The notes beneath the pieces were generated by a model, which was not told the origin of the DNA, ran no database searches, and saw nothing but the letters and a program-made list of their open reading frames with translations. The position numbers and the translations under genes were made by a program. This document shows, in pieces, positions 1 through 64,000 of a stretch of 64,000 nt of DNA (the stretch's first letter is position 1; every line of letters begins with the position of its first letter). This stretch comes from Sipunculus nudus. Its lineage: Eukaryota > Annelida > Sipuncula > Golfingiida > Sipunculidae. The stretch lies in assembly GCA_026874595.1 (NCBI GenBank), contig CM049322.1, positions 45,012,840 to 45,076,839 on the forward strand, written 5' to 3'.

Positions 1-1814
1 GCAATGCTTCTTTAAGACATTGCAACGCATATGAAATACGACAATTTTGAATATATTTTAAAAACTGATAAAAACCCCAAAACCACCCATGTATGGCCAA
101 AACATTTTCAGGCTTGGAGACGCATAAGGTACTTTAGCCGTGTTAATTACAAGTGCATACGAGTAACGATCCCGCTTAGAATACAAAATGTTAAACTTAG
201 ATTCAAAAATATCTTTGAAAATAATCTTAAGATCATTATCATGCCTAAGAGCATAAATATCTAATCTCCCGGAGTTTAGGAGAATGAAGATGATCTGCAG
301 GACTATAGGTTTTACAGTATGAAAATTGTAAATATTTATGTTTTCATTACAGCTTTGTATCTCTGACTTGCTCACGACAACTCTCACGTGTGTTTCATAA
401 TAAATACGATATTGGATCCTCTAGTGCTTTGCTTTGCAATTCCTCCAAAATTCTGGATAATATGACAAGGTATATATTTTACGTGAAGAAAGATTGTTAT
501 TAATATAATAAGGATCCTCCTTTTATAAGTTGCCTTTCGTTTATGCTTAGGGAATGCGTTGTTGCCCAGTGAGTTAGAATCATACATTTTACATTAAAAT
601 TTAGTAAGGTGCCCTTGAAAACCTAAGACTATGAACAATTAAGAAATACATCCTGACGTGCATGGGACGTGCATGTACCTAGTACCCATATGTTTAAATA
701 GTCATATACAATATCACGGTCCCGAAACAAACTAGATATTTTTTTAAAGAAAAATCATCTGAGAAATATTTACTAGCTGACTTTCCTTTGGGATGAGATC
801 CAGTGATCGGTTTTTGTCCGTTGTCCTTTCGTGCGGTTCTCCGTAAGCAGGGCCTATAGCGTATGGTACGGGTTACGAACTTGATATTTGTCATGGGGTG
901 CTTTAGATAAATATCTAAACAACAAGGAACTAGGTCACCACGACCTAATTCCTGCTAGACACACTGGACAGAAATATCCTTCCTCCTTTAAAATCTCTAT
1001 TAACTGTTCAAAAAAATATATCATAACCAATAGTTATGAATTTACCCGATAAATATGTATAGTTCTACCGGTGAGTCATCTATACATGTAGTGATAATAA
1101 GATTAAATCATTTGTTGAATTTATAACCTGAGATATAATGCACAGAATAGGACCTGACTACCGCATGGATCTAGTTTCGTAACCTTTAGAGCCAGGAACA
1201 TAAAATTCTAAACATTTTACACTCAAATGACCTAGTTTCACAAGTAAAATGAGTTACTTTTAATCTGTGTTATCATGAATGAAAAAGATAAACAAGTGGC
1301 CCTAAACTCTGATGAAACCCTTTAACATGACACCGTTTCTCAGGGCTTTTAATGTATTCTTCACTTTTGGTGAGATCTATTTTTACATGTTAATTTCATT
1401 TACTTTGGTATTATTTCTGCAGGTTATCAGATAAAATTCTTATTAGACTGGAAGTTTCACCACTACAATTGCTTATTTTAATGTCTAATTTGAATATGTT
1501 CGTCACTTAATCCTGATACCACGTCCGTGTGTCCTAACCCCTGCTCATTGTGCTCCAAATCATAATTTACACCATGAATACAAAATGAACCATTCTATAA
1601 TGTTTAATATCAATATCATAACCAAATTTCATGATCTGATTAAACTTGACGTATATATACTTTTCTACCTCCATTGTGGTATTTAATTATGTCTCCATGA
1701 CCCGACAGGCATGATCATATAAAACAGATGTCTGTCTGTATGTATGTATGACCAATTCTTTTACTGTTTTCCCAGCTGCATGCAAGTCATAAAAAGCATG
1801 CATAAAAGTGTGCT

Positions 1815-1912
1815 GATAAACAGAGGGGATGGGGATCTGGCATGGAGGAAAAGGCATCCGCACCGGGAATCGGAATATCGTGGGTTTGAATCCCACTGGC
1901 AGTGAACCAACT
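1815..1912 (+). repeat. tRNA-derived SINE fragment
   Basis: GGGGATCTGGCATGG is followed about 50 bases later by GTGGGTTTGAATCCCAC, which resembles a polymerase III B box closed by a T-arm stem. The same opening words recur at 2130. Confidence 0.5.
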
Positions 1913-2121
1913 TTTCTGTGTATACCCTTTCCATCTATAATCAATGGACCAGCATGGCTATTCATACATTTTTATATATAATAGTTGCCGCACACAATAG
2001 TAGGCCATTAATTCTTCCTGCTGCATGCAAAGTCGCCGTGCCGACACATTTAGTTGGTGAGACTATAAAGTCACTAGGGTGACGACACTACCCTGGTTCC
2101 TATATAAGTGTGTAATTACAC

Positions 2122-2168
2122 AGAGGGCTTGGGGATCTGGCATAGCAAAATGGTTAAGGCAGCTGAAC
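2122..2168 (+). repeat. SINE head fragment (A-box-like)
   Basis: GGGGATCTGGCATAGCAAAATGGTTAAGGC resembles a tRNA D-arm/A-box and shares its first 15 bases with the element at 1815. No B box follows before the (TA)n array, so it is truncated. Confidence 0.45.
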
Positions 2169-2203
2169 CTTTTTCATCTTTAAACAAAGAATCATCATAG
2201 TTA

Positions 2204-2259
<56 letters not shown>

Positions 2260-3408
2260 AACACTGAGGAAAAACAACACTGTAAATTTACAACAGTGTG
2301 ATTTACGGGATGCGACCCGACCATCAGGTGAATGAGGTTGGAATGAAGCTGGGGGGGGGGGGGGGGAGGGGGGTGGATGAGCGGGCACGTTGAATATTTG
2401 TTCGCATGCTAGGTTTTAAAACTCAAGACCAGACACAATAACCATAAACAATCCTTTCGTAATAGAACCCACGCTATAAACACTGAACTGTCTAAACACC
2501 TCTGGTGTCCAAAAGACAACAATATCAATTACAATCTCTCCTGGGAAATCTTTGCCACGGCAGGGCCTTACTTCTGTGGGACCAGAAAATGTGATCTCTG
2601 TTTCTCTGAAAAGCTACTTAAAGCTTACCCCGGATCATCGTTTAACTAAAGAGCTGAAATTCTCTCCAAGTGCCGTCATCAAAACAAATTCACTCTAAAA
2701 TGTATTAAAACCTAGCATTCGTACAAATATTCAACGTGCCCGCTCATCCAACCCCCCCGCCCACACCACCCCGAACCACCACGAGGATCCGCTGGGCAAA
2801 CTTACCTGTTCAGGTAGTTGCTCTCTCTTGAGGGACATGGCGTTGCCACTACCCAATGGTGAGTTTATCGAGTCGAGTCCACTTGGTATGAGTATAATAT
2901 ATTTGCCTTTTATATTGTAAATATGCATTTTATATTATGTATTTTCATAGTATATGTGTATTTTATATCATATGTGTTTACTATTGAAATGTTCATTGTA
3001 TCAAAGGCCGTATTAAAAATCAGCTTACAGTGCTAATTGGGCATCCTAGAAATAAACTATGTTTGTATTTAATATAAACATTTAAACAACAACCAACCTC
3101 TTTGCCCTGTTATGTTCCAGTATCGCACGTGTACCCCGACTAATCCTATTGTGCCCCCGAAGACATTAGGATCAGGGTCAGTCTTTCACATGCTCCTCTG
3201 ATACGCAAAAAGCATAATCTCGTAATCTCGTAAAGTCTCGGCGTGTCAAACTACGCCGTTAACTTTATTCTAACCACATTCGCCTGATGATCAGGTCGCA
3301 TCTCGTGAAACAGACTGTTGTGAATTTACAGTGTTGTTTTTCTTCAGTGTTAAACCGCTCTGGCCTAGTCTGTAGACCATAGAGCACTTTACAACGGAGG
3401 CTAACTCT

Positions 3409-3411
<3 letters not shown>

Positions 3412-3451
<40 letters not shown>

Positions 3452-3482
3452 ATATATATATATATATATATATACATATATA
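3412..3482. repeat. Compound (CT)n-(TA)n microsatellite
   Basis: About 18 CT units run straight into about 14 TA units. Confidence 0.95.
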
Positions 3483-4102
3483 AATGAGTGGCAGGATTTC
3501 CCCCCTGGATTTACATAGTTATGTTCCAGACCTATGTTTGCAATTTTAGGGTGAGATGGAGCCATATATTCACCTGTGCCTTAAATTGACATAATATCTC
3601 GAGCACACCACTTATTTACTCGTGCGCATAAAATAATATGTTGCGCGAACAAAATAATAAGTCGTACGCACGAGGTAAATATTGTTTACTCATGTATCCA
3701 ACGGGCCTAAGTAATATCCTATGCTCTCATTGTAGTTGACTTGCCTGGTATTGTCAGTATATGTTTATCTTGTCTCATGCATACAGTGACTTGAAATAAT
3801 AGCACGTATATACTTAACTAATGCTGAGAACAAAATAAAATATTATAATGGCAATGCAAATTATTTCTTTTTTGTTTCAAAGTACATTGGAAATAGTCTG
3901 CAACATAGGATCCTATATTTATGACCCTGTCATCTGTCGCTATCTTCGTTTCATGAAAGTCAGACCAATCAAATGTTAAAAGATCCTTTAATGATTATAA
4001 TATTTAATCATAAAATCTAAACTCTTAACTTGCTGTTAGACCAAAGCATGAAGTTCCTACTCAACATCAGAGCCTCGTGGCCTATAATTCACTTTTCCTC
4101 AC

Positions 4103-4733
4103 CTTTAATACAAATAACCCCAGTTGTGTCGTTACAATGTCGGGGCTGCCAGATGATACCCTTATCAGTCTGAGCAATAACGACACATTCCTCACCAGTT
4201 ATAACAGCATTCTCGTCCCAGAAGGTGAACCCACTGTCCTCTGCAAAACATGTTAAACATAATATTCATAACTGAGTGAATTCCTGATTTGATTATGAAG
4301 TCAACCACGTTATGATCAAATATAAGGAAAATATTAGAATTATTACTATGGTCATAGCACGGCCTTCTAAATCCTCACTAAAAGTGTTAAATTTTATGAC
4401 AAATAGCCCAGGGCTATGGCTAGTATCTGTGTCATTATTTCTGGCGCAAACGGTTACAGCGGCATCCTTTGTGAAATCACTTCCTTCTGACGTGACAACG
4501 TCTAACGAATCTGAAAACAAATCTAGGCGTGTTTGACCTCATAATTGAATTGGTTTCCATAATTCACGCAAAAATATTGTGCAGATAAAGGATGCTCTTT
4601 TAATCTACCAAACACACAATGGTACTTTAATGTCAATGTACTTAACAAGGGTTATAAATTTTCACTAACAAAACCTACGTGAAGACGGCAATAGGCAGGA
4701 TATCCTCACACATATCCAGGGACTGACTTTCAT
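4103..4733 (-). pseudogene. Reduced CTLD receptor, partial gene (copy A)
   Basis: Exons 4733-4679 (ATG and signal-like sequence MKVSPWICVRISCLLPSS, donor GTAGGT), 4510-4379 (132 nt) and 4240-4103 (138 nt, donor GTGAGG). All join phase 1 to phase 1 without a stop. The third exon is an intact CTLD C-terminal half (GFTFWDEN, EEC, WQPRHC, VIC). The second exon has lost the first Cys (now Ser) and the WLGL/WxDG part found in copy D, so the predicted domain cannot fold as a normal CTLD. No linker, membrane or tail exon is convincingly visible to the left. Either a decayed gene or a shortened expressed one; decay is more likely. Confidence 0.65.
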
Positions 4734-6084
4734 ATCCGCTTCTCTATGGATATATAATTGGTGTGTGCAAACGGTAACTGAGGTGGTAACTGAATTGGAA
4801 TAACAATGAGTTGATGATCATTTACATGGCAGCGCAATAAATGCCGTTGACGGTGAATTTTATCTGGAAATACCCATTGGTTCGAAGATGGTGTATCAGG
4901 TGCCCAAAGGCTTAATGATGCAATGGGAATATATTATTGCAAAGATATTCCCAGTTATAAATCATTTCTTAATCCTACAGCACAAACTATTAACTGGTTA
5001 AAACATATGATTCTATAGAGAACCTGATGCAAGCCCATATGTCATCCCGACAGCCTTACCTTCGGATATAATACTACACTGAAAACCTGTGAGTTGAAAT
5101 TTGCTGGTTCCAATGAAGATTCTGAAAATAGTATGTTATGTTTGAACCATTATGAAGACAAAGGCGGACAGAGGGAGGGAGCCTTATTATACCGGCAGAG
5201 ACGATGCGGGAGTTTTCCTAATACACATAGTAAGCATAGAGTATATCATCAAAAGGCTTGATTATATGTAATAAGGACAAGCTTCGTTGAGAGTTTTCAT
5301 ATAATAACTGTTATTTAGACGTATTATATATTGGTAAGACAATATTACACATACTTTTTTTAGAACTACAAATATGCCAACCATGTCGATTTCAAGGAAG
5401 GTAGAGAATATTCTGCGATGTAACGTTCCGGTTTTTGCCTGCGTCCCCTTACTCCTCCATTATGCGCATTTTTTAGGAATACTTATGATGTCAACAATTA
5501 AATTCAGCGTAAAGAGTCCGTTTTTGTAAATTACCATATGACGTATTTGTTTGCTTTATGATATGTTTCATGGGAAATGGTGTGGTAACTTTATAAAAAT
5601 AAGGCATATGTTTTCTAAATGAAGATGTCGGTGTATCCCAGGAATCTTTTCCCTCAGTTGTTTATGTAAGACAGATGATTTGTTGACTCTCACTACCATA
5701 AACTAATAAACTTATTATAAACCTTAATTTGAAAGGTCTAGAATATCATATTACGCTGTCAACCGATTGAAGGGGGAAAATGATAAAAATGCAAAGAAAT
5801 TATTTTTATATGTGGGTTTTTGGACTATGTCCTCCAAGTATTTTCTTTCCTGCTGTTTTAAAATATACAATCGAAATAGCTTCAAATAGGCCTTTTTTAG
5901 AAATATTTACAGTTGTGCAATAAAATGGCAATTATGCTAATTTAAGGAGCCGTATATATTTATACTTGCAGTACTATTGTTGAAAATGTATTTTTTAAAT
6001 ATTGAAGTTTGAATGATATATGTGGTCAATGTTTAAGTATATTCATTACGTTCAATTAATTTCTAGTGATACTGAAGCACAATC

Positions 6085-6295
6085 ATGTATGTATTGACAA
6101 GTGACAGGCTTGCTTGGATACGATGGGCTTGCATTAATATGTTAACCACGCAGGCTTGTACGCTTCGAGGATGCCCGTACGTGACAAGCATGTAAGGAAT
6201 AAGCATGGATATATGTTATTAGCATGCATGTATTAGTGAAGCAAATGAATTTGTGATAAGCATGCATGTATCTGACAAGCATCTGAAAAAGTTTA
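6085..6295. repeat. Degenerate 20-22 bp minisatellite
   Basis: Repeats of a GACAAGCATGCATGTATnT-like word. A matching array at 8820-9025 lies in the second duplication unit. Confidence 0.6.
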
Positions 6296-8086
6296 CAAAT
6301 ATATGTTGGATAACACAGATTTGAATTTCGCTTACCCCTTTCTCTTTCTCATGGTTAACATGATGTTCAGATAAAGACTTGGGTACAGACGTGATTATTA
6401 AAAAGATTAATTTAAAGTGACCATATTTTAATCTGTTTTAGTTCAAACTGGAACGGAGACTACTACGACTAAGAACTAAATTTATTATAAATTGTATAAC
6501 TTCGCAAAAATAAAAAAAAGATAATCAATATGAAAGTTAAGAAAGTTACAATTATCATACTTCACACATTTGATTGATACAATTCATCTGCCAGGATAAT
6601 GCTATATATTGTATTACCAGTAGTTTGGTTGAAATAAATTGTATTGTTACCCTTATTTTTATATCTTTTTAATCTTATCTACCAAGGTCACTATAGGAAA
6701 AACTATAAACTGCGCTTGCTAATGACAAATAGATTTGACACATCTCTCTGTAAAATGTGTTAAATTTCTATCTCATACGTGTAACGTCCTGCACAGTTGA
6801 ATAAAATGGATTGTGATAAAAAGAGTCATATTGCTGATTGCATTGTAAAGATTAAAATTTATATATTTCCATTACCGTTCGTTAAAATGACGTTTCCATC
6901 TTAAAGTTATAATAGTATTGTATTTAGTCAGTTACTATTCAGATATTATGAAACTCTATCCTGACCAACGAAACTTCGGATGCATTGATATAAGTAAAAT
7001 GATTTGCAACACGCCATAACGTCTGCCCATGGCTTGTGTATATATCAGATAGTTCTTTAGTTTAAGGCTCTGGCTAATGCAAGTGTAAAAAGTTATTTCT
7101 TTTTTTATTAATTCCACCTTAAGACTTGTATGTTTAAGCTCATACAGAATAAAACGGACTGTCAGAGATTAAGGGTAGGGTGAGCTAAATGTTCCCACTT
7201 TACTAAATATTCAACATTTTTATTTACTATATGCTTATTAGTACATGTATTGTATAATATCCTTGAAATGGATTAACAGACTGATTGATTAATTATGAAT
7301 CCTTCTCATTGGGCAATAACTACGGGAGTTTATTGGTTATAAATGGAAAGCTGATGTGACGTTTGACTCGTTTTATTTTCAATTGAGAACACATTTATAA
7401 AATGTGCATAAAAATCTGATGATCTCTGTCATGGTACGTCATTTTGAGACGTTAATTGGGTCAGCGTGTTATTGTTGTTAACAAATTCAAGCTTATGACG
7501 ATATACTTATTAGACGATCTTTCCTATAAATAATCGGCCTCAAGAATAATGTGGTTATGTAAATTTTATAACAATTTAAATTATGACGCATAAAGCGCGT
7601 ACAGACAAGCAAAAAAGACAAAAGAGAGACAGAGGCAAGGAACTGAACCTATGTCGTCTATAGGGATTAGGTCTGTTCTTATGTCAGTTTTTTATGAACA
7701 AAACATTTTCTTTATTAAATGTTTCATAATCTTTTGCGGAATTTCATTGCAATCAGTTCATTTTAGTAATATACATATATTGTTTCTTATAGAAGCTGAT
7801 GTTAGAATTTGCATGCCGCTAATAATAAAAAAATATTATATATTACAATATACCTTTCCTTTTAAAGGATAATGTTAACTATGAGATTGACAAATAAGAA
7901 GAATCTGACAGTCTTGACTCAAATATGATAAATTTTCATTTAGATAAACAGCAAAATAAGCAGCTTCATAAACATTTAAATTTCCTGTCAAAGTTTGAAA
8001 GTTCTTGTTTTTGCTCTCCTTTTCTTAGGTAATACCACCACCAGGTGCAGAGCACGCCCGACAATACATCGAACGTGAGTACTTAC

Positions 8087-8120
8087 GTCTGGTACACTTA
8101 ACACCAGCTGGCTTGAAACA
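8087..8120 (-). pseudogene. CTLD exon fragment (copy B)
   Basis: The last bases of a CTLD2-exon-5 homologue: a Cys codon, then PAGVKCTR, then a good donor C|GTAAGT. The upstream two thirds of the exon, including the FWDE and EEC segments, are missing. It sits at the right end of the first unit of the tandem duplication, matching the exon of copy C at the end of the second unit. Confidence 0.65.
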
Positions 8121-8217
8121 ATTGTTGATTCTCATCACTATAACACCTTAAATTAAAATGTTTAGAATATTATAATACTGCCTACCAATAAAAGGAAAAA
8201 TGGGATAAGAAAGCACG

Positions 8218-8219
<2 letters not shown>

Positions 8220-8272
<53 letters not shown>
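8220..8272. repeat. (TA)n microsatellite
   Basis: About 26 TA units between the two duplication units, next to the truncated exon of copy B. Confidence 0.95.
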
Positions 8273-8275
<3 letters not shown>

Positions 8276-10901
8276 TTTCGGATAGTGTTTTTCAAATAAT
8301 TGTTTTCCTCTTGTTTTGAATTATACGATAGAAATAGGCATATATGTAACTCCACAGTTTATAACATACCGATACTGTTAACTGTAATTTGAATGATCGA
8401 CTTGTATTTTCATTTTGATATACTTTCAATAATTGAATAAAGTTATGTAATTCCACATGGAATCAATGAATTGATTGGACGATTAAAACATCGGTACCAA
8501 TGATGATGAAGAATTAAGTAAATACAACATCTGTATGTGAATATTGACGTTACAGACTTTATATCAAATCTAATTAGAAATATGTAAATAGTGTATTCAG
8601 TGCAGTGCCTACCAATAGAAGATGTACATAAAAACAGTGTAATTTAAATAAAACTACAATGAAAAATTAAAGACCCTCGAACATATAACAATATAATAAT
8701 TTTTTTGTTTACATATGGGTATTGTTTTAGGCTCTCCTCCAATAGTAGTAGTATGTATGTGGTGAAAATTAAAACCTATGCATTACGTTTAGTTCATTTC
8801 TAGTGGTACTGAAGCACAATCATGCATGTATTGACAAGGTGACAGGCAAGCTTGGATGTGATAGGCTTGCATGTATAAGTTAACCATGGAGGCCTGCATG
8901 CCTCGATCATGCCCGTACGTGACAAGCATGAATGTAAGGGATAGGCATGGATATATGTTATAAGCAAGCACGTATTTGTCAAACAATTAGTTAGTGATAA
9001 GCATGCATGTATCTGACAAACATAAGAAAAAAAGTTACAAATACATATTGGATAATTCATATCGGAATTTCGCTTACCCCTTTCTCATTTACGATGTTAA
9101 TTTAATGTTAAGATGTAGACTTTATTACAGACGTGATTATTAAAAAAAAAATAATGTAAAGTGTCCATATTTTATCTTTCAGTATTGCTGTTTAAGTTCA
9201 AACTGGAATGGAGACTACTACGACGAAATACTAAATTTACAAGATAATGTATTACTTTGCAAAAACCGAAAATCAAAATGAAAGTTATGAAAAATACAAT
9301 AATCATACTTTACACATTTGATTGAAACAATTCATTTGCCAGAATAATACAGCATATTATATTAATAGGAGTTTCTTATTACCATCGCATCTGAAAGAGT
9401 TTGGTTGAAATAAAATTGTATTGTTATTATTTATCGCTGCAGGTAAAACTACATACTTCTTTTGCTACTGATCAATACTCTGGCATGTCTCCCTGTAAAA
9501 TGTGTTAAATGTCTATCTCGTACATATAAAGGTCCTGCACAGTGGAATAAAATGGATCTGGATAAAGAAGACGTATTGTTAATTGCAATGTAAAGATTAA
9601 AATTTAAATGTTTCCATAACCGTTTGTAAAAATGACGTTTCAAACTTAAAGTTATAATAGTATTGTATTTAGTCAGTTACTTTTTAGTTATTATGAAACT
9701 CTATCAGGACCGACGAAATTTTGATGCATTGACATAAGAAAGATGATTTGCAACACGCCATTACGTTTGCCCATGGCTTGTGTATATATCAGTTGTGTCC
9801 ATTAAAATGGCCATATTTAGGAAGATAATGGCACCAAACTAGGTAATTAGTATTGAAATGTATGTATAGGTCTTTAGTTAAAGGATCTGGTTAATGCCAG
9901 TGTCAATCGTGATTTCTTTTTTATTAATTCCACCTTAAGACTAGTATATTTGAGCTCAGAGAGAAATAAACGGACTCTCACAGATTAAGGATGGCGTGAG
10001 CTAAATGTTCCCACCTTATTAAATATTCAACATATTTATTTCCTGTGTCCTAATAAGTACATGTATTGTATAATCTCCTTGAAATGGATTAACAAACTGA
10101 TTGATTAATTATGAATTATTTTGATTGGGCAATTACTACGGGAGTTTATTGGTTATAAATGGAAAGTTAGTGTGATATTTGAATCGTTTTATATTCAATT
10201 GAGATCAAATTCATAAAATGTACATAGATAGTCTTATGATCTCTGTCATGGTACTCTTGGAGACGTAAAATTGGGTCAGCGTGTTTTTGTTGTTAACAAA
10301 TTCAAGCATTTGACGATATACATGTTAGACGAACTTTCCTATAAATAATCGGCCTAAAGGATAAGGTGGTATGTAAATTTTGTAACAATTTAAACTGTGA
10401 CGCATACAGCGCGTACAGCGCAGAAAAAGACAAAAGAGAGACAAAAGCATGAAATTAACCTATGAAGTCTATAGGAATTAGGTCTATTCTCATGTCACAT
10501 TTATATGAACAAAACCTTTTCTTTATTAAATGTTTCATGATCTTTTGCGGAATTTCATTTCAATCAATTCATTTAAGTAATATACATGTATTGTTTCTTA
10601 TAGAGGCTGATGTTAGAATTCGCATGACGCTGATTATAACACAGATATAGTATTATAAAATATATCTTTCCCTTTAAAAGATAATGTTAACTTTGATATT
10701 GACAAATAAGAAGAATCTGACAGCCTTTACTCAAATATGATATATTTTCATTCAGATGAAAGCAAAATAAGCAGCTACAATCAGATACATTTAAATATCC
10801 TGTCAAAAGTTGAAGGTTCTTGTTTTTGGCTCTCCTTTTCTTAAGAATACCACCACCAGGTGATGAGCAGGCCCAACTGTACATCAAACGTAAGTACTAA
10901 C

Positions 10902-12622
<1,721 letters not shown>

Positions 12623-12794
12623 TATGTTTTCTTTTCAGTCAATATGTTACAGCTCTGCACCAAAGGTAAATTAATATGAAAATCAGCGGCATATCTCTAG
12701 TGTAAAAAAAAAATCAGTTTAATGTGTATTTATTGGTATAACATTACACAATGTGATATTAAGCTCGAGCGGGCTCAGAGCATGTATTCTTCTA

Positions 12795-14340
12795 CATAGA
12801 AATGTTTTGATTTAATTCTCCTATAATATGTTGTAACACAAATCTAATAGGTACATCCAGACCATTGCCCCTAAAACATCCAATTATATCACAAATACAA
12901 TTTAAAATGCACAAATGAAACTTATCATGTTTAAGGAAATCTGAAATTCAGACGTCATTACGTCTGCCTTACCTAAAATATGAAGAAAAAACGGTCAAAA
13001 ACGTCAAACTGTCTTTTGTTGGCTCCTCTTATGACACTGATTGTGGCATGCTACAGTTATATAGGATTATACAATTGGACTAATAGATAAAAGGAAGATA
13101 ATATAAATAGAGCTGTCTGTCAGAGCATCTGAAAGTGATGAGGAAGTCTTTCTTGCACACGTATCAGCATTAAAATTAACCATTATCAGACTTAAGTGTG
13201 TATAATAGTGACAGGTATCCAAGAGAAAGAGTTCCTAGATAATTACTCATATTCCTACTAATTATGTCAGTTTTCAGCAAAGAAAATATACCAGCCATCG
13301 CGAAGGATGCAATTTCAAAGAATGAAGCCGATCTTCAGCAGTGTATCGGTCCAGAGATTTTTTAAAGATGTGTAGTATTAACGAACATTTTGATAAATTA
13401 TCATGTGACCTTTTTATACAACAGCACAACCTCATTGATTATTGGCGAAATATCCTGTTAGTGGATTGACCTAGGGCAACAATCTGGGAAATGGTAAAAA
13501 TCATGGAGGGAAATGACTGCCGGTTTTTATATGATATTGAACCATTTGTAACTTTGTTTTTGCGGTCTCAAAATCGACAAAGTCGTTTGTGGATTGTGCA
13601 GTGCCACATGATGTATATAAAAAAATGTAAAAACATTGGGCTTTGTTATTTTCCGATGTTTATAGCGTGTATAGAAAAACTGTGCAGCAAGGTTTACTAT
13701 AATATTAAAAAAAATATTGTTTAGATGTCGATCATCTTTTAAAGAGGATTCTCTTAAGTTGTATATATGTTACCGGGTATTGTTCTACATGGTCTATATT
13801 TTATTACACTGTTATCTTGTAATATTCTATATTTTATTACCATGTTATCGTATACATGGCCCTGTACCTGGTAGTGTTGGACGTGGGCTATACTCTTTTT
13901 CCTGGTAGTATCTATATTTATATAACTTGGTTTTGTTACACATGTCCCGTAGTCTATTGTCTGTTATTTGATTACTCGATTTATAATCAATTATCTGGTA
14001 GTATTAAGCTAGAGCAGACTAAAAGGATTTTATCCCCTACAAAGAAATGTTCTGGTTTAATCCTCGTATAATATTTTGTAACACAAATCTGGAAGGTACA
14101 TGTAGACCATTGCTCTCAAAACATCCAGTTATATCCAAAATAAAAATTAAAAAATGCACAAATGAAACAGATTTTACACAGGAATTATAAAATTCAGACG
14201 TCATTCCGTCTGCCTGGTGGATTGACCCAGGGTAACAATCTGGGAAATGGTAAAATTCATGGAAGGAACTGACAGCATGTTCCAATATGATATTAAACCA
14301 TTTGTCACAATGTATTTGCGGTGTAAAAATCGACAAAGGG
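12795..14340. repeat. Local duplication upstream of copy C
   Basis: 12799-12960 matches 14041-14205, and 13459-13585 matches 14217-14340. Both pairs are in the same order but at different offsets (about 1.24 kb and 0.76 kb), so one copy has gained or lost roughly 0.5 kb. No coding signal. Confidence 0.65.
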
Positions 14341-16111
14341 CAATTTAACAGTACGCAACATGGTCATTGATGGATTGTGCAGTAACACGTGATCTATGTA
14401 AAATAAAATATAAAAAAAAAATCTGACATGGTTATTTTCCGGTGTTAATAGAGTATTGAAATTTACCGTACAGCAAATTAATAAACTTTTCTATCACATT
14501 GAATAATTTATTGTATAGCTGTCAACCATCTTTGAAAGAGAATAATCTCAGGAAAATACGATTATCCGTCTTCATATGAATATTTTTATCTCCAGTTTAT
14601 CCCATAACTACTGAAAATATTAATAAATAATCATGATCTTTTTTACCAACAAAAGCTATAAGATGTCACATAATGGAAAAAAGTGCGTGGTTATGTTAGT
14701 CTATCATATACTTAGGAAATAAACTAAGAATTGTATTAAATATTGCCATCTGTTTTATCAAATAAATTCACTGGTGGGTCATAAAACACGATAGTCTTTC
14801 GAAAACTGTTAGTCCAGAAAATACGAAATCTGAATTACTCTATTTTATACAGTAAAGGGATGACATGTTCAGTGGGTTAAATTTTGTATTGACTGGTACA
14901 ACAAGACGGATAACTTTCTACCATATAATTTCGCAAGCAGAATCAAGACCTAGAAGAATCGAAAGACAGGAAGTAAAACAATACCGTTCATTGGCTTATT
15001 TTGCAGGCGTCCTAATCCTTTAGGGAGTGTATAATTACGGAAATTTCCAATTGTTATTATTCGCATTGTTAAAGCATGCGGGTTAATAATTATATGACAA
15101 TTTAATAATTATGATTTATATCTTGAAAATGTCGTATGAGTATGTTAATTGCATCAGCCGAGTCCTTTTATATTTATGTTTCGCTTACTAAGAAATATGT
15201 CCTTGTGCATATAAATAATGGATGGACGGACACACCGTGGGCATACCATAATACGTCCCAGACGGGTAGTCAAGAAACGATTAGTTCATGATGGCCACAA
15301 ACATCCGCCACCGTTGACTATGAAACTGTGCTATGTTGTCAGGAAAAAGGTGTACCTCCTCGTGCTGGGTTATTTCCATGACAATAACTCATACCAACTA
15401 ATGGCTCTATTATAAATAAGTAGTCTAAATGGGATATTATCGGGATAAATATGGCTCAATGGGACAGTATCCTCTCAATTAAACATCTACCATGGTAATT
15501 AAGACACAGATATTAGTAGGAAATTGGTTGGGTGTAATCCTGACCCTTCACAAAATGTTCATCAATGTTATTTCAGAAATATTTGCCTAAAGTTGCCGGC
15601 AGATAAACAAAAAAGCCAATGGTTAAATATAATACCTTTCGACACCAGGTTGGTGTATATGACCTGTTGCTTGCAGTCAGTGCAACGTCTGCTCATATAC
15701 GTCTAGGAAACGAATAATTTAATGATGACATATAATAGACTGGATACATTAAAAATATCGTCACAGGTTGAGACTGATGAAACTGCTGTGCATGATGAAA
15801 AATAATAAAAAAAAACAGAGCTGTTGTTTGACTTACACGCTTGTTGCCTTTCTATGACTGAATATTTGTGATGTATTTTATATTTGTGCCATTTTGTTTG
15901 ATTATGAGCAAATTTACGACAATCTGTATCTAAACATGAATATTGCATTAAATATGTATCTCATTACATCGTCATCAACCAAAAACACAAAATTGTACCC
16001 ACTGTACCAGGATGTATGCTCATGCTATAGGGACATAAATGGACACAAATGTTGTTCAGTCAGTAATTTGTCGGTGGCAATATTTACTTTTCTGTATATA
16101 TATATATATAT

Positions 16112-16403
<292 letters not shown>

Positions 16404-16790
16404 TTCTTGTGGAACATGATTATGTAAAGTTTAGCTCCAATTTACTTTTCTAAATCAATTGTCATGATACAGGAAATGGTTACTTTTAAATGGACAGATT
16501 TATGTAAATGTTTTACAGAACCTGCTATAAGAAAAATCTTGTAGCGGTGATTTCATGAAACCGTTATCTTACAAGTGTGCATTCCTGAAAGGCAATATAA
16601 TTAACTTTTCTCTAAAGCAATAATTTTAAAACCTAACTTCACACAGAAATAAAAAAAAGGATGAATCTGACCCTCACCGTGAAAAACTTAAATAATAAAG
16701 CATTTACAACCATGATAAATACATTCAAAATACAATGTACCTGGCCAAATGAAACCCTTAAATTTTGCAAATAACACCAAGCCTATTTTA

Positions 16791-16812
16791 TATATATATA
16801 TATATATATAAA

Positions 16813-16850
<38 letters not shown>
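16791..16850. repeat. (TA)n microsatellite
   Basis: Sixty bases of TA with one AATATTT interruption, 3' of the receptor gene. Confidence 0.95.
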
Positions 16851-16854
<4 letters not shown>

Positions 16855-17623
16855 ACTTTGTTTACAACACAGTTATGTTTATCAATGCGATAATTATCTA
16901 CCCCAATACCAAATATCATTTAACAACCATGCAAATGCATTTTCTAAACACAATTTAAATGGCAAAAATGAAAAACGCAAGTTCTTACATCATCAATACG
17001 CATGTTAGATATAAAAGAGTAATGGAGAAAGAAATCAAATCGGATGAACAAATGTATCAACCTAAGTATATATACGGTTGAACTAGGTTCTTATATGTTG
17101 ATGTCTCCTTGTAAATCAAGCTTCCCTGTCCTAAAGCATGCATTCACGATATTACACTTTAATTGTGAACTGCAGGATATAAACGGTTGAAACTTTGATA
17201 TCATGTAGATAATCAATCATATGAACAAAGTTTGTGCACGTCTGTGCTTTACTGTCACTTCTGCAGACTACAGGATATCCCTTATCATTCGAAGAATGGT
17301 TTAACTCCTCATTCTTTCGGAGGGATGGGATATATTGTTAGAGTAAGGTAAATGTCAGGCCTTCCAACAAGGGAATTAAAAATACTTATCTGTTGATCAT
17401 ATAGATCGCAAATATAAAAAAAGTCCCATTGATAGGCCTTTATGTCTTTCACATAACCAGGGGATTATCTAAACCTTAAACACCTTGTATATTATTATAA
17501 ATTAGAATTACTCTTGGTCTTGGTGTGCAGGGTAAATTGTCACGTGTGAAAAATACTGACATTGCAAGATTTTGTTTGATTAGAATGTATTTCGCAGGCA
17601 ATTCTTTCTGTACAGCCAAATAT

Positions 17624-18381
17624 TTATTTACACCTTGGGTCTCCAGTATGGGCGAGTACAGGTGATGTTTTTGCGGAGATTGAGTAACTCTGTGATCCTT
17701 GGTAAGAGGAAGCCCCGGTTGCAGTATGACATATGAAGGGAGCTTCCACCATAGCAGCGTCAAGGTTGACACGCTTCACCAAAGTTTGGTGGGGCAAATC
17801 CTGATTTTGCCTTCGTGTGGTTAGGTGGTACTTTCCAGGCTGTTCTGTTGATGACCAGTCTTCAAAGAAAGAGTGAGACCTCTGTGAAGGTAAATCATTT
17901 TCCTTTTTTAACTTCCCATCTTCATCAGCCTCGCCAGAAGAAATATCCTTAGGTGCATCCTCATCATATACTAGACATCTTGGATTCCCTGCATCACAGA
18001 AATCCTTGCCATATCGTCTACCTTGATTTGGCGTCCATGTTTGGCCTGACGAAAAGTTTTCTTCTGCATTGGCACTTGTAAGTGAAAGTTCCGCATTATA
18101 TTGATGCGATTGATGTATAAAAGGTATGGACGGTATGTGATCCGAATCAATCGAACCCGGTCGTTCTTGTTCAGTAGATCGTCTTTTGTGCATTATGTTA
18201 AAGTTTGCCAGGCCATAGAATGGATTCAAAATGGCGTCGAATTCTCTCATATCCCTCTTAAACAGATCCCAGGATTCATAGTCAGCTCGTGTTGCCTGTT
18301 CTAATGCTCGACGGCGATTCTTATGCTTCTTATTGACAACTGCGTACACAGGTTCTTTGGCAGATTCACGTAATAAAGTAG
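17624..18381 (-). CDS. Receptor copy D exon 9: distal cytoplasmic tail and stop
   Basis: 758 nt open from acceptor TTCTAG to TAA. Begins with KEPVYAVVNKKHKNRRR (Tyr446, YxxV type), then DYESWDLFKRD and a Ser/Glu/Pro-rich, probably disordered region. This is the longest coding stretch in the window. Its function as a signalling tail is inferred from position. An AATAAA overlaps the stop codon on this strand. Confidence 0.82.
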
Positions 18382-21300
18382 CTAGAATTTCAAAGAAATA
18401 CACAGCAACATAAATATGAATTACAGAGACACATAAGAATTTGCCCTACTGAAGAAACGAGAGAAGAAAAATATTAAATTTAAAGCGATTGAGAAATAGG
18501 TCTAATTTAATATGATGACTGAAACAAGCAGGCCATGGTAAAGTGAATGAACTGGAACGCAAAGTTTCTCGGAAAAGATTAAACCACTATGTTTCTACAC
18601 CAAGGGATTTGTTTAAGTGCACGAGAGAACATATGGTACTTGTCTTAAGAAGCGGGGTAGAATATTCAGTCGTTGGGTCTTTTTTTCAGTATTCTATAAA
18701 TGAACTAGTGAGCATAATATGGGAAAAATTGCCATTAAAAATTATTAGAAAGTTTATTATCCAACACACAACTTTCACGTTCGACATTCTCATCCCATGA
18801 ATTATCATGTGTCTCATCATGATGTTTGTTATTTGGGTCACACTGTGAGGAGATCTTACTGGTGCCGAATAAGCTACGGTATTCTAAATGTGAGACAGCA
18901 AACCGGAGTAAGAATCTATTCAAATATGCAAGAATTATACATCCTACCAGATTTCATATCACATTCTGTAAAGGAATTTTCATTAGTATACTTTCTTTTG
19001 CAAAACAATAACCAAGTTCGACGCGAAGAATATTAAGTTATATGTAGAAGCAACATCTAATTTTACATTTCTAAAATTCTAGTATTGAATGCAAATATTT
19101 ACCTGACGCCATAAAATGTTTTCGTTTTGTGCGTATGGTTAAAATCTTTTCCTTTGCTTTTCGGAAAATGTTGCCTTCATTTGTGAAAGAGTTTGCTGAC
19201 TGTCGTCGGGCCCTGACTGGTTTCTGGTCACGTGAATGTGTCTGTCTTGACTGCCCTGGTCTGTATTTATCTGGCTGCATGGAATCGATGGTACCGTCAT
19301 TTGCAGTTTTGGCGATGATGGTAGTAACTGTACTGTCATGCATTTTGTCCAATGGGACAGAATAGATGTCGGACACAGCAATGTTTTGAGCAGCGTCCTT
19401 AAAATAATTTTCAGGATCATGAGAATATGATTCCAACCTAAAAAGATATGATCAGGGGGAAATAAATAATAATTTTTTTCACATAGAAAATAGATTAACC
19501 GATTCCCATATTTGAAATCGAGCTTTTAAAGAATATTTAAGTAAAGTTATGTAATTTAGCTTCCTATGAAAAGATGACTCTCTATTCTAAAAAAAGTACA
19601 GTCACCTCGTAAAAAAATACTTACGCTTTCCTCCTGATGACGGTGAACTTTCTTATAAAAGGTAAGCAGCTTGCCATCAAAAGCAAGGCCAGAATAATTG
19701 TAGCTACCATGAACGGGTTCAAATGTTCTTGTAAAAAAATGAAAGCGCTTTATGTTGGATACATGGCAAATGGCTCACATTCAGCTGAATTGGTGAGTCA
19801 GTTTTGACTAATTTAAAAAAAGGGACCTTTTTAAAATGGTTTATCAATTCAAACCTCTATCCCGGCATTTATGAAATGAATACCTTTCTTTAATATGATA
19901 CTCGATCTGCGTTAACCTTGAAAATGGGTATAAAGATAACAGTTGTTTACCTCTTGTTGTGTTCCTGTCCGATGGAACATCGTGCGTTCCAGTGTCCTGT
20001 GCCGTGGAGTTTTTCAAAGTGTAATCTGCTAAACAAAAAAAATATAGGTCTCTAATGTATTATTCAAAGACCTTTTAGGAATAGAAACATTTTATAATCT
20101 TAATATTATCTTCGTGATGTTTTTTAGGGGCTTTTGGTTATGGGTTATGCTATGTATCCGAGTAAATCAAGTTTCCGACTGGCCCTCCATCCGGCTGCAA
20201 ACGAACAATAATAAATGTTACACATGTGCTAACTTGACATCTGGATAGCTACTAAAAGTTCTTGTATAAAAAAATAAAGTCATAGAAACAAGAGCAAAAT
20301 AGACGAAACAAGCTTTAAGCATCTTGCGATTACGTTTCACACACGTTTCAAGACCGCTAAACAAACACTTGTTTCCACTGAGCTGCATTTGATCAAAGGA
20401 TCATATGCTTTGTTTTTTATAACTTGTTTGAAGGAGACCTGGTTTTATTAACCCTGTTCTTTGTTAGTTCTAATCCGCTTGAAGACTGTAATTGAGAATG
20501 ACACAACTATTATTTTTTTTATTATATTTAATTGATAGCTTACTTTGTATCAGTCATAGCTCAGAGTAGACAAATATCACTTATACACTGTCGTAATGCA
20601 AATATATAAAAAAAATCAATCGAGCTAGTTCTTTTAAATTTAATAATAAAAATCTCCACTGCGAAGCATCATAATGGGTTTGCATTCACAAGTGTTGGAC
20701 AACATTTCAAAGAACTTGTCAATGTTCCTTTGTTGTAGCACAAATACTAAATGGTCTAAGGAAAATATATGATTGCTAAGGTTCATTAAAAATATATGTA
20801 AATCCTGTGAAATGACTGATAGCACTTAATAAAAATAAACATTTTGCTCCATCGGTCCGGCTGATGAAACTACAAGTAACAAATTGTAAAAAAGTACGAT
20901 TGATTCGCGTCAAAATCCTAAACACTACCGGTCTTGTTTAACTGATGAAACGTCCCATGATTATGCCAATTAACAGGACACCCTACGGTTGCGTTTCTTA
21001 CTATGTTTTGGCATTCTAAAAAAGTATAAAAAGGGTGGCGCAATATTGAAATACCGTTCAGAGATGAACATGCAGAGCAATTAACACGAAAGTCCAGGCA
21101 TTGCCGATTTAGATATTTGTGTTTTGTATCAAATCAGAATTAAAATTTAATAATTTTGTGTAAATTGTGAGAAGAACTGGTAGGTCCGATCATGTTCAAT
21201 TTACTATAGCTAAGCGTGGCTGAAAGAAACCGGAGATCCAAAGGGTGTCGGTTTGTTTTCAGGCGGTGCGGGGGTGTTTAATCACATAATGAAACTTGAA

Positions 21301-24300
21301 TGTTGCACTAAACCAAACATAGTAAAAATGATCGCATTTTGAGAATTAAGATGGGCCCCTAGGCAGTAACCAAATGGTATTAACATGTACTTTATATACA
21401 GAACTTAAACGGAAACCATCTTGAAGAGGGTACGTAATTTTAGTCCTGGGACTACCAGGTTCACATCGTGTTTACATCTCCTTACAATATTTATATAATA
21501 TACTATTTAATAATACATATCGCAGCAGACAGGAAAATATGAAAGTTTCCGATCTTACGTCACTTTTTTCATGTAAATATTATACTGTATTAATATGTGT
21601 ATTGTTTAATAAATAGTCCTTTTTTTATGCGTTCAGGCATATGAGCTGGAACGCTGAAGCTTTCCGGAAACCGAAAGTGTATATAGTCTCCCTATTCAGA
21701 ACGAAGGTATATAGGTGCCTCGAATGATTTTTATGTACCCTGGAATGCAAAATCATTGATGAGAAAATCTTAATTTTAACTTTCCAGGTCGCACGCAATA
21801 TTTAGACTTGACAGATTCCATCCAGAAATTTTTTTTTTTTCAATTTGTACTAATTTCCTTTGACGTACGCTCCGTAGCCTATTCCGCGTAAGCGTTCCGC
21901 TGTGTTCAACGGGACAGAATGCCCGTAATGTCTCGAATAATATAGATGTTTGCTTTTAATCAAAGTAGATACAAATATGAATTTTCCAAAACACTAAAGA
22001 TTACATATTATTACCAATAAATAATTCAATATTTGCAAAAGAAATTGGTGTCCAATGCATATGTTTCAACAGTTGCGGAGACTTGCCCGAATTCATGCTC
22101 CGCCCCTAAATATGCAAATTCATTTGATCATTACTAGTCCCACCTGGGATATATTCGCAACAATAAATGATACTGTAAACTGCATTAATCGTAAGCTAAG
22201 GATTAATGTAAACAGCTGTATTGCACCCGACATGTTTCGCCGAACACTTGCGAGTTATTCCTGTCATAACATATAAATTAAAACCCTGTTGAATCAATCA
22301 ATCAGGTTTCCATATCTGGCACAAACAAATCTGATATTTTAATCTCCTCACTAAAAATTACAGTATAATCGAGAATGGTAGAGACATTTAGATATACGTA
22401 TATTTACTATATTTATATGGCTAAGAAGTGGCGTATGTTTAAAAAGCAGTCCGCCATTTATCATATGAAACAGTGATGACACCCACCGTCATTTATATTA
22501 ATGGAAATGATCAAAACTATATTTGTGAAAAATGGAGCAGTTTTATTAAAATTTTATCAAATCTGCCAAACATTTATACCCGCCGTTTGACTATTTAATA
22601 CGTTCATGTAAGAGGCTGTTCGTCCAACAATGTGACGTAAATTAACATTAAGAAAAATGCAAATGTTTATGTCTAAGTTTTTTAGCTGACCATACTCCAG
22701 GATAGATATTGTGTACTGAGCTGCTGTGGTCCATGGCCTGTTGACCACTTTGTACTCACTTTTCACACAGATAACACCAGCACTGCTGTTACAATGCCGG
22801 GGCTGCCAGCGGATACCTCGATCTGTGTGTGCAAGAACAACACACTCCTCATCTCTTATGATGACATCCTCGTCCCAGAAGGTGTACCCGCTTTCTTCTA
22901 GAGGACAAGGTACATTATTTGCTTATTCATATACATGTTATGCAAGTGCATTTGTAATTTGATAAAAAGATAACAGGGTAATACCAGTGTATTAAAAAGT
23001 GATTCATTTTATACCTTTATCCAATGCTCAGCGATCTCATAATTCCGTAAATGTATGAATATTTCGAAAAGACACCAGCATGACCGCCGCGTCATTCAAG
23101 GGATAGCAATCATGCACTTAATTTACCAAGCTAATTTTATACCATACCGTATATATGGTTTGGCCTATTGTTTTCTCAAAAAATCAAAGTCTCTCTTTTC
23201 ATTGGATGGATATTATGACAATATAATGGCAAATTTATGAAATTAAGAGATTAATTTTATGTTCAATATATCAAAGCAGAAAGATGAACATTTAAATATT
23301 GCATGACTAGACTCATAAGTGCAGGTAATGCATTTTCTTACCGACAAACTGGTTATTGGATTCAATTTGCCGAAGACCTAGCCAAATTTTCGATATTTGC
23401 TTTTCTCTTTCCTTCAGTATTTTGGACACACTCTGAACATTTGGTCTCACTGCCAACTCTCCTCCCCATGTTTTGCATGCGGCCTTTGCTTCCCACCAGT
23501 TATTTTGTGTATCGTGAACTGTATATGTGCCTTTTGGTATTCTTACCCAGTTATCATACGGTATGCCAGGAGGACGTCGGGATGTTACTGTTATTTATAA
23601 GGATGCATTCAGATTATAGTGTTCTATTTATGTATGAACATTTATTACGTACATCGAATTCCTCCGTTAAGATAACAATTGGAAAATTCGCATTTAATAC
23701 ATATAATTTGAATTTTATGTTCAAAAGTAGTATACAGACAAAAAGATAAAAATTATAATACGAATTGCATCATACTTACAATTATATGAACACAGGTACC
23801 CTGCCTTTACTATACAAGATGAAAGTTCAATGTAATCGAACTGAGTCAGCATGCCACACGTTTCACCTGGTGAAAGTTGCCTTGACTGTAAGCTAGCTAA
23901 AGGTGTAGACAGCAGGTTACGATTGATCACACATTGGCACATTTAAAAGAAAAACACCTAAGGTCGAAAAGGCATAAATATAGTTAAACATTTTATTTAA
24001 ATTTAATATTTACTGATTTTTCCATCGAGCCATCTTGGACTTTGAAAATTATGAATATTCCATGACAGCCACACAATTGATAAATGGTGTCTTCTCATTG
24101 CACTCTCGAGTCGGATAAGCTGCAAAGGGTCATATCCTTCAGGTAATACCCAAGTGTCTGAGTCATTTCGTCTGGCACAAAAGGTGGCAGCGATATCCTT
24201 TGTAAATTCACTCCCATTGGACGTGAAGAATTCTAAACAATCTGAAACATGTCGGGACTTATCATTCCTTACAATTATTGATGTTAGAAAATGTCACAAC

Positions 24301-24538
24301 TGAAATCTAGATTTGTTTATGTTTCCTTTACTCTTTACGTATATATTTACTTAACTTTTATATTAAATTTGCTGTACATATATACAATGCACATAATACA
24401 TGCTGAACCATCATAAAAAATATTTAAGAATATAAATAGATTGCAAAAATTAGTCTCCATGTAGTGACATTAGTAATTCTCACTTGTTAACGCCGACAGG
24501 CAGGAAAGCAACACGCACGCACTTGAGATAACATTCAT
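17624..24538 (-). CDS. Tandem C-type-lectin-like transmembrane receptor, 9 exons (copy D)
   Basis: Spliced model, minus strand, exons 24538-24484, 24241-24014, 23896-23780, 23587-23342, 22897-22760, 20028-19951, 19727-19625, 19437-19103, 18381-17624. All junctions are GT..AG and phases agree throughout, giving 685 residues ending in TAA. Seen: signal peptide (residues 1-18), CTLD1 (about 19-133), CTLD2 (about 134-261), Ser/Thr/Asn linker (262-287), one membrane helix (about 293-312) followed by RK, then a cytoplasmic tail of about 373 residues. CTLD2 keeps the four canonical cysteines (AAC, EEC, RHC, VIC) and the WLGL motif. Neither domain has the WND or EPN/QPD calcium/sugar motifs, so classical calcium-dependent sugar binding is not expected. 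N-glycosylation sequons include NGS, NDS, NSS, NST and NTT. The tail has IYSVP (Tyr347), VYAVV (Tyr446) and DYESW (Tyr468), possible SH2 docking sites. By family analogy this is a surface recognition and signalling receptor; ligand unknown. Extra 5' non-coding exons cannot be excluded. Confidence 0.88.
19103..19437 (-). CDS. Receptor copy D exon 8: proximal cytoplasmic tail
   Basis: 335 nt, phase 2 to 1, acceptor TTTTAG, donor G|GTAAAT. Basic, low-complexity tail segment containing NYF (Tyr333) and DIYSVPL (Tyr347). YSVP fits the YxxP type of SH2 docking site. No named domain recognised. The end of the exon (HFMAS then GTAAATATTT) resembles a stretch near 755-770, reported separately as a possible decayed relative. 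Confidence 0.8.
19625..19727 (-). CDS. Receptor copy D exon 7: transmembrane helix
   Basis: 103 nt, phase 1 to 2. Encodes FMVATIILALLLMASCLPFI followed by RKFTVIRRK, a single hydrophobic helix with a strong positive stop-transfer flank, placing the C-terminus in the cytoplasm. Donor GC|GTAAGT is an ordinary GT donor after exon-end GC. Confidence 0.85.
19951..20028 (-). CDS. Receptor copy D exon 6: juxtamembrane linker
   Basis: 78 nt, phases 1 to 1. It encodes a hydrophilic stretch rich in Ser, Thr, Asp and Asn with sequons NST and NTT, as expected for a stalk between lectin domains and membrane. A second AG three bases downstream (exon start 20025) would also keep frame, a NAGNAG-type acceptor that would drop one residue. 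Confidence 0.7.
20029..22759. other. Large intron of receptor copy D
   Basis: 2.7-kb intron between the CTLD2 exon and the linker exon. No further exon with a domain or suitable phase was seen. Poly-T near 21830 is the only simple repeat of note. Confidence 0.55.
22760..22897 (-). CDS. Receptor copy D exon 5: C-terminal part of CTLD2
   Basis: 138 nt, phases 1 to 1, acceptor CTCTAG, donor A|GTGAGT. Contains GYTFWDED, then EEC, RWQPRHC and GVIC, the C-terminal CTLD cysteines. The position normally filled by WND reads WQP, so the calcium site is absent. This is the most conserved exon of the array: intact homologues at 4103-4240 (same length) and about 10902-11034, and a fragment at 8087-8120. 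Confidence 0.9.
23342..23587 (-). CDS. Receptor copy D exon 4: N-terminal part of CTLD2
   Basis: 246 nt, phases 1 to 1. Reads YTVHDTQNNWWEAKAACKTW and then a helix followed by IWLGLRQ, the standard start of a CTLD (first Cys, second helix, WIGL motif). The longer plus-strand open frame over the same bases (23303-23749) is a shadow: it has no domain and no splice partner. Confidence 0.88.
23780..23896 (-). CDS. Receptor copy D exon 3: C-terminal part of CTLD1
   Basis: 117 nt, phases 1 to 1, acceptor CTTTAG, donor T|GTAAGT. Carries the last three CTLD cysteines (GETC, SSC, YLC) with family spacing. The usual Trp before the third of these is replaced (FDYIELSSC). No homologue of this exon is visible in copies A or C. 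Confidence 0.85.
24014..24241 (-). CDS. Receptor copy D exon 2: N-terminal part of CTLD1
   Basis: Acceptor TTTCAG, donor A|GTAAAT, phases 1 to 1. Contains an early Cys (NCLEF), FCARRN, then the CTLD core VWLSWNI and the RWLDGK strand that corresponds to the W.DG motif of the family. Sequons NGS and NDS are present. Degenerate homologues lie at 12076-12301 (with stops) and 4379-4510 (shortened). Confidence 0.88.
24484..24538 (-). CDS. Receptor copy D exon 1: start and signal peptide
   Basis: Encodes [18 protein letters not shown] plus one base (phase 1). It has a hydrophobic core with small residues near the likely cleavage site, and donor A|GTGAGA. Exons of exactly the same length (55 nt) with recognisable sequence occur at 12568-12622 and 4679-4733, which supports this start. 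Confidence 0.85.
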
Positions 24539-24899
24539 GATGTGTTCTTTTCGGGGCAATATATACGGATGTGCACCAAAGTTCACCAAGATGACAGCTA
24601 TATTGGAATAACCGAAATAATTATTTGATGAAATTTGAATTCCTAGATTTAAGTATATAATAAATAGATCAGGAGAGTATGTTTTATTGTGGAATCATAT
24701 ACTGTCTTAGCATTACTAACTGATATGATCCAAAGCTTAAACAAGAAAACCAAATTTCTGGTACATAAATACGTTATCAGTGCAATCTCCAAAATATAAA
24801 TTGTATCACAAATCAAGGAGAAACTTTCAAATCCTTTCGCGAGGAAAGGTATAGCAAACTTACACATATGACAAAGTTAATAACACAATTAACTAACGA

Positions 24900-25245
24900 A
24901 ATTAACAGTCTTACCTTTAAATATAAAGACAACATCATCTCACCTGTGAACTGTCAAATGCTTTTTTGTGAAGATACTGAATGTGGTATGTTCTGTTTCG
25001 AGCATTAGAAGGAGGAAGGCTGTCTGCAAAAGCACAATTAAAACGATAGACGGTGATACGGAAGTTTTCCTGGTACACATATTAGCCATTAAGTATATCA
25101 TCAAAGTCATGATTATAAATAATAATGACTTGCTCCTCGAAAAAGAGTTCCAAGATAATTCCTGTTATTCAGACTAATTATGTGTTGTTCAGACAAAGTC
25201 AAATAGACTTTCAGCCTAACAAATATAATAGAGTAAATAATAAAT
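24900..25245. promoter_or_regulatory. Shared 5' flank of the CTLD receptor copies
   Basis: Bases about 24950-25200, upstream of the first coding exon of copy D, resemble 5095-5310 upstream of copy A and 13000-13265 upstream of copy C (shared GTTCC-AGATAATT and ACTAATTATGT words). The segment was duplicated with the gene; whether it is the promoter or a 5' untranslated region is not shown. Confidence 0.4.
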
Positions 25246-25344
25246 ATACCGATTTTGATGATTTCACAGAAGTTGGCTAATTTTCAGCGATGTATCATTC
25301 CAGAAGAAGTAGCCAGCATTCCTGAATCTTGTCCAGGATGTGCA

Positions 25345-25345
<1 letters not shown>

Positions 25346-25396
<51 letters not shown>
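25346..25396. repeat. (TA)n microsatellite
   Basis: About 24 TA units just after CCAGGATGTGCAG. The same 13-base flank occurs at about 27607-27619 without the array, so the array expanded or was inserted in one duplicate. Confidence 0.9.
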
Positions 25397-25399
<3 letters not shown>

Positions 25400-25401
<2 letters not shown>

Positions 25402-28400
25402 ATTATTTTGATAACTTATCCTGCAAACGGTCTTTTTAGATAAAATGTTCTGGCATGTTGTTTAATAGATAATGCATTTGTTTTCTTTTATGAAGACATT
25501 TGCGGGTCAAGGTCTTGGTATTTGTCATAAACGGTGCATTTGTTAGTGTAAGTCGGCCTATACATTTAAAGGGAAATCGTTTGGTTGTAGATAAACAATG
25601 CACCGGTTTTCTTTGTTAAATTGTTGGGAGTTTCCCTGTATCCCCGAAGCACAAAGTTACCTAGTATATTGTATGAGATTTAATTATAATGTTTTTGTTA
25701 TATCACGGAAATAATGACAGAGATAGATGAGGAGATGGTTCATACATCATAGCATCTGAAGAGAAAACATATCGTTTGTTTTGATCAACGTGAACAAACA
25801 TACTTACTAATTCAGATTGGATACGAATATTATAAAAATATACCGAAGAGAAGTATACATACATTTCATCAAGTTTGAAAAAATATTATAATATACAAAA
25901 TATTAGTAAAATAAAAAAAAATAAAATAGTAAGATATATCATCCTCGCCTACATAATAACAAAAAAATAAAAAATAGACTGGATAAGAAACACGTGCTTA
26001 TTGGAAATATTATGCTTTCTTTATAGGCAGTCCATAATAAATGATAATGATTTGCATTACGTTTACCATAACATCTGTCTTGGGATACTTTGTATGATGC
26101 AAAGACTGGAGACACAATCTTATATGTCTAAAAGAAAACGCAATCTGTGACACACAGAAGGGTCCTGTACCAATGTAAGCCTCACAGTCACATAAAGCTT
26201 ATAAACCAATAAAAAAAATCTCAGTCAACATTATGGACATCCAAATGTATGGGTTTGTAGGTTTAATGGTTTCAAAACGTGTCGGTCTAACTGACAGAGA
26301 GACGATGGACAATGGATCATAACGATTTCTCAAATGAATTATAGTCAGCTGAACTAAAAATTGTAATGTATGTCAACAGTTGGACAGTGTTAAGGTTTTC
26401 AGGCGATCTCTGGTTATTGTTGCCATTCTCAGATAGTGTTGCTCATGATGTATCTTTAATTCACAGATTGCTGATAGTTTTATATCTATACCATAGTGTC
26501 TTTAAGTTCATGAAATGCAATTTATTTCAAAACTACTTGAGCAAGAATAAGCATGACGATAACTAAGAGATCATTCATACAACACCGTTTGGACGCTGAT
26601 GTATGGTGACTTGTAAAATTTGATGATTTGTTTTTTTTTTTTTTTTAATTTCCCCAAAACACTATTGCTAAGGACTTTTTTCCCCTGACATTAAGGCCTT
26701 ATTAAATAATCAAAATCAGGTGATTTTGCTTTCGTTGCAATTTGTGTGAGATTGACCCCTTATTTTGAGTACAATGCCTGTACTATTACATGCCACTACG
26801 GCCAAGCACGAAAATCGCCCATATATCAACGACGTCAATCTTCTCCTACTCTTCTTCTCATCTTAAAAAAATGAATGAAAACAGCATTAAAATAACTTTA
26901 GGTATGTAATTAAACAATCGCAGATACGAAGGTGTGTCGAAGATAACATTCAAGTATTTATTTCTAGTATAACTAATAAGTTTTTTTTTATTCGGCTAAT
27001 TTCAGCAGGGTAAAATTATATATTCATGCTTATAAACCATTGATTCCCAAATTATATGTTATAACAAAAATATAAAACGACCCAGTATACACATTTCTAT
27101 GGATGATACATTTAGATATATGAAATCTTAGAATAAAATAATACAAATCAAATGCGAATATATTAACTTATGCACTTTATTACATTTTGACAAATGCGAA
27201 GGCGACACTCTTCTACCTTCAATGAGGCTTCAAAGAAGATTAAGAACACTATATACATTTGATTGTTGATTCATACCATTGTAAAGATAAGAAAAGTATA
27301 TGTTGTGTAATTATTACATTGGTATAATTAATTGTTATATATAAAATACAATTATCACGTATATAATAAGCAGTGAAGGTTTTTCTGACATAAAATGTAG
27401 CGGAGAAACATATAATTTATTACCAGTCTTGTTTACATATGATATTGCCAGCTTCCGAGAGGACTTAGATAATTACAGTGATATCAGAATAATTATGTGC
27501 TGAAAATACAAGGTCAAAGTGACTTTTCCAATATATATCAACTATAAATCATAAGAATTAAGAGAATGTAGCAGGATTCATTTTTACAGCATCCTTTCCG
27601 CTGTTCCAGGATGTGCAGAATTTAGAAAATTATGTAAATAGCCGTGTTAACTAATCAAAATATACATGGACTTATGTTTGGTGCAACTTTTTATATTTAC
27701 GGAACTTGAAATTTTCATCCAATCTCATGATAGCAGTTATCTTCAATCATAAAATTACCTAATATTTTGTATTAAAAACGCTTTGTCATATTTCGCTGTA
27801 ACAGTAGCATTTATCATGTGGTTACAAAGTTATGGATCGCGGGAGTTTAGTATGATATCAAGCAATGTATCAGCTTTATCTGACTCCACACTCTGTCTTC
27901 CTGGTCCTTCTATTTTATGCTTTTTTTCCTTATCTCGAATCCATATGGTGAATTAAAACCTTTTTGTGTAACAGTCGCCTTAGGGTTATTGACTGCGCCG
28001 GGGGAGGGGAGCGGGGGTGGGGGGTACGAGTTCATCATCGTGTGTATATCTGTGCTTTTCTCGTTGCAACCATGAACGAAATCTCTTGAAATGTTCAAAG
28101 CATTTCGGGAATGAAACAATTGAGTATCGATTAGATTTTGGTGGGAACGGAGTAAGGAATATCATCAAGGAATATTCGCAAATGCCGATTCACTTACGCA
28201 CGAATGAACGTAGGCTAATTAGGTGACTATGGCTTTAGGGGCATCCAACATCAGGAACCCCCAAATGCCGGAGGCTTTCATTCCTTAAATTGCATATTTC
28301 TAGATCGTTCTACATTTGCCTGTCGCCCGCCCTATGGGCGGAGAGTGCGCAGCCTCATTCATACAAAAACCGGCAACCAACTTGCGCCCCAAGCGCCTTA

Positions 28401-28860
28401 ACCGTTACATATACATCACCCACATAACCCCACCCCACCCCACCCCCACCAACCCCTAAACCCAAACTTTATTATTTATAAGATATTTACAATGAGAAAA
28501 GAGGCCTGTCCTTAGATCATTGAACCAACTTGGTTAGCATACATTAAGAAACGAAAAACAAATCTGACCGACCAGTTTGTCCTTAAGCCTGAAAAGCCCT
28601 TGTCAAAGCAATTTAAATGACTTGGTCCTCGATTATAATTTAGTATATTTTTTTCCTTGGTCTCGGGTTGAAATAATTTTTAGAATGATCGAATAAGATG
28701 GCGTTTGCTGCCCACCAGTAATCAGTCATTATAAGAGTTGACTATCATTCGCTTTTTGTTTAAATTTATTATATTTTCTGTCATTTATATAGGGAAAATT
28801 TAGGAACATACAGATTCCAAAGTGTCGGTCTAAGTCTCCATCCAGGATCACATAGTTCCG
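25400..28860. other. Intergenic stretch upstream of receptor copy D
   Basis: AT-rich sequence without a supported gene. 27460-27620 is a diverged duplicate of 25140-25345. Open frames of 60-70 codons lack domains and splice context. Confidence 0.5.
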
Positions 28861-28882
28861 GTATTGGTCGCCGTCCTATATT

Positions 28883-28884
<2 letters not shown>

Positions 28885-28941
<57 letters not shown>
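28885..28941. repeat. (TA)n microsatellite
   Basis: About 28 TA units. The open frames on both strands that cross it are artefacts of the repeat. Confidence 0.95.
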
Positions 28942-28944
<3 letters not shown>

Positions 28945-29109
28945 TTTGAGGTAACCACCTCCTTTTTTAATGCTAGATTAACTAAGTATATGTACATCTG
29001 CAGAATTCCATTCTGGTTTCGAACTCTAGGGCAGTATCTCATTCGTCCTCTCATTTTACATCCTGCTGTTTAAATCCGGGGACTACTGCACCTGCGAGCC
29101 CTGGGTGTG

Positions 29110-29530
29110 CTGTCCCGAAACTGGTCTCCATCCTGGATTCCATGGTCACGGTCTTGGTTTTCGGTCTGGATTCCATTGACCCAGTTATTGTCTGCGCCTT
29201 AGATTCCAAAGTCTGGTCTCCGTCCTGAATACAAAAGTTCTGACCTTGTTTTCCGTACTGGATTCCATAGTCTCGAACATGGCTTCGATTCTGAATTCCA
29301 CAGACCCGCTCTTGGTCTCACTCCTGGATTCCATTGTCCCGAACTTGGTCTGTGTCCTGGATTCCATAGTCTCGGTCTTGTTCTGTGTCTTGGATTCCAT
29401 AGTCTCGGTCTTGTTCTCCGTTCTATATCCGATGTTTTCGATCTTGATCTTCGTCCTAAATACTAAGGCCTCGGTTTTGGTCCCCGTCCTGAATTACATA
29501 GTCACGAACATGATCTCTGTTGTTTGTTCC
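29110..29530. repeat. 33-bp minisatellite, left part
   Basis: Degenerate tandem units of the form GGATTCCATAGTCTCGGTCT plus a variable TTGTTCTGTGTCT. Two adjacent units at about 29358-29423 are nearly identical and set the period at 33, so frames stay open on both strands. The array resumes at about 30170 beyond an inserted element. Confidence 0.8.
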
Positions 29531-29533
29531 TTA

Positions 29534-30166
29534 TGGGGTTGTCCCACTTAAGGCGAATCTACAGGCGACTACAGGTCACTTTGATGTCGCCTCATGGTCG
29601 CCTGTAGGGTCGCCTGTTGTCGCCTGTAGGTCCCAGTCGCACATAGACGCGTTCCCGCTAACCTGTCGCCGCAGGATTTTCAACATGTTCACAGTTCTCA
29701 GGCGACAGCTTTTTTGACGCCAGTGAACGAAGCCTAGCTGTCTTCTACTGACGTAGGTGGTGTCGTAGGCTGGCGCCAGGTGACGTGGGTGCTGTCTTGG
29801 TCTGGTGTACTTGATACAGGCCTATCCTTGTCTCCGGCTCCTCACATAGCACAGGGTAGAGACTCGTCGAAGCTTGTCACGGCTGTACGTAGCATGAATT
29901 CTGGTGTCGTAGGTTGTCGCTAGTGTAGCCGTAAGGTGTCGTAGATGAGGTCGTAGGTTGTCGTAGATGATTGTCCTTTGTCGCAGTGATTGTGTCGCCG
30001 AATGTCGGCTGCTTGTCGTCAGACAGTTGTCAACCTGCTGTAGCTTGTCGTAGACTTTGTCGTAGTGGAGTTCCTTTTACCTGTTTTTGGCGACCATCTG
30101 GCGACAGCCTGGTCGCATTTAATCGCCTGTAGTCGCCTGTAGAGTCGCCTAAGTGGGACAGCCCCA
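29534..30166. mobile_element. 633-bp inverted-repeat element (MITE-like)
   Basis: Ends TGGGGTTGTCCCACTTA and, inverted, TGGGGCTGTCCCACTTA, with similarity continuing through GCGA-TCTACAGGCGACTACAGG. Flanks TTA and ATA are a near-match 3-bp target duplication, as in PIF/Harbinger elements. The interior is a tandem of TCGTAGGTTG-like words with no coding capacity, so the element is non-autonomous. Confidence 0.78.
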
Positions 30167-30420
30167 ATAGTTTCGGCCTTGGTCTTCGTCATGGATTCCA
30201 TGGTCTCGGCCTTGATGACCGTCCTGGAGTCTGTCTTGGTATTCTTTCCACAATGCCGCTTTTTGTGTCCGTCCCGGAACATGGTCTCGTTCTCCGGCGT
30301 GCCTTTACTATGTGTGGAAACAGTCTAAGACTCGGTCACGAATTACAAGGTCTCGGTTTCGCTTTGGTCTTGGACCCATGATCTTATTGTTTATCTTTGT
30401 CTCGGATTGGTCCTTGTCGA
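30167..30420. repeat. 33-bp minisatellite, right part
   Basis: Continues GGATTCCATGGTCTCGG-type units interrupted by the inserted element; more degenerate than the left part. Confidence 0.65.
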
Positions 30421-31099
30421 CCATATCACTGTTAACAAAAGAAGGTACTATATAACATATTTTTTGTTCATAGCATTTGAATATATTACTACTTGAAAAC
30501 CGATGTAAAAATAATGGCATAACATAGATTGATACAGGGAAATTGAGTGGGCTGCATATGAGCTACGGTTATACTGAATATATTATAAAAATAGAGTAGT
30601 CCATAATGTTGTTAATTTTCCTTTGTCCATCACAAATAAATCGCGACTGCAAGTTGCCCTGTATAAAATAAGCTTTCCAGCCACAAAAGATGCTTACAAA
30701 TGACATTTTTTTATAGTATAGCAATAAACCATAATTATTATAATAACTGCCATTGGTTAATCTAAGTAATTTTCTATTAAATTACAGGTAATTTATCATG
30801 GTGTACATAAATAAGCTGATTACAATGATAACAGATAATGACTGATATACAATTAGCCAAACAGGATCAATCATTATATTTTGTGTAATTATATATGACT
30901 AAGGTCAAATTGACTTTAGCCACCAAGTACAAAAAGATGTAACTGGAACATATTAAAACAAGAGTCCCTAAAGCAATTGTTCAACAGCTCTGCTGCATGA
31001 TTGTCTCACAAAACTAGGACACCTAGAGTTAATTACAGACACTGAGTATTTGGGTGTGGTGCTCGCCAAGGAAGGATGTTCTTACCTCCACCAGGGTAC

Positions 31100-31510
31100 A
31101 ATAAACTGTGGTGTCTTTTTGTTCGCGATGGTTAAAATTCGGGATATTCGCAAAAGACGAATTTTCACGAAAATTTAACCTTTTTGAGTAAGAAGTCCCA
31201 TCGTCGAAGGCAATGTTTAAAAGTAAAAGTTAAATTGAGATTATGAATATAAACAAATCTATGTGCAAATGTTAATATTTTTAATTATATCTGATTTTTT
31301 TTTTCAATTGTCTGCCACTAGCAGACAATATTTTGTTATTAAGATTTTGTGCACACAATATCTGTTATAATAAATGCTCATAATGTTTGTTTTATTCTGT
31401 GATTAAGGCTTTGTGTTTTGCGATCGCAAAAATGGAATCCTCGCGAAACACTGAAAAAAAAAATCGCGAAATTTTAACATTACGAATTTGAAGCTGAGCA
31501 CAGTATTGTT
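31100..31510. mobile_element. Possible MITE with CGCGA-rich ends
   Basis: Left ACTGTGGTGTC...TTCGCGATGGTTAAAATTC and inverted right ACTGTGCTCAG...TTCGTAATGTTAAAATTTCG resemble each other. Related CGCGAA-rich pieces occur near 46150, 54180, 62100 and 62960, so this is a repeat family. Confidence 0.4.
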
Positions 31511-32149
31511 GCATCATGTTTGATGGTTCGTCTGTGAGCTATCATTGATTATTGTTTTTAGTGAGCTATCTCCAAAAGTAGTAACCCAATAGATTACAGA
31601 GGGAAGCTGGAGGTATTTTATTTTATGTCGAACAGTGGCAGCACTTTCTTCCATTGTATTGGGGGAGCCTTATATGCAAATTTCCGTAAAGCGTGAAAGC
31701 TTATCATGCGAGCTTGAATTGGTGGAACCTTACTGGAGCCGCCTTTGGCCTGGCAGGAAGAGGTGACTTTGATACAGCCATTGAGTTTGATTCACGTATT
31801 TTTTGCGCTTACGTACCTTCCATGAAGACACGATCCAAATTCTCTTAAAAATCTGGATCTAGTGATACAAGGCATTGGCGAAAGTGTGCGCTATCTGATT
31901 GCTTTCCAGTGTATAAATTATTTCAAATGAAAAACAAGACAAGTGGCCCATGGGCCATGACGCTGAGCCAATTTTGACTGGGTGTTTATTTTTTTTATTA
32001 TTGTTATATATTATCTGTGAGAACAGCCTATGGCTAATGTTGCTGTGTTGAAAAATGGACAGAAAATAAAAATTTCAGGATTCATAGGGGACCATGACCC
32101 CTAAGGATTTTACAATAGAGGGTTCCAAGGAAAATGGATACAATTCGTA

Positions 32150-32900
32150 CCCTGTCTGTCTGGGTGCTCAAAATCATGTTTCTGGTCCATGGCTAGCAGA
32201 ATATTGGTCACCGTGACCTAATTTCAGGTATACAAGGAGATATGCTTAGAACCTCCCAAGATGTTAAATATAAAGATTCTTGGCCTTACGGACACATTTG
32301 TGTCTGGGTGCTTATACGACATCTTGTCGTATAGGTCACAAAATATAGGTCATGGTGACCTAATTTCAGTTTTTCGAAGGATTTTTGCTATGGACGTCTC
32401 AGAATATTACATAAGTTGATTCTATGCCTCAAATATACAATGTTTGCCCTATCTGACTTCCTGGGAGCTCAAAACCTGTCTGTAGGTCACAAAATATAGG
32501 TCACTATGACCTGATTCCAGGTTTCGAAGGAGATCAGCCTACAACCTCCCAGGATATTGAGTAAGATGATTCTCGGCCTAACAGATACGATCTGACATTC
32601 AGGGTGTTCATACTACATGTTTTCCTATAGGTCACTCAAAATAGGCCAAAGTAACCTAGTTTATGGTTTCAAATGACATTTCCCCAGGACCTCCCTGTCA
32701 CGTTTGAGGATGCTAGACCTAATGGATACAACTTGGGCCCCGTTTGAGTGTCTGGGTGCTCAAAATGGCTTTTCATAATCAAGTTTTCGGCCAGTAGGTC
32801 ACAAAATATAGGTTACAATGACCTAATTGCTTGTTTCCAAGAAGATTTGCCCAGGACCTCTCTGGATGTACAGATAGAAGTTTCTAGATCGAACGGTTAC
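32150..32900. repeat. Tandem array of about 145-bp units
   Basis: The phrase GGGTGCTCAAAAT and its variants start near 32162, 32306, 32464, 32606 and 32752 (spacing about 142-158). Each unit contains an AGGTCA-N3-TGACCT-like palindrome and an AAGGAGAT...CC(T)CCC segment. No coding potential. Confidence 0.75.
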
Positions 32901-33469
32901 GATTTGTGCCATGCCGGACGGACGCCGAAAGGGGGATCGCTATAGCTCAGATGACTTACAGTCAGCTGAGCTAAAAATGAGGTTTATGTTGGAACTTCTT
33001 ATGTGTACCCGTTTTCACTTGACACCCCTTGTCAGGGTGGATGATTTTACCACTGGTTATTCACAGTAACAAATCAATTCATATGTTCAAGGTGAAGGTG
33101 TATTTACTATATGGTTATTATATGGTTATTATATGGTCACTAAAATAAGTATGAACAAGAAGTTCTTCGATAGATTTCCCTGCCCTTGGCGGCAAATAAG
33201 GCTTGCTATATCATAAAGCTCTGACTTCTAGTGAGCCGATTACTTGTATAGATCTCGTCCAGCAGGATATTCTTAATTAACACGAGCTTTTAAGTCAATG
33301 TTAACAACTCCAGGAAGGTGGACAATTGTCTTGTTGAACTCTCCTGATGGATTTTTTTTTTTCCCTTCGGCATCAAAATCCAGTTATTTATGTTAGTGCG
33401 ATTTCATGAACACTGACAAAAGCAGACCCTTAAATAAATACAAGCACTTCCGCTCTTCAGAATCTTAAC

Positions 33470-33670
33470 AATTTAAAAACGCTCGGCTCTTTCTGCTGAC
33501 GACTCGGGATCGATCCCCGGCGTGGCTGTGAGAGTGAGTTGTAGATGCCCGACCAAGGCCGGTGGTGTTCTCCGTTTTCTCCCGTTTCCATCACCCCGAC
33601 TACCGAACGCCAGCATCTGAGCCACGGAGGGTGCCACGATTAATTATACTGACTATGTGTTCAATCCATG
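33470..33670 (+). repeat. SINE-like repeat
   Basis: GCTCGGCTCTTTCTGCTGAC then CGGGATCGATCCCCGG (B-box/T-arm-like), a GC-rich body unlike its surroundings, and an A-rich end (ATGAAAAATAAGTAAG). Looks like a tRNA-derived SINE. Confidence 0.5.
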
Positions 33671-34289
33671 AAAAATAAGTAAGTTTATATTTTATATATT
33701 GAAACCCGTAGGTTTAGTTGTTCTGTTATTGGTCAATGGGGGTTAGCAGGGGGCATAATCCTTTATCAATATCAGCTCAAGTATCAGACGTTGTTAGAAA
33801 GGTAGTCCCGTTTTTGTTGCTCACTGTATGAGACCATGTAAGAAAACCCGCATTCACTGATACGTGTTAGATAAACACGTTCAGTATTTACTGGCCCGGC
33901 AATATAAGGTCCATTCTGAAGGCTTGGCCATTTGAAAACGAAGGTATACAACTAGCACTTGCAAGGACACGGACACTAGTCACCGCAGAGTGAATTGTCC
34001 GTTAAATGTACCATACGGGGGTAAATTGGTGACTATGTCTTTTCAATATGAGAACACTAGTCGCGTAAAATCGCTCTAACATTGACTCGTATCCCGAGAG
34101 AGAGAAGCCATGACAACTCGTCACATTAGGCAATGACAATTGGGCTGGTATGCCTACTTGAGTCGTGATAAAAGCAATATCGAGAATGAATCTGAGTGGT
34201 CTTCCATCATGTTGCATTCATATGGTTGTAAACAAGGCATAATCTTAACATTATTCTACGAATGATGAATTAACACAAGAGATGACAAG

Positions 34290-34745
34290 TGAACTCACAA
34301 CCGAAACTTAAACCCTGTCTCTAAGGTAACGAGTCATTTCCTGTATGACTGCATTCAGTAACCCGTTCGAGCCATGCTTGTATTTATGGGGTCAGAAATT
34401 CAACAAACATGCGGAGGGATTTACCAATATGGCGAGTTAGAACGCAAATTTTGTCGTTCATGTTTGGTGTTTTTAGAAAGTACACTAAAATGGAATCGAT
34501 TACTCTGGTTTATGTCATGTGACAGTGTATCTGTAGGCTAAAAGGCGTTGTCAGAAATGACGAAAATATTTGCATCTTCATATGGCCTTATAATGCGTTC
34601 CTTAGACCTGAATGTAAAGGTACTCTGCAGGCCAGTAGTCAGAGGGCCGATGTATTGCGCTAAAATGAGAGAGTTGCAACTGACGCTGTGACAGAGTAAA
34701 CTCTCTGCTCTACAAATGGTACCCATTTCTTCCGATTAAAGTGAG
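34290..34745. repeat. Interspersed repeat, copy at 34.3 kb
   Basis: The segment around 34475-34665 (TTTTAGAAAGTACACTAAA ... CAGAGGGCCGATG) is a diverged relative of 41155-41375 (GTTAGAAAGTATACTAAA ... CAGAGGGCCGAAATG) in intron 2 of the lipocalin gene. Confidence 0.5.
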
Positions 34746-36944
34746 GCCAGAGAAAATTATGTAAACACAGCGTGAATGTCATTCAAGTTTAACCAAAAAT
34801 GTTTCCCATTACCGCCATGCAAGTAATAGTTCCTTTTTTTTCTTTATTTTTTGCATCACCTAAACGTTGCAAAGTACAGCTACTTCGCTACTATGACCAT
34901 GTTTGTGTTATACATTTATGTCATACTGTCAGCAACTGCTGTGTGCTAGACCGTGAACCAAAGAAAATATAGCGTGGCACGGTACATTAGGTATAAAAAT
35001 ATTAATGCATATTAGACCATATTATGTTCTCATTCACACACACATACACACGTACATATACTACAGAAAGCACAAACGAGTTCTGTGGTCAAACAATGAT
35101 GAATGTAATCAATGACTGAACAAGGAAATGTGTAAGGTCCATGTTTAAAGGCCTGAAATGTGTAAATTCAATTACCCATGCAATGGTTCATACAAGCGGC
35201 ACTCCTTTATAAATGTTTCTCTGTGTCTCTCTTTCTGTCTCATTATATATGCAGGGGTGAATCCAGGATTTTGTCTGGGTGGGTCGTGATCATAATATTT
35301 TGGACCTTTTCCAAGGGCATGCGTAGGATTTTGGCCAAAGTGGGGAGGTGTAGCTCACATGTAAATGCGAGAAGACCCAGAAAGTGGAGATGATTGACCG
35401 GTTATGTTTATGAGTATAAGTAATATAAAGAATGCAGGATCTGATGCATGATTTTGATGTTTTATACATGTTTCCATTAAAGCTTTGTAAAAAAGGCTTT
35501 AAAATGATGATTTGAAACCAAATTAAAAACATTTTTCATGTAGCCCGATTGGCATTTTATGTAAATGTTATCCATGCGGCCAACCCCGTATGTTTAAAAG
35601 TCGAAAGGCGAATGATTAATAAATAATAACATTTTTTTATGCTTTTAGCTCAAAGATTAACATTATAAACATGTAATATCAGTATACGCGTGGGTTTAAA
35701 CTTACATATCACTTCGATCGTATATGCACAACATTATATTATTGGACCTTGATTTTCTTTTAGTAAAATACGTTAGCAGAGACAACGGTTTGCCAACTAC
35801 CCGCAGTTTTTGTTGATGACTTACTAATGTGTTGTCATGTTATTCTTTCGAAGGAAATTATCTTTTTTACATTCTTTTTAGGATAATTTAGCATTAAACA
35901 GATAAAAAATCATTAGCCAAATCATTAAGTCAAACGTTTCAGTTAAAATTGGAGAATAATAGCTCTATTAATAGTGATTGATGAAAAGTCCAGCTCACTG
36001 AACAAGTCTGCTTACTTAACTGGTGTGATGGTAGTCTGATTTTAGAGGATTTTATATATATATATATAGAGAGAGAGAAAAATGGAATTTATATTTAGGC
36101 TATATTGCTTGTCCGAGTGCGCTTGTTAAGATTTTTGGTTTTTGTATATATTCTGTGTTTAAGTGTTTGCAGGTTGTTCTATCATATATATTATCTTGAG
36201 CGGTTGCCTTTGGGTGGTGTTTCTGGGTACTTTTTAACAGCGATGTGTCCCAGTACGCTGTTCCGATGTATTCCCGATGTCAAGCCGATGTAACACCGAT
36301 ATGTTCCGAAGTGACCCCGACACTAAACATTTTGGAAAATGTTAAAAAATATCCAGATGTTACCCCGATATGCACCGATGTTTCCAAGCTGATGTTACTC
36401 CATGCCAAGTCGATGTCATAACGGGGGCGACATCAGCGATGACCAGCTTGTATATAACTGCGTATATGTAATATGCAATGTCTTGCAATAACCACGCTAG
36501 ATTGAATATGACATGGGAAAAGACTTGCTACGGCTCGTACCTGAGTTGGTTGGGCTGTGGACTTTGCCTCGAACAGAAAGTGCGCCAACAAATCAACTGA
36601 TGTTCAGCGTATTCGCCGCTCCATTGTCTAGTTTTTCTTCTTTTTTTTTTGGTGGCAGATGAGGCTTGTTTCTAATTTGTTTTCTTACTTTGATTTGTTA
36701 AAAAGAAATCTTAAAGGTAGTAAAAATGACTACTTTTGTGTAGATTACATGCACCATATATTGAATTGAATCGAATTTTGTATTTTTCTGATAAGTGTGC
36801 ACATTTCCACACATATTGTATCCAAATAATAATAATAATCAATTGGCCCATGGGCAATGACGCTAAGCTGAATTTGACAAATAGGTGATGCATGTATTAA
36901 TTATTATTATATTAATGTTATGATATATATTTGTTAAAGATAGA

Positions 36945-37600
36945 ATGACTTCCAGAGTGCTCAGAATCAGGCGTTTTGCCAATAGGCCTTAGAAAATATG
37001 AAACAGTGACCTTATTTATGGTTTACAAGAAGATTTTACCAAGAACTCCCTAGATGCTAAGTTCTATGAAGATTGCTACGATTTGCACACATCTAGGTTA
37101 TAGGGTGATATATGCTCACAGATTATGGGCCACATTGACCTTTATTAGGGTTTCTAAGAAGATTTAACAGGGCTCTCCCTGGATCTTAATTACAACAGAA
37201 GTTTCTACGTCCAACTGCTATTATTTGTACCAAAATGATCAAATCATGTCTATCTCACAGAACATAGGTGATCGTTTCCCTATAGCAAATTTCATGTTTC
37301 CACGGACATTTACCCAGGACCTCCGTTAATATTACATAAGAAGATTCTAAACCCAACGGATACAATCAGTGCCCTGTCTGATTGTTCTAAATCATGCACG
37401 TCTTCGGCCTGTAGGTCGCTGAATATAGATCACGATGACCTAATTTCATGTTTCGAAGGAGATTTGCCTAGAAATTCCCTGTGTAGCGTTTGAAGATTCT
37501 AAACCTATCAGATTCGGTTTCAGCCCATATGACATTCAAGGCGCTCATATCATATTTGCGTCCCAAAGGTCGCAGAATGTTAAACTAGGTTAAAACCCCT
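36945..37600. repeat. Second array of about 145-bp units
   Basis: Same family as 32150-32900, more diverged; units carry GTGCTCA, GACCTAATTTCATGTTTCGA and CCAGGACCTCC words. Confidence 0.6.
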
Positions 37601-38028
37601 CTCAGAGATTGTGTGAAGAAGTTTAAAATTTTGTTTTTGTATGTTTTTGTCCTGGATCCGCGCCTGTTGGTAATGTGTCTATTCGATCAAATTATTAAGA
37701 TTAATTTAAAATAAGTGATGTATAAGTATAGAAAGGATATATTTCATTCAGTTTTCTGGAGATAATATGATGACGTCCTGAATGTGACTTAAGTTAGATA
37801 AACCATGGCGAAATTCAACACCACACACTAACGTTACCTAAACCAATCACAGAACCGGTGTATAATGTCTAACCATCAGGACTGTCTTGCCCCATGCAAA
37901 ACACGACATGACCTATGCGTGAGCAGCAATTTTCAATGAGGCTTTTTTTTGTCCAACATAGCAACTGGGGAGTGTCATCCTATTCTTGTACTTAATTGTA
38001 ACAGTTTTAACTAGGGCCTGCGCCTTAA

Positions 38029-38634
38029 AGGCCGCACTCAGAGCGAACGAGACGAGATCGGATCGGACCGGCCCGGACCGGAAATCCTGGATAGTCCGCA
38101 ACCACACGTCCTACTGCAGCTCCTGTCTTGAACGGGTAGCAGACAGAGCGGACTGGATTGCTCTGCCTCAACATTAATTCAACCGGGTGTTCTAAGTACC
38201 AATCTACAGACGAAATCAATTTGTTCTATTCCAAATATAGGTACATAAAACTACGAAAGAACAGGAATGGATTAACTTTAAATGTTAAGTCATAAATTTA
38301 TATTCATCATAATTTAAAATTTAATTTCTTTGAAATTATATGAATAGGTATGTCCGCATATGATCCTTTCATGCTATTGTAATCAATCTGATTTCAGAAA
38401 ATGATTATATATAATATTAAAAATTATTTTGCTAAACAACCGTTTACTTATAAGCGTTTCATGAATTCAATTTTAACGCTTCTAGAGATACTACTATGTA
38501 GACGTCTTGTGCAATCTATAGAGGACATTTTCATTTGTAAGTGTAATTAAATTAAACATTTAATTTTATACGGTTTCACGGTAATATTTAAAAAAAGAAA
38601 GTTAAAATGTTTTACACTCTTCTGGCAGATGATC

Positions 38635-38699
<65 letters not shown>

Positions 38700-39296
38700 T
38701 CCCATAAAATATATAATTATTATATATAAAAGCTCTAAATCGGTCACCAAATGGTTCGAAGACATTCCAGATAAGCAACAATGCTCTTTCTTTTGGCTTC
38801 GACGTGGTGGAACTCTATCCTTCGAATAGTAAGAAGTTCCTACCAACAATGAGTAGGCCTACTCATTTATATACTTAAATATTTATATATATAAGTAAAT
38901 GATTCTTCAGAGATTTGTAACGTATAATACAGATTTATTATAATTAAGATATTCTTTTTATAAATAAATTTTCTATTAATGTTTGAATGAAGCTCAAAAA
39001 AAAAAACATTTACAGTATAAAATATACTAGATTTTAATATGTAAAATACCATAACAAAGTTTCATGTCAATTCCGGCTAAATAAGCAAATTTTAATAATT
39101 TAAAGCTATACCGATCCTGAGTTGCTCCTGTGTAGTCCTAAAACCGCCGGCAACAGAGCGGGATCAAGCGGACCAGACCGGACCACTCGGGACCGGTCTT
39201 GAAATATCAAAACATTTTGATATGGTCAGGATCGCTCAGGACTGGGTTCAAGTCCGGTCCGATCTCGTCTCGTCTCGTCCGCTCTGTGTGCGGCCT
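38029..39296. mobile_element. 1.27-kb inverted-repeat element
   Basis: Left end AGGCCGCACTCAGAGCGAAC and, inverted, right end AGGCCGCACACAGAGCGGAC continue as GAGACGAGATCGGA-like sequence. The interior is AT-rich with a (TA)n array at 38639-38698 and no transposase. No clear target duplication seen. Confidence 0.7.
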
Positions 39297-39741
39297 ACTT
39301 TACAAATACAACTTGATGAGCTTATTTTGCAAAAGGTCTAGGCACGCCCTGACAATGAACGAAATAGGGTGGCCCTAAAAATTTGTTGAACCGATTTTAG
39401 GGGGGGGGCTGTTGCGCCTGTTTTCACAATTAGTGCCACCAGCCTGAAACGGATGGCTCAGTTTCAGAATTGCTGGACTTGGGATAGATTTACGTCATGC
39501 AATATGCAAGGTCTTTGGACTCATTGCTGGTACCTGATCAATGCTTTTTTTCATTTATGTCATTGTGAAAAGGCCCTTGGAAAAAATGTCATTGGAAAAA
39601 ATGTGGACCTTCTGAAAATTTTTGGGGGGTCGTACGACCCTCACGACCCCCCCTTGCATACACCCATGAGATGTTAAAATTCTGCTGTTTAAATACTTAA
39701 GTTCAGGTCTACCTAGGGCCATCGTTTCACCCTGAACACAC

Positions 39742-39743
<2 letters not shown>

Positions 39744-39796
<53 letters not shown>
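39744..39796. repeat. (TA)n microsatellite
   Basis: About 26 TA units roughly 220 bases upstream of the first lipocalin coding exon. Confidence 0.95.
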
Positions 39797-39802
<6 letters not shown>

Positions 39803-40017
39803 GACAAAAATTAACATTTTTATCATCCCTTGTGCAAGACCGGCAGTTTTTAATCTCACTTCATGGATATGACCCCTAATATTTATTAACTGGTGTGTGG
39901 AGCGACCAGGTAACCTTGACGGTTGAGCGGGTTCTATAATTCGGGTCAGTGGTTAGAGTTGGCCTCTGTTGGTATTCGTCTCTGTGTGAATCACTTTGGC
40001 CGTCCACGCTGGGTAGA

Positions 40018-40128
40018 ATGGAAGCCACCATGATCCGTTTGTTATTTCTTATATCTTTAGCCGCTGTAGTTTCAGGGCGGTGCGTGATAGATGACCAGCC
40101 TTTCATGAAAGATGTGGCGCTTGGCAGG
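40018..40128 (+). CDS. Lipocalin gene exon 1: signal peptide and domain 1 N-terminus
   Basis: Encodes [20 protein letters not shown] then RCVIDD, ending phase 0 before GTATGT. The first Cys (residue 30) is the usual N-terminal lipocalin disulfide partner. In-frame Met codons at 39949, 40018 and 40030 compete; the last two give a clean signal peptide. Confidence 0.85.
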
Positions 40129-41910
40129 GTATGTTGCATTAGACTGATATTCTGATGTCGATAACAATAACTGATAAATTAAAATAAAGTCGGTTTGTTT
40201 CAAATGTTAGTCATATACGTGAGGGAGTATTGAGGGTAAAACGTTGTATTGATACAGATAATTTAATTATTGAGTTTATAACCTAAAACTATTGATAGGG
40301 TCTGATAGGGAAAACTGATAGGGTCCAACATTTGCGTTGCGATAGAATGATTTAATAACTGAGATCACATTTTCAATTTAATACCCAAAAACAGTTTTCC
40401 TGAAGTTAAATGAAGAAACCTTGGTTTGGGAAATAGTATGATGCTTTATAAATGGCGGCACAGCTGAAAAAAGCACATATTCATAATATATTTATAACTC
40501 AAATTGTTTCATAAACATGTTGCAGATAAATATAAATTTCTTCTGGTTGCAGTAATATTTTTTTAAGGATGATTTGACTCAGTGCAGTGCACATAAAATT
40601 GAATATTAAAGCCAAGATAGAGAAAGAGGGGGGGGGGGGGTCAGAAAAAGACAGACAGATAGATAGACAGACAAAGACAGTCCTCTGCTTTCACTAGAAG
40701 GTATAATTCATTTTATTTTATAGTTGATGGGACGCTGGTACACGGCTGAACGGCTGACCACATTTACCACGGAGTGGCACGGACATATTCTTGACTTTTA
40801 TGAAGAAAATGGAGTCATGTTCCTCAACATGACTTACCTGTAAGTAAATACACACATACAATCATACACTAACCCGTGAATAAACAACAGTTCATTAAAG
40901 GCACTCATAATGGGCCGGTAAACCTAACTTTGAGTCGTGATACATGCCATATATAGGGAATGTGCTGCAATATTCAACTTTCATCCTGTTGCATTGATAC
41001 ACTATCAGACAAACGAAAATAGACTATAATTGATGTATTTACACGAATTCCTACATGTAACCCCTGCGAGCCAACGCTTGTACTCAAAAACAAAACATCA
41101 TAAGGACAGACCGTTTTTCTGAGGTAAAAAGAAAGGTGGTGTTAAAATGTTGGTGTTGTTAGAAAGTATACTAAACAAAATAAAGATTGGTCTGGTTTAT
41201 GTTAAGTGAAAGCGTGGTTATAAACCTTGAGGCGTAGTCAAAAATTACCCAAATATTTTTATCCTTATAGTGCCATACAGCGTGGTTCTCGTAGGAGGAT
41301 ATAAAGGAACTGACGAGCTTATGCTGCTTGTATACATGTAAACTATTAACTACAGAGGGCCGAAATGGCGCTAATGCGTCCACACACGGAATTTATGAGC
41401 TACCGGAACAAAATAAAATATTATGAGTTATATACCTGTTTACTCGTTATGTATGTAAGAAGTTTTTGGGAACAAATTGATGTTAAATACAGGAACAGTA
41501 AGGAAACTCATAAATATTCATATGATTAGGCTCTGTTACATTTTCCAACATTTAGGGCACAATAATAGGGCACAAATAGTAATGGTTTGACCTAGAAACT
41601 TAATCTTGACATCAAGATAGGTGCTAAGTACAACTCCTAACATACTAAAATGTCAGCAGTACCAATATTCTGGAAGTTACGGGAATTACAGTCTTTCAGC
41701 ATTTAAAATCTGGCTTGTGTTTTAAAATTCGGGGCTAGTGATTGCATAAACATTTCTGAATTTTGGTGAGCTATTTGGTGATGGGTAGCCCTGTCGGCTG
41801 TGTAAGACTGTAAGCACAACCTACATATTTTTTTTTTTATTTTCACGCCTTTTTAATATTTTTTTTTTAGAATTGTCAGCCAGCCCAAAGCAATAGAAGC
41901 CCACCCAATA

Positions 41911-41978
<68 letters not shown>

Positions 41979-42579
41979 ATATTTGTCACATAAACCTGTT
42001 GCTACTGAGTACCGTAGGACTTGAATCTTACGTGCTGTTTAACAAAGACACATGAGCGGTCGAGAAACGTTTCGTTCATGTGACAAATGCATTGTGGGTA
42101 GTACTTATGAATTTAAAGTACTGCTTCATACATTTACCCTCATATAATACGCCTCCGCCCTAGAGTATCAATTAACTCACCTGGGGTGACTGAAGTACCG
42201 GCGTGAGGTAAATGCTCGTTGTTATGGCTATTTTGTCTGGCCAGGTGCTATTTAAAGTGGGGGTATTGATACATATACACATGGGTTAATACTTGCCGAT
42301 TGGTGTTGAAAGATCACTGGGCTCGACCTTGGTCTCTGCCTCAAGCTTGGTCAACAAACGTGGTGTATACGCAAAGGGACAGGGGCCGACATATTTAGCA
42401 AATGCTCTCTCTCTCTCTCTCACTCACTCTCTCTCTCATTTCATACAGTGAATGAGCTAGTGATTTACAATATTGCAAAATTCTGCATTGGTTACAATGA
42501 GTAAACTTGACCCACTTTTCTTTTTACGAATGTGTTGTTTTTTTAACTTTTTGGGGTATATTCTAATGAAATATAATGA

Positions 42580-42638
<59 letters not shown>

Positions 42639-43349
42639 GTATTGTTCACATAGCGTGAATTCAATACATCGCGGTGATAGTGCTCTACCGTATGGGAGCG
42701 TTTATAAATAACTTAAGTACGGTTCGTTTGACTTCATCAGTTTGTGCTACAGATCTGTTTCGTGCGAGCAGCATTCAAGCCGGCTCACTCTTCAGGTACA
42801 AACTGGAGTGATCAGTTATTTAGGTGAAGTTTGTCGTAATAGGTAGGATTTATCTGGGGTTACTAGGATCGGTGAGGCATGTATTTAAAGTTTTTGTTTT
42901 GTTGGTGAATAAGGGTTATTGTACTGTATTAGGACTTTGTAACCTTAAATAATTTTAAGCCGACAATAATAAAGTTAAATATGCAGTCTCAAGATCCCAG
43001 CCAATGTATGCAGGAACAACCAACTGGACTACTAATCCTCTGACCGAACCAACACCTGGGGTCTTGATCAACTTTAAGCAATCCGACAAATCCTCAAGCG
43101 CTCCATAATAGTCCTAATACAGTACAATAAGCCAGGCACCAGTAACCCTTATTCACCAACAAAACAAAAACTTTAAATACATGCCTCACCGAACCTAGTT
43201 ACCCCAGATAAATCCAACCTATTACGACAAACTTCACCCAAATATCTGATCACTCCAGTTTGTACCTGGAGAGTGAGCCGGCTTGAATGCTGCTCTCACG
43301 AAACAGATCTGTAGCACAAACTGATGAAGTCAAACTAACCGTATTTTAG

Positions 43350-43420
<71 letters not shown>

Positions 43421-44097
43421 CTGTGGATTCAGAAAATATTGTGGATTTAAAATTTCGTGGTTTTGACCTTAAACACTATTCGTTAGGTTAAAACTTCCGT
43501 GGACTTATCGTTCCTGGTTATGCATTTATTCAAAGTTAATTTGTAAACAGGCCTGAAAATAAGCCAAAGATTGTAAAAATGGACTAAAAATTTACAGCTT
43601 AAAGACTCTTTAAATTAAATGTCAGATCCATGCAGTCCCCGTGCAAGCGGTGTTGTTTCAATGACACAACAACTAAAATCTCGTTTGACTTTTTCTGAAT
43701 CGTTGGTGAAAATATTTAGATAAATCTCGATAGATATCTCAGGGATAATTCCACGTGAGTCCATCAAATGAAGTCATGCATGACCAGATTAATGAGAGCA
43801 AGTCTCGGCTCTCGAAATTGTTTCGTTCAGAAGAAACCCCGTTTCTGCTCCGGTGGGGACCAGTGCACCTCCGGAACGAGGCCACAGGTAAGCTGGGACT
43901 CCGCTCAAAATTGTGCTCAGCTGACCGTGACTCATCACTCAGCCCGGGGACTAACTAGATTAAGTCTGCCGCACGGTTTAGCTCTTATTGTTTAGTCTAC
44001 TGTTGTTTATTCAATGAAAATATGACATTACTCTAACAAACAATATAATACAACGAGCAGTGCAAGATGATCTTTAACTTCGACGTTTAGCGAGATA

Positions 44098-44151
<54 letters not shown>

Positions 44152-44516
44152 AAGTCCACACCCACCGGTATAAGATAGTGCAGACGCACTTTCAAACCGT
44201 CACAAGTACAAGTTATAAGTCCGACACTGCTGAAATCTTGATTTTGTCACTCAACCTAAGTATTTTTTTTTTGTTATTTATAGGCTACATATCGCTTTCT
44301 GTATATTTTACTGACCAATACCACTGAAAGCATGGACAGTGACAGCGGGCAATAACGATGTCGTAATTCAATGTGCACCCAGGGACGACGGACTTTCAAA
44401 AATTTGGCTTTCAAACTTAGTAATCGTTCGGTTTTTAAATTCGTGGATAAAAGTCACCCATGAATTCCACGAAAACAAAAACCCAACGAACAATTCTAAA
44501 ATAAGATGTATATATA

Positions 44517-44581
<65 letters not shown>

Positions 44582-45519
44582 AACATGAGCGGTGTGCATA
44601 CTATGGTCTATGCGTGTATACTTTGGAGGAAGTGAATATAATCAGCAGATAAGTAATTAAATGTTATACTATGTAAGAAGATAGGACACATAGAATAATG
44701 TGCTCCAATGCATGACCAGAGTGTTTCTAGCCTATTAAAATTGATCAAACTTAGGTATCCCAAAACTACCACGTTACGTACCACATAGCGTGAAATGTGA
44801 TTTGTATAAATTAGATAGATTGTTTTAATATAGTTATATAGAGAATGTATGAAATGTGCATTTTATGAATTTTGTAACACATAACATGATGGCCGAGGAA
44901 AGTGAGAGGATGGAAAACATTCTTGTTATTACAGCCACCAGTAAACCTTTGATCTTTAACTTTACAGGGCATTTAACGCTAAATGTGACAGAACAAGGCA
45001 GTATGAAGTCAGGATTTCATACGAAAACCGCACCGAAATGGCGCTCTACTCAAACGGGAAACAGGGTGAGTGAAAACCATGTTTTTGTTAAGTAATTTAA
45101 TAGGGCTAAAGAGCGCCCCGGGCGCTTAACTTTATTTTGGGTGTGTGACATGTCCACTACCTAAAGAGCTCTTGTCCCAAGTTTACAACTAAGCAATATA
45201 TACTAGACCTTGTCAGATCGCTGAATAAATGACCATCCCTGATATAGGATGCAATACCTTTGGTGATATTTTAAGGAAATTTTACAACTGAACAAACCTC
45301 CAAGCAAGCGTTATCGTCAGCTTATAATGCGCACTAAAAGGTTCAAACATGTAAGTATGTTGAAGGCCAAGAAACCAGGGTCACCAGAGACAGAGACGGT
45401 TATTTCAAATTTCAAGGCTGAACAATATCAGTTAATTTCAAGTCTGCATATGTAGGTTTGTTTTATCTAATATTAATATTTTGAATGAATTGTGAATGAA
45501 AATATGACGATATATATAC

Positions 45520-45590
<71 letters not shown>

Positions 45591-48500
45591 TCTCAGTCAC
45601 TTGTGAAATCAGTGGGCGGGCGATGGTTTTTTACATAGTTCATACGCTCAGGGAACATCACGATGATAATAGAACAGTTTTGCTAAAGAGCTGATTGGTA
45701 TTTATATTTTATTTAAAGGAGTGGAAAATGTCTACTGAATATCAAAATGAAAATATTTGATGCCTGGAGGGTGTGTGTGTGTGTGTGTGTCGGGGGGGGG
45801 GGGGTCGTCAAAATACCTTACACATACATATATGGGCCTATGTGTTATTTATATACCACAGTTGTGGCCCTGTTTACACCTGGAGCTAGCTACGATGGGT
45901 ACCTGATTCTTTATTACTGTCCTATGAGCGGCATGACAGAAGGAATGTGTACGAAACCAATCATAGAAACGGTGAGCAGAGAAAAAGAAATGTCAGACGC
46001 CGACTTCGCGGCAGCCACGGAACTCCGAGACAGCCTTTGTCAGCCTTCTGCGGTGTACACCTACACGCCGGCCACCTACAACAGTAAGTAAACTACAGAA
46101 CGCATACCTTCGCCAAAATGTAAAATAAAGTGGCTGGCTTTTTTTTGTTCGAGAGGGATTCAAATTCGCGATATTCGCGAAATGTTATTATCGTAAAAGT
46201 AAAATATGCCTCATGTAAATACAGGTGACAAGTTATTTATTCTACTACTAGATACTCATTGGCATCTCATATACCTTATCCATAAACGTTGAAGGACAAA
46301 TATTATAGAATATAACCTAAATGCTGTGTTATCCGTAAACCAAACATTGACCTTATACATAATATTATATGTTTTGTATTATCTTCTAAGAAAGAACAAA
46401 TTGGCACTCCTATAGTTTCCCATGTTCCCTTGTTTTCTTTTTTTCCTCATATCGATAAGATTGTGCACACAAATTAAATTATAAATAAAACAACATATAT
46501 GCTCTGTATAGATAATGTTTAGTACGATCGCGTAAATGGAATCTACTCGAATCACAGAAAAAGGACAATATTGAGTCAACCACGGCATTCAAAAATGAAT
46601 AATTTCTTCCAAAATCCTGTACGTTCTTGCTAACGAAAACGGTGTTTAAAAAAATGAGAGTTACTAATTTATCAACTAGCACTAATCACCAGTGGCAATT
46701 AAACAACAATTACCGTTTGCTAAATAAAGTCAATGAAGCCTTCTTCGGTTGTCAGCTGCATAGTCTTTTGCGATATGACATACAGAACAAAAAATTACGG
46801 AGAAAAAAAAACAAAAAAACGCCAGGGTAGTATTTATTAATGTCACTTTCATTGCTTTTATTTCCGACATATTTTTTAATTTTTTTTTCTCTTAGATATT
46901 TTCCCTTAATTCCAAGTTTATCGAAATTTGGTAGGCATATTATACAAGTTTTTAGCCGGAATAATAAGGTAGGACGTAATCACGTGATTAAAACGTTCGA
47001 CTCCAGATGTGGTCCTCGGATCGATCTAGGTCTGAACCTCAAAGGCGAAAATGACGAAATCTCGGTACAGATGTGAATTAAACTGAACATTTAATAATTA
47101 TAATAATAATAATAATAATAATAACATCATCAACAACGACAACAGCAACGATAGTAACGATTAATACAGTTTGGAGTGAAAAAATAGAATAGGAAAATAA
47201 AAAATGCATTAATAACTAAATAAATAATATACAAACTAGATGACCTGAGGTCACGCGCTTGCCGGAAATGATGTAAAGTTAGTCAGATGAATGAGCAGTG
47301 TCAAAGTGAAAGAAAATAATCCATAATTTGTGAAGAAAGAACCAATATTAACAAAGTTCTAAAGAAAATGAGATTTTGATATATTTTGATCACCTTGACC
47401 TTGACCTTTGACTTATTGAATAATAAACATAGGACTTCCAGATATCATCACGATATATGACAAGTGTTATTTACAAAACGATTCCTGCAAAATTGTGGCC
47501 AGTAGAATGCTACATGTGAGACGCAAGAACCAGGAAGCAGGCGAAATTGAGGACAACTGACAAACAGACAAACATACTGACAAACTGACCCAAGATTGAG
47601 AACAGACGACTGAATCATTTTATGAAGAAACCTCAGAGGAAGATAATAAGCTATAGTTTATGTAAATGAGGTTTATAGTTTTGGAGATATGGCCAAAAAA
47701 TGATATGTTGTGCAAGTTAGAGTGCACCGCCCCCTGGCGGCCAATTCTGGAAAATGAAAAATCTGTTTCGAGATATTAGTGTAAGACATAAGATGTAATA
47801 GTTTTAAAAGGATTCTTTCAAAACTGTGGCCTGTAGAATGCTATATGTGAGACGCAAGAACCAGCAAGCAAGCGGATTTGAGGACAACTGAGAAACAGAC
47901 GGACACACAGACAGTGACACAAGATTGAGACCAGATGACTAAACGAGTTCATGAAGAAGACTTAGAGGAAAAAAAATAAACTATAGTTTTTGTAATTGAG
48001 GCTTATAATTTTGGAGATATTGCCAAAACATGATATGTTGGAGAGGTTTGCATCCAGCGCCCCCTAGCGGCCAAATTTAAAAAATGAAAAATTGGTTTCG
48101 AGATAATAGTGTAGGACTTACAATATGTCAGTTTCAAAAAGATTCCTGTAAAACTGTGGCCTCCAGGGCAAGATTACTGAAATCTCGAAATATATCGTTT
48201 GACGAGATATTATACGAGATATTGCGAGACTCTTAATAGAATCTTGTAGTACTAGGTGAATGCTACCTGCAGCAAAAAACTGAGAAACAGACGGACACTC
48301 AAGATTGAGTCAAAATGACTACAGCAGGATTCAGAAACGACTCAGAGGATGAAAATAAGCTATAGTTTATGTAATTGAGGCTCACAGTTTTGGAGATATG
48401 GCCAAACCATGATATGTTGAGGAGGTTTGCATACAGCGCCACCTAGCGGCCGCGTTCAGAAAATGGAAAAACAATTTGGAGATAATAGTGTAGGACTTAC

Positions 48501-51500
48501 TATATGTCAGTTTCAAAAAGATTCCTGCAAAACTGTGACCTCCAGGGCAAGATTACTGAAATCTCGAAATATCTCGTTTGACGAAATATTGTACGAGATA
48601 TCGCGAGACTTTTAATAAAATCTTGCAGTACTTGTTAAATGCTACCTGATGCAAAAAACTAGACCTCTCTAGCTTTAAAACTGACAAAGTTAGAAAAATA
48701 AGACCCCTTATTTCAGAATATCATGACTTTTTCCCGCAAATGCGTAACCATGGTTACGGCAAATTTGAAAGAGCTACACACCAGAAGAAAGGCCTGGGAA
48801 TGACGTTTAAAATGAGCTATGTTTGAAGAAGATACCCCTAATAGTAACAAAGATATGAAGAAAAAACCGTTTTGTATACTTTTGATGACCTTGACCTTGA
48901 CCTTTGACCTATATTGCCCAAAAACAATCGGCTTCCTGGGATTTTGATTTTTGACTAGCTGTGTGAGTTTGAAAGCAATTCCTGTAAAATTGTGGCCTGT
49001 AGAATTCCACAGACAAACAAACAAACTTACAAACAGATAGACATACGCTACTGACCAACCAACTTGCCGAAATCGAAGATTTCCGGCAAGCAACAAACAA
49101 ACAAACAGACAGACAGACAGACATACGCGACTAACCAACCAACTTGCCGAAATCGAACATTTCCGGCAAGCAACAAACAGACAAACAGACATCCGCGACT
49201 GACCAACCTGCTTGCAGAAATCGAAGATTTCCGGCAAGCAACAAACAAACACCCACCTGTAAGAAAGTGACATACAAGTTTAAATGGAAGACATTTTTAT
49301 ATATTACTAATGGTATACAAAAGATGATACTATCAACAAAGCAAGCGAACAAGCTGTTTAGTGCTGAATCGATGATTTATGGCTTATTTTTAAGTCAGTA
49401 GACGTCAGATTACGGAACGGGCTCCTTCAGTGCTTAACATCAGGTTATGATTTTTGGTTTATGTCAATATACGTATGTAAAACTTAATATATTGGATAAT
49501 TAATAATAATACATCATTATCGCCGTATCGTTCTCCCTATCAATATCAGATGACGCCTGAGCGTCTGTTTTTAGTTTAATAAACAAGCACTTGGTTCGGA
49601 GCTTTATTTTGATACTAGTACCTCAAAATTATCCTGAAAATCACATATAAATATGCGTAATGCCTAATTAACTTTAATAATTAGTAACATAATGCATGAC
49701 TTATTTAAATATCTATTATAACTCTCCTCATGACATGACTTTTCGCCCTCAACTGGCCAATTCTTGCACCATTTAAGTTGAAAGAAAAATTCATCGTCCT
49801 CACTAGAAGCAATATTCCAGTTCCGGATGTTTGAATTTCAATTGATTTTAGCGTGACCAACGACCTTGATATTCTACTCACGCGTCCCCTGTAACGGTTG
49901 ACCGCAGGCACTGGGTCCTACATTCAACACTGTTTTCCACCCTGATACACATGGCTGCGAGGTCATGCCTGGTTGAAGATGACCTGCTAAGGATACTTGG
50001 TTTATTCTAGTGTAGGGGGGTTATGCTAGCGCCATCATTCAACCAATTCAAAGCTGACGATACCATTCTGTCTGATTAATTCAAGTCAACATTACAGGAA
50101 CAAGATTTTTTTTTTTAATTGAGAAAAGTCCAGTATATTTATTCGTTATATAGAAGATGATTTAGTGCAATAAACCTGGATATAAGTTAATACTGAAGTA
50201 GAAAGGGGAATATCATATGTAGACCAACAAACTTCACATGAAGCTTTCTAAAATACATGTTGTTAATAAATTGCCCCGTTAAAAATATAACTTGCCTGTT
50301 CAGATTAGAAAATATTGAGTATTCTTGAATCAATTGCTTCACCTATTTTTCATAAATTTAACTATGTTTCTGAATGTTTAAATCAGGTTTCACAATCTGG
50401 GTAATATTTTTTTTTTTTAATGATTAACTCTACTATAAAATGAAATACATATTCCATGATAATTCAGGGAGTGGATAAAACTATATGCTACATGGTTGGG
50501 GGGGGGGGAGTCCCCCGTGTTTTGAGCGATTGTTTGACTTTGGATTGATGTTCTCGCCTTTCCCCGGTATATAAGGCAGATGGCTTGGCTTGGGAGACTT
50601 AATGCAAAACTGGCTATATATACTGACTTAAAAGATTGACTGGGATACAATTAAGTTCAGTCGTATCATAGGAATATAAACTAGATACCACTATAGTAGT
50701 TAATTTATCCGTCCCTTCGAGCTTCTGTACATTGTTTTGCAATCGCGGCCATTTTTGGCAATGATCTGTGTTTACCCTTTTTTCTCTATCGCTTATGCGT
50801 ATGGAATATTTGTAATTGTCTAAAGGCGTTATTTGCCGAGGAATTTGGTTTGCCCAGAATATCCCCATGGTATACCCTGTCGGATGAAGGGGGGAGGGGG
50901 TGAGCCTACATGGAAAACAAGCAGCTCCCTCACTAATTCTAATACCGTGAAACCCCTCTCAAGCGGACAGTCAATGGACCATACGATTTTTCCGTAATAG
51001 CAGGGTGGTCGCCCCAGAGTGGATCGGGCCTTAGAGAGGGTCTGCATTTATTTGAGGCTGTTGTATGAATTATTGCTTGGGTCATTTTCTGTGTTATTTC
51101 ATGGGTAATGTACCTTCCAACGTTTACTTAGAGTGGCAGGACATACTCGCTGATACACCGAGTGTTGTTCCACGCATTTCTCATATGTCCGTCAAAATGT
51201 TTAATTAATCAGACTCTTCGTTATCTTGAAAGAAGCATGGATTAACATAAGCAGTTTCTAACATCTCTATTAATCCTGGTTATGTTCGCGATGGGAAAGT
51301 AAATAAAGGCTCATAAATTGAAAGAGCATTCCACATCCCTTGTGATTTTTTTTTTCGCGTGAATCATATCCATGAAACGCATGGTATACCATCGGTGATT
51401 GGTTGATGTCGGGGTCACGTTATCATTCATAATGTTGTAACTTCATTTAAAAAGGGAAAACATGTGAACAACTCCAATATATTACGAGTTTATCATTTAG

Positions 51501-54500
51501 AGAAATGAATAACCATGTCGATCATCAAACATGGTAAACGTCTCTTAACGCCTTTGATCTGAAACCTGACTCGGTCTCCTGTCCCTTGGGAGGTCATGAC
51601 CCGTGACTGCTGTATCACCTGACAAATCCACGGCAATTTGGATATCCGTTAGCTGGGGTGATTTTAACTGTTGGGAGGACGAAAAGTGTCCGTTGTCCTG
51701 AATAGCAGGCTGCCCGCCCTAGAGGGGTTCTTCAAGCAGTAAAAGTAGCTTTAACCAAAATTGTACGTTACGCGGGGTGTCCGCCGTAGAGGGGTGTCTG
51801 CGGGTTTCTCTATAATGAACAGGCACTCATATTGAAGTATTGTAAGAAATTTGTGTTCTTGTTACCCAGGGGTGTAATCTGAAATCTATTTCAGATAACC
51901 CCCTGTTAGTCTAAGGCGATGGTAATATGAATATACCTCGTGTCTTCAAGATTATTTATAATATTTTTGTAATTGATGACTAGCCTAAAAATCATATGTT
52001 TTTTTACACGATAATATATAAAGTACAAATCATATTTTCTTTTACTAGGCTTCATTGATTCATAAATACATACAACACACTGTGCTCAATGTCGTTTATC
52101 AAAGTGAAATTTGACTGGCAAGAAAGAACCATTCCCTCGTGGAAGGGGTTTAGGTCAATTTGAAAAAAAAATAATTACAAGAGAATAAGTAGATCCCCAA
52201 ACTGATATTTGTTTATTCACTTTAAAAACTAGTAACGCAGCTCGGAGAATGTTAAGTTTTCATTAAATTCAGAATCTATTTCTGGCGTGAGGAAATCTGT
52301 ATTTTATCGTCAAACGCGATAAATAATGGTTCATGTGCTTATTTTTGAGAAAAAAATATACTTATATTGACTTTACTTCAATCGTTTTATTTCTCTGTTT
52401 TCTACTCTAGAATGTCTGAAGAATTCAGTTCCAAATGGTGAGTAAAATGTACTCTTTTTTCCAAAAATCATATAAAATAGTTTGTTTTATTTAATGCAGT
52501 GATGGTTTGCCCAATGAATCATTTATATGGACAATAGTGTGTCGGTTTAAGTACCAGTGCCATCAATGTATATTAGATTGTGTTTTCTGCTGTGTCCGCA
52601 GCATTATCTAAATTCATTATGCGAATATTGTGGATTTAACAAAAGATTTACTCCTCTAAATAATTCGTGTTGGCAGTTGTTTCATGATCTTTACATTAGA
52701 GATCAAAACAAACAGAAACACGAAATTGTTAGACTCCACGACAAAGCCCATATCTTCACTCATTCAAACAAGCACACCAATAATCATAGAGACAAGAGTT
52801 AATAAACAACCTACTGGTTGCATATGAATTTTACGTTATGAAATATGTGTATTATCTGCATCAGTAAGATAGACTCTGAAACAAAATCAAGTCTGTCCAT
52901 GGAATTAAAATCCCTGCTAATATCTCTGAATCCCTGGTCACGATTAGATGTTTTCTCTTATAACTTACGGATGAGGCGCGGTGACCAGCAAGGCATTCCT
53001 CCGGCTTCTACTTAAAAGACACGGGTGTATTGGCCACAAAACACTCCACAGACAGGTACCTTCAGACCACTCTCAGACTACTGAATGCAAAGGCCGTGAC
53101 AAACGGCCTCGTTTCATGCAATATTGAATACCCCTCGCTTGTATGATCCAGCCATGGGAACGATGTCCACGTGCAGTAGTAACCGGGCCTGAATAACACA
53201 AGAATATAAACTGAGAGGAAATATATGCTTCTCTCCTTTCAAATAGTCCGACACGAGAATGGAATTCAACAGAAGTATAGACTCAGTTAAGCTGGCGGTA
53301 TACCTTAAACAAAATTAAGTTATATTAAAAAAAAAATTATAATAATAAAATAAATTGTTAACAATTTGTTGTGAACAACTTTCTGTTTCAGAGGATGCCT
53401 GCGATGAGAAATTCATTCCATATCTTAGCACATTTGATCCACTGAAGGTGAGTTTACGCTGTGTGTAAATCAACAAATACATTTATATAGCAATATTTCA
53501 TCCAATGAGTATCAAAGAGTTCCTTACAATGTATATGTCATACATAACAATAAACACAATATAAATAACATATATACATACACATATAAATATATATATA
53601 TATTTATATACGAAATTGATTAGTTACTTTGCTGCTCTATCAGACTGTAACCTGACTGTCTGAAAATTATGGATTTCTATCGTCATTCGACAGACGGTTA
53701 TCGATAGTTTTGTGTTCTTGTGAAACGGGCAAAAAATATCGTATTTAAGTGCACGGATAGAAATTCCCTAATTCTATCACGAGTATTCGTTGCTATGAAA
53801 AATTATTGACGTTAAAAGCCGAACAACTAGTCTATAGAATTGCTGGCAGGCCGTAGGCGATCCTTGAATGGCCGTTGAGCTGACCTTGGCCAAGTTCTCC
53901 GGGGTTGTTTTTGATACAACTGCCGCGAATTAATGTTTATTGCCTTATGATTTATACGCAAAAGAAAATACATTTTATGATACCTGAAAATCAAAGACAA
54001 ACAGTATATAACCTTATACAAACTAATATCAGATCTTTCATATTGTCTGCATATAGGTCACAAAATTTTTTACCAGTTTTTCTTTGGTCCTCGTAAAATT
54101 TTTAAGTTTAAGATTCAGCATGCATATTAACAAATAAATTGTATAATGGATATACTATTTTGAGTTTACCGTATGGTAAGATCGCAAGCATGAAATCCGC
54201 TCGAAAAACAACGAAAAAGTGGAGATCGCGAAAAATTATCCTCGCGAATATGAAGCCTTCCGCAGTATATTGGGTTATATTTTTGTAGGTTATGGGTCGC
54301 TGGTATTTGAAGACGTGGTTTTTCCCAGAAGGAGAAGTTCCTTCTGCAAACATTATTGGTTTAGCTGTTGATGTCGATAGAAAAGGGTCAAATTACAACG
54401 TCCAATATTATTACACGTAAGCCGCATTACATTTTAATTAATTACACACCCGCCAGCAGGCAAGTTACTGTATTTTCCCATGGATAGTGTGTCACCTAGC

Positions 54501-54649
54501 AAATAACGTAAGGAACATATTCTGAAAATGTTCAGTGATCTAGAATTTTACAAAGGATATTTTTTTTCAGTAAACTCTCATTGTTAAGATTATAAGAGAA
54601 GGGCTTAATCAAGTATAGAATTTGATTTGATTCTATAGATTACGGAAGT

Positions 54650-54702
<53 letters not shown>

Positions 54703-56115
54703 CAAGGTACAGTGAAACCCAGGGCTGCGGACACCCGTCTTGGGCGGACACCCCGCCTAACGAGCATTTTTACTACTATAAGAACCACTCTTGGGCGGAC
54801 ACCCCGCTATTCAAGACAAGGGACTCTTTTTGTCCGCCCGATGGCTAAAATCACCCCGGTTAACGGACACCTAAGTACGGTGGCTGATTTAGGACACAGA
54901 AAAAAAAATATTTATCTCGAGATCTCGATTTCCTAAAAATTTTTTTTGCTTCATACAATTTTTTTTATGCTTCCTAAATTTTTTTTTTTTGCTTCCTAAC
55001 ATTTTTTTTTTTTTGCTTCCTAAAAATTTTTTTTTTTGCTTCCTAAAATTTTTTTTTTGCGAAATTCTATGTCGAGATCACGAGATAAATAATTTTTTTC
55101 TGTGTCCTAAATCAGCCACCGTACCTAAGCGGCCGCCCCGATCGAAATACTTTAAAATTGCAAATATGGTCTACTTCCCGTATGCCTTATATGACTTTAA
55201 AGTTCTTATGGTTTAGGCATATTAATTGCTATGACTATAAGACCGGAGCTAGTTTTACTCAATTTACCTTATTTTTCAGCTGGCACATTTATTCATATAT
55301 CCTTCCATTAATTGCAGTGCCAACAAAATGACGGAATTCCAGTTGTTTCTATTGTGCCGAACTTTAAGTGAAGCAACATATTCATTCTGAATCCGTTCCA
55401 CATTAATCTATCATAGGCCCAGGAGCGAGGATAATGACGTATGTGTTACACATCCGGACGATACAAGTCACGGGTCATGACCTCTCGCCTGGGTCGGGGG
55501 CTCAGCGATATCAACCAATCCCCGATTCTTTAACATTTGTATCAGGGAAATTAGTCCCACCTACCAATCATAAGGCATGACATCATGCATTTATTTGTCA
55601 TTTTTGCTCACGCTCCCGAAAGATGTATAACAATACTTGTACGAGAAATTTATTTATTCCATAGACGATTTTTTTTTAAATATCACCGAAAGAGTGAGTA
55701 ATCAATAATTTTACGGCCCAGTCGAGACGGGTAAGTAATGTCAATGTCAGTCAATGTTAGAATATTATTTTTTTTCCACAAGTTATGACGATAACGTTCT
55801 AGTTAGTTTTGAAAGCTTCATTCCAAAAATAAAAAAAAATAAAAGAAAACAACAAATTTCATTCACATATAACATATATGTAAGATCAAAGATTCGATGA
55901 AAAATGCCGGCATTCATGATGGATTAAATCCCACACTAGGGCCTCCGACATGTGGCCGCAGCCGGACCTCCTGGGGCCGATCCCCTCTTGGGCGGACACC
56001 CCGCTATAACGGACAAACCGTCCGGTCCCGTGACTGTCCGCCGCAGAGGGGTTTCACTGTAATACATATATAAATTCAATACAGCATAGTGAAAGTGCTC
56101 TACCATATATAAAGT

Positions 56116-56166
<51 letters not shown>

Positions 56167-57288
56167 TTATCTTTTTATTTTAGGGAAGGACAGGGATGCA
56201 GTAAGCTTCCTATTGCTATCCTGAAATCGACGCCAACGTACGGCAAATTGATGCAGCTTGGCGAGTTCGGAAACGGTATGCACCAGCTATTGTCAAACAT
56301 AGACCTTTATAATTTAGATTTTATTGAAATGAATAAGTTGCTTGACCTTTGGGTAATTATGGAGATTATATCTTAATAATTGTATTATTCAACAGTTATT
56401 TTTTGTTATGTATCCCTGCTCTTCATTCTCAAAGAATAATTTGGCGATGAATGAATTGCCCACTAGACTCGCTGGTTTTGGTTAGCTAAGGAAGGCTACA
56501 TGAGTGGTAAAACCACGTGAAAGATACTAGTTTCAAAAGGTTGAATCAACCTATAAAAACTAAAGTTATTGCAAAAATATTAAGTATATTGTTAATTACA
56601 TCTGTATTGACTTATGCACGGGACATATGATATAAAGATTTGAAGATTCTAATTGTGGTATTTAAAAGGAATTAAGAAGCCAAAAAATATGAATTTTAAG
56701 TTAACAAACAGGAGGAAACAATTTTTGAATGGGTAATCTGAAACCGTATAAAGTACTCTGAAATCGATTTCAAGTTACCGGGGGTAATCTTATATAATAT
56801 TCTGATCACCCCCGGTAAATTGAAATGGAGTATAATCTAATTAATACAACATGACACAGGGAAGTTTTCTCGAGGCCGATCGCATTAACAATCTTGATTT
56901 CAGCGGGCCGAAGGTGTATCAGTTCCCCTCAAATTCCAGGGCCTGTTTCCCAAACTAGCCTGCCAATGATCCAGCGCCGTTCCCTTTTAATCTATCACGC
57001 AACATTGTTTTTTATAAATGTTTCTTAATTTTTTTTTTCAGGAACAAGGGGTTTCGTGTACGACACGGACTACACAAACTGGCTGATTTTTTGGTCATGC
57101 CAGGAACCTTTCGAAGGAATCTGTGAGAAACCTCTTGTCGAAATTTGGAGCCGAAGTCCATTCCTGTCACCCGTTATCAAGATGAAGGCAAAGCACGCAC
57201 TAAAAGACTTATGTGGCCCAACTGACGAATTCAGCTTTCCCTCTGGAATTTACGAACGTAAATATATACATTTAAAAATATGTCGAAG

Positions 57289-57367
<79 letters not shown>

Positions 57368-58864
57368 GGTCTAACCTGTCTAATGCGACCACCCACGGGA
57401 CTGGGCACAAGTGGTCGTATTAGACAGGTTCTGAAAATTTAGTAACTGCACAAATTTAAATGTCTTGTATGCATATTGGTAGGCCTGCCACGTTTACACT
57501 TTTAAATGACTCCGTTTTGATTAATTTCTGTCAACGTTTACAGAACGACAGACCGTTTACACGAAAGGCAATGATACACTCTGTATGTCGATCCGCTTTA
57601 CAACGTCGGTAAATCTGTAATACCGATATATCAGAAAATATGATTTGTAGACGCGGTAACGAATGGCGTATTCAGGTGGACTCTTGTTTGAAAACTTAAT
57701 GAGGGTTTACTATTATAAACAAGAATCTTAGCCTTTGTTTTTTAATTATACAGGATTTCTTTACATAAGGTGTATACAGGCGTGCCACCGGTATTAAATA
57801 TGACATCGCCCTTGTAATATGCTATCTTTATTTACCGCCGTTGTAACCACCGAAAATGAATGAACCCACGTGTTGCCGCCAAATTTGCATTAAAAGTTAA
57901 GTTAATTGACCATCAAATGTCGATTTTATCGGCGTTTTTACTCCTTCGTGCGCACGAGCGCTGGTTAAGGCGAAGCAAAAAATAGGGGTAAACATGTACC
58001 CGAATTGGTAACCATGGTTACGGTGACGACACATCATGTCATTTGTTCTTTTCAACTCATTAGCATAGCTCTGGAGGGCAATTCTTCCAAATATTGCCGA
58101 CTGGCTACCGTGCATACAAGCGGGCCATAAATATGGCCTTACGGAAAATGCAAATTTTCAGGCCGTAGAGCAATTTCGAACGATCTCAAATCAGTTCTTA
58201 GAACGATTATGGCTGTCAGAAATTCTCGGCGAAGGCCATGTTCAAAGCCAGGGAGCAGCTGCTTATTTCTCTAGTGAAAATGTTTTTAATACTAGTAACC
58301 ATGCGCTTTCTATAAATCCCGCGTTAAAAAATGCGTTGTCAGCTACAAATCCCCGTATGAACGTTCAAAATTGTTTGCCGACGTCACACGTTACTAACAT
58401 CATTTGCTTCATATGAACATCATATATTTTCCACTCTTTGGAATAACGCCTTTTATAACACACTGAATAGATCTAAGACAAACCAGGGAGGCACAGGTCA
58501 AAGATTAACTTCGGGACACCATTATGTCTGGTCGTGTCAGCCAATCACGTGGCTTAGCCGGGGCTCCGGGTCCAGGGTCGGCCCAGGATCCTCCCAAACA
58601 AACCACCAGTAAAACAAACAGCGGTGCAAGTGACCGCAACTACACGCATGGTCAATCAACCGACCAGTCCGCGCTGGTCAGTGAGTTGTGCAATGGGTGT
58701 CCGCATTAGGCAGGTCAGTATGTCACTTTGGTCAGGAAAATACTGCCAGTAATCTGGATTTATTTATAGATAATATAATGGAATTTCGAAAGGGACTGAT
58801 ATCAAGTGGTCGTGATAGTGAGTTGCCCGCATTACACAGGTGTTCGTTTAGACACGTTGGCCTG

Positions 58865-58915
<51 letters not shown>

Positions 58916-58918
58916 TAC

Positions 58919-58957
<39 letters not shown>

Positions 58958-60435
58958 TGATAGGATTTGGTTTAAAAAAATATATTTATTTATTGATTAT
59001 TTTATGCCATTTCTCTATTACCATGGAATCTGTGGTATACTTGTACCCAAAATATAGACCTCAGCAAATAGTCTGACATGTACACCGGTATTCATAATGA
59101 AACCATCAATCCATCCGCAACCCAGGTTGACTTGCCGTCAGACGATTGTTGCCGGCGCCAGGTTCCGTTTTGATGCTGTTGGTTACTTTGTATTTGTGTA
59201 TCTCTGGCAGGATAAGATTCTGTCATGTTTATATATAAAGACAAGCCCACTTATTCTTATATCGGTGGTGCATGCATAAATTATGATAATAACCGGTATG
59301 TGACATTATGCGGGCTTCAACATCGATGTCCTTTTGAGTCATAGAAGAAGCATTATATCTCAAATTATATTAAATAAATCGTCAATAAAAAGGAAACAGA
59401 ATCTTTTATGATTTTTTTTACTGCACAACGGCTTATCAAATTACGTTTATGTGCACCTGACAATTTATTTCCTGTAAATTTTCTGCCGCATGCTGCAATA
59501 ACTGATAAAATCCGACTTGCCAACAGAAAGAGTCGTACCGTCTGGGTCATGAGGTCAGATGTCTGGAAATATGCGGCACAGTTATAACGTTATGCGTGGA
59601 CAAACTTTTTTACTAGATAATAATTTCCCCGACTATTTCGCCTTATTTTCTGAATATCTTATTAATGACTCAAAGTTCCATGATCGTCTTTATGACAGGA
59701 TTGTTGGGGAGCGGGCATCGTCATGCCATTGTCAACGTTCTGAAGTTTCGCCGCGATTGAGGTTTTGGGCCGGGTATCTCCTCCAGTGCTCACAAAACCT
59801 CCAGCTATTCGTGGACCCTAAAAGGGAATTTACGGTCGTAAGCAACATTTAGAGCTCGTGCCTCATGTCATCTCTGCAAAGTCACGGAGGTGTAAACCAC
59901 GGCCTTGCAAAGGCCAGGAGTTCATTATGTATGACATGTGATGGCAAACTTGCACTTGTTAACGTACGAAGAAACACAATGACGTGGATTACCGTGGTAT
60001 CTTAAGTCGTAAATTAGCTAAGTGACGGGGAGTGATCTGCATGCATCACTGCATTGCCTGCCGCACACAGAGGGGAGATGTGACTGTTTGATACTCCTGA
60101 CCGATTACAGGCTCTTGACCTCGTTGATCGCCGTGTCGGCGCCTGATGTGATATTAACAGGGATCTGGTATCATTGCCAAGGGTTCCAAGCAAGACAATA
60201 AGCGGGATTATGACAATATTCCATGATATTAAACGGTCAGGTTTTATAGGAAATGGTTTGGGATTTCAGATTTATGTGACAATAAACGGGATTTTCTATT
60301 AACCGATATGACACAAAGTGGGGTCGACTGTAATAGTTTTAAGTCGATTATGCAAAAATGCAATCCATTTAATTGAATTTGAAAAAAGACCATTCATCGA
60401 TTTAATCGATTAATTGGCACAACCAGTATGGCTAT

Positions 60436-60489
<54 letters not shown>

Positions 60490-61727
60490 AACATACGTGA
60501 ATCGTATGAGGAAATAATAATGTCCTTATTGTTATAATTTAATTATTTAAAGTCACATTTAAAGGACAGATTTCATGTCATAAAAATACACTTTGGCATG
60601 GGTACAATTAATCAGAGTATCCGAGACTTTGGCTATTTGTTACGTGATGGCACAGCACACATAGGATTCAAATGTCGTCTGTTAAAGTTTGGCTTTAGGT
60701 TTTATTTAGTCAGTTGTCACTGTCACATTATTAACTAATAATAACGTGCACCCTTGATCAACGTTCATGCTTGGAAGTGACATCTAGTGTTCAAACTATA
60801 AACGATTGGACTATATAATATATATCTCGTTTGGAATACACATACACGTGAATATTAACAAAAACAAACGCTTCCTGCTTATGCGTTACTGCTGTATTCG
60901 TTCAGCACACTTATTCATACACTAAGACAGTGAACGCTTAAAGTGAAATCGTGTTCATTTAAACACCTCGGAAATGATTTAAAGTTGTTAAACCAATTGA
61001 GAGATTAACATTGCAGATTATTTTTAAAAGATCACATCAATCCTGTTATTAACAATTTTAAGTTACTACAGTGAATGTTTCTAAGAGATATTCACATAGA
61101 TTTCTCCCAATATTAAATATATGTAAAAACTCCCGATATTTTAACTACAGTTTAATTTAGTTTACTTTTAGTTTAAATGATTAATGTATTGTAAGAATAT
61201 TCAAACACTCTACAAATATAACTTTTTTTACATTTCTTTAATATAATTATATATATTATTTTTTTTGCAGACTGCCCTGAACCGGAAGAAGAAAAGAAAG
61301 GTAAGTTTCTATAAACAATGAAAATTATCACCAGCAATTTATTACACCAAACCTCCACTATACATATTGTTCTCATAATGATAGTCTGACATCATTATCA
61401 TATTTAAAACAAGAATCAGTGTTTTTATATTACACACCCATTTATCATAACGAAACGACACATACCTGTCAACGCATTGTTTAATATAATTATTCATATA
61501 GTAATATGGACTTTGATTTACTCTTCAGACGTTTTAATCTTCATGTAATTACAATATCAAATGATTTTAAACCACTGTTTTGTTTTCTGCAATATTCAGC
61601 TGCCTATAAATTATATAAATATAGAGGAATAAATTTTTATCAGACATGTTTACTATTATGCAGTGTTCTGCAACATGTTTTCGTACTATCCGGTATGACA
61701 ATCTGAATTCAATATAATAATAATAAT

Positions 61728-61798
<71 letters not shown>

Positions 61799-62470
61799 TA
61801 TTTAAGGAGTTGACCCTTTTTCTGTTTTAGACACATCAGGAGCATGTTGTAAGTGTACGGTTTTATTCACTTTACCATGCAAGCTAATGTATAATTAATT
61901 TAATAATTTTCTCGTATGTATGTTGTCTCATTAGCTTTATTTGCCTCGGATAGTTACACCATATCAAACAATCGGCTGTAATTGTCCAGAAAAGGCACAG
62001 TATTAAGAGAAAAAAAGTATATCTTAAATTTTATTACTGTATAAAAGTCTCTGAAGTATTGGCAGAAAGATATATACTGTAATTGGCATCATATTCGTGA
62101 GATTTTCGGTTTTCACCAATACAGGGTTTCGCGAGGGTTTCATTTTCGCGATTTACCATACAGTAACTTACACATCCGTTGTAACATAACCATTATTAAT
62201 TCAGTCAGCTAACATTCACTTAGAGTCTTAGCAATTGTATTAGGAGTAAAGGGAACATCAGACAATTGTTAATCAGTCATGCAATAGTGGCAAATATACA
62301 GGAGCATTGATATTGTTTGAATTATCGTTCTTGGATTTTCGGGTAAAGCTACGATTCCTTTTACGCGGTTGCGGTCGCTGTATACGGTTGCAGCATGGCC
62401 AATACCTTTTTTGCGTTCGCCAATGCGGATAATAACGGTGTTTGTATATGTGATATAATATTTAATATTG

Positions 62471-62505
<35 letters not shown>

Positions 62506-63330
62506 TCCCATATTCACAATAGTTTAAATCGATGCTTTTAGGCGGAAAACGTTTTTCCTCGTGGCTTATACCGATAATCATGCTATAATCCTGGGGAAAC
62601 CCCTATGTGACGTACATAACTCAGTGGGATTCCTCGTAAGACCTCATCCGTTTAAATTTTCTTTTGTCGGATCTTGTCGCTACATGATCCGACAAAATTT
62701 TGTCGGATAACGGGCCCGATAAGTACCGCGACCGCAACCGAGTAAAAGGAATCTGTCCTTCATAATATCATATGTTCGACTCTATCCGCAACCGCGAACC
62801 TACCACGGCCACAACGCGTAAAAGGAATCTTAGCTTTAAAGGTAACAAAATGTATGTAATTCTGAAGGCTACCGGTATTATATAAGTGAGATATCATTGA
62901 GGTTATATTATTATAAAATATTTAATCACTGTTCACCCGTGCTGAGGTTGTCTTATTTACGAAGGTTTTATTTTCGCGATAATAACCCCATCCCGAATGT
63001 CGGGAATTGGAAATCCTCGCAAGCATAAAAGAAAATCGCAGTCTGTGGAAGAGCATACTGCCACCCGAGTCTGAATACAGGACCATGAAGTCAATGTCCG
63101 AGTACCTGAAATATTGGACTCGTATCCGGACTTGAGTTCATAACCTTACTTAGTTTATAATTCAATCCCAATAATTTTGCTAATTATAACAAAAAGGAAT
63201 ATCCTAATAAATTATCCAGTGACTTATCACCATTAAAATAGAAGCTGTATCTCATATTTTAGGGGCAACATCTATCGGGCTGGCTCAAGTTATTGCTTTG
63301 ACAACGTACGCAGTCTACCGGGTCTGGTGA
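40018..63330 (+). CDS. Double-lipocalin secreted/anchored protein, 12 exons
   Basis: Spliced model: 40018-40128, 40724-40839, 44968-45065, 45862-46083, 52411-52437, 53392-53447, 54289-54416, 56184-56275, 57042-57257, 61271-61300, 61831-61848, 63263-63330. All introns are GT..AG with matching phases; 393 residues ending in TGA. Seen: signal peptide (about residues 1-28); lipocalin 1 with GRWYTAE at 40-46 and [10 protein letters not shown] ending at Cys128; lipocalin 2 with GRWYLKT at 213-219 and [13 protein letters not shown] ending at Cys303. These match the family GxW and TDYxxY signatures. Sequons NMT and NRT lie in domain 1. The last 20 or so residues are hydrophobic after TSGAC, as in a GPI signal or short anchor. 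Lipocalins carry small hydrophobic ligands in an eight-stranded barrel; the ligand here is unknown. Start could also be the second Met at 40030, whose GCCACCATG context is an ideal Kozak match. Confidence 0.87.
40724..40839 (+). CDS. Lipocalin gene exon 2: domain 1 GxW strand
   Basis: Phase 0 to 2, acceptor TTATAG, donor [19 protein letters not shown] is the lipocalin first-strand signature; the NMT sequon lies near the end. Confidence 0.88.
41913..41974. repeat. (TA)n microsatellite in lipocalin intron 2
   Basis: About 31 uninterrupted TA units. Confidence 0.95.
42700..43357. mobile_element. Large palindrome (fold-back element) in lipocalin intron 2
   Basis: Left arm about 42700-42946 is the inverted copy of right arm about 43110-43357. 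Shared words include TACGGTT, GACTTCATCAGTTTGTGC, TACAGATCTGTTTCG and CACCAACAAAACAAAAACTT. The central spacer is about 165 bases. (TA)n arrays flank it on both sides (42581-42633, 43350-43420). The right arm has a 12-base or so insertion. No coding capacity. Confidence 0.85.
44102..44151. repeat. (GA)n microsatellite
   Basis: About 25 uninterrupted GA units; the Arg-Glu open frame here is an artefact. Confidence 0.95.
44968..45065 (+). CDS. Lipocalin gene exon 3: domain 1 middle strands
   Basis: Phase 2 to 1, acceptor TTACAG, donor G|GTGAGT. Read in the correct phase it gives [20 protein letters not shown] with an NRT sequon. The longer open frame over these bases (44856-45095) is in the wrong phase. 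Confidence 0.8.
45511..45587. repeat. (TA)n microsatellite in lipocalin intron 3
   Basis: About 77 bases of TA with a GTGTA break near the left end. Further (TA)n arrays not listed separately: 2207-2258, 44525-44580, 54653-54701, 56119-56163, 60439-60486, 61730-61800, 62472-62502, 63904-63930. Confidence 0.95.
45862..46083 (+). CDS. Lipocalin gene exon 4: domain 1 TDY-like strand and helix
   Basis: Phase 1 to 1, acceptor CCACAG, donor [17 protein letters not shown] matches the second lipocalin signature. It is followed by [17 protein letters not shown] and the C-terminal helix ending LRDSLC. Three cysteines offer disulfide partners for the barrel. Confidence 0.87.
47310..48930. repeat. Tandem array of 330-380 bp units in lipocalin intron 4
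   Basis: Units begin CTATAGTTTATGTAATTGAG at about 47650, 47981 and 48360. Each holds a CGCCCCCT-GCGGCC segment, CAAAACTGTGGCCT and ACTGAGAAACAGACGGACAC. Outer segments with CACCTTGACCTTGACCTTTG recur at about 47390 and 48890. Open frames across it have no domain. Confidence 0.78.
48990..49260. repeat. Hairpin minisatellite
   Basis: Three units of CTTGC(C/A)GAAATCGAA(G/C)ATTTCCGGCAAG separated by ACAAACAGACAGACATACGC-like spacers, period about 70-83. Each unit is nearly self-complementary. The 186-codon minus-strand frame over it (48713-49273) is generated by the repeat. Confidence 0.8.
50940..51830. mobile_element. Degenerate GTGAAACCC-type element
   Basis: Starts CCGTGAAACCCCTCTCAAGC with GCGGACAGT, and near 51785-51820 has CGCCGTAGAGGGGTGTCTGC. 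These words match the ends of the element at 54708-56061, but the right terminus is not clear. Confidence 0.45.
52411..52437 (+). CDS. Lipocalin gene exon 5: 27-nt inter-domain microexon
   Basis: Acceptor CTCTAG, donor G|GTGAGT, phases 1 to 1, encodes KCLKNSVPN. It joins the two lipocalin domains and adds one Cys. Skipping it would keep the frame. Confidence 0.7.
53392..53447 (+). CDS. Lipocalin gene exon 6: domain 2 N-terminus
   Basis: Phase 1 to 0, acceptor TTTCAG, donor [25 protein letters not shown] is the counterpart of the mature start in exon 1 ([17 protein letters not shown]), including the Cys and the phase-0 end. Confidence 0.82.
54289..54416 (+). CDS. Lipocalin gene exon 7: domain 2 GxW strand
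   Basis: Phase 0 to 2, acceptor TTGTAG, donor [24 protein letters not shown] repeats the GRWY signature of exon 2 at the same exon position. Confidence 0.88.
54708..56061. mobile_element. 1.35-kb TIR element in lipocalin intron 7
   Basis: TA|CAGTGAAACCC...GGCGGACACC on the left and, inverted, TA|CAGTGAAACCCCTCTGCGGCGG on the right. The TA target duplication and CAGTGAAACC ends are of a kind common among animal DNA transposons with TA sites. The interior has no transposase and hosts a second element. Confidence 0.72.
54876..55123. mobile_element. 248-bp MITE nested in the TIR element
   Basis: Perfect inverted ends TACGGTGGCTGATTTAGGAC (similarity continues through ACAGAAAAA) flanked by a direct CCTAAG duplication at 54870-54875 and 55124-55129. 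The core is a tandem of TTTTTTTTGCTTCCTAAAA words. Confidence 0.85.
56184..56275 (+). CDS. Lipocalin gene exon 8: domain 2 middle strands
   Basis: Phase 2 to 1, acceptor TTTTAG, donor [24 protein letters not shown] supplies the mid-barrel Cys equivalent to exon 3. Confidence 0.82.
57042..57257 (+). CDS. Lipocalin gene exon 9: domain 2 TDY strand and helix
   Basis: Phase 1 to 1, acceptor TTTCAG, donor [22 protein letters not shown] is a textbook lipocalin second motif. It is followed by [15 protein letters not shown] and a helix ending in LC, matching exon 4 cysteine for cysteine. Confidence 0.88.
57292..57365. repeat. (TA)n microsatellite in lipocalin intron 9
   Basis: About 74 bases of TA starting 35 bases after the exon 9 donor. 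Confidence 0.95.
57367..58865. mobile_element. Possible TIR element with CTGTCTAATGCGACC end
   Basis: Left end GGTCTAACCTGTCTAATGCGACC with an immediate inverted echo GGTCGTATTAGACAGGTT. On the right are inverted echoes CCGCATTAGGCAGGTC (58700) and CCGCATTACACAGG (58828). Exact limits are uncertain; both edges abut (TA)n arrays. Confidence 0.45.
58866..58952. repeat. Interrupted (TA)n microsatellite
   Basis: Two TA arrays separated by CACATATATACATTTT. Confidence 0.92.
61271..61300 (+). CDS. Lipocalin gene exon 10: acidic 30-nt microexon
   Basis: Acceptor TTGCAG, donor G|GTAAGT, phases 1 to 1, encodes [11 protein letters not shown] charged spacer between domain 2 and the tail; it can be skipped in frame. 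Confidence 0.7.
61831..61848 (+). CDS. Lipocalin gene exon 11: 18-nt microexon
   Basis: Acceptor TTTTAG, donor T|GTAAGT, phases 1 to 1, encodes DTSGAC, which would hold a small-residue (Ser-Gly-Ala) cleavage and attachment site if the protein is GPI-anchored. Confidence 0.62.
62345..62837. mobile_element. About 490-bp TIR element in lipocalin intron 11
   Basis: Left AAGCTACGATTCCTTTTACG and, inverted, right AAGCTAAGATTCCTTTTACG, each followed by GTTGCGG/GTTGTGG-like sequence, with TA(A) on both flanks. It contains a (TA)n array at 62472 and a GATCCGACAAAATTTTGTCGG inner palindrome. Non-coding, non-autonomous. Confidence 0.75.
63263..63330 (+). CDS. Lipocalin gene exon 12: hydrophobic C-terminus and stop
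   Basis: Acceptor TTTTAG, phase 1 in, encodes [20 protein letters not shown] then VW and TGA. A terminal hydrophobic segment with no cytoplasmic tail to speak of fits a GPI signal; a tail-anchored or weak membrane helix is the alternative. Confidence 0.72.
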
Positions 63331-64000
63331 TTTTCAACCAACGCACGTGTCAGCTGTATACGGCAAATTACCATGGTGATGCCGGGGTTCATGTCTTAGA
63401 TGATATATATTAAAACATCTGTATAATCTTTATAACTGTTTCATTTTATAATATTGATTTAAACGAATTTTATATCCTTTAATAATGAGTGGTAATAAAA
63501 TTGCGTTACCTTAAATGATTTTTTTCATTGTGTATGGCAGTGCATGTTATTAATAAGTTAACGTTATTGATAATATGCTTGTGTGTGCATAACTTAAAAA
63601 AAAAAAAACTAAAGAAACTAAAACTGTTCAATGAGACTTGAAGAATATACAAGCTACACTCCCTGACGCACTTACAAGTATAAAATCTGCATTCTAACGG
63701 ATGCAGGCCTCCGCCATGTCAGAGTCCATGTTGTGGGAAGCTCCAATAACCCTGTTTGTATTCGCTAATTCTGCTCATATTCCCAGGTTTATTCGTGCAT
63801 AAATGACTTTACTGTTATTATACGATGAAAATGCTACTAAATCCAGATCATCTTCCGGATCCACACCGAAGTACCTGTACATCGATTCCAAATATTTATA
63901 ATACATATATATATATATATATATATATATTAATGTCTTAATTTAAATGAGACAAACTGAGAAATTTTATTTTATTATGTAAACTGAAGCCTATTATGTA
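63331..64000. other. 3' flank of the lipocalin gene
   Basis: Presumed 3' untranslated sequence to about 63515, then AT-rich sequence with a poly-A run at 63596 and (TA)n at 63904. No further gene seen. Confidence 0.5.
63494..63499 (+). terminator. Candidate polyadenylation signal of lipocalin gene
   Basis: AATAAA 164 bases after the TGA, the first such hexamer seen downstream on this strand. Confidence 0.45.

Follow-up and report, generated by a model that had tools for sequence, protein, structure and literature searches.

Most lipocalins are single, soluble carriers; e.g., vertebrate RBP4 is a single-domain, secreted protein with three disulfides, and the proteins of the mouse Mup and teleost ApoD clusters are also single-domain and secreted. 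Grasshopper Lazarillo has one lipocalin domain, and polycalin carries a GPI anchor. In the consulted portions of the respective sources, Lazarillo is a GPI-linked lipocalin (PMC8530192, PMC4374295); polycalin, from the midgut of Lepidoptera, has about 15 lipocalin-like domains in one polypeptide (PMC10145054, in the consulted text of which the term GPI is absent); and apolipoprotein D is monodomain, with two disulfides and, in chordates, four coding exons (PMC8530192). Two lipocalin-type domains are found in yeast Svf1, which is Golgi/cytosolic (PMC10583516), in a bacterial lipocalin-like-domain protein (PMC6219842), and in the double lipocalins of ticks (PMC9779611); the same portions of these sources describe no anchored, exon-duplicated family for any of them. 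Local expansions of lipocalin genes are described for the mouse Mup cluster and the teleost ApoD clusters (PMC6381713, PMC6325677).

The window, that is, the whole stretch of 64,000 nucleotides of Sipunculus nudus DNA that we analysed, contains a locus that a first-pass annotation had read as 12 exons joined in phase to a protein of 393 residues. Our best explanation, to which we give a probability of about 0.65, is one gene whose product enters the secretory pathway and carries two lipocalin-type domains, derived from an old five-exon duplication and followed by a C-terminal signal for membrane attachment that is most likely for GPI. The features are listed below; the five genes are the window gene and its paralogues gB, gD, gF, and gG.

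Exon 1, 40018..40128, + strand: predicted signal peptide, followed by the first Cys of domain 1; ATG of the first-pass annotation at 40018, likely start at 40030 (Met5)
Exon 2, 40724..40839, + strand: GRWY of domain 1; 116 nt in 5/5 genes
Exon 3, 44968..45065, + strand: middle of domain 1, Cys82; 98 nt in 5/5 genes
Exon 4, 45862..46083, + strand: end part of domain 1, Cys128, Cys138, and Cys168; 222 nt in 5/5 genes
Exon 5, 52411..52437, + strand: final Cys of domain 1 (Cys184); 27 nt in 5/5 genes
Exon 6, 53392..53447, + strand: linker, with the first Cys of domain 2 (Cys195); corresponds to the 3' part of exon 1; 56 nt in 5/5 genes
Exon 7, 54289..54416, + strand: GRWY of domain 2; 128 nt in 5/5 genes
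Exon 8, 56184..56275, + strand: middle of domain 2, Cys258; 92 nt in 4/5 genes, 89 in gB
Exon 9, 57042..57257, + strand: DTDY motif of domain 2, Cys303, Cys311, and Cys341; 216 nt in 5/5 genes
Exon 10, 61271..61300, + strand: acidic stalk plus the final Cys (Cys357) of domain 2; 30 nt; CP-containing phase 1-1 equivalents of 18-24 nt in gB, gD, gF, gG, and gH
Exon 11, 61831..61848, + strand: 18 nt that encode small residues (TSGAC), a candidate region for GPI attachment
Exon 12, 63263..63330, + strand: hydrophobic tail of the C-terminus, with the stop; a terminal exon is likewise found in gB, gD, gF, gG, gH, L006, L013, L014, and L049
Candidate polyadenylation signal AATAAA, 63494..63499, + strand: 164 bases 3' of the stop

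The splice-joined translation is stop-free, and the 11 introns are all GT-AG with consistent phases; with the four matching paralogue models, the exons and the frame of the first-pass annotation stand. Its length probably does not: translation from the ATG at 40018 gives 393 residues, but gB, gD, gF, and gG begin at the position equivalent to Met5 and the context of the ATG at 40030 is GCCACCATG, so the true start is probably Met5 and the protein probably has 389 residues. The N-terminus is hydrophobic in the window gene (12-residue Kyte-Doolittle mean of 2.7), as it is in all five genes; the signal peptide that had been proposed is, on hydropathy only, a signal-peptide-like start that the four paralogues share. 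A tblastn search across the window identified no additional lipocalin exon, searches for tRNA genes and Rfam families in it each returned 0, and NCBIfam returned 0 families.

The two domains of the window protein contain six Cys each (12 in total). Introns 1-5 and introns 6-10 have the identical phase series 0,2,1,1,1, and the domains align with each other by BLASTP (E 2e-8), by hhalign (E 3.5e-7, probability 93), and by Smith-Waterman (score 86; at most 56 in 2000 shuffles). Judged by sequence, the two halves are homologous and go back to an old duplication in which five exons formed the unit.

The GRWY motifs placed by the first-pass annotation at 40-43 and 213-216, as well as Cys128 and Cys303, are found at these positions in the translation. 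The GRW of the lipocalin GxW motif (at 40 and 213) is invariant in both domains of all five genes; SR is also invariant in both (S127 R128 in A1; S128 R129 in A2), and we take its Arg to be the third conserved region of lipocalins. TDY-type strands (TDY being the second conserved region) had been claimed for both domains and hold for domain 2, in which DTD is invariant in the five genes (DTDY in four, DTDF in gD); the TDY motif is absent from domain 1 in the five genes aligned, and the window gene reads TPGASYDGY there. Domain 2 matches the Pfam Lipocalin family (PF00061) in 5/5 members at a threshold of E 10 (best 2.2e-6); for the window gene alone, the full protein scores 26.1 bits, and the domain 2 half 22.9 bits with the tail and 23.5 bits without it (cut-off 23). 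The best match of the domain 2 profile in the PDB is to lipocalin Q83 (E 1.7e-5), and by these profiles domain 2 is a lipocalin. PF00061 matches domain 1 in none of the five members, even at the E 10 threshold; because the Pfam model misses this domain in every gene, similar families may be under-annotated. A single domain 1 sequence retrieves no lipocalin from the PDB (two unrelated matches, E 0.37 and 2), whereas the domain 1 profile has nine matches up to E 10, of which eight are to lipocalins (best 0.009); seven of the eight are forms of a single protein, sandercyanin. Thus, of the two lipocalin domains proposed, both are present as homologous units and Pfam recognizes the second; the first is placed as lipocalin-type via its homology to domain 2 and the weak PDB profile matches. 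Two PF00061 places on C7 were rejected as family members, as their translation reads like fatty-acid-binding-protein exons.

The paralogues gB, gD, gF, and gG (C17:45.40-45.60 Mb, 0.3-0.5 Mb from the window gene) have complete open frames and the same 12 exons, and they share with the window gene the intron phases, the 12 Cys, the 18-nt small-residue exon, and the hydrophobic last exon. Exons 2, 3, 4, 5, 6, 7, 9, and 11 have identical lengths in the five genes and exon 8 in four of them; such agreement is not chance. (gH, whose model of exon 7 is off the reading frame by one base, does not figure in the protein comparisons.) The six pairs among the four paralogues have dN/dS values of 0.14-0.35, with dS of 1.7-2.7, near saturation, in the three pairs that involve gB; from these ratios, the four are under purifying selection. 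Genome-wide we count 37 ordered domain 1-domain 2 pairs, 36 of them on the chromosome-sized contig C17 (with labels shuffled 10,000 times, the mean is 15.1 and the maximum 25); some are not intact, and some counted places contain in-frame stops (e.g., 45613536, 46054522, 10230640, and 45421838). For this count, rows were removed by hand: from the 54-row list, second fragments of listed exons (C17:10718076 and 45711474), 42606543 and 42684835 (both at domain 2-labelled places), the weak place 42914813 (E 9.9e-4), and the C10 place; and from the 45-row list, the second fragment 11052368 and the C10 place. A separate list added the domain 1 place 55920643 and the domain 2 places 42606519, 42684808, and 42999953. 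By sequence comparison, then, the window gene belongs to a large, apparently animal, family of two-domain lipocalin-type proteins.

A GPI attachment signal has a small-residue site followed by a hydrophobic tail. Exon 11 of the window gene has counterparts, also of 18 nt, in gB, gD, gF, gG, and gH (the paralogues read SGSSF, SGSPS, SGSAA, NGSAA, and TGSAA), and exons 11 and 12 follow in correct phase in these five paralogues, L013, and L014. The hydrophobic C-terminus that had been reported is present in the window gene and conserved as a hydrophobic last exon in the four modelled paralogues. Tail hydropathy is moderate (14-residue mean of 1.7 in the window gene); the gG tail, at 1.37, lies below an interior stretch at 1.42, and a stretch in the interior of gF reaches 1.46. 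Exon 12 of gG scored under the tail-exon hydropathy filter and was identified from other searches and its gene model. The paralogues have a mean identity of only 18% to the window's exon 12, and charged or polar residues occur in the tails of all five genes: the window gene has Arg third from the end, gG both His and Lys, gD His, gB Lys, and gF Lys at its end. By rule of thumb, the repeated layout of a small-residue exon and then a hydrophobic exon to the stop is that of a GPI signal, which it most likely represents; several tails carry charged residues.

Exon 12 might instead encode a single membrane-spanning helix, and the product would then be a type I membrane protein that has hardly any cytoplasmic tail; the last 18-22 residues could cross a membrane, and the window tail ends in AVYRVW, with a positive residue close to the inner end. 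We regard this as unlikely: the 18-nt small-residue exon precedes the tail in the window gene and in 5/5 paralogues examined, as the GPI rule given above would have it, and the modest hydropathy and the polar residues within the tails also speak against a helix. Less probable still is a soluble, secreted two-domain carrier, for which exons 11-12 would have been mis-called or be limited to some transcripts. The C10 relative, which has exon 10 and no recognizable exon 12 within 9 kb, fits such a carrier, since its exon 10, if read on without splicing, yields a C-terminus that is short and soluble, as does L012, where no exon 10, 11, or 12 was recognized within 1.5 kb; however, the two exons recur in the right phase in the seven loci named above, and exon 12 additionally in L006 and L049.

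That two adjacent single-domain lipocalin genes were falsely joined is very improbable. Intron 4 is 6.3 kb, and 23/95 places on C17 are unpaired, as separate genes might have it; against this, exon 6 begins mid-codon without its own Met or signal peptide, the exon 5-exon 6 junction is in phase in 5/5 genes, and the exons of the two domains occur in ordered pairs far above shuffles. The paralogue structures and ordered pairs make two genes unlikely, and we reject them because exon 6 lacks its own start and the domains are paired in order.

For the single anchored two-domain protein that we prefer, we infer the following course and, with it, any tissue or role: the signal peptide would direct the protein to the ER; each half would fold into a disulfide-braced, eight-stranded barrel; at the small-residue exon, a GPI anchor would replace the tail; and both barrels would be displayed on the outer cell surface, where they could bind small hydrophobic ligands. 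Divergence between copies might then provide differing ligand ranges. More tentatively, the family could be a large and diversified repertoire of GPI-anchored lipocalins with two barrels each, all descended from a single duplicated gene and serving as surface receptors or sinks for varied hydrophobic molecules, with a genomic layout more like that of a receptor family than that of soluble carriers. Chemical cues, diet or microbial lipids, and pigments are possible ligands in such a repertoire.

Dozens of duplicated-domain, membrane-attached lipocalin pairs on one contig would shift lipocalins towards a part in reception or capture at the cell surface, and the family supplies genes for which expression site, the ligand of each domain, and GPI linkage are directly testable. 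The first-pass annotation called a tandem, anchored lipocalin unusual and a possible cell-surface ligand sink or transporter. That role is putative; 'unusual' is fair, but lipocalins with an anchor are known, and so, separately, are lipocalins with several domains. Two domains combined with membrane attachment were not found in the literature searched. Four of the six Cys of domain 2 (Cys258, Cys303, Cys311, and Cys341) align to Cys of RBP4, a weak PDB match (best E only 0.0037) that Q83 and insect bilin-binding lipocalins outscore with the domain 2 profile. As far as the consulted portions of the sources describe these systems, the protein is like apolipoprotein D in being a lipocalin that has several coding exons, a GxWY motif, and (in domain 2) a TDY-type motif, but has six Cys per domain; it shares two lipocalin-type domains in one protein with Svf1, the bacterial protein, and the tick forms; and its genes, like the Mup and ApoD clusters, are a local expansion, but of a two-domain family. 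Polycalin also has several lipocalin-like domains per polypeptide, about 15 instead of the two found here, and Lazarillo is a cell-surface lipocalin via GPI, as the present protein most likely is, whereas the latter has two domains and belongs to a large family.

Re-derivation of the exons of the window gene (40018..63330) from the raw sequence gave 11 introns, all GT-AG and with consistent phases, and a frame of 393 residues that is free of stops, so the first-pass annotation's joining in phase of 12 exons holds; the GRWY motifs that it reported are confirmed at residues 40 and 213. Both the N-terminus and the last exon of the protein are hydrophobic, and the sequence contains 13 cysteines and three N-x-S/T sites. 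The proteins of four paralogues (gB, gD, gF and gG, modeled from the same contig, C17) start at the position of Met5 in the window protein (ATG at 40030, context GCCACCATG); a start at Met5, that is, a protein of 389 residues, is likely. Two other features of the window were recorded:

47474-48162 and 49013-49251, intron 4 of the gene: a 330-bp unit in approximately two copies and a 68-80-bp unit in two to three copies
22557-22922, minus strand: partial C-type lectin domain candidate (19.1 bits, below the Pfam cut-off of 22.6; E 0.0023)

Judged from intron phases and residue comparisons, the window gene carries an internal duplication. The phase series 0,2,1,1,1 of introns 1-5 is repeated identically in introns 6-10, and exons 2-5 (116, 98, 222 and 27 nt) correspond in order and phase to exons 7-10 (128, 92, 216 and 30 nt). 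Six cysteines in domain 1 (exons 1-5; residues 22, 82, 128, 138, 168 and 184) are matched by a series of six in domain 2 (exons 6-10; residues 195, 258, 303, 311, 341 and 357). The two halves find each other by BLASTP (E 2e-8, 22% identity) and by profile comparison (E 3.5e-7, probability 93), and their Smith-Waterman score is 86, compared with a maximum of 56 in 2000 shuffles.

The proposal of two lipocalin domains is borne out directly for domain 2, which on profile evidence is a lipocalin. The window protein matches Pfam Lipocalin with 26.1 bits (cut-off 23) in this domain, and the domain 2 half submitted alone with its tail scores 22.9 bits; using an E threshold of 10, domain 2 matches this family in all five genes (best 2.2e-6), and the top PDB matches of its profile are lipocalins (Q83, 1.7e-5; insecticyanin, 3.6e-5). 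RBP4 contains disulfides; in its alignment to domain 2 (E 0.0037) Cys258, Cys303, Cys311 and Cys341 fall on RBP4 cysteines, although RBP4 is not singled out from other lipocalins. Domain 1, at the same threshold, has a Pfam match in none of the five genes, and its single sequence finds no lipocalin among its PDB matches. With a profile, eight of nine PDB matches up to E 10 are lipocalins (best 0.009), seven of these eight being forms of one protein, sandercyanin; Per a 4, also matched, we take to be a lipocalin. Domain 1 is assigned to the lipocalins mainly through its similarity by descent to domain 2. Of the two domains for which a TDY motif was described, domain 2 has it and domain 1 does not.

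The assembly comprises 1.43 Gb in 153 contigs, with C17, on which the window occupies 45012840-45076839, accounting for 61.1 Mb. Searching it with the window protein yielded 105 exon-sized matches, including those of the window gene itself, 103 on C17 and two on C10. In the region selected for modeling (C17:45.40-45.60 Mb), gB, gD, gF and gG each have an open frame that is complete, encodes 386-390 residues and follows the identical 12-exon plan; a fifth paralogue, gH, was read in exons 5-12 only, with exon 7 one base out of frame, and the region also includes degraded pieces with stops. Across the window gene and the four complete paralogues, exons 2-7, 9 and 11 have equal lengths, exon 8 deviates in gB only, and 12 cysteines are common to all five. 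The four paralogues have an additional, apparently unpaired cysteine (Cys35 or Cys36) shortly upstream of the domain 1 GRWY, at which the window gene has Leu. The six pairs among these paralogues have dN/dS values of 0.14-0.35, with dS near saturation in three pairs; compared with the window gene, they are 38-40% identical and dS is saturated.

Genome-wide searches with exon 9 and with exon 4 matched 45 and 54 places, respectively; some places are fragmentary or contain stops. We defined a pair as domain 1 followed by domain 2 on one strand within less than 25 kb, after merging the place lists by hand, with some rows removed and others added. The 95 places on C17 (49 for domain 1, 46 for domain 2) form 36 ordered pairs and leave 23 single; 10,000 label shuffles gave a mean of 15.1 pairs and a maximum of 25. 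The whole-protein search taken alone has 80 places, which form 30 pairs; no shuffle of these exceeded 25. With one pair on C10 the total is 37, a count of ordered domain pairs, gH included, and not of intact genes. When 26 distinct exon peptides are placed in a tree, the midpoint root separates 13 from domain 1 and 13 from domain 2 (support 0.79 and 1.0), so the fusion of the domains seems to predate the family's expansion; each peptide was labeled by its best-matching query, which tilts the tree toward this split. Two C17 loci, L006 (21.03 Mb) and L007 (21.32 Mb), have identical exon 9 peptides and different downstream spacing, that is, they are a recent duplication or an assembly duplicate. 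The sole two places above the Pfam lipocalin cut-off in a six-frame genome search (L001 and L002, C7:31803073-31808140) look like fatty-acid-binding-protein exons. Full-length cytochrome oxidase subunit I frames with near-equal scores are located on eight contigs (C60, C61, C62, C66, C72, C74, C75 and C89), and C123 carries a gene that is presumably a cbb3-type oxidase; the one frame translated, that of C60, reaches no more than 59% identity with bacteria in public databases, the top match being an Oligoflexia MAG. The assembly seems to include these nine as bacterial contigs, all outside the window, possibly from associates or contaminants.

Downstream of exon 9, gB, gD, gF, gG and gH each have a phase 1-1 exon with CP, one 18-nt exon (SGSSF, SGSPS, SGSAA, NGSAA or TGSAA) and a terminal exon that encodes approximately 20 residues, most of them hydrophobic, before its stop; the terminal exon of gG scored below the hydropathy filter of the exon search. 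In approximately 1.5 kb of downstream DNA at each of eight further loci, exon 10 was located in seven, exon 11 or a 45-nt variant in five, and the terminal exon in three; L012, one of the eight, shows none of the three exons in this interval. At another locus, L049 (C17:19.46 Mb), exon 10 is present together with a terminal exon that is hydrophobic, and no clear 18-nt exon was seen. The C10 gene has exon 10, and no hydrophobic last exon was found within 9 kb. Several family tails contain Lys, Arg or His, and tail hydropathy is modest. By rule of thumb, these tails have the layout expected for a GPI signal; GPI anchoring is likely.

The simplest reading is that the signal peptide would direct the protein into the secretory pathway, two predicted barrels would be braced by disulfides, the tail would be exchanged for a GPI anchor, and on the cell surface the protein would bind small hydrophobic ligands. 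Ligands, tissue and role are extrapolated from the lipocalin family. The copies are many, and the four that were compared are under purifying selection; this suggests that the family's task is diversified and might be uptake, sequestration or sensing.

In the portions of the open-access literature searched, no description of an anchored two-domain lipocalin family was found. Its elements are described there separately: Lazarillo is a GPI-linked lipocalin (PMC8530192, PMC4374295), double lipocalins are described in ticks (PMC9779611), polycalin has approximately 15 lipocalin-like domains (PMC10145054), and a bacterial protein bears lipocalin-like domains (PMC6219842). Yeast Svf1 has two lipocalin-type domains (PMC10583516), and lipocalin/fatty-acid-binding domains occur in oyster shell proteins, where their role is called open (PMC10543319). 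Clusters are represented by the mouse Mup genes (PMC6381713) and by teleost ApoD (PMC6325677).
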